This document shows, piece by piece, positions 1 to 64,000 of a stretch of DNA of 64,000 nt. The notes beneath the pieces are model-generated. The model was not told where the DNA came from and searched no databases. It saw nothing but the letters and a program-made list of their open reading frames with translations. The stretch is from Megaustenia siamemsis (Eukaryota > Mollusca > Gastropoda > Stylommatophora > Ariophantidae), in the NCBI GenBank assembly GCA_032433765.1, contig JAVIAB010000051.1, positions 77,802,244 to 77,866,243 of the forward strand. The letters are read 5' to 3'. Each line of letters opens with the position of its first letter. Positions within the stretch are counted from its first letter, which is position 1. The position numbers were made by a program, and so were the translations under genes.

Positions 1-875
1 TGCACATGGCTGACAGAGTAAAATGAATTAACATGCAAAATTCAGTTCCTAGGCTATAGGGACTTCGCCTCAGGTGAAAGCTGTGAATGCAGAAAAAAAA
101 ATATGTCTATACTGTACTTTTTTGGTTAACTCTTTCCATATGGAAGCTTTTTATTTACACAACAGAAGAGATTTGAGAGACAAAATTGTTCAAGGTTTTA
201 AGAATCAATCTATATATTTATATTCATCTAACATATTATATATGAATGTTTAGATAAATGAACAAGATATAAGGATATAAGATATGTAAAAAGAAAAATG
301 GTTTGATGGTGTTCATACTAATCAAATTGAGCAGGGCGCACTATATGGCGAAACGTACGATGCCGGAATCGCATTGGCACACAGTGCAGCGAAACGTACG
401 GAAAGAGTTAATGTAATAAATCATTTTATAGAAAAAATCTGAGTACAAATGTTTGCGGTGATAAAAATAGCATGATACACATTACACGTAGACCAATATT
501 TTTTATTACAAATATTTGACTGTTAAACTTGTAAATGCAGGTGGTTGGTGAGCTGGTACAAGATGGTACCTACTCACATCAATTTCAGGACTATTGGTTT
601 CTTCAAGGCGGTGTCTTTTTAGTAATTGCTATACTACCTTGGGTTTATACTTTTCTTCAAAGTTGAGTAAGGTAGAATTTTAGCGAAGAATGTATAGCTC
701 GGCCAGAATAAGGACATATGACAAAGTACATCGAAAACCCTTTGTGCCATCTGATGACACTGCAGGGCATTAGAAGTAAGACAGTCATAGAAATATATGA
801 GTACTAACATACTTTTCCCAAAATCCCACATTTTTTAAAAATAAAGAGACATTAGAATGTAAAATCCTTCATTAC

Positions 876-985
876 CTTTTACATTTTGCCACAATGAGGT
901 AACGTAGAGTCTTCCGTAATTTGGCCACTCTTGCATGCCTAGATCAGCTACACTTTTGCAATCACTCAGTCTCAGTTCTCGTAAG
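876..985 (-). pseudogene. LRR-like exon candidate, copy 1
   Basis: The minus strand reads SLRELRLSDCKSVADLGMQ followed by EWPNYGRLYVTSLWQNVK. The LxxLxLxxC start resembles a leucine-rich repeat. A possible acceptor (TTCCTTCGACAAG) precedes base 985, and a donor-like GTAATG follows base 876, giving 110 nt. No neighbouring exon in a compatible phase was found, and the segment sits inside a duplicated, repeat-rich block, so it may be a gene relic or part of an unknown repeat. The duplicate at 2845-2960 keeps the reading frame with several substitutions, which hints at past coding. Confidence 0.27.
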
Positions 986-1278
986 CTTGTCGAAGGAATA
1001 ATTTTTAAATTGTTTAATGACATGACATAAGGAGAATAATTAAAATTACAAAAAAAAAAACAAGTTTTAAACAGTTAAACTGAATATTTGAATATTTAGT
1101 GAATATTTATTTATTGTATAGAATACTATTTATTAACTGAATTTTTTTTTATTGTATAGAATATTATTTATTAACTGAATATTTATTTATTTTATGCTCC
1201 ATGTGAATGCAAATCTATAACAGGTGAAATATACCAGATGGCCTATTAAAATCAATATTCATAGCCTTACCAAGAAAT

Positions 1279-1356
1279 GGAGAGCTGCAATGGCTCAGTG
1301 GTTAATGAACTGGAATACCAAAGACAAGAGGTAGGGTTCGATCCCTACAACATCAA
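1279..1356 (+). mobile_element. SINE family A, head fragment
   Basis: GAGCTGCAATGGCTCAGTGG matches the A-box region of family A, and GGTAGGGTTCGATCCC at about 1330 matches its B box. Homology stops right after the B box, so only the tRNA-like head is left. Confidence 0.7.
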
Positions 1357-1757
1357 AGCAAGAGACAGAGCAGAAAGGTGCTCCATGGTAGCCAACTTTG
1401 GATGCTGAGACAGCACTTAATGAATGACATAAATGAAAATGTCAAATAAAATTTATACTTAGCTCTCTATATAAACAATTTTAAACTGATAAGCTGTGAA
1501 CATTCTGTGTCTGCACTGCACAATTTTTATAAAATGTATTGTTTCCAATGTAAAGCAAGATTTTTTTTTTTTCTCTTCCAAAAAAACGTTTCCACAGTCT
1601 GGTGTCACATGCTTCCTTGTACTAGTTATAAAAATGGTGGACGCACTGGATACGTGTCAGAAGCTGTAAGCTGTGATTGAAATTCTCACAGTGGAAAGTT
1701 TTGAGCCTAAAGCAATTTATAATTTTCTGTGGAATTTGCTTGAAGAGGAAGTTTTTA

Positions 1758-2072
1758 ATCTCAAGTTATGGCAGCCTTGTCACAGAGGAGAGGTTGTTAG
1801 TTCAGATCCGACTATACAAGTTGGAATTTTTATTTGTGATTTCTCTCTGTGGCAACCACCCCTGGTCTCAACAGTGAGGCCTGGCTTGAAACATCAATTA
1901 CATATCAACAGAAAAAACATGAGTACCTCTGAAGATGGAGTTATCTGCCTGAGTGGCAAGGAGCCCCTGTGCACATGGCTGCCAGGGTAAAATGAATTAA
2001 CATGCAAAATTCAGTTCCTAGGCTATCGGGACTTCACCTCAGGTGAAAGCTGTGAATGCAGATAAAAAAAAT
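1758..2072 (+). mobile_element. SINE family D
   Basis: Matches the better-preserved copy at 60975-61290. A decayed tRNA-like head has the B box GTTAGTTCAGATCCGAC near 1798. It is followed by TGTGATTTCTCTCTGTGGCA, then the body GAGTACCTCTGAAGATGGAG and GCAAAATTCAGTTCCTAGGC. Bases 1 to about 100 are the 3' end of a further copy, belonging to the duplicated unit. The reading frame of 105 codons across this element is not a gene. Confidence 0.75.
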
Positions 2073-3300
2073 ATGCCTATAGTGTACTTTTTTGGTTAAC
2101 TCTTTCTGTACGGAAGCTTTTTATTAACGCAACAGAAGAGATTTCAGAGACAAAATTGTTCATGGTTTTAAGAATCAATCTATATATTTATATTTATCTA
2201 ACATATAACATATTATATATGAATGTTTAGATAATTGAACAAGATATAAGGATATAAGATATGTAAAAAGAATATATTTTGATGGCCTTCACACTAATCA
2301 AATTGAGCATGGCGCACTATACGGCGAAACGTACGATGCCGGAATCGCATTGGCGCACTATACGGTGAAACGTATGGAAAGAGTTAATGTAATAAGTCAT
2401 TTTAAAGAAAAAAATCTGAGTACAAATGTTTGCGGTGATAAAAATAGCATGATACACATTACACGTAGACCAATAATTTTTATTACAAATATTTGACTGT
2501 TAAACTTGTAAATGCAGGTGATTGGTGAGCTGGTACAAGATGGTACTTACTCACATCAATTTCAGGACTATTGGTTTCTTCAAGGTCTTTTCAATAATTA
2601 CTATGCTACCTTGGGTTTATACTTTTCTTCAAAGTTGAGTAAGGTAGAATTTTAGCGAAGAAAGAGAAGCTCAGCCAGAATAAGGATATATGACAAAGTG
2701 CACTGAAAACCCTGTGTGCCATCAGATGGCACTGCAGGGCATTAGAAGTAAGACAGTCATAGGAATATATGAGTTACTAACATACTTTTCCCAAAACCCT
2801 ACAACTTTTAAAAATAAAGAGACATTAGAATGTAAAATCCTTAATTAACTTTTTACATTTTGCCACAGTGATGTAACGTAGAGTCTTCTGTAATTTGGCC
2901 ACTCTTGCATGCCTAGATAAGCTACGCTTTTGCAATTACTCAGTCTCAGTTCTCGTAAGCTTGTCGAAGGAAGAATTTTAAAATTGTTTAATGACATGAC
3001 ATAAAGATAATAATTAAAATTACAAAAAAAAACAAGTTTTAAACAGTTAAAATGAATATTTGAATATTTAGTGAACATTTATTTATTGTATAGAATATTA
3101 TTTATTAACTGAATATTTATTTATTTTATGCTCCATGTGAATGCAAATCTATAACAGGTGAAATATACCAGATGGCCTATTAAAATTAATATTCATAGCC
3201 TTACCAAAGAAATGGGGAACCGCGATAGCTCAGTTGTTAGTAAACTGGACTACAAAGGACAAGAGGTAAAGTTCGATATCAACTGACGGCTTCCAGCTCA
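1972..3300. repeat. Tandem segmental duplication, unit 2
   Basis: Second copy of the unit that begins at base 1. It runs from the SINE D tail (TGCACATGGCTGCCAGGG) through the LRR-like exon copy at 2845-2960 into the SINE A copy at 3214. Its SINE A is full length, whereas that of unit 1 breaks off after the B box near 1356. Confidence 0.85.
2845..2962 (-). pseudogene. LRR-like exon candidate, copy 2
   Basis: Duplicate of the segment at 876-985. It reads SLRELRLSNCKSVAYLGMQ and then EWPNYRRLYVTSLWQNVKS. The donor is weakened: GTAATG in copy 1 corresponds to GTTAAT here. The frame is still open, but nothing nearby shows how it would be spliced. Confidence 0.22.
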
Positions 3301-3466
3301 CCCAGCCTTTAATTGGTACCAGATTTTTTTCTTGGAATGTAAAGTGGCACGGCATAATATTGACCACATTACCCCAAAAATCATGTGCCGAGGGTCTGTA
3401 AAATTTATGGTCACTAACACCATATTCCCTATATGCCACTTGGTGTGACAGGGGTACTTTACATTT
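3214..3466 (+). mobile_element. SINE family A, copy at 3.2 kb
   Basis: A tRNA-derived head (GGGAACCGCGATAGCTCAG, B box AGTTCGATATC) is followed by the family A body: CACCCAGCC, TGGTACCAGATTTTTT, CATTACCCCAAAAATCATGT and a GGGGTACTTTAC tail. The B box is mutated compared with other copies, so this is an old insertion. Confidence 0.85.
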
Positions 3467-3594
3467 TTTTTGTACCAAAAGAAATCTGGTGCGATTTAAT
3501 GTGATGGTCATCGCACAATAAGCTTATGAGTCACATGTCCAAGATAGTATTAGGAATCATCATGCGAAGAGTGCAAAACAAAATCAGTCTAAAA

Positions 3595-3795
3595 ATTAGT
3601 GATGAAAAGTGATTTTATTGGAGGTAAAGGTATGAACAATGACATATACATCATAAGATCTTTAATAGAAAGAGCCACAGAGGTGAAAACAGATATATGT
3701 TTCATAGACTATACCAAAGCATTTGATAAAGTAAAACACCAAGAAATAAGCAAATTTTTAGAAGGCATCAAAGTTGTCATCAAAGATTAGTAACT
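3595..3795 (+). mobile_element. LINE reverse transcriptase fragment
   Basis: The frame reads FIDYTKAFDKVKHQEISKFL, which contains the conserved non-LTR reverse-transcriptase motif Y/F-I-D-Y-x-K-A-F-D. It is preceded by NNDIYIIRSLIERATEVKTD, typical of the segment before this motif. Only about 60 codons remain. The same motif recurs, more decayed, at 4478-4660 and 6700-6860. Confidence 0.75.
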
Positions 3796-4477
3796 TGAGG
3801 CAAATATTATTATTTGTAATATTAGAATGACATTATAATCGTATTTATATATAATTTTTACCTGCTGCAAAATTAATTGTTATTTAATTTTAAACATGAC
3901 AATAAGACAATGAATAATAATGAATGAAAATTAATCCATTTTCAATATAAAGATTGAAGTGCCTTGAACTGTGTAAATATTATTTTTTAATTTTAATTTT
4001 TAAATCTCATTTTAATTACTACTTGAGGATATTTTAAGTTATTTTGTTGGAGAATTTGAAATGCGACAGTGTCCAGTGTTCCTGAAAATATGATTTAATT
4101 TTGACCACCTGCCCCTCATTTTGTGGGGATGAGATGAAAATAAAATATATCGTTTACATAGGAAGCCATCCTGAAAATAGTTGAGTTCTTTTTAATTTTA
4201 TGAATACTGTATAGTTATAAATTGCTACAATTTAAAAATAAATTAATTTCCTATAATTTGCATGAAAATTTATAAGTAAAATTATTTACTGCATAATTTC
4301 AATCTATGTACATTGCTAAACATGTCCAATGATTAATATTTTACAGAATAATATGAAATGTCTAAAAGGTTAAAGCAATTACCTCTATGAATAATAACTT
4401 GAAGAAAACAATAAAATTGCACTAACTTCATATAATAACCAAAGAAAATAATACTTTTAAAAACTGTCTAAAAAGAT

Positions 4478-4660
4478 CTATATATATGTTTCATAGATTA
4501 TACCAAAGCATTTGATAAAGTAAAGCACAAGAAATAATAAAAATGTTAGATGGCATAAACGTTGAAGGCAAAGATCAAAGAATAATTAGAACATGTACTG
4601 GCAACAAACAGCTGGAAATCCCACATGACAACAATTACAGATATGTTCAATTTATGAAGC
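4478..4660 (+). mobile_element. Decayed LINE reverse transcriptase fragment
   Basis: Nucleotide match to the RT motif fragment at 3690-3780 (TTTCATAGATTATACCAAAGCATTTGATAAAG), but with frameshifts. The sequence continues identically into 6700-6860, so the two were duplicated after decay. Confidence 0.6.
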
Positions 4661-4699
4661 AAAAGTGACTTAAACTTTTAATTGTAGATGGCAATCACG

Positions 4700-5000
4700 G
4701 TCTAATATAACCTAAAAGACTTGGTCTGAGGCTGAACGGATCGTGCCTGGCCAAGAAGTGGGCAAAACCTTTAAGACAGCAACAGCAACATTACACAAAG
4801 TTTGCTGGGAAATGCTATCAGAGACAGACAGACAGACAGAAAGACATACAAACATACATATTACTAATATTTGTAATAAATTAATGTGTAAAATAACAAA
4901 ATTAATAGAATCACTAATCTGACACTCTTTAGAGTGAAATATAGCATAAAGTTGTGAGAAATCATAGTAGCTTTTACATCTCATCAACCAATTTTGAATT
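4700..5000. repeat. Direct duplication partner of 6890-7130
   Basis: The block with GACTTGGTCTGAGGCTGAAC and GACAGACAGACAGA is almost identical to 6930-7050, about 2.2 kb downstream, in the same orientation. The open frame on the minus strand here is not supported as a gene. Confidence 0.75.
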
Positions 5001-5864
5001 CCCTTATATGATTTCTAGAAATTAAAAGAGCATTAATGATGAGTGAAATCATTACTGAAGAGAGATTTTTTAAAAGTACTATGCCGCTCTTCAACAAAGC
5101 TGGTGTTTAATTTTTTGGCAATTTTGGGATACTTTTTTTTTTTAAAATACCTACTGAACAATTTCTATAAATTATCTGTAGAGCTCTTGTTTTTCTTCAC
5201 ATTGGCATCTTAGCTTCCATTTATTTGCTTCTCACCACTGCTGTAAATCTACCAACAAAAGTTAACTTCGTTCCCAAGTATTTGAACTCTTTCATCTTTA
5301 AAACTGTCAATTAAATGTAATAGATGACAGTTTGTTAATTTCACACATATAGGGTAAATTGTAAAACTTAAATTTAACAGTTTGTTTATATCATGTTTTA
5401 GTTTCTCCAGCTCTCAGTAATCTCTACATGAAACACCATTCTTAATTTTTAATTTATTTTTAATAATGCTGTCCTTAATCAATCCACTGTGTGATTGTTA
5501 TACCAAATATGATTGTGAGAAAACAAAGTTTAGAATTAATAATTTAATTAACACTGCCTGTTTTTATCCAACAAACAAAGAGAGCAGTTTGTTTTATTGT
5601 CTTATACTAAAATAATTATCTTAATTTTTGAAGAAAAGTTTTTCTTTTATTTATACTCTAACTATAACTTAATAAGAATGTCTATAAGATACCACTTCTA
5701 ATCCATTTTTATCCAGAACTGTATTAATTGTGACTGCAAAAATAATGTATGTGTAAGAGAGCCATTAATATTACTTATTTCATTTAATTTATTTAATTTT
5801 AACATAATTGGTAGCTTAAGGTAATTCTTAATACTATTTGTAATATTGGAATGACATTATAATC

Positions 5865-5967
<103 letters not shown>

Positions 5968-6009
5968 TACCTGTGGCAATCTTACTTAGATCTTTTTGAA
6001 GTTAGAATC

Positions 6010-6186
6010 ATGACAAATCATCATCATCAAGTACCAGGCCTGCTGGCATAGTTGATCATGTCTCTCCACAACTTGTGATCTCGACAGTTATTTATGTTGT
6101 TGACCATCAGCCAAGCCATTCTCTGAAGCTGTTTGGTATCTTTTCTCTTTGATTCCCTCTATCTCTTCGTCCTTCATGACGAATAG
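6010..6186 (-). mobile_element. LINE family F 3' end
   Basis: On the minus strand this matches the LINE 3' ends at 35380-35603 and 46395-46640: GGACGAAGAGATAGAGGGAA, AGAATGGCTTGGC, TTGTGGAGAGACATGAT, and the end GTACTTGATGATGATGAT. Only the last roughly 175 bp are present, as expected for strong 5' truncation. Confidence 0.85.
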
Positions 6187-6622
6187 ACAATGAATAATTA
6201 TTAATTCATTTTCAGTATAAAGATTGAAGAAGCTTGAAATGTGGAATTATTATTTATAAAATGCATCTAATCACTATTTGAAGATATTCTAAGTTATTCT
6301 TTTAGAGAACCTGAAATAATATGGTCTCCATGTTCATGAAAATATTTGACTTTGACTATCCACTCTGCATTTGTGAGGATAAGATGAAAATAAAAAATAT
6401 TGTTTACATTGGATCCATTTTAAAAGCACAATTATTTACTGCATAATTTCAATCTATGTACATTGCTAAACATGTCCAATGATTAATATTTTACAGAATA
6501 GTATGAACTGTCTAAAAGGTTAAAGCAATTACCTCTATGAATAATAACTTGAAGAAAAAAATAAAATTACACTAATTTCATATAATAACCAAAGAAAATA
6601 ATACTTTTAAGAACTATCTAAA

Positions 6623-6627
<5 letters not shown>

Positions 6628-6705
<78 letters not shown>
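6628..6705. repeat. (CT)n(TA)n compound microsatellite
   Basis: CT dinucleotides (about 6628-6658) pass directly into TA dinucleotides (to 6705). The homologous position in the 4.48-kb copy has only a short TATATATG, so the tract expanded in this copy. Confidence 0.95.
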
Positions 6706-6708
<3 letters not shown>

Positions 6709-6860
6709 TCATAGATTATACCAAAGCATTTGATAAAGTAAAGCACAAAAAATAATAAAAATTTTAGACGGCATAAACGTTGAAGGCAAAGATCAAAGAA
6801 AAATTAAAACATGTACTGGCAACAAAGAGCTGGAAATCCCACAAGACAACAATTACAGAT
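6700..6860 (+). mobile_element. Decayed LINE reverse transcriptase fragment
   Basis: Near-identical partner of 4478-4660, including the phrase GGCATAAACGTTGAAGGCAA. Frameshifts prevent any long reading frame. Confidence 0.6.
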
Positions 6861-7629
6861 ATGTTCAATTTATGAAGCAAAAGTGACTTACACTTTTAAT
6901 TTTGGATGGCAATCACGGTCTAATATAACCTGAAAGACTTGGTCTGAGGCTGAACGGATCTTGCCTGGCCAAGAAGTGGGCAAAATCTGCAAGACAGCAA
7001 CAGCAACATTACACAAAGTTTGCTAGGAAATGCTATCAGAGACAGACAGACAGAAAGACATACACACATATATATTACTAATATTTGTAATAAATTAATG
7101 TGTAAAATAACAAAATTAATAGAATCACTAATCTGTTATTAAATTAAATTAAATTATTTGACTTTGACTATCCACTCTGTATTTTGTGAGGATAAGATGA
7201 AAATAAAAGATATTGTTACATAGGAACCATTTTAATAACAATCGTGGAATTCTTGTTGAATTTTATGCATACTGGATTATTTTTAATTACATTTAAAGAC
7301 AAATTAATTTCCTATAATTTGCACAAAACGTAGAATCACATTTATTTATTAATTAATTTAAATCTATATTCATTGCTAAACACGTCTAATGATTAATATA
7401 TTGTTTACATAGCATTTGATTTCGAGTAAATCGTGTTCTATTTTAATTGTATGCATACTGGATAATTTTTAATTGATACAACTAAATCAAATTAATTTCA
7501 TACATTTTGCACAAAACTTAGAAGCACATATATTTATCACATTAGTTTAGATCTACAACATTTGAGACTGTTCTAAGACAGGACTTAGAAGAGAAGAGAC
7601 TCACGAAAAAGGATGTTTTAATAATGCAC

Positions 7630-7905
7630 ATCAAATAATTTAACTGTCCTGCAACGTGCTAAGACCTAACATCATGTCGATGCTCAGAAGTCGAAGGCTA
7701 AGATGGCTGGGGCATGTCAACGGATGGAAGAAAAACGCATTCCTAGGCAAATACTATGGTGAGCTAAAACACGGAAAACGACAAATCGGCAGACCTAAAC
7801 TACGATATAGAGATATCTGCAAATCATCTCTGAAAGACTTCTCATCTGTACTGGCACATCTGCAAGTGATCGCACATCATGGAGAGCACGTATAAGGACG
7901 GTATA
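7630..7905 (+). mobile_element. LINE ORF2 C-terminal fragment
   Basis: The frame from 7656 reads RSRRLRWLGHVNGWKKNAF and then GELKHGKRQIGRPKLRYRDI. This is the usual C-terminal region of animal LINE proteins (RRLRWxGH...GxRxxGRPxxRxxD). A related copy lies at 33970-34420, and both are followed by a 3' segment ending near GGCCATAT. It is a 5'-truncated dead element. Confidence 0.8.
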
Positions 7906-9079
7906 ACAACATTTGAGACTGTTCTAAGACAGGACTTTCACGAAAAGGATGGTAAACCCTGTGGACAGCGATGACCTGTTCATTAACCGCGTGTTTGTCA
8001 AACATTGGTAGAATTAGAAGCTGTTCGGCAAATACGCAATATCCACTAGACCGTTGAAGACGAAAAGGGCCATATACATATAGTTTAGATCTATATGCAT
8101 TGTGAAACATGCCTAATGATTAATATTTTGCAAATTTTTAAAATTATTTTTAATTTTCACTTTAAATTGAAGTAACTCGCACTGTAACATCATTGTTACT
8201 ATGAATCATCGTAATCACAACTTGTGGATATTCTAAGTTATTTTGTTAGAGAAATATAAATGATATGGCCTCTATATTTCTGAAAATATTTGATTTTGAC
8301 CACTTACTTTGCATTTTGTGGGGATAAGACGAAAATGAAATATCTTGTTCACTTACAATACATAGTACCGTCTTGAAATCAATTGAGTTCTTATTGAATT
8401 GTATGCATACTGGATAATTTTAAAACCTTACAATTTATAAACAAATTAATTTCATATAATTTGCACAATACATGTAAGCACATTTATTTATCGCATTAAT
8501 TCAAGTCTATATGCATTGCTAAACATGTCTAATGATTAATATAGAGTTTAAATAGAACGCCATTTTATTGTGGAGTACTAATTGATCTGTGTGCATAGTT
8601 GTTAATTTTAAATTACTACCATTTAAAAACAAATTAATTTCATATAATTTGCACAAAATTTAGAAGCACATTTAGTTATCATATTAATTTAAATCTACAT
8701 GCAATGCTGAAAATGTCTAATGATTAATTCTTTAGAGAATATTATTAACTGTCTAAAAGTTAAAAGGAATTACCCTAGGAACAATAACTTGTACTTTAAG
8801 AAAAATCACACTTTTGTAGTAGCTTCCCTTAATAAGCAAGGGAAATAATACTTTTTAAAATTCATATAAAAGTAATATTTTTAGTTGGATCATAAATTGA
8901 AAGCACATACACTTTGATTGATAAGATTTAATTTTACTGCATTGTAAGACACATTGCCTAATATGTTTTTGTATATTTAAACATAAACATTTTTAAGAAA
9001 ATATTTTTTTTCAAATGATATGCAAAATTGTTGTACTATTAAAAAATTACAATAGCAAGAGATTTATATAATTAACTAT

Positions 9080-9480
9080 TTTGTATGTAGTTTCAGTGGC
9101 CGGGTTTATGAAATTCTAGTGAATATTTATAAACCAACTGCCCAATTTTTCTCTTTGGCTAAGACGCAAGGCTTATAAACCTTGTCCTAGGTGCAAAGCC
9201 GTGTTGTCTGCTCTAGCAACACAGACTGTGTCACGTCGGCTACGTGACACAGTAGTCTTTGGGTACTGCTTTGCTACCTCCCATTATGTCAAAGTTTGAA
9301 CAGAAAAATTGGGGGGTGGAAGATGCGTGGTCGGACTAGGGTAACACCCGATGTTCTTAGTGCCGAGATTGCAATCGGCACGTCTGTGTGCTGTTGAATC
9401 TGGGCTAGTTTCCACTAGCTAGGCAGCCCTAGCCTAGGGCATCAGTCTTAGTGAGGTGGGGATCCTGGGGACAGCAGCCC
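9080..9480. other. Hairpin-rich, GC-richer stretch, no gene seen
   Basis: It stands out from AT-rich surroundings. Inverted repeats include GTGTTG/CAACAC (9201-9222), TGTGTCACGT/ACGTGACACA with a 5-nt loop (9227-9251), CAGTA/TACTG just after it, GTGCCGA/TCGGCAC (9360-9382) and GCCCTA/TAGGGC (about 9426-9440). No open frame of note was seen. It could be a structured RNA, part of an LTR, or a transposon end. Confidence 0.5.
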
Positions 9481-10285
9481 TTCCATTTACACAAATGACA
9501 TGAATGGTTATCCCCTTAACTTCTGTTCCCTACATTTCCTGTGGAGTGTGAAAATACACGAGAATGTGCCCCTGTATGACGTAGGCACAAGTAAATCCTC
9601 AGACCTGTTTGATGACATATGCTCTTATTAGAATTATTGGTGTCTTATTCTTTATAATCTATTTCTGAAGCATTAAGTAAAGTAAGCCTGAGTAGCAGAC
9701 GCACAGAAGCGAGAGTATCCAGTAGAGATGTGGATTCTGTGATACGGTGTGTGACTGGCCGAGCGAGATGTGTGATCGCTGGCCGCTGTGAATAATTGTA
9801 CATAGTTGCCATTGTTAGGGTTGTCGGAATAAAGATACATGATCTTTCAACATCAGCAGTGTGCAGACATTATTGATAACATTGATTTAATTATAACAGT
9901 CACTACCTATGCCAAAGCGCTGAATCGAACTGGAAGTTGTCGCGGCCCATACCATACGGAGATTAAACAAAACAGTTCAGTCAGATTACAGCCGAAGTAC
10001 TAGTTGAGGACGCGAGAACCTGACAGCTGAGACGAAGAGGTGAGCGCACGTTGACCACTGCACGTTTTTGTACCTTGTCAACGTCACCATGGTTCACGTT
10101 GGTATCGACACAAGCAGAGAAAGAACGATGTTGTCATAAACGGTGTACTACAGAGGGCTGTTATTAAAGACTGTTCAAATGGTGCTGGCAGGTCATTTGC
10201 ATTGGCCTATCATTCCATTACCAATATTCATACCATTGTCATCGCCTAACATCATTCCAAACCTGTTACATGTGAATCATGGAAT
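9480..10285 (+). other. Possible LTR and leader remnant
   Basis: An AATAAAG signal at about 9828, a GT/GC-rich segment before it, and an end TTATAACA near 9899 followed by unique sequence look like the R-U5 end of an LTR. No second LTR, primer-binding site match or pol remnant was seen nearby, so this is a weak call. Bases 10030-10285 have no recognisable feature. Confidence 0.22.
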
Positions 10286-12369
10286 CAAGTTAAGTTGAGT
10301 TTTAAGTTTAAGTTAAGTTAAGTTTTAAGTTTAAGTTAAATTAAGTTTTAAGTTTCAGTTAGATGAGTTTAAGTTTAAGTTAAGTTACGTTTTAAGTTTA
10401 AGTTAAGATACGTTTTAAGTTTAAGTTAAGTTAAGTTTTAAGATTAAGTTAAGTTGTAAGTTTAAGTTAAGTTAATATTTAAGTTTTAATCTAAGTTAAG
10501 TTGTAAGTTTTAATTTAAGTTGAGTTTTAAGTTTAAGTTAAGTTAATTTTAAGTTTAAGTTAAGTTTAATTTAAGTTAATGTTTTAAGTTTACGTTAAGT
10601 TTAAGTTAAGTTAAGTTTTAAGTTTAAGTTAAGTTTTACGTTAACGTTAAGTTAAGTCTTAAGTTTAAGTTAAGTGAAGTTTTATGTTTATTTAAGTTTA
10701 AGCTTAAGTTAAGTTTTAAATTTTAAGTTAAGTTAAGTTTTAATTTTAAGTTTAGTTGAATTTAAGTTTAAGTTAAGTTTTAAGATTAAGTTAAGTTACG
10801 TTAAGTTAATTCAATAATTTAATTTAAGCTAATTTTTTAGTTTTAGATAAGTTAAGTTTTAAGTTTAAGTTAAGTTCTAAGTTTACGTTAATTTAATTTA
10901 AGTTTTAAGTTTAAGTTAAACAGATTTAAGTTTAAGTTAAGTTAAGTTTTAAGTTTAAGTTAAGTTAAGTTTATGTTTAAGTTAAGTTAAGTTTTAAGTT
11001 TAAGTTAAGTTAAGTTTTAAGTTTAAGTTAAGTTTAAGTTAAGTTAAAGTTTTAAGTTTAAGTTAAGTTAAGTTAAGTTTTAAGTTTAAGTTAAGTTAAA
11101 GTTTTAAGTTTAAGATAAGTTAAGTTAAGTAAAGTTTTAAGTTTAAGTTAAGTTAAGTTTTAAGTTTAAGTTAAGTTTAAGTTAAGTTAAAGTTTTAAGT
11201 TTAAGTAAGTTAAGTTAAGTTTTAAGTTTAAGTTAAGTTAAAGTTTTAAGTTTAAGTTTAAGTTTAAGTTAAGTAAAGTTTTAAGTTTAAGTTAAGTTAA
11301 GTTAAGTTTTAAGTTTAAGTTAAGTTAAAGTTTTAAGTTTAAGTTAAGTTAAGTTTTAAGTTTAAGTTAAGTTTTAAGTTTAAGTTAAGTTGTATTTTAG
11401 TTTTAGTAATGTTGTGTTTAAGTTTAAGTTAAGTTGATTTATAAGTTTAAGTTTAGTTTTAACTTTAAGTTAAGTTAAGTTGAGTTTTAAGTTTAAATTA
11501 ATTTGAGTTTTAAGTTTAAATTAAGTTGAGTTTTAAGTTTAAGTTAAGTTACGTTTTAAGTTTAAGTTGAGTTTTAAGTTTAAGATAAGTTTTAAGTTTA
11601 AGTTAAGTCAAGTTAAGTTAAGTTTTAAGGAAAGTTAAATTTTAAGTGAAGTTAAGTATATGTTAAGTTAAGTTTATGTTTAAGATAAGTTTTAAGTTTA
11701 CGTTAAGTTTAAGTTAAGTTAAGTTTAAAGTTTAAGTTAAGTTTTAAGTTTAAGTTAAGTCAAGTTAAGTTAAGTTTTAAGGAAAGTTAAATTTTAAGTT
11801 AAGTTAAGTATAAGTTAAGTTAAGTTTATGTTTAAGTTAAGTTTTAAGTTTACGTTAAGTTTAAGTTAATTTTAAAGTTTAAGTTAAGTTTTACGTTAAC
11901 GTTAAGTTAAGTCTTAAGTTTAAGTTAAGTGAAGTTTTGTTTAATTTAAGTTAAGTTTAATTTTAAGTTAAGTTTTAAATTTTAACTTAAGTTTTAATTT
12001 TAAGTTAAGTTGAGTTTTAAGCTTAAGTTAAGTTGAGTTTTAAGTGTAAGTTAAGTTAAGTTTTAAGTTTAAGTTTAGTTGAGTTTTAAGTTTAAGTTAA
12101 GTTTTAAGTTTAAGTTAAGTTTGACGTTTACGTTAAGTTAAGTCTTAAGTTTAAGTTAAGTTAAGTCTTAAGTTTAAGTTAAGTTAAGTTTCAAGTTTAA
12201 GTTAAGTTAAGTTTTAAGTTTAAGTTAAGTTAAGTTTTAAGTTTAAGTTAAGTTTAAGTTTAAGTTAAGTTTTAAGTTTAAGTTAAGTCAAGTTTTAAGT
12301 TTAAGTTAAGTTAAGTTTTATGTTTAAATTAAGTTAAGTTTTATGTTCAAGTTAAGTTAAGTTTTAAGT

Positions 12370-15300
12370 TTAGGTTAAGTTAAGTTTTAAGTTTAAGTTA
12401 AGTTGAGTTTTAAGTTTAAATTAATTTGAGTTTTAAGTTTAAATTAAGTTGAGTTTTAAGTTTAAGTTTAGTTGAGTTTAAGTTTAAGTAAGTTAAGTTA
12501 AGTTAATTTATAAGTTTAATTTAAGCTAATTTTTTAGTTTTAGATAAGTTAAGTTTACAGTTTAAGTTAAGTTTTAAGTTTACGTTAATTTAATTTAAGT
12601 TTGAAATTTAAGTTAAACAGATTTAAGTTTAAGTTAAGTTAAGTTTTAAGTTGAAGTTAATTTAAGTTTAAGTAAAGTTAAATTTTAAGTTAAGTTAAGT
12701 TTAAGTTAAGTTAAGTTTATGTTTAAGTTAAGTTAAGTTTTAAGTTTAAGTAAGTTAAGTTTTATGTTTAAGTAAATTTTAAGTTAAGTTAATTTAAGTT
12801 GAAGTTAAGTTTTACGTTTACGTTAAGTTAAGTCTTAAGTTTAAGTTAAGTTAAGTTTTAAGTTTAAATTAAGTTAAGTTTTAAGTTTAATTTATGTTGT
12901 GTTTTAAGTTTTAGTAATGTTGTGTTTTAAGTTTAAGTTAAGTTGATTTTTAAGTTTAAGTTAAGTTTTAAGTTTAAGTTAAGTTATGTTTTAAGTTAAA
13001 GTTAAGTTACGTTTTAAGTTTAAGTTGAGTTTTAAGTTTAAGTTTAAGATAAGTTTTAAGTTAAGTTAAGTAATGTTTTATGTTTAATTTAAGTTAAGCT
13101 TTAAGTTTAAGTTAAGTTTAAAGTATAAGTTAAGTTAATTTTTAAGTTATGTTTTAAATTTAAATTAAGTTAATTTTTAAGTTTATGTTAAGTTTTAAGT
13201 TTAGGTTAAGTTAAGTGCTAAGTTAAAGTTAAGTTACGTTTTAAGTTTAAGTTGAGTTTAAGTTTAAGATAAGTTTTAAGTTTAAGTTAAGTCAAGTTAA
13301 GTTAAGTTTTAAGGAAAGTTAAATTTTAAGTTAAGTTAAGTTTAAGTTAATTTAAGTTTATGTTTAAGTTAAGTTAAGTTTTATGTTTAAGTTAAGTTTA
13401 AGTTAAGTTAAATTTTAAGTTGAAGTTAAGTTTTACGTTTACGTTAAGTTAAGTCTTAAGTTTAAGCTAAGTTAAGTTTTAAGTTTAAGTTAAGTTAAGT
13501 TTTAAGTTTAAGTTAAGTTCTGTTTAAAACTTTAGTAATGTTGTGTTTTAAGTTTAAGTTAAGTTGATTTTTATGTTTAAGTTAAGTTATGTTTTAAGTT
13601 AAAGTAAAGTTACGTTTTAAGTTTAAGTTGAGTTTTAAGTTTAAGTTTAAGATAAGTTTTAAGTTTAAGTTATGTAAAGTTTTATGTTTAATTTAAGTTA
13701 AGCTTTAGGTTTAAGTTAAGTTTAAAGTATATGTTAAGTTAATTTTTAAGTTAAATTAATTTTTAAGTTAAGTTATGTTTTAAATTTAAATTAAGTTAAT
13801 TTTTAAGTTTATGTTAAGTTTTAAGTAAGGGTAAGTTAAGAGCTAAGTTAAAGTTAAGTTACGTTTTAAGTTTAAGATAAGTTTTAAGTTTAAGTTAAGT
13901 CAAGTTAAGTTAAGTTTTAAGGAAAGTTAAATTTTAAGTTAAGTTAAGTATAAGTTAAGTTAAGTTTATGTTTAAGTTAAGTTTTAAGTTTACGTTAAGT
14001 TTAAGTTTAGTTAGGTTTTAAGTTTAAGTTAAGTTTAAGTTAAGTTTTAAGTTTACGTTAAGTTAAGTCTTAAGTTTAAGTTAAGTTAAGTCTTAAGTTT
14101 AAGTTAAGTTAAGTTTTAAGTTTAAGTTAAGTTAAGTTTTAAGTAAAGTTAAATTTTAAGTTAAGTTAAGTTTAAGTTAAGTTGATTTTATGTTTAAGTT
14201 AAGTTATGTTTTAAGTTAAAGTAAAGTTACGTTTTAAGTTTAAGTTGAGTTTTAAGTTTAAGTTTAAGATAAGTTTTAAGTTTAAGTTATGTAAAGTTTT
14301 ATGTTTAATTTAAGTTAAGCTTTAGGTTTAAGTTAAGTTTAAAGTATATGTTAAGTTAATTTTTAAGTTAAATTAATTTTTAAGTTAAGTTATGTTTTAA
14401 ATTTAAATAAGTTAATTTTTAAGTTTTTGTTAAGTTTTAAGTAAGGGTAAGTTAAGAGCTAAGTTAAAGTTAAGTTACGTTTTAAGTTTAAGATAAGTTT
14501 TAAGTTTAAGTTAAGTCAAGTTAAGTTAAGTTTTAAGGAAAGTTAAATTTAAGTTAAGTTAAGTATAAGTTAAGTTAAGTTTATGTTTAAGTTAAGTTTT
14601 AAGTTTACGTTAAGTTTAAGTTTAGTTAGGTTTTAAGTTTAAGTTAAGTTTAAGTTAAGTTTTAAGTTTACGTTAAGTTAAGTCTTAAGTTTAAGTTAAG
14701 TTAAGTCTTAAGTTTAAGTTAAGTTTTAAGTTTAAGTTAAGTTAAGTTAAGTTTTAAGTAAAGTTAAATTTTAAGTTAAGTTAAGTTTAAGTTAAGTTAA
14801 GTTTAAGATTAAGTTAAGTTAAGTTTTAAGATTAAGTTAAGTTAAATTTTAAGTATAAGTTAAGTTTTAAGTTTAAGTTAAGTTAAATTTTAAGTTTAAA
14901 TTAAGTTGTGTTTTAAGTTTTAATAATGTTGCATTTAAAGTTTAAGTTAAGTTGAATTTTAAGTTTAAGTTAAGTTTTAAGCTTAAGTTAAGTTACGTTA
15001 AGGTAATTCATAAGTTTAATTTAAGCTAATTTTTAGTTTTAGATAAGTTAAGTTTTAAGTTTAAGTTAAGTTCTAAGTTTACGTTAATTTAATTTAAGTT
15101 TTAGGTTTAAGTTAAACAGATTTAAGTTTAAGTTAAGTTAAGTTTTAAGTTTAAGTTAAGTTAAGTTTATGTTTAAGTTTAAGTTAAGTTTTAAGTTTAA
15201 GATAAGTTTTAAGTTTAAGTTAAGTTTAAGTTTAAGTTAAGTCAAGTTTTAAGTTTTAGTAATGTTGTGTTTTAAGTTTAAGATAAGTTGATTTATAAGT

Positions 15301-16600
15301 TTAAGTTAAGTTTTAATTTTAAGTTAAGTTAAGTTGAGTTTTAAGTTTAAATTAATTTGAGTATTAAGTTTAAATTAAGTTGAGTTTTAAGTTTAAGTTA
15401 AGTTACGTTTTAAGTTTAAGTTGAGTTTTAAGTTTAAGATAAGTTTTAAGTTTAAGTTAAGTCAAGTTAAGTTAAGTTTTAAGGAAAGTTAAATTTTAAG
15501 TTAAGTTAAGTATATGTTAAGTTAAGTTATGTTTAAGATAAGTTTTAAGTTTACGTTAAGTTTAAGTTAAGTTAAGTTTAAAGTTTAAGTTAAGTTTTAA
15601 GTTTAAGTTAAGTCAAGTTAAGTTAAGTTTTAAGGAAAGTTAAATTTTAAGTTAAGTTAAGTATGAGGTAAGTTAAGTTTATGTTTAAGTTAAGTTTTAA
15701 GTTTACGTTAAGTTTAAGTTAAGTTTAAAGTTTAAGTTAAGTTTTACGTTAACGTTAAGTTAAGTCTTAAGTTTGAGTTAAGTGAAGTTTTATGTTTAAT
15801 TTAAGTTAAGTTTAATTTTAAGTTAAGTTTTAAATTTTAAGTTAAGTTTTAATTTTAAGTTAAGTTGAGTTTTAAGTTTAAGTTAAGTTGAGTTTTAAGT
15901 GTAAGTTAAGTTAAGTTTTAAGTTTAAGTTAAGTTTGACGTTTACGTTAAGTTAAGTCTTAAGTTTAAGTTAAGTTAAGTCTTAAGTTTAAGTTAAATTA
16001 AGTTTCAAGTTTAAGTTAAGTTAAGTTTCAAGTTTAAGTTAAGTTAAGTTTTAAGTTTAAGTTAAGTTAAGTTTTAAGTTTAAGTTAAGTTAAGTTTTAC
16101 GTTAAGTTGTGTTTAAGTTTTAGTAATGTTGTGTTTTAAGTTTAGTAATGTTGTGTTTTAAGTTTAAGTTAAGTTGATTTTTATGTTTAAGTAAGTTTTA
16201 AGTTTAAGTTAAGTTAAGCTTTAAGTTTAAGTTAAGTTAAGTTTAAGTTAAGTTTAAGTTTAAGTTAAGTCAAGTTTTAAGTTTAAGTTAAGTTAAGTTT
16301 TATGTTTAAATTAAGTTAAGTTTATGTTCAAGTTAAGTTAAGTTTTAAGCTTAGGTTAAGTTACGTTTAAGTTTAAGTTAAGTTGAGTTTTAAGTTTAAA
16401 TTAATTTGAGTTTTAAGTTTAAATTAAGTTGAGTTTTAAGTTTAAGTTAAGTTACGTTTTAAGTTTAAGTTGAGTTTTAAGTTTAAGATAAGTTTAAGTT
16501 TAAGTTAAGTCAAGTTAAGTAAGTTTTAAGGAAAGTTAAATTTTAATTTAAGTTAAGTATATGTTAAGTTAAGTTTATGTTAAGATAAGTTTTAAGTTTA
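12370..16600. repeat. Higher-order satellite block, copy 1
   Basis: The order of rare variants matches 18665-22900 at an offset of 6,287-6,294 bp in its first half and about 6,222-6,260 bp in its second. Markers: TTTACAG at 12554 and 18848; AAACAG at 12615 and 18908; GTTCTGTTTAAAAC at 13517 and 19809; TAATAATGTTG at 14921 and 21208; ATTCATAAG at 15006 and 21293. The offset falls by about 65 bp after 15.15 kb, showing a deletion in the second copy. Confidence 0.8.
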
Positions 16601-18664
16601 CGTTAAGTTTAAGTTAAGTTTAAAGTTTAAGTTAAGTTTTAAGTTTAAGTTAAGTCAAGTTAAGTTAAGTTTAAAGGAAAGTTAAATTTTAAGTTAAGTT
16701 AAGTAAGTATAAGTTAAGTTAAGTTAAGTTTAAAGTTTAAGTTAAGTTTTACGTTAACGTTAAGTTAAGTCTTAAGTTTAAGTTAAGTGAAGTTTATGTT
16801 AAGTTAAGTTAAGTTTTATGTTTAAGTTAAGTTTAAGTTTAAGTTAAGTTTTAAGTTTAAGTTAAGTTTAAGTAAGTTAAGTTAAGTTTAAAGTTTAAGT
16901 TAAGTTTTACGTTAACGTTAAGTTAAGTCTTAAGTTTAAGTTAAGTGAAGTTTTATGTTTAAGTTAAGTTAAGTTTTAAGTTTAAGTTAAGTTTAAGTTT
17001 AAGTTAAGTTTTAAGTTTAAGTTAAGTCAAGTTTTAAGTTTAAGTTAAGTTAAGTTTTATGTTTAAATTAAGTTAAGTTTTATGTTCAAGTTAAGTTAAG
17101 TTTTAAGTTTAGGTTAAGTTAAGTTTTAAGTTTAAGTTAAGTTGAGTTTTAAGTTTAAATTAATTTGAGTTTTAAGTTTAAATTAAGTTGAGTTTTAAGT
17201 TTAAGTTAAGTTGAGTTTAAGTTTAAGTAAGTTAAGTTAATTTATAAGTTTAATTTAAGCTAATTTTTAGTTTTAGATAAGTTAAGTTTTAAGTTGAAGT
17301 TAATTTAAGTTTAAGTAAAGTTAAATTTTAAGTTAAGTTTAAGTTAAGTTAAGTTATGTTTAAGTTAAGTTAAGTTTTAAGTTTAAGTAAGTTAAGTTTT
17401 ATGTTTAAGTAAATTTTAAGTTAAGTTAATTTAAGTTGAAGTTAAGTTTTACGTTTACGTTAAGTTAAGTCTTAAGTTAAGTTAAGTTAAGTTTTAAGTT
17501 TAAATTAAGTTAAGTTTTAAGTTTAATTTATGTTGTGTTTTAAGTTTTAGTAATGTTGTGTTTTAAGTTTAAGTTAAGTGATTTTTAAGTTTAAGTTAAG
17601 TTTTAAGTTTAAGTTAAGTTATGTTTTAAGTTAAAGTTAAGTTACGTTTTAAGTTTAAGTTGAGTTTTAAGTTTAAGTTTAAGATAAGTTTTAAGTAAGT
17701 TAAGTAATGTTTTATGTTTAATTTAAGTTAAGCTTTAAGTTTAAGTTAAGTTTAAAGTATAAGTTAAGTTAATTTTTAAGTTAAGTTATGTTTTAAATTT
17801 AAATTAAGTTAATTTTTAAGTTTATGTTAAGTTTTAAGTTTAGGTTAAGTTAAGTGCTAAGTTAAAGTTAAGTTACGTTTTAAGTTTAAGTTGAGTTAAG
17901 TTTAAGATAAGTTTTAAGTTTAAGTTAAGTCAAGTTAAGTTAAGTTTAAGGAAAGTTAAATTTTAAGTTAAGTTAAGTTTAAGTTAATTTAAGTTTATGT
18001 TTAAGTTAAGTTAAGTTTTATGTTTAAGTTAAGTTAAGTTAAGTTAAATTTTAAGTTGAAGTTAAGTTTTACGTTTACGTTAAGTTAAGTCTTAAGTTTA
18101 AGTTAAGTTACGTTTTAAGTTTAAGTTGAGTTTTAAGTTTAAGATAAGTTTTAAGTTTAAGTTAAGTCAAGTTAAGTTAAGTTTTAAGGAAAGTTAAATT
18201 TTAATTTAAGTTAAGTATATGTTAAGTTAAGTTTATGTTTAAGATAAGTTTTAAGTTTACGTTAAGTTTAAGTTAAGTTAAGTTTAAAGTTTAAGTTAAG
18301 TTTTAAGTTTAAGTTAAGTCAAGTTAAGTAAGTTTTAAGGAAAGTTAAATTTAAGTTAAGTTAAGTATAAGTTAAGTTAAGTTTATGTTTAAGTTAAGTT
18401 TTAAGTTTACGTTTAGTTTAAGTTAAGTTAAGTTAAGTTAAGTTTAAAGTTTAAGTTAAGTTTTACGTTAACGTTAAGTTAAGTCTTAAGTTTAAGTTAA
18501 GTGAAGTTTTATGTTTAAGTTAAGTTAAGTTTTAAGTTTAAGTTAAGTTTAAGTTTAAGTTAAGTTTAAGTTTAAGTTAAGTCAAGTTTTAAGTTTAAGT
18601 TAAGTTAAGTTTTATGTTTAAATTAAGTTAAGTTTTATGTTCAAGTTAAGTTAAGTTTTAAGTT

Positions 18665-21600
18665 TAGGTTAAGTTAAGTTTTAAGTTTAAGTTAAGTTGA
18701 GTTTTAAGTTTAAATTAATTTGAGTTTTAAGTTTAAATTAAGTTGAGTTTTAAGTTTAAGTTAAGTTGAGTTTAAGTTTAAGTAAGTTAAGTTAAGTTAA
18801 TTTATAAGTTTAATTTAAGCTAATTTTTTAGTTTTAGATAAGTTAAGTTTACAGTTTAAGTTAAGTTTAAGTTTACGTTAATTTAATTTAAGTTTGAAAT
18901 TTAAGTTAAACAGATTAAGTTAAGTTAAGTTAAGTTTTAAGTTGAAGTTAATTTAAGTTTAAGTAAAGTTAAATTTTAAGTTAAGTTAAGTTTAAGTTAA
19001 GTTAAGTTTATGTTTAAGTTAAGTTAAGTTTTAAGTTTAAGTAAGTTAAGTTTTATGTTTAAGTAAATTTTAAGTTAAGTTAATTTAAGTTGAAGTTAAG
19101 TTTTACGTTTACGTTAAGTTAAGTCTTAAGTTTAAGTTAAGTTAAGTTTTAAGTTTAAATTAAGTTAAGTTTTAATTTTAATTTATGTTGTGTTTTAAGT
19201 TTTAGTAATGTTGTGTTTTAAGTTTAAGTTAAGTTGATTTTTAAGTTTAAGTTAAGTTTTAAGTTTAAGTTAAGTTATGTTTTAAGTTAAAGTTAAGTTA
19301 CGTTTTAAGTTTAAGTTGAGTTTTAAGTTTAAGTTTAAGATAAGTTTTAAGTTAAGTTAAGTAATGTTTTATGTTTATTTAAGTTAAGCTTTAAGTTTAA
19401 GTTAAGTTTAAAGTATAAGTTAAGTTAATTTTAAGTTAAGTTATGTTTTAAATTTAAATTAAGTTAATTTTAAGTTTATGTTAAGTTTTAAGTTTAGGTT
19501 AAGTTAAGTGCTAAGTTAAAGTTAAGTTACGTTTTAAGTTTAAGTTGAGTTTAAGTTTAAGATAAGTTTTAAGTTTAAGTTAAGTCAAGTTAAGTTAAGT
19601 TTTAAGGAAAGTTAAATTTTAAGTTAAGTTAAGTTTAAGTTAATTTAAGTTTATGTTTAAGTTAAGTTAAGTTTTATGTTAAGTTAAGTTTAAGTTAAGT
19701 TAAATTTTAAGTTGAAGTTAAGTTTTACGTTTACGTTAAGTTAAGTCTTAAGTTTAAGTTAAGTTAAGTTTTAAGTTTAAGTTAAGTTAAGTTTTAAGTT
19801 TAAGTTAAGTTCTGTTTAAAACTTTAGTAATGTTGTGTTTTAAGTTTAAGTTAAGTTGATTTTTATGTTTAAGTTAAGTTATGTTTTAAGTTAAAGTAAA
19901 GTTACGTTTTAAGTTTAAGTTGAGTTTTAAGTTTAAGTTTAAGATAAGTTTTAAGTTTAAGTTATGTAAAGTTTTATGTTTAATTTAAGTTAAGCTTTAG
20001 GTTTAAGTTAAGTTTAAAGTATATGTTAAGTTAATTTTTAAGTTAAATTAATTTTTAAGTTAAGTTATGTTTTAAATTTAAATTAAGTTAATTTTTAAGT
20101 TTATGTTAAGTTTTAAGTAAGGGTAAGTTAAGAGCTAAGTTAAAGTTAAGTTACGTTTTAAGTTTAAGATAAGTTTTAAGTTTAAGTTAAGTCAAGTTAA
20201 GTTAAGTTTTAAGAAAGTTAAATTTTAAGTTAAGTTAAGTATAAGTTAAGTTAAGTTTATGTTTAAGTTAAGTTTTAAGTTACGTTAAGTTTAAGTTTAG
20301 TTAGGTTTTAAGTTTAAGTTAAGTTAAGTTAAGTTTTAAGTTTACGTTAAGTTAAGTCTTAAGTTTAATTAAGTTAAGTCTTAAGTTTAAGTTAAGTTTT
20401 AAGTTTAAGTTAAGTTAAGTTAAGTTTTAAGTAAAGTTAAATTTTAAGTTAAGTTAAGTTTAAGTTAAGTTGATTTTTATGTTTAAAGTTAAGTTATGTT
20501 TAAGTTAAAGTAAAGTTACGTTTTAAGTTTAAGTTGAGTTTTAAGTTTAAGTTTAAGATAAGTTTTAAGTTTAAGTTATGTAAAGTTTTATGTTTAATTT
20601 AAGTTAAGCTTTAGGTTTAAGTTAAGTTTAAAGTATATGTTAAGTTAATTTTTAAGTTAAATTAATTTTAAGTTAAGTTGTTTTAAATTTAAATTAAGTT
20701 AATTTTAAGTTTTGTTAAGTTTTAAGTAAGGGTAAGTTAAGAGCTAGTTAAAGTTAAGTTACGTTTTAAGTTTAAGATAAGTTTTAAGTTTAAGTTAAGT
20801 CAAGTTAAGTTAAGTTTTAAGGAAAGTTAAATTTTAAGTTAAGTTAAGTATAAGTTAAGTTAAGTTTATGTTTAAGTTAAGTTTTAAGTTTACGTTAAGT
20901 TTAAGTTTAGTTAGTTTAAGTTTAAGTTAAGTTTAAGTTAAGTTTAAGTTTACGTTAAGTTAAGTCTTAAGTTTAAGTTAAGTTAAGTCTTAAGTTTAAG
21001 TTAAGTTAAGTTTTAAGTTTAAGTTAAGTTAAGTTAAGTTTTAAGTAAAGTTAAATTTTAAGTTAAGTTAAGTTTAAGTTAAGTTAAGTTTAAGATTAAG
21101 TTAAGTTAAGTTTTAAGATTAAGTTAAGTTAAATTTTAAGTATAAGTTAAGTTTTAAGTTTAAGTTAAGTTAAAATTTTAAGTTTAAATTAAGTTGTGTT
21201 TAAGTTTTAATAATGTTGTGTTTAAAGTTTAAGTTAAGTTGAATTTTAAGTTTAAGTTAAGTTTTAAGCTTAAGTTAAGTTACGTTAAGGTAATTCATAA
21301 GTTTAATTTAAGCTAATTTTTAGTTTTAGATAAGTTAAGTTTTAAGTTTAAGTTAAGTTCTAAGTTTACGTTAATTTAATTTAAGTTTAGGTTTAAGTTA
21401 AACAGATTTAAGTTTAAGTTAAGTTAAGTTTTAAGTTTAAGTTAAGTTTTAAGTTTAAGTTAAGTCAAGTTTTAAGTTTTAGTAATGTTGTGTTTAAGTT
21501 TAAGATAAGTTGATTTATAAGTTTAAGTTAAGTTTTAATTTTAAGTTAAGTTAAGTTGAGTTTTAAGTTTAAATTAATTTGAGTATTAAGTTTAAATTAA

Positions 21601-22900
21601 GTTGAGTTTTAAGTTTAAGTTAAGTTACGTTTTAAGTTTAAGTTGAGTTTTAAGTTTAAGATAAGTTTTAAGTTTAAGTTAAGTCAAGTTAAGTTAAGTT
21701 TTAAGGAAAGTTAAATTTAAGTTAAGTTAAGTATATGTTAAGTTAAGTTTATGTTTAAGATAAGTTTTAAGTTTACGTTAAGTTTAAGTTAAGTTAAGTT
21801 TAAAGTTTAAGTTAAGTTTTAAGTTTAAGTTAAGTCAAGTTAAGTTAAGTTTTAGGAAAGTTAAATTTTAAGTTAAGTTAAGTATGAGAAAGTTAAGTTT
21901 ATGTTTAAGTTAAGTTTTAAGTTTACGTTAAGTTTAAGTTAAGTTTAAAGTTTAAGTTAAGTTTTACGTTAACGTTAAGTTAAGTCTTAAGTTTGAGTTA
22001 AGTGAAGTTTATGTTTAATTTAAGTTAAGTTTAATTTTAAGTTAAGTTTTAAATTTTAAGTTAAGTTTAATTTTAAGTTAAGTTGAGTTTTAAGTTTAAG
22101 TTAAGTTGAGTTTTAAGTGTAAGTTAAGTTAAGTTTTAAGTTTAAGTTTAGTTAGGTTTTAAGTTTAAGTTAGTTTTAAGTTTAAGTTAAGTTGACGTTT
22201 ACGTTAAGTTAAGTCTTCTTAATTTAAGTTAAGTTAAGTCTTAAGTTTAAGTTAAGTTAAGTTTCAAGTTAAGTTAAGTTAAGTTTCAAGTTTAAGTTAA
22301 GTTAAGTTTTAAGTTTAAGTTAAGTTAAGTTTTAAGTTTAAGTTAAGTTAAGTTTTACGTTTAAGTTGTGTTTTAAGTTTAGTAATGTTGTGTTTTAAGT
22401 TTAGTAATGTTGTGTTTTAAGTTTAAGTTAAGTTGATTTTTATTGTTTAAGTTAAGTTTTAAGTTTAAGTTAAGTTAAGCTTAAGTTTAAGTTAAGTTTA
22501 AGTTTAAGTTAAGTTTTAAGTTTAAGTTTAGTCAAGTTTTAAGTTTAAGTTAAGTTAAGTTTTATGTTAAATTAAGTTAAGTTTATGTTCAAGTTAAGTT
22601 AAGTTTTAAGCTTAGGTTAAGTTAAGTTTTAAGTTTAAGTTAAGTTGAGTTTTAAGTTTAAATTAATTTGAGTTTAAGATTAAATTAAGTTGAGTTTAAG
22701 TTTAAGTAAGTTACGTTTTAAGTTTAAGTTGAGTTTTAAGTTTAAGATAAGTTTTAAGTTTAAGTTAAGTCAAGTTAAGTTAAGTTTTAGGAAAGTTAAA
22801 TTTTAATTTAAGTTAAGTATATGTTAAGTTAAGTTTATGTTTAAGATAAGTTTTAAGTTTACGTTAAGTTTAAGTTAAGTTAAGTTTAAAGTTTAAGTTA
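18665..22900. repeat. Higher-order satellite block, copy 2
   Basis: Partner of 12370-16600 (markers given there). Its first kilobase also matches 17110-18100, for example TTTAGGTTAAGTTAAG at about 12369, 17109 and 18664, so at least three copies of that sub-block exist. Confidence 0.8.
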
Positions 22901-25900
22901 AGTTTTAAGTTTAAGTTAAGTCAAGTTAAGTTAAGTTTAAAGGAAAGTTAAATTTTAAGTTAAGTTAAGTATAAGTTAAGTTAAGTTTATGTTAAGTTAA
23001 GTTTTAAGTTTACGTTAAGGTTTACGTTAAGTTTAAGTTAAGTTTAAGTTAAGTTTAAAGTTTAAGTTAAGTTTTACGTTAACGTTAAGTTAAGTCTTAA
23101 GTTTAAGTTAAGTGAAGTTTTATGTTTAATTTAAGTTAAGTTTAATTTTAAATTAAGTTTTAAATTTTAAGTTAAGTTTTAATTTTAAGTTAAGTTGAGT
23201 TTTAAGTTTAAGTTAAGTTGAGTTTTAAGTTTAAGTTAAGTTTAGTTTTAAGTTAAGTAAGTTAAGTTAAGTTAATTTATAAGTTTAATTTAAGCTAATT
23301 TTTTAGTTTTAGATAAGTTAAGTTTTCAGTTTAAGTTAAGTTTTAAGTTTACGTTAATTTAATGTTAAGTTAAATTTTAAGTTGAAGTTAAGTTTTACGT
23401 TTACGTTAAGTTAAGTCTTAAGTTTAAGTTAAGTTAAGTTTTAAGGAAAGTTAAATTTTAAGTTAAGTTAAGTATAAGTTAAGTTAAGTTTATGTTAAGT
23501 TAAGTTTTTAAGTTTACGTTAAGTTTAAGTTAAGTTAAGTTTAAAGTTTAAGTTAAGTTTTACGTTAACGTTAAGTTAAGTCTTAAGTTTAAGTTTAAGT
23601 TAAGTTTTAAATTTTAAGTTAAGTTAAGTTTTAAGTTTAAGTTTAGTTAGTTTTAAGTTTAAGTTAAGTTTAAGTTAAGTTTTACGTTTACGTTAAGTTA
23701 AGTCTTAAGTTTAAGTTAAGTTAAGTCTTAAGTTTAAGTTAAGTTTAGTTTTAAGTTTAAGTTAAGTTAAGTTAAGTTTTAAGTAAAGTTAAATTTTAAG
23801 TTGAGTTAAGTTTAAGTTAAGTTAAGTTTAAGATTAAGTTAAGTTAATTTTTAAGATTAAGTTAAGTTAAATTTTAAGTATAAGTTAAGTTTTAAGTTAA
23901 GTTAAGTTAAATTTTAAGTTTAAATTAAGTTGTGTTTTAAGTTTTAGTAATGTTGTGTTTTAAGTTAAGTTAAGTTGAATTTTAAGTTTAAGTTAAGTTT
24001 TAAGCTTAAGTTAAGTTACGTTAAGTTAAATCATAATTTTAATTTAAGCTAGTTTTTAGTTTTAGATAAGTTAAGTTTTAAGTTTAAGTTAAGTTCTAAG
24101 TTTACGTTAATTTAATTTAAGTTTTAGGTTTAAGTTAAACAGGTTTAAGTTAAGTTAGTTTTAAGTTTAAGTTAAGTTAAGATAAGTTTTAAGTAAAGTT
24201 AAATTTTAAGTTAAGTTAAGTTTAAGTTAAGTTAAGTTTATGATTAAATTAAGTTAAGTTTTAAGTTTAAGTTAAGTTTTAAGTTTAAGGTAAGTTTAAG
24301 TTAAGTTAAGTTTTAAGTTTAAGTTAAGATTTACGTTAAGTTAAGTTTAAGTTTAAGTTAAGTTTTACATTAACGTTAAGTTAAGTCTTAAGTTTAAGTT
24401 AAGTTAAGTTTTATGTTTAAATTTAAGTTAAGTTATAAGTTTAAGTTAAGTTGTGTTTTAACTTTAGTAATGTTGTGTTTTAAGTTTAAGTTAAGTTAAG
24501 TTTTAAGTTTAAGTTAAGTTAAGTTTTAAGTTTAAGTTTAAGTTTAGTTAAGTTAAGTTAAATTTTAAGTATAAGTTAAGTTTTAAGTTTAATTTAGTTA
24601 AGTTTTAAGTTTAAATAAGTTTTGTTTTAAGTTTAAATTAAGTTGTGTTTTAACTTTTAGTAACGTTGTGTTTTAAGTTTAATTTACGTTGATTTTTAAG
24701 TTTAAGTTAAGTTAAGTTTTAAGTTTAAGTTTAAGTTTAGTTAAGTTAAGTTAAATTTTAAGTATAAGTTAAGTTTTAAGTTTAAATTAAGTTGAGTTTT
24801 AAGTTTAAATTAAGTTGATTTTCAAGTTTAGTTAAGTTAATTTATAAGTTTAATTTAATCTAATTTTTAGTTTAGATAAGTTAAGTTTAAGTTTAAGTTA
24901 AGTTTTAAGTTTACGTTAATTTAATTTAAGTTTTAAGTTTAAGTTTAAACAGATTTAAGTATAAGTTAAGTTAAGTTTTAAGTTTAACTTAAGTTAAGTT
25001 TTAAGTAAAGTTAAATTTTAAGTTCAGTTTAAGTTAAGTTAAGTTTATGTTTAAGTTAAATTAAGTTGAGTTTTAAGTTAAGTTAAGTTGAGATTTAAGT
25101 TTAAGTTAAGTTAAGTTTTATGTTTAAGATGAAATAAATTTAAGTTTAAGTTAAGTTAGGTTAAGTTAATTTTAAGTTTAAGTTAAGTTGAGTTTTAAGT
25201 TTAAGTTAAGTTAAGATTTACTTTTAAATTAAGTTAAGTTTTAAGTTAAGTTAAATTTTAAGTTAAGTTTAAGTTAAGTTCAGTTTATGTTTAAGTTAAG
25301 TTAAATTTTAAGTTTAAGTTAAGTTTTAAGTTTAAGTTAAGTTAAGTTAAGTTTTATGTTCAAGTTAATTAAAGTTTAAAGTTTAAATTAAGTTGTGTTG
25401 AGAAATAAGTTTAAATTAAGTTGAGTTTTAAGTTTAAGTTAAGTTAAGTTTTAAGTTTAAGATGAATTACATTTTAAGTTTAAGTTAAATTAGGTTAAGT
25501 TAATTTTTAAGTTTAATTTAAGCTATTTTTTAAGTTTAAGATAAGTTAAGTTTTAAGTTTAAGTCAAGTTTTAAGTTTACGTTAAATTAAGTTAAGTTTT
25601 AAGTTTAACTTAAACAGATTTAAGTTTAAGTTAAGTTAAGTTTTAAGTTTAAGTTAAGTTGAGTTTTAAGTAAAGTTAAATTTTAAGTTAAGTTTATGTT
25701 TAAGTTAAGTTAAGTTTAATTTAAGTTGGATTTTAAGTTTTAGTAATGTTGTGTTTTAAGTTTAAGTTAAGTTAAGTTTAAATTTAAGTTAAGTTATAAG
25801 TTTAAGTTAAGTTTTAAGTTTAAGTTAAGTTAAGTTTAAGTTCAGTTGGATTTTAAGCATTAGTATTGTTGTGTTTTAAGTTTAAGTTAACTTAAGTTTT

Positions 25901-26715
25901 AAGTTTAAGTTAAGTTAAGTTTTAAGTTTAAGTTAAGTTAAGTTAAATTTTAAGTATAAGTTAAGTTTTAAGCTTAAGTTAAGTTAAATTTTAAGTTTGA
26001 GTTAAGCTGTGTTTTAAGTTTTAGTAATGTTGTGTTTGTAAGTTTAAGTTAATTTTTAAGTTTAAGTAAAGTTTTAAGTTTAAGTTAAGTTAAGTTAAAT
26101 TTTAAGTATAAGTTAAGTTTTAAGCTTAAGTTAAGTTAAATTTTAAGTTTGAGTTAAGTTGTGTTTTAAGTTTTAGTAATGTTGTGTTTTAAGTTTAAGT
26201 TAAGTTGATTTTTAAGTTTAAGTTAAGTTTTAAGTTTAAGTTAAGTTAAGTTTTAAGTTTAAGTTAAGTTAAGTTAAGTTAAATTTTAAGTACAAGTTAA
26301 GTTTTAAGCTTAAGTTAAGTTAAATTTTAAGTTTGAGTTAAGTTGTGTTTTAAGTTTTAGTAATGTTGTGTTTTAAGTTTAAGTTAAGTTGATTTTTAAG
26401 TTTAAGTTAAGTTTTAAGTTTAAGTTAAGTTAAGTTGAGTTTTAAGTTTAAATTAAGTTGAGTTTTAAGTTTAAATTAAGTTGAGTTTTAAGTTTAAGTT
26501 GAGTTTTAAGTTTAAGTTAAGTTAAGTTTTAAGTTCAAGTTTAAGTTGAGTTTAAAGTTTAAGTTAAATTGAGTTTAAAGTTTAAGTTAAGTTGAGTATA
26601 AAGTTTAAGTTAAGTTGAGTTTTACGTATAAGGTAAGTTGAGTTTTACGTTCAAGTTAAGTTGAGTTTTAAGTTTAAGTTGAGTTTTAAATGTAAGTTTA
26701 AGCTGAGTTTTAATT

Positions 26716-26785
26716 TTTGGTTTGCGAGCTTTGGTTTGCCAGTTGCGAGTTTTGGTTTGCGAGTTGCGAATTTTGGTTGCAGTTA
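26716..26785. repeat. Boundary segment between two satellites
   Basis: About 70 bp with a short internal repeat, GGTTTGCGAG / TTGGTTTGC, seen three to four times. It separates the TTAAG-type satellite from the AAAGTT-type tract and fits neither. Confidence 0.7.
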
Positions 26786-27468
26786 AACGTTAACATAAAA
26801 GTTACAGTAAAATTTAAAGTAAAAGTTAATGTAAAAGTTAAAATAAAAGTTAAAGTTAAAGTAAAATTAAAAGATAAAGTAAAAGTTAAAGTAAAAGTTA
26901 AAGTAAAAGTTTAAGTAAAAGTAAAAGTTAAATTTAAAGTAAAAGTTAAAGTAAAATCTAAGGTAAAATTTAAAGTAAAAGTTAGAGATAAATTAAAAGT
27001 TAAAGTTAATGTTAAAGTTAAAGTAAAAGTAAAAGTAAAAGTAAAAGTAAAAGTAAAAGTAAAAAGTTAAAGTAAAAGTAAAAGTTAAAGTAAAAGTTAA
27101 AGTAAAAGTTAAAGTAAAAGTTAAAGTAAAAGTTAAAGTAAACGTTAAAGTAAAAGATAAAGTAAAAGATAAAGTAAAAGTTAAAGTAAAAGTTAAAGTA
27201 AAATTTAATGTAAATGTTAAAGTAAAAGTTAAATCAAAATTGAAAGATAAAGTAAAAGTTAAAGTAAAGTAAAAGTTAAGTAAAAGTTAAAGTAAAAGTT
27301 AAAGAAAATGTTAAAGTAAAAGTTAAGTAAATGTTAAAGTAAAAGTTAAAGTAAATGTGAAAGTAAAAGTGACATTAAAAGTTAAAGTGAAAGTTAAAAT
27401 TAAAGTTAAAGTAATAGTAAAAGTAAAAGTTAAGGTAAAGGTAAGGTTAAAATAAAAGTAAAGGTAAG
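26786..27468. repeat. (GTTAAAGTAAAA)n-type simple repeat
   Basis: About 680 bp made of AAAGTT and AAAAGT hexamers, again without C on the plus strand. The long lysine/valine-rich reading frame starting in the boundary segment is a by-product of the repeat. Confidence 0.95.
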
Positions 27469-27469
27469 A

Positions 27470-28645
27470 GTACTACAAAAAAAGCATTCAACAGTATTCA
27501 TAGAGATTCTTTGTGGAAAATTCTGAAGCAATATGGCTTACCATAAAAAATCATAAATATTATTAAAGACATGTATGATGGTTGCACATGTGCAGTTCGA
27601 GCATAGGAAGGACTGAGCGAATGTTTCCCAATAGAAACTGGGGTTAAACAAGGATGTATTTTATCGCCCTTGTTATTTGGAATTGTTATGGACTTCATAA
27701 TGAAGAAATGCTGCACTGGTAATAAAGGCATCGAATGGATACAAGGAGACCATTTGGAGGACCTGGACTTTGCTGATGACATAGTTCTCATCAGCAATCA
27801 GATAAAAACGATGCAGGAAAACACAAATGAACTATCATCAATAGCCAGCAAAATTGGGCTTGAGGTCAATCATGAAAAGACTAAAGTCATGAAAAGTTTA
27901 ATTCCAACAAGTGACAAAATATACATGGAAAACAAACCAGTAGAAGAGATCGATCACTTCATCTATCTTGGAAGTCACATTGATCGAGAAGGGGATACGA
28001 GCAAAGAAATTAGAATCAGACTGGCTAAAGCAGCAATGTCTTTCAGAAGCCTTGAAAAGTTGTGGAAATCAAAACTCATTAGCACAAACACAAAACGTAG
28101 GCTATTCAAATCAAATGTACTATCAACCCTTACGTATGCGTGTGAAAGCTGGAAAACAACAAGAGATATAGAAACAAAGTTGAACGCATTCGAAAATAAA
28201 TGTCTAAGGAAAATACTTGGTATAGAATGGAACGAATTCAAAACAAACGAGGAAATTAGAGAAATCGCCAATCAACCACTAATATCTTCAGTAATAAAGA
28301 AAAGACGATGGTCATACGTTGGACATGTGATGAGAAGAGATAATAATCGAATAGCAAAGCAAGCCCTCATATGGGAAACAACAGGTAAAAGAAAAAGAGG
28401 AAGACCCAGGGAGACACTGAGAAGAACATTGATGAGAGAGGCAAGAGCAGCAGGAATCGGCTCCCTCAATGAGATAGAACTGCTTGCACAGAACAGAGAC
28501 AGATGGCGAGATTTGATAAAATATCTTTAAAAGAAAACTGCTAGAACAAAAATTCATATAGGAGAAGGTGTATCTTGGTCTACGCCCTATGGGCCGGTTA
28601 CGGCTCGAAAGGTCAATAGATAGATAGATAGATAGATAGATAGAA
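27470..28645 (+). mobile_element. LINE, 3' half with RT core and C-terminus
   Basis: The element starts abruptly at the end of the satellite. From 27483 it reads KAFNSIHRDSLWKILKQYGL with stops further on, then GVKQGCILSPLLFGIVMDF and the catalytic box LDFADDIVLIS (about 27766-27798). The frame then stays open to 28530 through KTKVM, YLGSHIDREG, LSTLTYACESW, RRWSYVGHVMRR and KRKRGRPRETL. The 3' UTR has GCCCTATGGGCCGG and ends GGTCAATAGATAGATAG, passing into a GATA microsatellite. Earlier parts of the protein are missing and carry nonsense codons, so it is dead, though the last 286 codons are intact. Confidence 0.9.
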
Positions 28646-28728
28646 GAGTGAGTGAGTGAGTGAGTGAGTGAGTGAGTGAGTGAGTGAGTGAGTGAGTGAG
28701 TGAGTGAGTGAGTGAGTGAGTGAGTGTG
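28613..28728. repeat. (GATA)n-(GAGT)n compound microsatellite
   Basis: GATA tetramers at the 3' tail of the preceding LINE are followed by about 20 GAGT tetramers. It is probably an expansion seeded by the LINE tail. Confidence 0.95.
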
Positions 28729-28729
28729 T

Positions 28730-29430
28730 GCATGTGCGTTTGCGTTTTCAGGCGTGGGTGAATTTCGATTTCTTCTCAGATTTTCACATTGAATCATTGA
28801 ATGATCTTTGTGTTGTTTATTTTCGTTTTTCAAAACAACTTTTTTTCACAGGTCTGTCTTCTGTGTCCACTCTATGGCCATGTTGGCATTGGTAGCATTA
28901 AGCTGGCGAAGGAGAACTGCTTTCGGGGTAACTGAAAGTAGTATGACCATAAAGATCATGGCAGTTACTAAAGCGAATCCATGGCTCGAAATACAACCTT
29001 TTACTCACGTGTGTTTTCTGAGGGATTTGATCAAGTAGATCAAAGGGGTTCAAAGACAGTGGTTGGTGTCATTAAAGATTTCAAGACTAACAAGTGTATG
29101 TTTCATCTTCGTCCCTGGGTACTTGACACAAGGAAGTAGACACCAGCGACAATGAAAATTTCATGGTGGTCGTAGGAAAAAACAGTGACAGTTTGACAAG
29201 AAACCAAAGCGTAAGTTTACCAAAGTCGAAGCAGCTCGCAATGAAGCTCCACGAGACACAGAAAGCAACTGACACTGAAGAGGAGCTGCCCACCGCCCAC
29301 GCCTGGCCAGCTCGTCATAGACACCAGCGAGTCCGAAGAAGAAACACCATCACGGGCAGAGAGAACAAAATAACACAATCTGAGAATCAAGCACGTTTCA
29401 GAACCAAGAAGTGTTTAAATAATTGATTGT
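28730..29430. other. No recognised feature
   Basis: Mixed-composition DNA between two LINEs. Reading frames of 76 to 87 codons occur on the plus strand, but no domain or motif was recognised and no splice arrangement is evident. Confidence 0.4.
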
Positions 29431-29434
29431 TTTA

Positions 29435-29611
29435 AATTAACATGTGCATATTAATAATAGTAAGTTTTGATCTAAATAATCTACTTACTATAAAAACGGC
29501 TTATCTTATATGTCTATCTATTAATGTTAGGGGACTCGGGTTCAAAGTGAACAAAATCACCATATTTCTCCCTCCACGCTGTATGTTTAATATTGTAGTG
29601 CCTCTCACCTC
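29435..29611 (+). mobile_element. LINE endonuclease N-terminal scrap
   Basis: The frame contains SINVRGLGFKVNKITIF, resembling the start of the AP-endonuclease domain of L1-like LINEs (N-x-R-G-L). It ends at 29611 where it is joined to the 3' end of a different LINE copy. Confidence 0.45.
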
Positions 29612-29955
29612 TTCAGTAATCAAGAAAAGACGATGGTCATATGTTAGACATGTGATTAGGAGAGATAATAACCAAATAACAAAGCAAGCCCTCATATGGG
29701 AAACAACGGGTAAGAGGAAAAGATGCCGACCCAGAGAGACACTGACACATTGTTCAGAGAGGCAAGAAAAGCAGGAGTAGGCTCCCTCAGTGAGATAGAG
29801 TTGCTTGCACGGAACAAATGTCGAGATTTGATAGAATATCTTTACAAGAATTGAAATCTGCTGGAATACAAATTTAGATAAGAGAAACAGTATCTGAGTC
29901 TATGCCCTATGGGCCGGCAACGGCTCGGAAGGTCAATAGATAGCTAGATAGATAT
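29612..29955 (+). mobile_element. LINE 3' end, relative of the 27.5-kb copy
   Basis: Starts SVIKKRRWSYVRHVIRRDNN and follows the 28.27-28.62 kb sequence through TGGGAAACAACGG, GCCCTATGGGCCGGCAACGG and GGTCAATAGATAG. Small deletions break the frame. It is a 5'-truncated copy of the same family. Confidence 0.9.
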
Positions 29956-29959
29956 CACC

Positions 29960-30105
29960 TCCACTGATCGTCCACTTACTGACTCCAAATTATGTGCGCC
30001 TCAGCTTGCATTTCTTTCTTACTTGTCTATATGCGGATTCTTTAATCACACTTATTTCGGCTCTAGTGTCAATCAATGCTCTAAACGTATGTCTATCTAT
30101 CTTAA
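29960..30105 (-). pseudogene. Ty3-like LTR retrotransposon protease remnant
   Basis: The minus strand reads FRALIDTRAEISVIKESAYR. This fits the retroviral-type aspartic protease motif ALIDTGAxxSxI, except that the active-site glycine is arginine (DTR instead of DTG). Upstream frames contain stops. It lies downstream of the gag remnant on the same strand, in the expected gag-protease order. The fragment is cut short by the LINE at 29612-29955. Confidence 0.6.
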
Positions 30106-30264
30106 CAAAACACAAACTTGGGTCTCCCTTCATATTTTACTGTCAGGCCAATCATAATTTCTCTCACTCTTTGGGGCCTGAGTCCAAGTGCGAGGTGTTA
30201 GTTTCCTGTTTGAATCCATGACTCATCTTAGTTCTATTATATGGTGATCTATGATCTCTTAGAT

Positions 30265-30577
30265 TGTTTCCACATTGCGGCCTCAGTACATCGCGGATTG
30301 TTCAAAAATTCAAAATTGAGGAATTATTATTTAAAAAAAAACATTATTTTATGTATGTTATTTAAACTATTCATATTTTATTTACATGTTTGAAACTATT
30401 CTTTAATGTTCTAATGATAACATATGCACTTATATGGTTTCATATACACTTATTGATATTATACATACAAAAAAAATGTACGTATGTTAAAAATGAGAGG
30501 GTGACACTACTTCGCGGTTTTTCACTTATCGCGGCCGGTTCTGGTCCCTATTAACCGCGATAACTGAGGGATTACTG
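30265..30577 (+). mobile_element. Possible pogo/Tigger-like DNA transposon remnant
   Basis: The right end has a pattern common to Tc/mariner-pogo type ends: CGCGGTTTTTCACTTATCGC, then AACCGCGATAACTGAGGGAT and TACTGTA, with TA at the edge. A less clear CGCGG-bearing left end lies near 30283-30300. The inside is AT-rich with no transposase. It interrupts the gag remnant on the other strand. Confidence 0.4.
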
Positions 30578-31530
30578 TACTCTTGTCTACAATTTCGAGC
30601 AATATGACCAAGTTTACCGCAATTAAAACATCTCTTGTTTTCTACGAATCCTTCTATTCTTTGTTGTGGTCTTCTAACACTTCTTCTATTCCATCTGTGT
30701 CTGGCATGATCTATTTCCATTGGTATATGTTTTGCTTCTCTATCCCCTCTATTCTGAACATGTCTGTCTTTATCCCCATTTGTGGGTGACTCAATTCTCT
30801 TGTTGAACCTATGTTCCTGGTTTCCTCATGTCTTGTGCACCTTGGAATGTTTGAATTGTCTTCAATGGCACATCTTTTCAAATGGTTTTCTTCTTTAATT
30901 GGTAAATCCAATGTTTAATTGATTGTCTTCAGCTCATTTCTAAGCAAATACAATCTTAACCTCCTGTTGTTTAACTCTTCAATAAAAATAGTTATTATCT
31001 GCAACTGGATATCCTCATTCCTTTCACATGACACAGCGCAAATGCTCTTTCCGCTAAACTAATCAGTCTCCATACGTACACACGGCTTCCCTTCTTTTTG
31101 CTTCATTTTGTGCAATCTTGCAAATAAATCTTGTGGACTCCTTTCTTCTGCATACCTCAACTGTTCATATTTGTTCGCACTCGCCCACGTTTCCACGGGT
31201 ACTGACTCTAATCTTCTTATGAACGCAGACACTTCATCTGAACTGGTCTGAAATGCTATATTCCTTAGTTCTTTATTTTTCGTTTAGTGAGCTAATTTTT
31301 TCTATATATTCTATCCATGCTCTAAATTTCGATGGTTCTCCTTTGGACGTGGTAGTCCAATTGTTAATATTTTGATAGTTCATTGCTATCCTCAACTCAA
31401 TTACCGTTTCAGTTGATAATCGCATCGCCTCATTGGCAGGATCTAAGCTTGTTGCCATGTTATTTTTAGCACCAATACAATTTCTCACTTCGATCGATTG
31501 ACACGGCTGTAAAAAAAATTGTCCAATCAT
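30526..31530 (-). pseudogene. LTR retrotransposon gag remnant with CCHC zinc knuckle
   Basis: Two minus-strand segments survive. The upstream one (31530-31273) reads MATSLDPANEAMRLSTETV and NYQNINNWTTTSKGEPSKF, like a capsid-region start. The downstream one (30720-30526) holds a clear zinc knuckle, CFNCGKLGHIARNCR, after the basic stretch RRSVRRPQQR. Frameshifts and stops lie between. With the protease scrap at 29960-30105 this is one decayed element of Ty3/gypsy or similar type. No envelope gene or LTRs were recognised. Confidence 0.75.
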
Positions 31531-31695
31531 CTGCTAATATCTAACTCCTGATTCTATATGTGCAAGAATGTGTTCCATTTAATTTTTATTTAATTATCCA
31601 ATTAAGATTTTCATTTCACTGAGATTCGTCTCACTGGAAGGAAAACACAGTTTATATTACTTGCTCTGGACAAATTTCAATCCATTATTTGTAAC

Positions 31696-31699
<4 letters not shown>

Positions 31700-31747
<48 letters not shown>

Positions 31748-31784
31748 ATATATATATAATATATATATATAATATATATATATA
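31700..31784. repeat. (TA)n microsatellite
   Basis: A TA tract of about 85 bp with TGTGTG and AATA interruptions. The isoleucine/tyrosine-rich minus-strand reading frame over it is a by-product. Confidence 0.95.
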
Positions 31785-31859
31785 AATTAAATACTATTTT
31801 ATAACGCGTGTATTCTACCAAACAATAACAAGTCATTAAGTTCCATTTCAACAATTAAT

Positions 31860-32360
31860 TCAAAAGGACAATCAATCAATTCATAAATATAATTAACTAA
31901 GTATCTTACTTAATAATCCGTAGAAAATGAAAGAACACACGCGATGTTTATGTTTCTTAATGGAGACAAATAATAATAAATGAATATTATTATAGAGGGA
32001 AACTTCCGAGGCGTTATGTTTCTTAAGCCAGAATTAGGTTACAATCACACAGTGACACAGTCACGTGGATTGCACGGATGCCTCTCCAGACACAACGTTT
32101 TAAGTTCGACGATCTCACAATGTCACACTGTTCCCTAGTTAACCTGGATTTGTCGTACGCTAATTGACAATTGATGCTTTCAGTCTTAAGCGTGCTCTGT
32201 TGTCTTGCAATATTCGGGAGTTTCTCGTGACACGAAGCGCTGAAGTAACTTGAACTCTTTAGTTGTGAACTTATTGTTGACATCAATTTGACTTGTCTCG
32301 ACAACTTGAGCATGCTTTGTCTTGAGCTTTCACGATAACTTGCTATTTTGAGTTCGTGAT
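31860..32360. other. No recognised feature
   Basis: Unique-looking sequence between the TA tract and the next LINE. A 96-codon minus-strand frame (32313-32023) has no recognised motif. Confidence 0.35.
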
Positions 32361-32364
32361 CTGT

Positions 32365-32945
32365 TCATCACCATCATCGAGTGCCATCTCCGCATCGAAG
32401 GTTGGCTACCATGGAGCACCATTCTGCTCTGTCTCTTGCTTTGATGGTGCAGGTTGTCATAGGCTGGTTTGTCCATCTTTGATGTTACTCGTCCATGTTA
32501 GTCTTGGTCTGCCTTTGCCTCTTTTACCTTGTATTATTTTCCCCTCCAGGATTACTTTTAGCAGGCTGTTGTGTCTTTTAACAATGTCCAAAAATCGCAT
32601 TTGTCTTGTTTGAATTGTGTTTAGTAGTTTTCTCTTCATTTTTAGTTGTTTTAAGACTTCATCATTTGTTTTCTTTTCCTTCAATCCAATTCTAACTATT
32701 CTTCTATATATCCACATTTCAAAGGCTTAAATTCTCTGTTCTGTTTTCTTGTCTAATGTCCATGTTTCTGCACCATATAGAAATGTTGAGAAGACATAAC
32801 ATTTTTGCTAAATTGTTTTTATGTTAGTATGTTCTTCATGACAGAAGAAGAAGAAGAAGATGATCATAGTTTTAGTCTTTTTTATATTCATTTCTAGTCC
32901 ATATGTTTTGCTTGTCATGTTTATTTCACATTTGCGTAACCACAT
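32365..32945 (-). mobile_element. LINE family H 3' end, copy 1
   Basis: The minus-strand frame (32717-32457) reads WIYRRIVRIGLKEKKTNDEV, KMKRKLLNTIQTRQMRFLDI and KRGKGRPRLTWTSNIKDGQ. This is the C-terminal region of a LINE protein. The 3' end reads, in sense, GATGGTGATGAACAG near 32370-32385. Homologous copies lie at 54815-55560 and 63260-63780, also on the minus strand. The reverse-transcriptase core is absent. Confidence 0.85.
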
Positions 32946-33030
32946 TTGGTAAACTTAAAAATAGAGCGTGGGCCAACACCAAACTAACACTCAGGACAAA
33001 GATTTAAATTTATCAAAGGCGTGTGCTTAG

Positions 33031-33554
33031 TAAACTTCTATACGGATCAGAAGTTAACTTCATGTGCCGTCTGTGATATTAATGACCACAGACCAGGAGC
33101 CTCCAGTATGATTGATACAACTGTTGCACCAAGCATTTCATCAGCAGAGCCATATCTATGGAATGTTAATCTGACATTGTTCTTGAATGATGTCCAAGTT
33201 AATGAGACATCAGAAACGTGTGGCGGCAGCTACAAGAAGGGAGCGGAGAACATCAAGTTCTGCTGCTATAAAGGAGACTTGCCTTGCTATCCCAGAATTG
33301 CCTTAAATGGGATCGCTGTAGTTGAAAACTTCTCCTCTTGTGTAAACTACACATTCACATCTAAGAGTGAATCAGTGAAGGTCACAAAATCATATTCTTT
33401 CTGTGGTTTTACTAACTACCGGTCATGTGGATTCTGTTGGATTGGAAATGATAACTTACCACCACTGTGTGTCTATATGTTTGGAATTGGAGTCATCAAT
33501 GATGGCCTAACATCATCAAGTGCTATGACGATCATCATTTTCGGGAGGACGTGA
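33031..33554 (+). CDS. Cysteine-rich, glycosylated Ig-like exon candidate (unidentified)
   Basis: An open frame of about 175 codons with the look of an extracellular domain. It has paired cysteines (CGGSYKKGAENIKFCCYKG, LPCYPRIALNGIAVVENF, SCGFCWIGN) and four N-glycosylation sequons (NLT, NET, NFS, NYT). The spacing vaguely resembles an Ig-like domain, but no family was recognised with certainty. A possible but weak acceptor, GTGTGCTTAG, ends at 33030. There is no ATG with a signal peptide, so if real this is an internal or last exon. The frame ends with TGA at 33552-33554, exactly where a dispersed repeat begins. Its biased composition is unlike the LINE frames around it. Confidence 0.45.
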
Positions 33555-33970
33555 ACTCCCATGGTATATGGTGGATAGGCGGTAGGAACCATTGAAGGTT
33601 ATGTCTGAAAAGTGTTCCTTCTTGCAGTTTCCTCATATTCCAAGTCCGGCTTGTTGCAGGAGCTACTGAGTTAAGTGCTCTGTGCACACCGTGAGCTGTG
33701 TGTCTCATCCATTTTGATCCTTCTTCGATATCCCGCTTGTTTACGATGAATGATGACATCGTATGACAGGGAACGGTTGGCTGTGTTCACTTTCTGCGCG
33801 GTTTCACCTTATGTCTTTTGGCGTGTGCTGAGACAGCTACGATGGGGACTACAGTTACCTTTCTTTGTTTGGGAGATGAGTTATATAGTAATTTGGATGA
33901 TTCCACTGGCACGGGCGGTTGAGCAATTATGGATTTTAATTCGTTTGCTATGATATCGAGGCCTTCCATA
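33553..33970 (+). repeat. Dispersed repeat family G, copy 1
   Basis: Matches 62308-62720: GGTGGATAGGCGGTAGGAAC, TTTCCTCATATTCCAAGTCC, GAGTTAAGTGCTCTGTGCAC and GATTCCACTGGC. Length is about 410 bp, with no coding motif. The class is unknown; it may be the untranslated end of a larger element. Confidence 0.8.
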
Positions 33971-34430
33971 ACCAATAACGGATCAGAAACTTGGACTACT
34001 TATGCAGGGCAGGAAGAAAGACTAAACATCTTTCATGTGAGTTGCCTTCGAAAGATTATGAACATCAAATGGCAGGACAAAGTAACTAACTCTAATGTCT
34101 TACAGGGAGCCAAACTCCCATCCATCATGGCAGGACAAAGTAACCGACTCTAATATCTTAGGAGCAAACTCCCATCTATCACGGCAACACATTTCAAGGT
34201 TGCTATATCATGTAAGAAGAATGGCAAACTTTCGTATTCCCAAGCAAATATTGTACGGTGAACTTAAGGACGGAAAGAGAGCAAAGGGAAGACCAGTGCT
34301 GAGATATAAGGATGTTTGCATGGCTTCCCTGAGGGAATTCTCTATCAGTAAAAGAAATTAGGAAAATCTGACTGCAGATCGTAGCATACGGAGAACACAA
34401 ATACAAAATGGCATTGTATCTTTCGAGGCA
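33971..34430 (+). mobile_element. LINE C-terminal fragment
   Basis: The frame reads NGSETWTTYAGQEERLNIFH then RKIMNIKWQDKVTN, and from about 34200 RLLYHVRRMANFRIPKQILY followed by GKRAKGRPVLRYKDV. These are LINE ORF2 C-terminal motifs, related to 7630-7905. A 48-bp internal repeat (GGCAGGACAAAGTAAC at 34072 and 34129) shifts the frame. The element is dead. Confidence 0.8.
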
Positions 34431-34854
34431 TAGCTGACATCAAATTCGCGAGACAAAGGAGAGGATAGCAGGCACCACGAATACATCTTGTTCGTTCTGT
34501 GTCTGGATCTGTTTATCCAATATTGGCAGATTTAGCCACGAGAGAAGCTGTTCAGCAAAGTAGCATCCAAAATAAAACACAATTATTTTTACCAAACTGC
34601 TGATTTGTCATGATTGCTTGCTATCAACAGTCTGTTAAGGCGCCAAAGGCCATATTATACATCTGGACAACCCGGCGCAAGTGAGATTTAGTGGTTATCA
34701 CCAATGATCTAATAGCGGGTATTAATTATTGATTATATTGATACAACTGATGGGTATTTGTGGTCTATGGATAGTCACGTATCACGTGCAACTGACGACA
34801 TGCCAGAAGTTTGTTAAGGGGAGAGAAATCATGTTGTTAGGATTTTAGTGGCAA

Positions 34855-35215
34855 GTGGATTGAGTGAATGTGTGGGTAAGTGAATGAGTGGGCAGGTGAT
34901 TGCGTGGGTGAGTTAGTAAATGAATAAGTGGGTCTTAGGGTGGGTGGGTGAGTTGGTAGGTGGGTGGGTGAGTGAGTGATTGAGTTGGTGAATGAGTGAG
35001 CTTGAGAGTGAGTTAGTGGGTGGGTTGGTAGTTGTGTGAGTGACTGAGTAAGGTGTGTGAGTGAGTGATTAGAGGTGGGTTAGTAAGTGAGTGATTGTAT
35101 AAGTAAGTTGGTGGAATGGGTTGGTGGATTGTTGTGCGGATAGGGGTGAGTGGGTGGTTTGGTGGGTGATTTGGTGGATGGGTAAGTTAGTGAGTAGGTG
35201 AGTGAGTGAAACGTA
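34855..35215. repeat. Degenerate GTGA/GTGG tetranucleotide tract
   Basis: Plus-strand variants of GTGAGTGAGTGG and GTGGGTGAGTTG run for about 350 bp with many substitutions, which indicates an old simple repeat. Confidence 0.85.
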
Positions 35216-35379
35216 GAAATAGAGCTATATTGAGCGAGAATAAAGAGAGAGAGAGAGAGAGAAATGATTGGTAATTAGGTACATATAGGAGCTCATGTTG
35301 TCACCATTAGAGAAATTTTAGAAAGTTGTGATCTTGAACATTTCCATGGGCTCCTTATATTGTTATGACGCGAATAGCT

Positions 35380-35603
35380 CACGCAGTTTTGTTAACTGTA
35401 TAATGTAAGATAATAGAACAGCTGGAATATATTGTAACAACTGCGAACATTGAGGGACGAAGAGATAGAGGGAAGCAAAGGAAAAAGATACCAGACAGCT
35501 TAAGAAAATGGCTTGGCAAAAGATCAACAACAGAAATGATGAATAACTGTCGTGATCGAAAATTGTGGAGAGACATGACACCTACGCCAGCAGGCATAGT
35601 ACT
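35380..35603 (+). mobile_element. LINE family F 3' end
   Basis: Sense sequence matches the copies at 46395-46640 and 6010-6186: GAACAGCTGGAATATATTGT, GAGGGACGAAGAGATAGAGG, AAATGGCTTGGC and GTGGAGAGACATGAC. The coding end reads KIPDSLRKWLGKRSTTEMM and then RDRKLWRDMTPTPAG. Its GATGAT tail has become the long triplet repeat that follows. Confidence 0.9.
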
Positions 35604-35765
35604 TGATGATGGTGATGATGATGATGATGGTGATGATGGTGATGATGGTGATGATGGTGATGATGATGATGATGGTGATGATGGTGATGATGGTGATGAT
35701 GGTGATGATGATGATGATGGTGATGATGGTGATGATGGTGATGATGGTGATGATGGTGATGATGG

Positions 35766-35814
<49 letters not shown>

Positions 35815-35912
35815 GATGATGATGGTGATGATGGTGATGATGGTGATGATGATGGTGATGATGATGATGGTGATGATGATGATGATGATGGTGGTGATGA
35901 TGGTGATGATGG

Positions 35913-35943
<31 letters not shown>

Positions 35944-36050
35944 GGTGATGATGATGATGGTGATGATGGTGATGATGATGGTGATGATGATGATGGTGAT
36001 GATGGTGATGATGGTGATGATGATGATGATGGTGATGATGGTGATGATGG

Positions 36051-36081
<31 letters not shown>

Positions 36082-36242
36082 GGTGATGATGATGATGGTG
36101 ATGATGGTGATGATGGTGATGATGATGATGATGGTGATGATGGTGATGATGGTGATGATGGTGATGATGGTGATGATGGTGATGATGATGATGATGGTGA
36201 TGATGGTGATGATGGTGATGATGGTGATGATGGTGATGATGG

Positions 36243-36273
<31 letters not shown>

Positions 36274-36370
36274 GATGGTGATGATGGTGATGATGGTGAT
36301 GATGGTGATGATGATGATGATGGTGATGATGGTGATGATGGTGATGATGGTGATGATGGTGATGATGATC
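35604..36370. repeat. 765-bp GAT/GGT trinucleotide repeat (expanded LINE tail)
   Basis: Every triplet in one frame is GAT or GGT, with no interruption or frameshift for about 255 triplets. All frames except one are open, so it can be read as Asp/Gly, Met/Val, His or Ile/Thr-Ser repeats. None of these is evidence of a protein. It continues directly from the GATGAT tail of the LINE at 35380-35603. Confidence 0.97.
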
Positions 36371-36387
36371 TTGTAAGAGAGAAACAC

Positions 36388-36535
36388 CCTGGTGGCACAG
36401 GTTATTGAACTCGTCTACTGAGGGTAAGAGCTCTGGTTCGATCAAGTTCGATGGTTTCTAGGTTCACCTGGAGCCTTAAATGGGTACATGATTCTTCTTG
36501 TGGACATGAAAAACGGCGCAGGCGTAGTGCTGATT
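36388..36535 (+). mobile_element. SINE family E
   Basis: A tRNA-like head (CTGGTGGCACAGGTTATTGA, B box GGTTCGATCAAG) is followed by GGTTCACCTGGAGCCTTAAA and TGGGTACATG. The last part resembles family A (CACCCAGCCTTAAATGGGTACC), so A and E share a body segment. Confidence 0.6.
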
Positions 36536-36849
36536 CATAACTCAAAAGAATGATCCCTAGAAGCTATGGCGGATATGATGCGTTTTTTTTCCTAAATATT
36601 TTCTTTATTCTTTACTTCTGTGAAAGCTTAATATATTCATCTACATTTATACTTCTGTCCATTATACAAAAATATATTTTAGAAAGAAACACACACAAAA
36701 AACACACCCAAAAAAAAAAAAGAGAGAAAGTAGGAAACAAACGAACTGAAAGAAAGAAAGAAAAAGAAAGATATGAAAAATAATAATCATAACAACAACT
36801 ATTATTTTTAGAAATTGGACTGAAAAAAGACCAGAAATAAAAGACTTAC

Positions 36850-39800
36850 GTATGGGTTGAGAAGAAGGTGAAGGTCGGGGTGGATCATGAAGTAGATGTG
36901 TTGAGTACGTGGGGTACAGGGATAACGGTTGAGGTGAGTCCTGTAGTGAGGCTTGGGTTGATGGGCTTGGAGAGTGCTGGGAATTTGGTGTTGCTGGAAA
37001 TGAGGCGTCGTGGACTGGTGGTTGTGGTGTTGGGTGGGGAGACACGTACTGGGGTGGTGGTAGTGGTGTTGGGTGGGGAGACACGTACTGGGGTGGTGGT
37101 TGTGGTGTTGGGTGGGGAGACACGTACTGGGGTGGTGGTTGTGGTGTTGGGTGGGGAGACATGTACTGGGGTGGTGGTTGTGGTGTTGGGTGGGGAGACA
37201 CGTACTGGGGTGGTGGTTGTGGTGTTGGGTGGGGAGACATGTACTGGGGTGGTGGTTGTGGTGTTGGGTGGGGAGACATGTACTGGGGTAGTGGTTGTGG
37301 TGTTGGGTGGGGAGACACGTACTGGGGTGGTGGTTTAGGTGTTGGGTGAAGAGAGGCGTCGTGGGATGGTGGTTGTGATGTTGGGTGGGGAGACATGTAC
37401 TGGGGTGGTGGTTGAGGTGTTGAGAGAGGAGAGGCGTGCTGGGGTGGTGGTTGTGGTGGTGGTTGTGATGTTGCGTGGGGAGACACGTACTGAGGTGGTG
37501 GTTGTGGTGTTGGGTGGGGAAACACGTACTGGGGTAGTGGTTGTGGTGTTGGATGTGGAGAGATGTTCTGGGGTGGTGGTTGTTGTGTTGGGTGGGGAGA
37601 CACGTACTGGGGTAGTGGTTGTGGTGTTGAGTGGGGAGAGGCGTGCTGGGGTGGTGGTTGTGGTGGTGGTTGTGATGTTGCGTGGGGAGACACGTACTGG
37701 GGTGGTGGTTGAGGTGTTGAGTGGGGAGACACGTACTGGGGTGGTGGTTGAGGTGTTGAGTGGGGAGACACGTACTGGGGTGGTGGTTGAGGTGTTGGGT
37801 GGGGAGACACGTACTGGGGTGGTGGTTGAGGTGTTGAGTGGGGAGAGATGTTCTGGGGTGGTGGTTGTTGTGTTGGGTGGGGAGACACGTACTGGGGTGG
37901 TGGTTGAGGTGTTGAGTGGGGAGAGGCGTGCTGGGGTGGTGGTTGTGGTGGTGGTTGTGATGTTGCGTGGGGAGACACGTACTGAGGTGGTGGTTGTGGT
38001 ATTGGGTGGGGAAACACGTACTGGGGTAGTGGTTGTGGTGTTGGATGGGGAGAGATGTTCTGGTGTGGTGGTTGTTGTGTTGGGTGGGGAGATACGTACT
38101 GGTGTGGTGGTTGTGGTGTTGGATGAGGAGAGATGTACTGGGGTGGTGGTTGTGGTGTTGGGTGGGGACGCACGTCCTGAGGTAGTGGTTGTGGTGGTGC
38201 ATTTTGAGATGGTGATTGTGGTGATGCATATTGAGATGGTGGTTGTGGTGGTGCATATTGAGATGATGGTTGTGGTGATGCATATTGAGATGGTGGTTGT
38301 GGTGGTGCATATTGAGATGGTGGTTGTGGTGGTGCATATTGAGATGATGGTTGTGGTGATGCATATTGAGATGATGGTTGTGGTGATGCATATTGAGATG
38401 GTGGTTGTGGTGGTCCATATTGAGATGATGGTTGTGGTGATGCATATTGAGATGGTGGTTGTGGTGATGCATATTGAGATGGTGGTTGTGGTGGTGCATA
38501 TTGAGATGATGGTTGTGGTGATACATATTGAGATGGTGGTTGTGGTGGTCCATATTGAGATGATGGTTGTGGTGATGCATATTGAGATGATGGTTGTGGT
38601 GATGCATATTGAGATGATGGTTGTGGTAATGTATATTGTGATGGTGGTTGTAGTGGTGCATATTGAGATGATGGTTGTGGTGATGCATATTGAGATGGTG
38701 GTTGTGGTGATGCATATTGAGATGGTGGTTTTGGTGATGCATTTTGAGATGGTGGTTGTGGTGAGGCATATTGAGATGGTAGTTGGGGTGATGCATTTTG
38801 CGATGGTGATTGTGGTGGTGCATATTGAGATGGTGGTTGTGGTGGTGCATATTGAGATGGTGATTGTGGTGATGCACTTTGAGATGGTAGTTTTGGTTAT
38901 GCATATTGAGATGGTGATTGTGGTGATGCATTTTGAGATGGTGGTTGTGGTGGTGCATATTGAGATGGTGATTGTGGTGATGCATATTGAGATGGTGGTT
39001 GTGATGGTGCATATTGAGATGTTGGTTGTGGTGATGCATACTGAGATGGTGGTTGTGGTGGTGCATATTGAGACGGTGGTTGTGGTGATGCATATTTAGA
39101 TGGTAGTTGTAGTGGTGCATATTGAGATGGTGATTGTGGTGGTGCATATTGAGATGGTGGTTGTGGTGGTGCATATTGAGATGGTGGTTGTAGCGATGCA
39201 TATTCAGATGGTGATTGTGGTGTTGCATATTGAGATGGTGGTTGTGGTGGTGCATTTTGAGATAGTGGCTGTGGTGCTGCATTTAGGGATGATGGTTGTG
39301 GTGATGCATTTTGAGATGGTGGTTGTTGTGATGTATACTGGTATGTTGATGGTGACGATGCATAAAAGGATAATGATTGTGGTGATGCATTTTGAGATGA
39401 AGGTTGTAGTGATGCGTTCTGAGGTGGTAGATGTGGTGATGCATGCTGGGATGGTAATCGTGATAATGCATACTGAGATGGTGGTTGTGGTGTTGCAAAC
39501 TGTGATGGTGGTTGAGGTGTTGTAGACTGTGATGTTGGTTGAGGTGTTGCAGACTGTGACGGTGGTTGAAGTACAACGTACTGGGATGGTGGTTGAGGTG
39601 CTGATTGGAATGAGGAGTACTTGTAAGATGGTTGAGGTACTGGTTGTGGTGAATCGTAATGGGATGATGTTTGAGGCACTGGTTGGACTGAGTACTGGGA
39701 TGGTGGCTCTGGTGTTGGTTGTGAAGGGTGCAGTTGCTGTGACGTTGGCGTTTCAGGTGGCGTTTTTGCATGTTGAGGCGGTAGATTCTGAGACGATGGT

Positions 39801-39904
39801 GCTGGATAAGGTTCACTCAACGGAGGCATAGGAGGCAGCTCAAAGATAACTGCTGTAGGCAGTCTGTCCAATCAGAGGACAAGTAGGTAACTAATTACAT
39901 GCAT
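36850..39904 (-). pseudogene. Proline/glutamine-rich repeat secreted protein exon, broken by two stops
   Basis: Paralogue of the intact gene starting at 57729. On the minus strand, ATG at 39904 begins MHVISYLLVL, aligning with ISYLLIILYL of the intact copy, but then meets TGA at 39874-39872 inside the signal peptide. Reading on gives LDRLPTAVIFELPPMPPLSE, where LPPMPP is shared with the paralogue. Next come about 500 codons of a 9-residue repeat (PPSQYASPQ and variants), then from about 38.17 kb a 13-residue repeat (YVSPHPTPQPPPQ), then a Ser/Pro tail ending SSQPI. A TAA at 38899-38897 (TCA to TAA within a repeat) is the second stop; I read the frame as otherwise open. The exon is 3,055 nt, phase 1, and ends at a GTAAGT donor (36849). 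A possible acceptor lies upstream (TTTCCCTGAAG, about 39930). No downstream exon was found. It may be a pseudogene, a null allele or affected by base-call error. Confidence 0.72.
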
Positions 39905-40968
39905 ATATTACTATTTAGGTGTAGTTCCTTCAGGGAAAGAGGAAAGATGCAAACGCACACAGATTTTAAGCACAATAAAATATAAAAGTATCTGTTCATA
40001 TAGGAATATAATAGGAACGGTTTGTTGGTGACACGGACAGTTAGAAAGTTATTCACAGAATGTGTTGAAAAGTGTAGTTGAAAACAATGGAAAGTACCAT
40101 TACTTTTGGGAATGTGGTCTATGAAGTAGTAATTAAATTTGCATTAATGTGTGCATTATGTGTGTATTATATATGTATTATATATGTATTATATGTGTAT
40201 AATGTGTGTATTATATGTGTATAATATGAACTCATATCATATTATTTCTCTTGCGACTTTAACCCTGGTAGAAAAGTGTATATCTTGCAACAGTAATAAT
40301 TGTTATCATAGTTGAACAATATTCCTTCACATTTAGTTACATTCGTAAAGTAAATCAACTGCTACTTTCTTTCTTGTTGTGTATTGGCTTTCTGAACTCT
40401 ACCAACTATTTGTTCACTTCAGTGTCTCTTCATTCTTGTTTCCTGATGATTTCTCTGATCTCCATGCTAATTTCTTCCCTAACAGATGGCAATCTATAAT
40501 ACCAAACGTTATACAAGTGATCCTTATTCTCAAGAAGTAATTATGATTGGGGGGAGGGGTATAATTCACGCCATTTGAGTATTTTAAATTTTGTGCTAGT
40601 ACTAATATTTTACATTTTTCCATAACAATTGGCACACATATGTCATTGTTGTCAACACAACTTCAAGCCGTCCTATTTTCACCCATATGGTCTGGTAACC
40701 ATTTTCAAGGGCTGGGTAAATATTATGCAATTTTTTAAAATGTTAATTTTCTCTCCCTGATCTGTACACATTCCTGTTTTTGTTGTTGTTGTTGTTGTTG
40801 TTATTGTTGTTGTTATGGATCCAGCGACCTGTAAGCGGATGCCCTTCGACCCAATGCCGTGTAATAGTATCTGCAGGTTTTCATTAATTGCGTAGGTTTA
40901 TAACTAAATTAATTAATAGTACATTTTTAAAAAAATATTAATGGTAATATAGTAATCTGTGTTTCAAT
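39905..40968. other. Upstream flank of the broken gene, nothing recognised
   Basis: AT-rich, with a TGTATTATA-type simple repeat at 40140-40230 and a TTG trinucleotide run at about 40778-40816. No exon with good splice sites was recognised on either strand. The promoter and any 5' exon of the minus-strand gene could be here. Confidence 0.35.
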
Positions 40969-40969
40969 C

Positions 40970-41575
40970 TTAAATATATCTGGGCATTAATATAGACAGA
41001 GAGGGAGGAACAGAGAATGGTACCAAAATAAGGATATCAAAAGCAAGTGGAGCATTCGTTGCAACTAGAAAACACATGGAAATCCAAAGAAATTAGGTTA
41101 AAAATAAAAATCAAAATGTTCAGCTCCAATGTTAAGTCAGTCCTATTATATGGCTGTGAAACATGGAAAACAACAAAAATGACAATCATGAAGATACAAA
41201 CCCTAATTAATGGATGCTTGCACATAATAAAAGGATGGAAACAGTATGACAAAATCGCTAACATAGAATTATTGGAAAGGTACAGTCAAATACCAGTGGA
41301 TAAAGAGATACAGCGAAGACGATGGTCCTGGATAGGACACACACTGCAGAGGCCAACTGAGAGTATTACAAAACAGGCCCTTTTAGGAATCCTCAAGGAA
41401 AAAAGACAAAGAGGAAAACCAAAATATCCTTAGAGAAGATAGATGGAAGCATGGGTGAAGATGATGGGGAAGACACGGAATGATTTTAAATGAATGATAA
41501 ACAGTACGGGTTGGAAAATGTATGTTGAAGACCTATGCTCCACATGGCGCTGAATGGTAGAAGAAGAATGTGTCT
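40970..41575 (+). mobile_element. LINE family I C-terminal fragment, copy 1
   Basis: Reads KMFSSNVKSVLLYGCETWKT, HIIKGWKQYDKIANIELLER and KEIQRRRWSWIGHTLQRPTE, classic LINE ORF2 C-terminal motifs. It ends with CTGAATGGTAGAAGAAGAA. It is highly similar to 42926-43540, and both copies start at the same point (TTAATATAGACAGAGAGGG and TAACATAGACAAAGAGGG). Confidence 0.9.
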
Positions 41576-41579
41576 TTCT

Positions 41580-42140
41580 GCAAATTAATGGTGGCATTTT
41601 ATTTATTTTTGAAAGAATAATCAAGAATAAATGAAGCGCAATGTTACACAAAATATGTAGTAGAAAAGAGGTAACAAAAACACAAAAATTGCTTGTGAAT
41701 TTTCGGTAATTTATTTCATTCCTTGTAACTTCCATTCAAATGAGATCACGCCATTATTTTTTTTATTTTCAACTTGTATAGCCTGTTTTGTTTTTCGAGT
41801 CGTCTATGTCTTAATGTAAAAAAACTGGAAATTGGTAAGACCAAAATATTTTATAATTATCATATTTTGTTTTTTGTTACTACTTGTACCTGATACCTGC
41901 AGGCGCATGGGGTGTGTAATGGCTTATCCATGGGATAACAGGAGCATTTCTGTATGAGAAAGATAAATCGGTACTTTAGAGACATAGTAGTTTTAAAATA
42001 TCCAACTTTAAATAAAGACAATAGTCATACAATGGAAGTGATCAAAAATGAGTTAACCTCACCAATAAATGTGTTACACTCTAGTTGTATTATGAGACAG
42101 CGCTGACGGCCGTTCCTTCTGATATACCAATTATATTCAG
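41580..42140. other. No recognised feature
   Basis: AT-rich sequence between a LINE end and a SINE. No coding signal was seen. Confidence 0.4.
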
Positions 42141-42156
42141 CTTTACTGCAGCTTCG

Positions 42157-42517
42157 GGTGTCCGGTTAGCGCAATCGATAGGCGGTTGGCTTACCACGGC
42201 AACAGCCGGGGTTCGTACCCTGGCGAGGACACCTGGGTTTTACTAATTCCCTAAAAATTAGTGGGAGCCGCGATAGCTCAGTGGTTAGTGAACTGGACTA
42301 CTACGGACAAGGGGTAGGGTTCGATCCCAACCGACGGCTCCGGGTTCACCCAGCCTTAAATGGGTACCGGATTTTTTCTGGGAAAGTATAGCAGCACGGG
42401 CGTAATACCGACCACATTACCCCAAAAATCATGTGCTGAAGGTCTGTAAAATATAGGGTCACTAACACCATATTTCCCTATACGCCACTTGGCGTGACGG
42501 GGGTACTTTACTTTTTA
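42157..42517 (+). mobile_element. Composite SINE: family B head joined to family A
   Basis: Bases 42157-42262 are a tRNA-derived head: GGTGTCCGGTTAGCGCAATC, B box GGGGTTCGTACCC, then TACTAATTCCCTAAAAATTA. From 42263 a complete family A SINE follows: GGGAGCCGCGATAGCTCAGT, B box GGTTCGATCCC, and the family A body and tail. A 16-bp direct repeat CTTTACTGCAGCTTCG flanks the whole unit (42141-42156 and 42518-42533). This target-site duplication shows the two heads inserted as one transcript. Confidence 0.92.
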
Positions 42518-42606
42518 CTTTACTGCAGCTTCGCATCTGTATGCATTCATTTGCATTTCCTTGCCTTAACCCCTTACTATGACAACATATATAGCTTATC
42601 TTCATC

Positions 42607-42925
42607 GAAGGCCTCAGTTGCCTATTTGGGAAGACCGCTCGACTGGGCTACCGATGTTCGGACAACCCGTGTTTGATCCTCACTGGAAGCAGTGTGCATA
42701 TTACTCGTGGTTGGAAAAATATACCAACCGCGGTCGACCCAGACGATGGCAAAAATGGGTACCAGGATTCATATTCTGGGAAGGTGAGGAATGCCGCCTA
42801 GCATTGTGAGTTTCAATGCTTGAAAAGACACTATCCAGAAGTCTCAGAACACTTCTGGATAGGCGGTCGGGCACATATGGGTGATAACTCGTGCTAAGTC
42901 GTTGATTCAAGTCTCGTACTTGACC
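42607..42925 (+). mobile_element. SINE family C, copy 1
   Basis: AGGCCTCAGTTGCCTATTTG with B box GTGTTTGATCC, then GGTCGACCCAGACGATGGCA, AAAATGGGTACCAGGATTCA and a long 3' part ending in the CAAGTCTCGTACTTGACC tail. The better-preserved copy is at 47187-47516. Confidence 0.85.
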
Positions 42926-43540
42926 TTTATATTTGGGCAGTAACATAGACAAAGAGGGAGGAACAGAAAATGATACCAAAATAAGGACATCAAAAGCAAG
43001 AGGAGCTTTTGTTGCACTGGGAGACATATGGAAGTCCAAAGAAATTAGATTAAACACACAAATAAAAATGTTCAACTCCATTGTTAAGTCAGTCCTATTA
43101 TATGGCTGTGAAGCATGGAGAACAACAAAATTGACAATCATGAAGATACAGACTTTCATTAATAGATGCTTACGCAGAATAAAAGGATGTAAATGGCAGG
43201 ACAAAATCACTAACATAGAATTATGAAACTGTACCAATCAAATACCAGTGGATAAAGAGATACAGCGAAGACGATGGTGCTGGATAGGACACACATTGCG
43301 GAAGCCAACTGAGAGTATTACACAACAGGCCCTTTTTTTGGAATCCCCAGGGGAAATGACAAAGAGGAAGATCAAGAAATATTCTTGGAGAAGACAGTCA
43401 GAAGCAGAGATGAAGATGATGGGGAAGACATGGAATGATCTTAAAAGAATGGCAAGAAACAGAACGACTTGGAAAGTGTTTGTTGGAGACCTATGCTCCA
43501 GAGGGAGCTGAAAGGTAGAAGAAGAAGAAGACGTTATATT
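42926..43540 (+). mobile_element. LINE family I C-terminal fragment, copy 2
   Basis: Reads KMFNSIVKSVLLYGCEAWRT, RRIKGCKWQDKITNIEL and KEIQRRRWCWIGHTLRKPTE, ending RNRTTWKVFVGDLCSRGS and a GAAGAAGAAGAAG tail. A single frameshift near 43225 splits the reading frame. It is more complete than copy 1 at its 3' end. Confidence 0.9.
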
Positions 43541-43900
43541 TACCTGTATTTTCATCGTTCATCCTAAAAGGACAGTTAGTGGGTGTACATACAGTATGTT
43601 GTTGATTACAGCAAGCGGCGGTATTTTGCGCCCTTCGGCCCAACATGTCGGACTTCAGAAAGGCATTTGAATTAACATGTTTTAATCCTTCGACCCCCTC
43701 CTTCAAAGCTAGGATGGTTAGTCTGTGGCGTCACCAAAGTAACGGTTACATAGCACTGTTATGTGAGACATGTAGCCCTGCTCATCACATTACTCAACTG
43801 GTAAGCTCAAGGTGTTATGTGTTGCAGGGGCTCCTTTACTACGGCAAAGTGGAGAAGGATGAGTAAATGTGTATACTACCCTTATGGTGAGATTTTAAAC
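43541..43900. other. No recognised gene
   Basis: Contains the short dispersed phrase GCCCTTCGGCCCAACATGTC (43629-43649), also seen in altered form near 49322 and 61752. No coding domain recognised. Confidence 0.35.
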
Positions 43901-43904
43901 TAAA

Positions 43905-44055
43905 AATATCTCTTTATAGTAACATATCAAACATATCTTTCTAGTCAAACATCTCTTTATAGTCAAATATCTCTTTAGTCAACATCTCTTTATAGTCAAA
44001 CATGTCTCTATAGTCAAAATTCTCTTTATAGTCAAACATCTCTTTATAGCTATAT
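43905..44055. repeat. About 21-bp tandem repeat (CTCTTTATAGTCAAACAT)
   Basis: Around seven imperfect copies of CATCTCTTTATAGTCAAA with length differences between copies. Confidence 0.9.
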
Positions 44056-44661
44056 ATCTACTGGATTGTGATGCTGCATGTCACATTTGTTCGGACATGG
44101 GAGAATCCGTTAGTACTAACGCCATTCAAGATTAGCTCTAAGTTAAGTAGATTTCTTTTACCACATAGTGAAGTTTTGTTTCATTAAATTTTACAGGCAG
44201 AGCTTTTTTACTCTGACAAAAGTTTACCTGAATTCTATCATCGCCATTCCATTGAACTAGAAGATAGTAAAGTACCAGGTCGTTGAAGCACTGGAATACT
44301 TAGATTTCTCGAATGCATATTTAGAAAGTTATGCTATACTCTATTATGAAATAATGTTACATATATCAAATGCAAATAAAAAAACAGGTAATAAGAGAGC
44401 TCTGGCGTTATTATAATTTAAGTTCTGAAATTTTACTGGAACGCGTACTGGACTGTTCCGGCTATAAAAAAGCCTGCTTATAAGTTGCATTTCTGCACAC
44501 GATTTACTATTTAATCCGCAGGCACACAGTGCGATGGAGACAGAACCAGAAATATAATGCACAGAACATGTCTAGGCTGGAAACAACATTCTCTAAAGAT
44601 AGCAAAATGGATAAATAAATAAGTATACGATGTAACAGGACAAACCAAATATTGAGACAGA
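44056..44661. other. No recognised feature
   Basis: Unique-looking sequence. A 72-codon minus-strand frame (44562-44344) contains several cysteines, but no acceptable splice context or family was seen. Confidence 0.3.
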
Positions 44662-44674
44662 TATACCCTATACT

Positions 44675-44961
44675 AATAACCTTTACATATCAGTACAATT
44701 ACAGGTTGGGAGCCGCGATAGCTCAGTGGTTAGTGAACTGGACTACAAAGGACAAGAGGTAGGGTTCGATCTCAAACGACGGCTCCGGTTCACCCAGCCT
44801 TAAATGGGTACCGGATTTTTTTCTTTGGAAAGTAAAGCGGCACGGGCGTAATACCGACCACATTACCCCAAAAATCATGTGCCGAAGGTCTGTAAAATTT
44901 ATGGTCACTAACACCATATTCCCTATACGCCACTTGGCGTGACGGGAGTACTTTACTTTAC
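44675..44961 (+). mobile_element. SINE family A with 34-nt 5' extension
   Basis: Family A begins at 44708 (GGGAGCCGCGATAGCTCAGT). The 13-bp target-site duplication TATACCCTATACT lies at 44662-44674 and 44962-44974, so the inserted unit also includes 34 bp before the tRNA head (AATAACCTTTACATATCAGT and onward). The same extra sequence directly flanks the minus-strand family A copy at 51.7 kb. Confidence 0.88.
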
Positions 44962-45019
44962 TATACCCTATACTCAGACGAGGCAGTGCCTATCACCACA
45001 AAGCTACATCTATACAAAA

Positions 45020-45440
45020 TATGTTATTTCCCATCTTGTGCTATCGGTGTCAAACATGGTCATCTATGATTAAACATAAAAGGAGGCTAGTCACCATAGA
45101 GATGAGATGTTTAAGAAAGGCGCTTGAAGTGACTAGAACTCTAGACAGAATGATGCCGTAAGAGAAAGAGATTTGACATGGAATCAACTCTGATATATAC
45201 AGAGACAATAAATGAAATGGTTGTTGTTCGCTCATCTGGAATGAATGCCAAGAGACTAAACGAAACATACATTAAAGGAGGAGATGGAAGAACTCGTTGT
45301 AGACCCAGAGTAAGATGGATTGAGAACATTCGAGAAACGCGACAATTACATCAACTGACAATGGGTGAGGCTGCCAGAATGACAAGAACCAGAACTGTGT
45401 ATTTCCCTCGACAGTCGAAGGGGTATGTGAGGAAGTGAAG
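45020..45440 (+). mobile_element. LINE C-terminal fragment
   Basis: Starts with a decayed WC-type motif region, then reads ESTLIYTETINEMVVVRSSG, YIKGGDGRTRCRPRVRWIEN and MTRTRTVYFPRQSKGY. It matches the C-terminal layout of the plus-strand LINE at 55590-56636. It is dead. Confidence 0.7.
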
Positions 45441-46120
45441 AGCGAGAGAGAGAGAGAGGGGGGGGGAGGAGAAAGAGAGAATGAACCTGAGACAATGAAA
45501 AATAAAATGCATTATTTGCTTATCGCCGAAATCCATCGGAGCGGCGCCATGGCTCAAAAACGTGACGATTTCGTGCCTTAATTTTATGGTGATTTGGACA
45601 CAACTAACATTTGGTAGCGAGGAATTAACACACATAGCCTTGCCTTGGCTACAGCATATTGCATGAGTTTCTAATTGCTAATTTACGAGCACATCTCGAG
45701 TTATTCTATTATAGAAGTTATTCTGTCTTCGCCAATTACATTACGATTGTTATTAACTATATGTGAAGGTAACGTGTTGAGCTGTGTTAGCCTCAGACAG
45801 AGGATGTACGGCAGAATTAAGGTGCAGAATGGCTCGGGCAAAAGCGGCTTTCCAAAGGGCGAGGAAGATGCTATGCAGTTCATTTTTTACGGTGGAGACA
45901 GGAGAGAGAGAGTTCGTGGGTGTTGTGTAGAGCCAGTCTTGGCGTGTGAATGTGAGTCGTGGACGGTGGGACAACGAACGGGAAGGTCAGTGGAGTCTGT
46001 GGAGATGTGATTTTACATGGTAATGTTGCGAGTGCCAAGGACGGCTAGAAAGAGTGGCGAAAACGTTCTGAGAGAGGCCAAGGCAAAGGGAGAGCTGGTT
46101 TCTAATATTAGGAAAAAAAC
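45441..46120. other. No recognised gene
   Basis: A GA-rich patch lies at 45440-45480. Reading frames here (for example 45675-46010 plus) have no recognised motif. Confidence 0.35.
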
Positions 46121-46123
46121 TGT

Positions 46124-46382
46124 CATCGTTCGTTCGTTCGCTTTCGTCAGCTTTGACCTCTGACGAAGTCCCACCCACTCAATTTTGTGGGACTGAATTT
46201 TGCGTGTAAAGTCTGTTTTATCCCATTACAGGATGCCCCTCGCCATGCAGGCAGATTTACTCCGACTTCAGAGGTACTAATTTTTAGGGAATTAGTAAAA
46301 CCCAGGTGTCCTCGCCAGGGTACGAACCCCGGCTGTTGCCGTGGTAAGCCAACCGCCTATCGATTGCGCTAACCGGACACCC
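46124..46382 (-). mobile_element. SINE family B with D-type body
   Basis: On the minus strand it starts GGGTGTCCGGTTAGCGCAAT at 46382, with B box GGGGTTCGTACCC and TTTTACTAATTCCCTAAAAA. It then continues GTACCTCTGAAGTCGGAGTA, ATCTGCCTGCATGGCGAGG, GCAAAATTCAGTCCC and GGGACTTCGTCAGAGGTCAA. This body is homologous to that of family D (1918-2060 and 61127-61258), whose head differs. Confidence 0.88.
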
Positions 46383-46394
46383 AAAACGGTCATC

Positions 46395-46645
46395 ATTTTT
46401 TGACCATGTGGTGAGAAGAGAACAGCTGGAGTGTATTGTAACAACTTGGAAAATTGAGGGACGGGGAGGTGGAGGGAAGCAGAGAGAAAAGATACCGTAC
46501 AGCTTAAGAGAATGGCTTGGCAGAAGGTCAACAAGAGAAATGATAAATAACGTCGTGTTCGAAAGTTGTGGAGAGACATGATCACATACGCCAACAGGTC
46601 CGGTACTTGATGATGATGATGATGATGATGAAGGTAACAGCTGCT
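46395..46645 (+). mobile_element. LINE family F 3' end
   Basis: GAACAGCTGGAGTGTATTGT, GGGAAGCAGAGAGAAAAGAT, GAATGGCTTGGCAGAAGGTC, TTGTGGAGAGACATGATC, and GGTACTTGATGATGATGATG at the tail. It is the closest relative of the element that seeds the 35.6-kb triplet repeat. Confidence 0.9.
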
Positions 46646-47171
46646 TTACCGAGGTTGAGAAGCTCGGAACAGGGACGTTTGGCGAGATACAACGCGGATC
46701 CTGTGCAAGGTCTGACACTTAATAGCAAAGATAGTAGGACGTGAAGATTCTATAATGTATGCCCCATGTGCCGTCTTCGGTTAGAGATGACAATATCTAG
46801 ATAGAAGTATGTGTGAGTGCATGTATGTGAAATATTTACTTGCAATCATATTTGTATTAGTTAATGAACAATACCCGAATAAAATAAAGACCATTACCCT
46901 GTGAACAATGACAATCTTGCAAATATTTTCAGGTCATGTTATATATTTAGTTCATAAACCTGTTTGTGTGTGAAAATGTACATACTTATTACTTAACTCC
47001 ATCTCACTACATTCACGATTGACTCATTTGTGCAGTCCGTCCTAAAATAGCAAACCTGGCAGTTTATGTAACTCGCTGGTTATGCACATTTCCAATCCCT
47101 TTATTAGATCGCAGCATCTTACTTGTAAAATGTAAACTTTGTCCGTGGCATGTATTTATGTTATGACGGAA
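46646..47171. other. No recognised gene
   Basis: Near 46749 TGCCCCATGTGCCGTCTTCG resembles LINE 3' UTR ends at 28585 and 59720. Otherwise nothing was recognised. Confidence 0.35.
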
Positions 47172-47186
47172 TATTAAATTGTACAG

Positions 47187-47516
47187 GGGGCCTCGGTAGC
47201 CTAGTTGGGAAAACCACCCGACTAGATTACCGACGTTCGGACAACCCGTGTTCAATTCCCGCTGGGAGCAGTGTGAATTGTACTCGTGGTTGGAAAAAAA
47301 AAATACCCCCACGGTCGACCCAGCCGTTGGCAGAAATGGGTACCAGGGTATATTATCCTGGGAAGGTGAGGAATGTCGCTTCGCATCTGAGTTTCGATGC
47401 TTGAGGCTACAGTATACAGAAATATCCGAACATTTCTGGATAGGCGGCCGAGCACATATGGGTATATACTCGCGTGCTAAGACGCCGGTTCAAGTCTCGT
47501 ACTTTACCTTTACCTT
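47187..47516 (+). mobile_element. SINE family C, copy 2, with target-site duplication
   Basis: GGGCCTCGGTAGCCTAGTTG, B box GTGTTCAATTCCC, then GGTCGACCCAGCCGTTGGCA, AAATGGGTACCAGG and the tail CAAGTCTCGTACTTTACC. A 15-bp duplication TATTAAATTGTACAG flanks it (47172-47186 and 47517-47531), defining its ends exactly at 330 bp. Confidence 0.92.
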
Positions 47517-47789
47517 TATTAAATTGTACAGTACAGCATTTGCAGTAGAGGAGATCAGTCCTTTTTCCGGTTTTATTTATCTCCACAGTACAGAGCCAGG
47601 TACAATTTGTTTTCCTCAACTGGATCTATTTGAGAGAGACAAGTTCCGATCGAATCCATGTACTTTGTTGTCAGACCTTTCCAATAAATAAACACTGCAT
47701 ACGCTCCCATCCTTCTCGTACCCAGCCTGACTCCCGATTCTTGAAGTCTCGTAACTACATCCTCATGATTCAATATGTCACACTATATT

Positions 47790-48905
47790 TGAACGCATAT
47801 ATCACATATATTTTGACGCATGTAGCACATATACTTGGACGCATGTAGCACATATATTTGGACGCATATATCACATATATTTTGACGCATGTAGCACATA
47901 TATTTCGACGCATGTAGCACATATATTTGGACGCATGTATCATATATTTGGACGCATGTAGCACATATATTTGGACGCATGAAACACATATACTTGGACG
48001 CATGTAGCACATATATTTTGACGCATATATCACATATTTTGACGCATATATCACATATATTTTGACCCATGTAGCGCATATATTTGGACGCATATATCAC
48101 ATATATTTTGACCCATGTAGCACATATATTTGGACGCATGTAGTACATATATTTGGACACATGTAGCACATGTATTTGGACGCATGTAGCACATATATTT
48201 GGACGCATGTAGCACATACATTTGGACGCATGTAGCACATATTTGGACGCATGTAACACATATATTTTGACACATGTAGCACATATATTTTGACGCATAT
48301 ATCACATATATTTTGACCCATGTAGCACATATATTTTGACGCATGTAGCACATATATTTTGACCCATGTAGCACATATATTTTGACGCATATATCACATA
48401 TATTTTGACCCATGTAGCACATATATTTTGACACATGTAGCACATATATTTTGACGCATATATCACATATATTTTGACCCATGTAGCACATATATTTTGA
48501 CGCATATATCACATATATTTTGACACATGTAGCACATATATTTTGACCCATGTAGCACATATATTTGGACCCATGTAGCACATATATTTTGACCCATGTA
48601 GCACATATATTTGGACGCATGTAGCACATATATTTGGACACATGTAGCACATGTATTTGGACGCATGTAGCACATATATTTGGACGCATGTAGCACATAC
48701 ATTTGGACGCATGTAGCACATATTTGGACGCATGTAGCACATGTATTTGGACGCATGTAGCACATATATTTGGACGCATGTAGCACATACATTTGGACGC
48801 ATGTAGCACATATTTGGACCCATGTATCACATATATTTTGACCCATGTATCACATATATTTGGACCCATGTAGCGCATATATTTAGACCCATGTAGCGCA
48901 TGTAT
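47790..48905. repeat. 23-bp minisatellite, about 49 copies
   Basis: The unit is GACGCATGTAGCACATATAT plus TTG, with variants TATATC for TGTAGC and ACACATG or ACCCATG. Because 23 is not a multiple of 3, all minus-strand frames stay open over long stretches and spell Cys/Met/Tyr-rich repeats; these are not genes. It lies in the intron after the exon at 49709-49826, or beyond that gene's end. Confidence 0.97.
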
Positions 48906-49554
48906 TTCAAATGTTGCTTCACTGAAAGTTGTAGTGACACTGCAGCTGCGTCAAGATAAAACGTTAGTTTGAAAGAGCGTACACCATCATGGCCACATCT
49001 GAATGCATTAGACAAGAAGCTATAATCAAATATGTCAAATGAACCATATATAGGGAATATACAAATCTAGTTACAAATTATATTGGCTTCAAATATAACC
49101 AACAAAGAAAGGGAACAAATTCCTGGAAATACTAAGTGTGACAAGAAACGTGAAGATCTTCATTCAAAAGAGAGTGGCTGGGTGAAGTTTAAAATATATT
49201 GTTTTAGCAAACATAACAGATTAAATTAGATGTCTTAATTGATTTGTCTATCTCTTCTTGACGTACATTTGGACGTGGATTGTGGTGTCACTATTTTACG
49301 ACAAGCAACGATATCTACGCCTTTGGGCCCGACACATCCGTCTTCAGCATGAGTAGATTGCTAATGTAATTATTTTTACCCAGGCAGTGGACATTTTTTG
49401 TCTACTCTTTACGACTTTTAATTACTAAAGTGGGCTTTTTACCGTTCTCAGAATACAGACGGGGCGTTCTTTTTTTCGCCGTTATTCAAGAGATCTTAGC
49501 ATCGAATCTCAATAGCCAGAGAAGAGCGATGAAGTTAAGGTCACGATGAAGTCA
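48906..49554. other. No recognised gene
   Basis: Lies within the presumed intron or 3' flank of the minus-strand gene. CCTTTGGGCCCGACACATCC near 49321 resembles dispersed phrases at 43629 and 61752. Confidence 0.35.
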
Positions 49555-49630
49555 TAGATTCAATGAGAAGAACTCACACTGTCTGTGGCGAGATTCGAAC
49601 TGATGACCTTAGCTGTAGAACACTCAATTC
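49555..49630 (-). mobile_element. Possible tRNA-derived SINE head
   Basis: The minus strand reads CTAAGGTCATCAGTTCGAAT followed by CTCGCCACAGACAG, a B-box-like GGTTCGAATC context. It is too short and isolated to define a family. Confidence 0.35.
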
Positions 49631-49708
49631 CCCATCTTAATTTATATCGAAATACTTTGCAATAAAACACATGCACACACACAACAAGCTCGACCACATG
49701 AAACTTAC

Positions 49709-49826
49709 GGATCGTAGTCGCACTGACATACTAGTGGGTTGTATATCAGTGTGAATGGACACTCAATTTCGTACTTATTGCTGGTTATAAATCTTCTAGG
49801 GTTACTGCTAGGCATCAGGTCACACG
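49709..49826 (-). CDS. Proline-rich secreted gene, exon with CBM14-like chitin-binding half-domain
   Basis: Acceptor CTTCTTTTCTGTAG before 49826, donor CC|GTAAGT after 49709, 118 nt. Only one frame is open, and it is the one set by the phase-1 upstream exons. It reads CDLMPSSNPRRFITSNKYEI then ECPFTLIYNPLVCQCDYDP. The pattern CPxxLxxNPxxxxCD is the C-terminal half of peritrophin-A/CBM14 chitin-binding domains. Two cysteines usual in the first half are replaced (Pro and Ser at NPRRFITS), so binding could be altered. It follows the microexon at 49960-49989. The exon ends in phase 2 and the next exon was not identified, so the C-terminus is unknown. Attachment to chitin or a cuticle/shell-type matrix is inferred from family knowledge only. 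Confidence 0.72.
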
Positions 49827-49959
49827 CTACAGAAAAGAAGTAATATTTGTAACAAGTACATTATTTGTTTAACTCTTTTAGTTTTAGTGTGGAATATTAT
49901 GCTCGTTTGGTAGAATTATCTAACACGAAATTATAAACTACATAGGATTTTTCACTTAC

Positions 49960-49989
49960 AACTTGGCATTTCTTTAATGGGTTTTACCA
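49960..49989 (-). CDS. Proline-rich secreted gene, 30-nt microexon
   Basis: Strong polypyrimidine acceptor TTGCTCTTCTTTTCGTTTAG ending at 49990, and donor AGTT|GTAAGTG after 49960. The exon is 30 nt, phase 1 at both ends. Joined to the C left by the large upstream exon it encodes LVKPIKEMPS, and the trailing T completes TCG with the next exon. Skipping it would keep the frame, so it could be an alternative cassette. Its position 134 nt upstream of the CBM14-like exon and the matching phases support it being real. Confidence 0.65.
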
Positions 49990-50044
49990 CTAAACGAAAA
50001 GAAGAGCAATGAAAACATTTAAAGTATTTAAACATTAAAAAGAA

Positions 50045-50228
50045 CTGGCTAATAAACACCATTTTACAGAGGCAATTAAGATATTATGGCCACATCAAAA
50101 GATACAGCGGGATGGAAAGAACAATAATGGAAGGCATGGTTTCTGGGCAACGCATCAGGGGCAGATCAAGGATATGGTGGTTACAAGACATCAAGGAGAC
50201 CTTGACCATGACAACAGAAGAAGGTGGA
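50045..50228 (+). mobile_element. LINE C-terminal fragment
   Basis: Reads QLRYYGHIKRYSGMERTIME then GQRIRGRSRIWWLQDIKETL, a LINE ORF2 C-terminus. It continues into DLARDRDSFRRAVVNETFYG, whose coding sequence has been amplified into the following tandem repeat. It lies upstream of the minus-strand microexon, in the same large intron. Confidence 0.8.
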
Positions 50229-50765
50229 AGATCTGGCTAGAGACAGAGATTCTTTCAGACGGGCTGTGGTGAATGAAACCTTCTATGGGAGATCTGGCTA
50301 GAGACAGAGATTCTTTCAGACGGGCTGTGGTGAATGAAACCTTCTATGGAAGATCTGGCTAGAGACAGAGATTCTTTCAGACGGGCTGTGGTGAATGAAA
50401 CCTTCTATGGGAGATCTGGCTTGAGATAGAGATTCTTTCAGACGGACTGTGGTGAATGAAACCTTCTATGGGAGATCTGGCTTGAGATAGAGATTCTTTC
50501 AGACGGACTGTGGTGAATTAAACCTGCTATGGGATATCTGGCTTGAGATAGAGATCCTTTCAGACGGGCTGTGGTGAATTAAACCTTCTATGGGAGATAT
50601 GACTTGAGAAAGAGATTATTTCAGACGGCCTGTCGTGAATTAAACCTTCTATGGGAGATCTGGCTAGAGAAAGAGATTCTTTCAGACGGGCTGTGGTGAA
50701 TGAAACCTTCTATGGGAAATCTGGCTAGAGACAGAGACTCTTTCAAACGGGCTGTGGTGAATTCA
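50229..50765. repeat. 61-bp tandem repeat derived from a LINE coding end
   Basis: Nearly nine copies of a 61-bp unit starting ATCTGGCTAGAGACAGAGAT and containing TTTCAGACGGGCTGTGGTGA. ATCTGG recurs at 50231, 50292 and 50353, and so on at a period of 61. The first unit is continuous with the LINE frame at 50045-50228. Since 61 is not a multiple of 3, later copies are out of frame. Confidence 0.95.
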
Positions 50766-51446
50766 TGACTCTGCAAATGACATGCGACCTGATGATGACC
50801 ACTAAACACTAGCTTCTCTAGAATATGCCAACACAGGTTTGTACATTTTGTATAAAAATACTATACATTAAAAGTCACGAACAACAACAGTATTGTGTAG
50901 ACACCCTCACCCAGATGATTGAGATCAGCAGAGGGGCACTTCAGACAAGCTGCGCTGTTCAGTGTCGTAACGATTAAGCGCCATCCACACACACACACAC
51001 AAACACATACATTTTCTTTTCTTTTCATTAACCTCACTGCAGGCCTACTCAATTATCACTAAAACTAAAAATATTCAACTACAAATTGTTGATGTCAAAA
51101 ACTGAAACCACTGTCGTAAAATGCCGATTTTAAGAAAGATGGAATGTCGTAGATTCGGAACAAGCTAACACATAAATACTCCTATTTTTCTAGGTTTACA
51201 ACTAAAATACCCCTTTGAAGTTGTTTTTGTTTCATAACACTGTCTTTGTATCTATAAAAAAGTCCTAAAGGAACTGAATTGCCCGTGGATATCATTGTTT
51301 CCATGGTATCACTTCTCAATGTGGGGTCCTTGTACTACCCCGTCACAGGCGTAGGAACCGAAACATTTCGAAGATTGCGAATATATTGAATGATGGCGGG
51401 AAAATAGCACATGCAAGACAACTGTTATGAGTAATTAACATGTATG
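50766..51446. other. Intronic, no recognised feature
   Basis: Inside the intron of the minus-strand proline-rich gene (between exons at 49989 and 56991). A short CA run occurs at 50988-51000. Confidence 0.4.
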
Positions 51447-51477
51447 TAACCTGTAATTGTAAAATATTAAAATAAGT

Positions 51478-51725
51478 AAAGTGCCCCCGTCACGCCAAGT
51501 GGCGTATAGGGAATATGGTGTTAATGACCATAAATTTTACAGACCTTCGGCACATGATTTTTAAGGTAATGTGGTCGGTATTACGCCCGTGCCGCTTTAC
51601 TTTCCCAGAAAAAAATCCGGTACCCTATCTAAGGCTGGGTGAATAAAAAACCGTCGGTTGGGATCGAACCCTACCTCTTGTCCTTTGTAGTCCAGTTCAC
51701 TAACCACTGAGCTATCGCGGCTCCC
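51478..51725 (-). mobile_element. SINE family A, inverted copy
   Basis: The minus strand begins GGGAGCCGCGATAGCTCAGT at 51725, with B box GGTTCGATCCC, body CATTACC(TT)AAAAATCATG and tail GGGGGCACTTTAC. Imperfect 14-bp duplications flank it: TACAATTACAGGTT on the far side (51448-51461) and TATAGTTACAGGTT next to the head (51726-51739). Confidence 0.9.
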
Positions 51726-51739
51726 AACCTGTAACTATA

Positions 51740-53312
51740 CTGATATGTAAAGGTTATTTAAATGTAAAGGGTTAAGGCATAAAAATGCGAAGCTGCAGTA
51801 AATCTGAATATATTTTATAAAAAATATGGAGTGAAATCTATATAAAGATATGGAGTGAATTTTGTGTCCTTTGTCACTCTGGCGACCGCAGCCGCTATAC
51901 TTTGGAAAATCGCCTTATAGTCCAGTATGGTTCGCTGACCCCGAGAGGTATGAATGTATCACACTCATACGCATAGTTTCCTTTTGGTTGCTCCTTCCCT
52001 TTTGCATAGCCTTCTTTACTACACATATTTGGGTTCTTTGGTCTACTTACTATGCCATGCTTTTTATAGTTCTTCTCCTCTAGTCCCTTATGAGACACTT
52101 CGGTTTTCTCCTCTATACCTTTTTTTTCTGTGCTCCTTACCCCTCATTTATTTTTATTGTACCCCACTCTCAGACATCTCACTCTTACCGTCTTTTTACA
52201 CCTTTTAGTCTACTAATCGATCCTTTCTCCTTTGTGTTTGCACACTGACCCCTGTGTGAACTCCTATGGTTATGTGTACATTTACGCACTTTTTTGCACG
52301 TTTCTCGACGTTCACGACAGCCGCACTTGGTTACGATTTCATTTGGGATTTGACAGGATAGTTTTCTATTTTGCTTTCTTTAACACATTTCGATTGCTTT
52401 TGTTTTGGTTGTTTCGTTATTAGTTTTGTGTGTGTGTGTGTGTTTATTTGTTCCTGATGAAGGCCTATTGAGCCGAAACGTTGTTTAGTCTGTGTCGTCC
52501 ACTTGTCACGTAAAGCTTCTTACATACCATTTTTTTATTTTTTTTATTTTTCTTTATTTAAATGTAATTATTTCACATATTTACTTGAATTCATTGAATC
52601 TTTTAAGTTTTTTCGTGTTTATTTAGAATCTGTTATCTTAATATTCATTTACTTTTCAGCGTCCTTTTTGTGTTGCTTTGTTCTATAAGCAGTTATCAAA
52701 TATAAATCTGAAATCAAAGTAATTCTATAAATTACAAACACTTTGAAGGGTGAAATTATGCAAATGAGATATCATGAAAATTGTTAATGAATAAGTAACC
52801 ATTGATCTATTTGAAATCATAGAATTCAGTTATGATTCTATGAAAATAAATCCCACGATCCACTGCAGGAAGAATACGAGTGGAGTAGGAGGTTTTAAAA
52901 AACAGCGTGACTTTTGTAGCAGGATCTGTTCCCATGTAGTTCGAGCGTATTTGACGCCATTGCAGGTGACGTAGGTTGATGTTAGAAACACGAGTGTACA
53001 TGTTGCGATGACACACGCGCTGCTTCACATGTTTGTATCATCGTTTATCGATGAATTGTTCTAGATCTCATTACTTCGCTGCTTTTAAAAAGACGGATAT
53101 GATGAACGGATCTCTTTTTTTTTTTTTTTTGCTGGTTTAAATTGGAAGTGCATCTGTACCCTGCTACTGCGACGGCGTGTTCCTTGTCTCTTTTGTGCTC
53201 CCACCTGGCTACATATACTGCCGTAGGCTTTGGCAAACAATGTTGTGTAACTACAGACACTGATACCCCTAGTGCTCCATTTTAATGTTTCTAATAAATT
53301 CGCTCCTCTCTC

Positions 53313-53343
<31 letters not shown>

Positions 53344-53375
53344 GTGTGTGAGAGAGAGAGTGTGTGTATATCTGT
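51740..53375. other. Intronic, T-rich, no recognised gene
   Basis: Contains T-rich stretches (52130-52690) where open frames are compositional. A segment near 52455-52490 (CTGATGAAGGCCTATTGAGC, then CGAAACGTTG) resembles phrases common in animal repeat ends. CT/GT microsatellites lie at 53307-53368. No exon was recognised. Confidence 0.4.
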
Positions 53376-53420
53376 TACTTTACTTTACTTTACTTTACTT
53401 TACTTTACTTTACTTTACTT
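53370..53420. repeat. (CTTTA)n microsatellite
   Basis: Nine CTTTA units. Families A and C both end in CTTTAC tails, so this may be an expanded SINE tail whose body has decayed. Confidence 0.9.
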
Positions 53421-54057
53421 GAGGACTTCCCGTTTGAAGATGGTGTAATAGAGTCTGTATTTCATCGATCGCTGCAGAATTTGCGTTTGGAGACTGATTA
53501 TTTTCAGCTCTCTGTTGCACATAGCTGAAATATTAAAGTCAACTGGATGTTCCACTGATTGGATTGGCGCTGGTGCAACGAAGTCCCGTACGACTGACCA
53601 GTTCCTTTTGGCAAATCTGGCGGTGTAAATACGACCTTTTCCCATCGTTAAGTCAATATGCGTTTTAAGTCATAACATTGAAAACTGTTCAATAACCATC
53701 GCTGGATTTGTTCGACGCCAATTACTTTAAGCTCCTTTAAACAGATTTTTGTACCAATTCAACTGAAAGTTTCACTTTAAGGATTCTGCGCCGTCGCTAC
53801 GGTGTTCGTGTGAAATGTCATCGTTCTACAGAGTAAATCAAACGTTATGCATGCTCTATTGTTATGATGGAAAATGGTATATCCCTAACTGTACCCTCGA
53901 AACGAAGGGCGAGATGATAAAGATTTCGATGAAGCTCGTAAATCTGCAGGCCTGGTGTGACTTCTCGAATCTACGTATTAGTCAAGAGGGATCTTGCCTA
54001 CATTCTAGAGAGCTATGATGAGATCAGTGGTAGATTTGTGAAACAATTTATCGTCTC
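53421..54057. other. No recognised gene
   Basis: A 67-codon plus-strand frame (53815-54018) holds several cysteines (LCMLYCYDGKWYIPNC) but has no splice or domain support. This is intronic for the minus-strand gene. Confidence 0.3.
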
Positions 54058-54070
54058 ACACTGAGAGATT

Positions 54071-54337
54071 GGGAGATAGGAGCCGCAATAGCTCGGTGGT
54101 TAGTGAACTGGACTGCAAAGGACCAGAGGTAGGGTTTGATCCCAACTGACGGCTTCCGGGTTCATCAAGCCTTAAATGGGTACCGGATATTTTGGGGAAA
54201 GTAAAACGGCACGGGCGTAATACCGACCACGTTACCCCAAAAATCTTGTGCTGAAGGTCTGTAAAATGTATGGTCACTAACACCATATTCCCTATACGCC
54301 ACTTGGTGGAACGGGGCTCTCTACTTTTTTTTTACTT
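54071..54337 (+). mobile_element. SINE family A with target-site duplication
   Basis: AGGAGCCGCAATAGCTCGGT with B box GGTTTGATCCC and the family A body, ending in a T-rich tail. A 13-bp duplication ACACTGAGAGATT / ACACTGCGAGATT lies at 54058-54070 and 54338-54350. Mutations in the A and B boxes suggest an old copy. Confidence 0.88.
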
Positions 54338-54350
54338 ACACTGCGAGATT

Positions 54351-54814
54351 TGCTGCGAAGAAAATCTGAGCACTTATGGACATTTGTCAGATGAATGATG
54401 AGGATAATTCGATGAATAACTAAGTCTTTTATTGGACAAATTTTCAAATTCAGTTTGTGAGGGAACGCAGTTATTGTCCACTATTTAAACATTTTCTGTG
54501 ACCACAGTATTGATATAAATGAAGACATGCTGCAAGACAACTGAATTTATTTAATCATTGGATCTTCAATATTTTTCGAAGGCATTGCATTAAATTTGCA
54601 AGCTCTTTATCCTTTTCGCGTGTTCTGAATAGATCTCCATGTTTCAAATCTATGAAGAAGTGTCTTAAGCACTTCGGTTGCATATAAGGATTGTTGTCGT
54701 TGGCGCCAAGTTCATATTAATCTATTCCTTTAGTGTTCATTTATCAGGAGCTGCAGCTGCCTTGTCAATGTATATTTACCTCATCGGTTAATGTAGTAAC
54801 TGTAGATCTGATGT
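54351..54814. other. Intronic, no recognised feature
   Basis: AT-rich unique-looking DNA within the large intron of the minus-strand gene. Confidence 0.4.
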
Positions 54815-55560
54815 AACTCATCATCATCATTGAGTGCCGTCTCCGCATCGAAGGTTGGCTACCATGGAGCGTCATTCCACTCTGTCTCTTGCTTTGATGG
54901 TGCAGATTGTCATAGTCTGATTTGTCTATCTTTTAATTTTACTAGTTCTTGTTGGTCTTGGTCTACCTCTGCCTCTTTTACCTTGTATTTTTCCTTCCAA
55001 TATTACTTTTAGTAGGATGTTGTGTCTTTTGGGCTACCCCAAAAGTTTCATTTGTTTTGTTCTAATTGTGTTTAGTAGTTCTCTTTTAATTTTTAGTTGT
55101 TATAAAACTTCATCATTAGTTTTCTTTTCTTTCCATTCAATTCTACCTATTCTTCTATAAATTCACGTTTCAAAAGCTTCAATTTTCTCTTCTGTTTTCT
55201 TGTCTAACGGCCACGTTTCTGCACCATACAGGAATATTGAGAAGAAATTTTGCTATTCTTAGTTTTAGTCCTGGTGTTATTTGTTTTGATGTTAGTATAC
55301 TTTTCATGGCATTAAAATTATATTTTGCCATACCTATTCTTTTGTTTATTTCAGTTTTACATTTTCCATCACTGGTTATAGTATGTCCCAGGTATTTGTA
55401 GTTCTGAACTGTCTCCAGGTCTATTCCTTCAACTTTGATATTTATTTGTAGGTCTTTAGAATTGTCTTTCCTTATGGTCATAGTTTTAGTCTTTTTGATA
55501 TTCATATCTAATCCATATTTTTTGCTTGTCATGTTTATTTCATTAAATAATTGTTGTAGA
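54815..55560 (-). mobile_element. LINE family H 3' part, copy 2
   Basis: From 55532 the minus strand reads MTSKKYGLDMNIKKTKTMTI, VQNYKYLGHTITSDGKCKTE and KYNFNAMKSILTSKQITPGL, the region after the reverse-transcriptase core. The frame then breaks, and the C-terminal and 3' UTR sequence match 32365-32945 and 63260-63780. The element ends at a CATCATCATC run (sense GATGATGATG). Confidence 0.88.
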
Positions 55561-55589
55561 TATTTAGGATTTTCTGCTAGTAATACAGT

Positions 55590-56636
55590 ATCTTATACAG
55601 TAAATCAGTATACAAGCAAAACCGAAGTAATGGCAATAGCGAGAAAGAAAGAAAAACTAAACATCATAATAGATAATACGACTTTGAAGCAAGTAGACAA
55701 TTTTAAATATCTGGGTAGCAAGTTAACACAAGACAATAACCAAGAGACAGAGATAGATATAAGGTGTAATAAAGCATGCCAAGTTATAGGCCAAGTATCA
55801 ACACTATTGAAAAACAAAGCAATAACTACGGAAGCAAAAAGGGCAATATACAAATAAATTTTTCTACCTACTCTGTGCTATCAGTGCCAGAATTGGACGC
55901 TGGACTCTAGAACAATAAGAAAGATAACGACCACCGAAATGAAATGTGTCAGAAGAATCACAGGAAACAGCTTAAGGGACAGAGTAAGAAACACTGACCT
56001 GAGGAAGAAACTCGAAATTGAACCAGCCATCGAATACATAAAGAAACAACAGATAAATTGTTTCGGCCACATAACAAGACCTTACCACGGCAACAGCCGG
56101 GGTTCGTAATCCTGGCGAGGACACCTGGGTTTTACTAATTCCCTAAAAATTAGTAGGAGCCGCGATAGCTCAGTGGTTAGTGAACTGGACTACTACGGAC
56201 AAGGGGTAGGGTTCGATCCCAACCGACGGCTCCGGGTTCACCCAGCCTTAAATGGGTACCGGATTTTTTCTGGGAAAGTAAAAGCAGCACGGGCGTAATA
56301 CCGACCACATTACCCCAAAAATCATGTGCTGAAGGTCTGTAAAATATAGGGTCACTAACACCATATTTCCCTATACGCCACTTGGCGTGACGGGGGGTAC
56401 TTTACTTTTTTTTTTACATAACAAGACAAAAAGAACTAACAATGACTCAAAGAGCCTTAAGTAAACGCTACGAAAACGCCAGATTAAGAGGAAGACCGAG
56501 AAAGAGATGGATAAAGGGATTACTAGAGTCACTAGGAGGGATAACATCAGAAGAGGCCAACAGAATAGCAAAGAATCGCAGATTGTTTCTCCCCTCGACG
56601 CCAACGGCAGCAGAGGAAGGATAGAAGAAGAAGAAG
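55590..56636 (+). mobile_element. LINE 3' part, interrupted by a SINE
   Basis: Reads YTSKTEVMAIARKKEKLNII, DNFKYLGSKLTQDNNQETEI and ATTEMKCVRRITGNSLRDRV-like motifs with a stop near 55855. It runs to 56080 and resumes at 56428: QRALSKRYENARLRGRPRKR, RIAKNRRLFLPSTPTAAEEG, and an AGAAGAAGAAGAAAG tail. The gap is the composite SINE at 56081-56415. It lies tail-away from the minus-strand LINE at 54815-55560. Confidence 0.88.
56081..56415 (+). mobile_element. Composite SINE B+A, 5'-truncated, nested in a LINE
   Basis: Begins inside the family B head (CTTACCACGGCAACAGCCGG), continues GGTTCGTAATCC, TACTAATTCCCTAAAAATTA, and from 56155 a complete family A copy with a T-rich tail. The join between B and A is the same as at 42262. 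A 12-bp duplication ACATAACAAGAC (56069-56080 and 56416-56427) marks insertion into the LINE. Confidence 0.93.
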
Positions 56637-56984
56637 AAAGAAGAATACAGTATCATCAGTCTATCATAGGTTATTGATTATCTTTTCATTAATGTTTAAG
56701 CCTGGCATCTCAGTAATGTTTTTACAGATTTGCTCAGTGTGTCGATTGAAACAAGCTGATGTAACTAAACCTTTATATTTATTGAAGTAGGTCTATTCTG
56801 AAAACTATGGTAGTTTGATTCGCCTTTTTACTTGTGGTAGAATTAAATTTTTTTCTGGATTGTTTTGTCAGAGGATGTAGGAAATATGATATGTCGATTA
56901 TATTTATCAGTGATTGCAAAATAACGTTTTGAGAAAATGTGTCCAGAGCAAAGAGAACATGTCTTTTTTTTTAAGGGAAAACAT
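56637..56984. other. Intronic, no recognised feature
   Basis: AT-rich DNA immediately downstream of the large exon's donor on the minus strand. Confidence 0.4.
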
Positions 56985-56990
56985 ACTTAC

Positions 56991-57729
56991 GCTTAGGAGT
57001 AGGTGATGGTGGTGGGTACTGTGGTATCGGTTGTGGCGTTGGTTGGGGCATTGGTGGTGGGTACTGTGGTATCGGATGGGGCGTTGGTTGAGGCATGGGT
57101 GGTGGGTACTGTGGTATCGGTTGTGGCGTTGGTTGGGGCATTGGTGGTGGGTACTGTGATATCGGATGGGGCGTTGGTTGGGACATTGGTGGTGGCGTTG
57201 GTGGTGGGTGCTGGGGCATGGGTGGTGGGTACTGCGGTGTTGGTAAAGGGGGTTGAGGCATTGATGGGGGGTTTTGTGGCTCTGGTTGGGGCATTGGTAG
57301 ATGTATTGGTGGTGGGTGCTGGGGCATGGGTGGTGGGTACTGTGGTGTTGGTGGTGGCTGTGGTTGAGGCATTGGTGGTGGGTACTGAGGCATTGGTGGT
57401 GGATAATGAGGTGTTGGTGTAGGGGGTTGAGGCAATGATGGTGGGTTTTGTGGCTCTGGTTGGGGCATCGGTGGAGGTATTGATGGTGGGTGCTGGGGCA
57501 TGGGTGGTGGGTACTGAGGCATTGGTGGTAGATAATGAGGTGTTGGTGAAGGGGGTTGCGGCATTGACATAAGTGGGTACTCGGGTATATGTGGTGGGGG
57601 CTGATTTGATGGTGGTGAATAAGCTACGGGTATCGGGGGCATAGGAGGTAGACTGTAGATATCTCCAAAGGACAGTCTGCCCAAGTAGAGGATGATAAGG
57701 AGGTAACTTATTGGATGTGCACCCATCAT
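56991..57729 (-). CDS. Secreted proline-rich repeat protein, large first coding exon
   Basis: ATG at 57729 (a second ATG follows at once). Residues 1-25 form a signal peptide (MMGAHPISYLLIILYLGRLS), so the product is probably secreted. The mature start has the motif LPPMPPIP. About 190 residues follow of Pro/Gln/Met-rich repeats such as QYPPPMPQPTPQPIP and MPQHPP, with almost no charged residues. The exon gives 246 codons plus 1 nt and ends AAG C|GTAAGT, phase 1. The phase fits the microexon at 49960-49989 and the CBM14-like exon at 49709-49826, both on this strand about 7 kb downstream. Plausible role: an extracellular chitin-associated matrix or lining protein; this is inference. The paralogue at 36850-39904 shares signal peptide, LPPMPP and donor. 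Other frames over the repeats are also open, but only this one has a signal peptide and consistent splicing. Confidence 0.78.
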
Positions 57730-57754
57730 TGATTTGGAGCTGAAAAAGAGAGCA
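57730..57754 (-). promoter_or_regulatory. Splice acceptor and 5' UTR start of the proline-rich gene
   Basis: The minus strand reads CTGCTCTCTTTTTCAG, then CTCCAAATCA and the ATG. The exon therefore begins at 57739 with 10 nt of 5' UTR, implying at least one upstream non-coding exon that was not found. Confidence 0.65.
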
Positions 57755-58015
57755 GATTGTTGATGCTTGATACATTTTATCGAGGGTTTTCATCTGCTGG
57801 AAATAAAACAATCTTATTTTTTTATACTGTATTTATTTAATTCTTATTTCGCAAGGAACATGTCATTAGTTTCAAATTTAGATAAGGACACACTGAGATG
57901 TCAATGGGCAATTATAAAACACTAACATCAAAATTGTTAATTTTAATACATAAAAATATGAGGAAATTCTACCAGAAGGAATAATGTACGAATGGATTTG
58001 AATCAAAACTAATGT
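57755..58015. other. Upstream intron or flank of the proline-rich gene
   Basis: AT-rich. No clear promoter element or exon was recognised. Confidence 0.35.
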
Positions 58016-58019
58016 AAAA

Positions 58020-59170
58020 ATGAATATATGTATGTATGTTGGCTACTCAGAAAGTTCCAGTACTGAATTATATGACAACATATATAAACCTACAAGCTTT
58101 TTTTGTATACTTTCCTTCAAAGCAGTCTTTTTGTGATTGAATGCACTTGTTCAACCATACTGTCATTTATGGGAATACCTGTGTAAGTCACTTTGTGAGA
58201 TGACCCTCATCTATCTCGTCGCGTTTGTTTGAATATCCTCGAGACTTCATTAGATCGATCAACTTTCAATACTTTCTTCTGATGTAGTAAGAAGAAGTCG
58301 CAGAGAGCCAGATCGGGTGAATGTGGAGATTGGAAGAAAAAGTGTGCGTGTTTCTCCAAAATGTCGTCTATTGGACAGACATGTGTGCCATATTCACGAT
58401 CCAAGAGCTGGTGTGCTACATCTTGGGCAGATGTTTTATGCACAGCGTCGAGGAGACACTGTAGTACACCTGTGGATAATTCTGTATTTGCCTGCCCTTT
58501 ATGGATTGCATTCATGGTGGAGTAGTACATCATTGTTAATTAACACAACCAGTATTGTCTTGTTATTTACCTGTCAGTGCCTTCTTCGGCCGAGAAGGTG
58601 GTGTCCGTGGCAATGCTTATCTTTATAAGAAGTACAGATATACAATTTATTCCTGAGTTGTCGTAACCTCGTGCTCAAGTCCTGAGCAAGCATGCGTGAA
58701 AGACATCGCAAGGGATAGCGAATTTTTTATGTTTCTTAGCTGGCAGTGGCTGAAATGCAGGTCTCTCGTGGCAAATCGCAGTATCGAGGAGCACAATGTC
58801 CGTCCTACTTCGGGTTGTCAATTGTTCTTTGTGTTTTCTGTTGTTTTTCTGTGTATTTTACCAAGTGGTGTCAACATACCTGTCCTCTAGAATTACTCGT
58901 CATGCCCAAGCACTCATGTTTTATCATCAGTGATTATCAATGACATGAAAATGGGATCGTTGGGGGCTTTCTCAACGTGGTCGGTGCAAAATGGCATACG
59001 ATTTTCCCATTGCTCGGAAGTCAGGTTACGGGGCACGACTTTCATCGACACAGAAGTCTCTCGAGATGCCCTAAAGTCAGCTAGCCAGGAGACGCTTACT
59101 ATTGTCAGTCCTTGTGCACGTCCCTACATTGACAACGCAAATCTACAGGATCCTGTAGACAGGGGATAGT
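58020..59170 (-). mobile_element. Mariner-type transposase fossil
   Basis: On the minus strand, around 59050-58920, one frame reads VVPRNLTSEQWENRMPFCTD and then NDPIFMSLIITDDKT. This aligns with the mariner segment R-W-V-P-R-x-L-T...R, ending near the first catalytic Asp (I/V-T-G-D-E). Further on, at about 58310-58260, SPHSPDLALCDFFLLHQKK matches the third catalytic-Asp region (Y-SPDLAPCDFFLF). Stops and frameshifts lie between. GTTGGCTACTCAGAAAGTTC near 58038 resembles a mariner terminal repeat; the other end was not located. Confidence 0.78.
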
Positions 59171-59694
59171 GCAATCTATTAGATATTCGTCCTTGTTACT
59201 TTACCTATAGGCTGTGAGCAATAATTGTTACCACTGGATCGACTACAGTTTTACAAGCTAAGTGTAACCATTCTTACTTCAAAACACATGGCTGTATTTA
59301 ATGCAACGTCAGCTTGTATCATGTAAAGCTGTAGGCTCATATACCTCTTTGATATATTTGAGTGCTAATCTTTCTTCGCGTTCGTATTGCTGCTGGAAAT
59401 GCAGCCTATGTGTCTTAGCGGCTATTATCCCTAGCTATTTACCTAATTCCTCAGTTCTGATTTAATCTCTTAGCTGTTTTCTGTCAAGCGTCTAACACAT
59501 TTAATTTCGACTGTGGTCATTTCTTTCTCATCGTTCTTGAGTCTAGCGTCATGGTCTGATATTGCGGGAACAAAGTTGTGAAAGTAATTATCTGAAGAGC
59601 GCTCGTTTGGCTTCTATGGTTTCTTCCTCGTTAGACAGTGGAGGCAACGTCTAACATCTTGGCAAACTTTATTTTCTCTTAAGTTGATTTCTTC
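59171..59694. other. No recognised feature
   Basis: Mixed-composition DNA, with no coding or repeat signal I could name. Confidence 0.4.
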
Positions 59695-59965
59695 CGTTTC
59701 TATCTATTGTCCTTTCGAGCCGAAGACGGTACATAGGGCAGAACCACAATCTCAAAAACAGAAACCTTGCGTGCCAAAATGGCACATATTGCAGAGATCA
59801 CTGCTTCTAAAATCCGTGGCTCTGTTTCCATAACAATACTTTTTACAATGACAGCTTGTCAAGCCATCGATCAACCTCCTTAGTCGCCTCTTACGACATG
59901 CCTGGAAGGTCACAGTGTCACTATTCTTTACATCCCACATAATGGGGCCCCGGTAACACACGGGA
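59695..59965 (-). mobile_element. Possible LINE-derived fragment
   Basis: The minus strand contains GTCGTAAGAGGCGACTAAGG and, at its 3' side, GCCCTATGTACCGTCTTCGG, which resembles LINE 3' ends at 28585 and 46749. No protein motif was read with certainty. Confidence 0.35.
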
Positions 59966-60970
59966 GAGTGTGTTCCGTTTACGTTTTCTTCCGTTTACGT
60001 AGCGCTTAATCGGTTTTAGCAAAGGATGAACTGTGTGCACATTGATAGCTCCAGTAGCTCGCTGGTTCTACACAGACATAACTCTTCTCTCCCTAGTTGG
60101 TTATTATCACTTCCACTCGACCTATATTACCGCTAAAAATCATCAAATATGTAACATTTTGGTTTTATTAATTCGAGCTCCACTCTTTTTCTTCTTTGTT
60201 CACATAGCAATTTGCGTTGTATATTTGATCTTATTGAGACTTACATATACTACCTTTATGTTCCATTCAGAAATATAAACCGTATTTGATTGTTGCTAAA
60301 AGTACATAAAAGTTAATAGTAGACGTTTAATGCTACATACATGTTACAGTTAAAAGGTAACAACATTTGTGGTTACAAATAAATATGTTATACCACAGCG
60401 TGTCAAAATTGTACATCTCGGGATCATTTGTTCTTATCAGCATCGATCTACTAAATTATTATTAACACAAAAATTAATGAATCTAACTAAAACAAATGTT
60501 TTTTCATGTTTCAAACTCGAACCACTCTCATAAACCATCAATTTCAAGAATGAAAAGCAGGTTGTAGGTAGACTCATGGCATCTTCATCCTGTACATTGC
60601 AAGATCTCTAGAATTAGTTTAAAAATACTGGCTGTTTGGCTGGAATTAAACAAGTAGTTGTGACTATCTTCTCTCCTACTACCTTCTCCCGACTAGTACT
60701 CTCCCCTTCGTCGTCCATCCTTGAAATTAGTGCTATCAAACATGTCGATCACGGGTACCATGGCGCCCTGGACTTACTTTCCTGGTCCCCGCGACCACAT
60801 AATCTTGAAGAGTTAGGATTAGAACTATTAAATCTTCAAAAGGAGTAAACTTTAAAATCATCCAACAGCGCGTGCAGTAATTTGTGGCCTTGTTGAAAAG
60901 AATAACTATCCGATCATAATTAGTGTTGCTCTGACGATATATTCGTACTTCCGTTCAACGTATATATGTT
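59966..60970. other. No recognised gene
   Basis: AT-rich sequence. Frames at 60033-60278 and 60636-60848 lack motifs and splice support. Confidence 0.35.
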
Positions 60971-60974
60971 AAGC

Positions 60975-61290
60975 AAGACGCCGGCCTCGAGACTGAGAGG
61001 TTGCGGGTTCAGATCCCGGCTGCGCCAGTTGGGATATTTATTTATGATTTCTCTCTGCGGCAACCAACCTTGTCTCAGCAGCGAGGCCCGACTTGAAACG
61101 TCAATTACTCATCGACGGAAAAAATATGAGTACCTCCGAAGACAGAGTTATTTGCCTGTGCGGCGAGGGACCCTTGTGCACACGGCTGCCAGGGAAAAAT
61201 GGATTAACACGCACAATTCAGTTCCTAGTCTCTAGAGACTTCGTCAGAAGTCAAAAGCTGGCGAACGAGAAAAAAAATGTGAAGTCTCGT
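60975..61290 (+). mobile_element. SINE family D, best-preserved copy
   Basis: Head GACGCCGGCCTCGAGACTGA with B box GCGGGTTCAGATCCCGGC. Then TTATGATTTCTCTCTGCGGC, GAGGCCCGACTTGAAACGTC, and the body GAGTACCTCCGAAGACAGAG, ATTTGCCTGTGCGGCGAGGG and GACTTCGTCAGAAGTCAAAA, with an A-rich end. Confidence 0.88.
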
Positions 61291-61492
61291 TTTACTCTAT
61301 GAACATGATCTAAGGCAAAGATTGATCCTTCCTGACAGACTCACGCCTGCATGATGAGCAGACAGCTCAAGCAATACACCAGAACTGTCTCAACTAGCAG
61401 CGACCATATCGTGCCAAATATCACACTAAATAAATAAAGATGATGTTTTTTTTCAGGGTTAAGTAAGTTTTCAAATCAAAGTTTTACTTTCC

Positions 61493-61622
61493 TTAATATT
61501 ACTATGTATGTTACTTTTATTATCAGTATGACTATTATCGCAATATTAACTCGGAGCTTAATATTACTATGTATGTTACTTTTATTATCAGTATGACTAT
61601 TATCGCAATATTAACTCGGAGT
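61493..61622. repeat. 65-bp tandem duplication, nearly perfect
   Basis: 61493-61557 is repeated at 61558-61621 without visible differences except at the edge. It starts TTAATATTACTATGTATG and ends AATATTAACTCGGAG. It is either a recent event or an assembly or amplification artefact. Confidence 0.95.
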
Positions 61623-62190
61623 CCGCGTCTCCATGGCCATCAGTCAGATGAACCCCAAAACATATAAACACGTTGGACATCGCTGCTTGAAAGGGTTTAA
61701 GAAACCAATAGTGTCGGTGTGGTTTCAACAATCAGCAATATTTGCCACTTCCGGCCCAGCATATCCGACCCCAGCAAGACATTATTATAATATTTTGTTT
61801 TTCATCCCTAGATCTCTAGTGACTTGACCAGGCTAATTACTTTGTTGTCCATCGCAAATAGGGGAGCAGTATCTTCATCATTTAGTGTTTCACTAATTTT
61901 GACGCAGTCATCTATGATTCCCCGACCTCTTTCCGCCCATGCATGGTATGGTCTTGTGACCCCTCGTTACACTCAGTTTAATATCTTGCAGTCCAGGATT
62001 ACTATTCCACCACGCACATGATTGGGTCTGCTTTTGTGGACTTTGGTTTTTCATGACCTTCACCTCTATACTCCTGTATGAACAGAAACAGCCCATAGTG
62101 ACGTACACGGTGTGTGTGGCCTTTTTTGTCACCATTACAGTTTGTTGTAATTTAGTCAGCACAACATCAGGTCGTCTTTTCTTTTCTAGA
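61623..62190. other. No recognised gene
   Basis: Contains CTTCCGGCCCAGCATATCCG near 61750, a relative of the dispersed phrase at 43629 and 49322. Nothing else recognised. Confidence 0.35.
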
Positions 62191-62194
62191 ACAA

Positions 62195-62307
62195 TAAATC
62201 CATGGTAGCTATTAACTGCTGGGTGAACCTAGAAGTCGATCTGTAGATGAATCGAACCAAACCTCTTATCCACAGGTTGACTAGTTTCTAACTACTAGAG
62301 ACTTCCA
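62195..62307 (-). mobile_element. SINE family E, fragment
   Basis: The minus strand reads AGTTAGAAACTAGTCAACCT, TTTGGTTCGATTCATC (B box) and AGGTTCACCCAGCAG, corresponding to the head and start of body of the 36.39-kb copy. Confidence 0.5.
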
Positions 62308-62720
62308 TTCCATATGGCGGATAGGCGGCAGGAACCATTGAGGCTCAGTCTGAAAGTGTTCTTTGTTGCAGTTTCCTCATATTCCAAGTCCGGCTTGCTG
62401 CCGGAGCTACTGAGTTTAGTGCTCTGTGCACCCCGTGAGCTGTGTTTTTCATCCGGATCGTGTTTGGATATTCCGATTGCTATCGATGAATGATGATATA
62501 GTATGACGAAGTACAGTTCAGCTGAGTTCTTTTCGGTACCACTTGGCCTTATGTCTTATGGAGTGTGATGTGGCTGCTATGATGGGGACTGCAGCTGCCT
62601 TTCTTTGTTTGGATCCTTCAATGACATAAGTTTTAATTCAGATGATTCCACTGGCCGGGCGGTTGGGCAATAATGTATTTTAATTCGTTTACAGCGATAC
62701 GGAGCCATCGACTGACCATA
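62308..62720 (+). repeat. Dispersed repeat family G, copy 2
   Basis: Matches 33553-33970 over its full length with moderate divergence (GGCGGATAGGCGGCAGGAAC, TTCCAAGTCCGGCTTGCTGC). Both copies end near a GATTCCACTGGC block followed by TTTTAATTCGTTT. Confidence 0.8.
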
Positions 62721-63226
62721 ACCATAACTAACGACTACTCTATCAAACAAATCGCATATAAAACAAACAACTTATACTCTTTTTGTACACACTTACCACA
62801 GAGACAGTAAAGACACCTTGGGGACTGTGTTCCATTGAGGCTGCACGTCTTTTTACGTGTTCCGCCCTTTTCCTCGAGGCTACATCAAATTCCATGAGAA
62901 TTATGTAGCCACCATTTACACGCATTGCCAAGCGCAATAAAACGCGATCGCATTACATTTGAGGCCATTATTTTAGCTATTAATGTATTCTTGGCTTGCT
63001 GGGAGTGCAATGGACTTTGTCTTGAACCCCTTCTTTATTAGTGGGAGTTTTATTGTCCCTAACGGCAGGTGCAGAAAAGCTGTTGAATGAGATAGCCGGT
63101 ACTATTTTATTCATATTACTGCTTTCGAAACACGTCACGATTGGACAATAGACGTCGCAAAGCTTCCAAATAAATGGGTGAACTATTTTGTCAATGTATG
63201 TTTATATTATATGCAAGCATACAACA
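62721..63226. other. No recognised feature
   Basis: No domain, splice pattern or known repeat was recognised here. Confidence 0.35.
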
Positions 63227-63258
63227 ATTCTGGGAAAGTGAAGCGGCACAGTCGTAAT
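63227..63258 (+). mobile_element. SINE family A, short internal scrap
   Basis: TTCTGGGAAAGTGAAGCGGC followed by ACAGTCGTAAT matches the middle of family A only, directly beside the tail of a LINE family H copy. Confidence 0.6.
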
Positions 63259-63780
63259 CATCATTAAGTGCTATCTCCGATTCGAAGGTTGGCTAACATG
63301 GAACGCCATTCCACTCTGTCTCTTGCTTTGATGATGCAGGTTGTCATAGACTGACTTGTCCATCTTTTGATGCTACTCGTTCATGTTAGTCTTGGTCGGC
63401 CTCTGTCTCTTTTGCCTTGCATTTCCCCATTCAAGATTAATTATAGTAATCATGAATTGGCATGCCCCAAAAATCTAATTCGTCTTGTTTGAATTGCGTT
63501 TAATAGTTCTCTATTCATTTTTAGTTGTTTCAAGACTTCATCGTTTGTTTCCTTTCCATTCAATTGTTCCTATTTTTCTATAAATCCACATTTCAAAGGC
63601 TTCAATATTCTCTTCTGTTTTCTTGTTTAATGTCCATGTTTCTGAACCTCATAGGAATGTTGAGAAGATATAACATTTTACTATTCTTAGTTTTAGCCCT
63701 GGTGTTATTTGTTTTGATGTTAGTATATTTTTCATGGCATTAAAGTTACTTTTGTCATTCCTATACTTTTATTTATTCAT
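63259..63780 (-). mobile_element. LINE family H 3' end, copy 3
   Basis: The minus strand matches 32365-32945 and 54815-55330 (for example the blocks around TTGGCTAACATGGAACGCCA and CTGTCTCTTGCTTTGATGAT on the plus strand). Coding frames are broken. Confidence 0.85.
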
Positions 63781-64000
63781 ATATGTATGTATATATATAT
63801 ATATTAGGATATAAATTTATATATTAGGATATAAATAGACAATTCTATAGTGTGGAGTTGCGAACGTTGCTTACACTAGTAATCCGTCTTGTCTAATATA
63901 AATAATTAGAAATGACAATAAAGTGGATATTTTTTAAAATAGAAAAAACGATATGGTTAAAGCTTCACGTAAGAAGTGCACAACACAAACCAGAACGACG
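63781..64000. other. AT-rich end of window
   Basis: A short TA tract (63785-63805) and a local duplication of TATATTAGGATATAAAT. Nothing else seen. Confidence 0.5.

Follow-up and report, generated by a model that had tools for sequence, protein, structure and literature searches.

Two proline-rich exons on the minus strand of the 64,000-nucleotide stretch analysed here, hereafter the window, raise the question of whether they open a pair of genes for secreted proteins that end in a chitin-binding module, as a sequence-only reading had proposed. The explanation that we consider reasonably probable is that one of them, gene A, is an intact gene for a secreted proline-rich tether with a CBM14-derived, putatively chitin-binding end, while the other, gene B, is a recently disabled tandem paralogue. 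The features on which this explanation is built are collected in Table 1.

Table 1. Features of genes A and B (positions in the window, except for those on C51, which lie outside it)
Feature	Position	Strand	Basis
Gene A first exon: start codon, signal-peptide-like leader, Pro-rich repeats	56991..57739	-	Frame, acceptor rank, repeat codon test
Gene A 45-bp repeat array, unit QYPPPMPQPTPQPIP	57007..57195	-	Tandem Repeats Finder
Gene A candidate microexon, 30 nt, phase 1-1, frame-optional	49960..49989	-	Acceptor and GTAAGT donor
Gene A cysteine exon, entered in phase 1 and left in phase 2, resembling the C-terminal half of CBM14	49709..49826	-	Paralogue, dN/dS, CBM_14 match
Gene A terminal exon, NAPVIPWISHYTPHAPAGIRYK and stop	41880..41949	-	Matches stretch 3′ of paralogous cysteine exon
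Gene B exon: leader, long Pro-rich repeats, donor gtaagt at 36850 in phase 1, two in-frame stops	36850..39927	-	Leader homology with A, acceptor
Gene B 27-bp repeat array (QYASPQPPS)	38178..39568	-	Tandem Repeats Finder
Gene B 39-bp repeat array, unit QYVSPHPTPQPPP	37016..38196	-	Tandem Repeats Finder
Gene B in-frame TGA, in leader	39872..39874	-	Frame reading
Gene B in-frame TAA, in repeats	38897..38899	-	Frame reading
Gene B putative cysteine exon	C51:77724598-77724481	Same as B Pro-rich exon	
Gene B putative terminal exon	C51:77721981-77721909		

Gene A forms a single open frame

Gene A looks like the intact copy of the pair. Its ATG lies at 57729, behind a strong acceptor (first exon base 57739) that ranks 20th among the 2514 minus-strand AG sites, and its proline-rich exon ends at 56991 with a gtaagt donor in phase 1. 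The full chain of exons gives one 957-nt frame of 318 aa, which holds the leader, the proline-rich strap and the CBM14-like half-module together; judged by eye, the leader reads as a putative signal peptide. It had been proposed that a microexon and a CBM14-like exon continue the frame in the right phase. Indeed, the donors and exons at 56991, 49989-49960, 49826 and 36850 are all compatible in phase, but the candidate microexon (acceptor rank 37/2514) turned out to be optional, the frame staying open over 308 aa when it is skipped, and a further terminal exon had been missed. A search for a counterpart of the microexon in gene B found none. The alternative in which the cysteine exon ends the gene (CCG TAA) was abandoned when the terminal exon was located, this TAA being misleading because a phase-2 exon end with a GTAAGT donor reads TAA every time. 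The match of the terminal exon to its paralogue fits in acceptor and phase in both copies (control, 1/24).

GTAAGT is rare, with 16 occurrences on the minus strand of the 64 kb, and four of the 16 are exon ends of genes A and B. Furthermore, the window was scanned for open exons of 20-300 nt that are entered in phase 1, end in GTAAGT and have an acceptor at least as strong as that of the cysteine exon. This returned four exons on the minus strand, three of which lie within the A/B locus, versus none on the plus strand.

Cysteine and terminal exons have one conserved paralogue

The search for paralogues beyond the window, which had been suggested as a check, was rewarded: in the animal's own genome, of 2.59 Gb, the cysteine exon has one close relative. 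It is 90% identical and lies on the same strand, 114 kb beyond the proline-rich exon of gene B, with its own matching terminal exon. The two cysteine exons differ at 22 of 117 nt, 15 of these at third positions (p=9e-4), and dN/dS is about 0.04; they are therefore coding and conserved. Their terminal exons are both entered in phase 2 and each contain a stop, with differences of 8/5/15 by codon position and AATAAA signals 112 and 131 nt past the stops. In the order of the strand, each of the two proline-rich exons is followed by one cysteine exon and one terminal exon, and no further proline-rich frame (at least 60 aa, with more than 28% Pro) was found in the 244 kb scanned. If the proline-rich exon of gene B is spliced to these distant 3′ exons, gene B would be a tandem paralogue of A spanning about 120 kb, with a longer proline-rich strap.

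Two further candidates were dropped, namely a third copy on C87 (E=3.2) and a weak tblastn match at 31969-31853 with an internal stop, and the patterns used revealed no second CBM14-like exon within the window. The idea that the pair is possibly lineage-specific gains a little from the fact that a search with the cysteine end, covering database proteins of about 163-518 aa, yielded no candidate, and that its own genome has two clear copies.

Gene B combines a probably open history with two in-frame stops

As the sequence-only reading had it, the leaders of A and B are alignable, with 70% identity in 105 bp of DNA (E=6e-8) and 51% in 53 aa of protein, and its coordinates for the phase-1 GTAAGT donors were correct. 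The leader differences are distributed 9/9/11 by codon position, without an excess at third positions. The assertion that the repeats differ completely did not survive, since the 45-bp unit of A and the 39-bp unit of B have a common core; when the codons of B's unit were shuffled, 61 of 3000 shuffles aligned equally well. Codon tests of the repeats were made on DNA-level pairs; a choice of units by peptide pattern forces pN near 0 by construction. Third positions account for 17 of the 33 independent differing sites in gene A (p=0.023), and the test of gene B's repeats revealed neither protein-level nor third-position conservation.

The ATG of gene B lies at 39904, and its acceptor (first base 39927) is stronger than that of A, ranking third among the 2514 minus-strand AG sites. 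Of the proposed pair of genes, A looks intact, but the proline-rich exon of B holds TGA and TAA in frame, and B therefore looks recently disabled by premature stops. These are the only two stops in 1018 codons, though 345 codons are one step from a stop. Within the 27-bp array, TCA stands in 22 of the 122 entries of CCA columns, while TAA stands in none of the 85 entries of CAA columns (p=4e-6), and judging from these columns the array appears to have been under selection against stops. Gene B would have been kept open for most of the time and have gained its two premature stops recently.

The cysteine end is weakly related to CBM_14

When the product of the cysteine exon was compared with Pfam by itself, the check that had been recommended, zero matches were obtained. 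Together with the terminal exon, CBM_14 was the only family listed, with 14.1 bits (E=0.053) for A and 16.6 bits (E=0.0088) for B. The description of the end as CBM14-like was thus supported, but both scores lie under the curated cut-off (22.1 bits) and the match spans positions 26-49 of the 53 in the profile, which is the C-terminal half only. An hhalign comparison with CBM14 gave a probability of 50% (E=1.6e-4, columns 26-47 of 52). True CBM14 segments, each left out in turn, scored 25-68 bits versus 13 for A, and in a control with Markov windows 1 of 30 equalled the score of A. In a CBM14 scan of the window, the cysteine exon of A was the best piece with 10.4 bits, the next reaching 6.1. 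Ordinary CBM_14 exons are many in the same genome (80 matches at E<=0.001). The profile comparisons point to a weak relationship of the cysteine end to CBM_14, confined to the C-terminal half.

The pair has in common with the CBM14 or peritrophin-A module (PF01607; human chitotriosidase ChBD, tachycitin) the pattern CP..L.(F/Y)NP....CD(W/Y), the C4-C5 spacing of 13 and an aromatic residue two after C5. In the 40-residue exon peptide, Cys 23 and Cys 36 are 13 apart and followed by D-Y, invariant in both copies. This agrees with human chitotriosidase as described in PMC4844120, where the C4-C5 disulfide is Cys450-Cys463 (spacing 13) and the aromatic at C5+2 is Trp465. In contrast to CBM14, the pair has one extra cysteine, and the cysteines of the first conserved disulfide (Cys420-Cys440 in chitotriosidase) are not recognisable in the cysteine end; the CP motif is preceded by a single cysteine, at a distance of 21 residues, versus 30 and 10 in chitotriosidase. 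A single-sequence fold model of the 40 residues showed four short strands and was weak (pLDDT 68.5, pTM 0.33). CBM14 was absent among the PDB matches of this model. In a list of PDB matches below threshold, a kinesin stood level with the chitinases.

A putative chitin-binding tether and its alternatives

In the gene A product, a signal peptide would be followed by a strap of repeats rich in Pro, Gln, Met and Tyr, about 220 residues long; after this would come an end with four cysteines, some 40 residues in length, and finally a 22-residue tail. The four-cysteine end would have arisen from a CBM14 (peritrophin-A) module, of which it represents the C-terminal half. The strap may act as a tether, extended, disordered or in polyproline-II form, and serve as a spacer or link in the extracellular matrix, and the C-terminal hairpin, with the C4-C5 disulfide and the Tyr after C5, would anchor it to chitin or to a comparable polymer of GlcNAc. 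From the sequence, chitin binding by a secreted proline-rich tether is the likely prediction.

It is very unlikely that the exons do not belong to one gene, such that chance-open proline-rich repeats happen to lie near an unrelated cysteine-rich gene. Repeats rich in CCA have long open stretches in each of the three frames, and being open is therefore no proof by itself; against this idea, however, speak the leader homology, the third-position bias in the repeats of A, the rare donors with matching phases, and the succession of one cysteine and one terminal exon after each of the only two proline-rich frames in the 244 kb. A more serious alternative, though on balance unlikely, is that the gene pair is real while its end is another small disulfide domain, which resembles CBM14 only in CPxxLxxNPxxxxCD and would, instead of binding chitin, perhaps serve a matrix or secreted protein for cross-linking or for binding to proteins. 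The sub-threshold score over half a profile, the gap between 13 bits and those of true segments, and a fold search that returned nothing related are in its favour, whereas the sole Pfam family listed for both copies, the published spacing and aromatic residue, and the lead of A's exon over every other piece of the window favour a CBM14 origin.

Gene B could also be functional, its stops being assembly errors, alleles of the individual, or removed or recoded in RNA. Its cysteine and terminal exons are intact, its cysteine end is nearer to CBM14 than that of A, and its array was apparently selected against stops, which are two against 345 near misses. Yet the stops are two separate ones, one within the leader, and the repeats lack third-position conservation, so that we regard a functional gene B as unlikely, too. 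Quite improbable, on the sequence, is a combination of both novelties: a new minimal chitin-binding end, in which a CBM14 module was cut to its C-terminal hairpin, with an extra cysteine replacing the lost disulfide partner, and fused to fast-turning proline-rich straps selected for openness and composition rather than exact sequence, while gene B is still used despite its stops (alleles, assembly errors, RNA changes) and the genome keeps both a short and a very long tether.

Several known proteins come close to the proposed tether. Amelogenin, a matrix protein of vertebrate enamel, has a P/Q/M/H make-up apparently similar to that of the pair; the resemblance is one of composition only, and amelogenin has no chitin-binding end. 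It is described as secreted and intrinsically disordered, with proline-rich repeats that expand and contract (PMC3060920). A strap combined with chitin-binding domains is a design already published for shell-matrix proteins. According to the descriptions in PMC3374290 and PMC4094399, Lotgi1|231869 of the limpet Lottia gigantea has ten peritrophin-A domains and proline-rich extensin-like motifs, and Lotgi1|239574 (LUSP-20) a Thr-rich stretch ahead of its chitin-binding domain. By this described design, the likeness to the pair is a low-complexity strap with CBM14 in a matrix protein; the limpet proteins differ in that their CBM14 domains are complete, 231869 carrying several, and in the Thr-rich strap of 239574. 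The methionine-rich insoluble shell proteins of Pinctada fucata, as described in PMC7591529, share Met- and Pro-containing repetitive regions with the pair, but have acidic regions and functions that vary by protein.

Should the half-module bind chitin, the pair would reveal how small a part of CBM14 suffices, and standard profiles would overlook such matrix proteins, because the pair scores under the Pfam cut-off. The pair would also represent natural short and long versions of one tether, the first intact and the second seemingly a recent loss, and could be useful for studying the turnover of disordered matrix proteins under selection for composition and openness.

Other frames in the window

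A protein search with the neighbouring Cys-rich frame at 32991-33551 gave 16 candidates, none at E<=0.01. The reverse-transcriptase frame at 27607-28530 matched 263 proteins at E<=1e-20, and the few organisms named among the best 120 of the 263, coral, amphioxus, oyster and rotifer, point to an animal and to nothing narrower. A SINE word from the window occurred in 0 viral contigs and 0 genome contigs, and no related literature was found.

Two proline-rich genes with a common leader

The sequence-only reading had described a pair of proline-rich secreted genes on the minus strand, here the intact-looking gene A and its tandem paralogue gene B. The alignable leader that it ascribed to both was recovered at 70% over 105 bp (E = 6e-8), as was the phase-1 GTAAGT donor ending both proline-rich exons, of which motif the minus strand of the 64 kb has 16. 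The A leader starts from an ATG at 57729 (-) and reads MMGAHPISYLLIILYLGRLSFGDIYSLPPMPP..., while that of B starts from an ATG at 39904 (-) and reads MHVISYLLVL[stop]LDRLPTAVIFELPPMPP... Since strong acceptors precede both proline-rich exons (ranks 20 for A and 3 for B among 2514 minus-strand AG sites), a 5′ UTR exon probably lies upstream of each. The A exon encodes 46% Pro, 11% Gln, 7% Met and 6% Tyr, and the B exon 33% Pro, 17% Gln and 16% Ser. We took the coding frame of A to be the one with the leader common to B; another open frame on this exon (57729-56991, -) is Thr-rich and mucin-like.

Table. Positions of exons and other features (window positions unless a contig is named)
Feature	Position	Strand	Remark
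A proline-rich exon	57739-56991	-	
A microexon	49989-49960	-	candidate
A cysteine exon	49826-49709	-	
A terminal exon	41949-41880	-	
B proline-rich exon	39927-36850	-	
Paralogous cysteine exon	C51:77724480-77724596	-	outside window
Cys-rich open frame	32988-33554	+	188 aa, stop-terminated; between B proline-rich exon and distant 3′ exons
TTAAGT-like tandem array	10287-26685		16 kb, about a quarter of window
23-bp satellite array	47779-48907		~49 copies; A last intron
61-bp tandem array	50225-50762		8.8 copies, 93% matches; A first intron, just upstream of microexon
TGATGATGG array	35604-36367		764 bp; just downstream of B donor
LINE-type reverse-transcriptase fragment	27607-28530	+	RVT_1/DUF6451 group
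LINE-type reverse-transcriptase fragment	55179-55592	-	RVT_1/DUF6451 group
LINE-type reverse-transcriptase fragment	41032-41433	+	RVT_1/DUF6451 group
LINE-type reverse-transcriptase fragment	42924-43226	+	RVT_1/DUF6451 group

A second cysteine exon and the 3′ ends

The 40-residue cysteine peptide of A was searched against the 2.59-Gb assembly of 155 contigs, in which the window occupies C51:77802244-77866243. Three places were found, namely A itself, a weak match on C87 (E = 3.2) and a paralogue, 90% identical (E = 1e-18), beyond the window, where the sequence-only reading had proposed to look for further copies. This paralogue lies on the same strand as the B proline-rich exon and 114 kb beyond it, and we infer from this location that it is part of B. 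The 244-kb scan showed neither another proline-rich frame (≥60 aa, >28% Pro) nor a comparable leader match. Of 117 aligned bases, 22 are changed between the A cysteine exon and this paralogue, and 15 of the changes fall on third codon positions (p = 9e-4), with a dN/dS of ~0.04 at a dS of ~1.9 that is near saturation; GTAAGT is kept after both exons. If spliced, the B intron (window 36850 to C51:77724598) would measure 114 kb, versus 7.0 kb for the corresponding intron of A.

The microexon and cysteine exon of A indeed fit in phase and carry GTAAGT donors, their acceptors ranking 37 and 94 of 2514. The microexon remains a candidate, because the frame survives without it and a search for a B counterpart found none. 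The cysteine exon exits in phase 2, where GTAAGT always reads TAA, so that a stop and a donor are indistinguishable from the window alone. When repeat-masked stretches 3′ of both cysteine exons were compared by tblastx, the top plus/plus match covered 23 residues (E = 0.021). Controls comprised 24 comparisons, made with 12 further 10-kb stretches in each orientation; because one of them did as well, with an E of 0.006, the similarity by itself is weak evidence for a terminal exon. The match begins exactly at an acceptor AG in both copies, in the sole fitting phase, and stops at a stop codon in both; the copies differ at 8/5/15 sites by codon position. With this exon A forms a single frame of 957 nt (318 aa), and AATAAA follows the stop by 112 nt in A and 131 nt in B.

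A probable divergent CBM14 half-module

The cysteine exon alone retrieved no Pfam family. With the terminal exon added, CBM_14 (PF01607, the peritrophin-A chitin-binding module) was the sole family listed (E = 0.053 for A, 0.0088 for B), matching profile positions 26-49 of 53 under the 22.1-bit cut-off. Profile-profile comparison with CBM_14 gave a probability of 50% (E = 1.6e-4) over the same C-terminal half. With our own profile of seven PDB-derived segments, A scored 13.0 bits, versus 24.8-67.7 bits for true segments left out in turn; within the window no piece outscored the A exon (11.7 bits, runner-up 5.6), and its equal occurred in 1 of 30 Markov windows. In the 244-kb scan the B copy came top at 17.1 bits, and two near-identical repeat-like frames (12.4 and 12.2) stood above A (11.7). 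With an earlier profile, which also contained one made-up consensus, 2047 pieces were compared; the A piece obtained 10.4 bits and the runner-up 6.1, with best controls of 6.7 in reversed DNA and 5.0 in reversed pieces. Full shuffling equalled the score of the A piece once in 5000 trials (4854 scored), and shuffling that left Cys and Pro in place did so in 10 of 5000 (4967 scored).

Sub-threshold PDB matches of the cysteine end include chitinases with CBM14, and a kinesin scores equally well. The fold model of the 40-residue peptide is all strand and weak, and no CBM14 was among its PDB matches. The A and B ends agree with chitotriosidase (PMC4844120) in the distance between the last two cysteines and in the aromatic residue that comes next; the first disulfide of chitotriosidase is absent from both. 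A chitotriosidase construct lacking this aromatic, a Trp, and the adjacent residue lost chitin binding. Of the proposed CBM14-like assignment, the resemblance of the C-terminal half stood, while the sub-cut-off score and the missing first disulfide speak against it. The cysteine end is a divergent CBM14 half-module, not a proven member. At least 80 matches to ordinary CBM_14 exons (E ≤ 0.001) occur in the genome, so chitin-binding proteins are common in M. siamemsis. At C116:36291698-36309601, ordinary CBM14 exons are clustered in tandem, with six equal-scoring CBM_14 matches ~3.5-3.6 kb apart.

Tests for selection on the straps, and their possible role

Openness of the proline-rich repeats proves little, because such repeats read open in every frame. 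The A repeat pairs were detected at the DNA level, leaving peptide information unused. Their shift was divisible by three in 19/19 segments, and differences at first, second and third codon positions numbered 44, 62 and 134 when overlapping segments were counted; among independent sites, 17 of 33 differences were third-position (p = 0.023). No third-position excess appeared in the 27-bp (30/127 deviations) or 39-bp (35/105) array of B, or in the A-B leader differences (9/9/11). In the 27-bp array, TCA occurred in 22 of 122 CCA-column cases versus TAA in 0 of 85 CAA-column cases (p = 4e-6, a rough figure, as repeat copies are not independent), and its single TAA is located in a TCA column. We read the B strap as one whose residues were free to change and from which stops were removed until TGA (39874) and TAA (38899) arose recently.

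The Pro/Gln/Tyr/Met-rich strap would be extended and might be cross-linked, and the predicted chitin-binding hairpin at its end would anchor it to a chitin scaffold. Such a design is already known, since limpet shell proteins combine peritrophin-A domains with stretches rich in Pro or Thr (PMC3374290, PMC4094399). The novelty lies in the reduction of the module, in the repeats themselves and in the pairing of an intact-looking gene with an apparently disabled one; searches of open-licence papers turned up no account of the A/B pair.

Other features of the locus

The Cys-rich open frame matched no Pfam family above cut-off (best DUF4590, E = 0.82), had no homologue at E ≤ 0.01 among 16 candidates, and gave a structure model without confidence (pLDDT 32). 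The TGATGATGG array reads as an Asp/Gly run in one frame and a His run in another, and no signs of coding were suggested. The 23-bp satellite passes through all frames because of its unit length. Some of the LINE-type fragments are housed in the introns of A.
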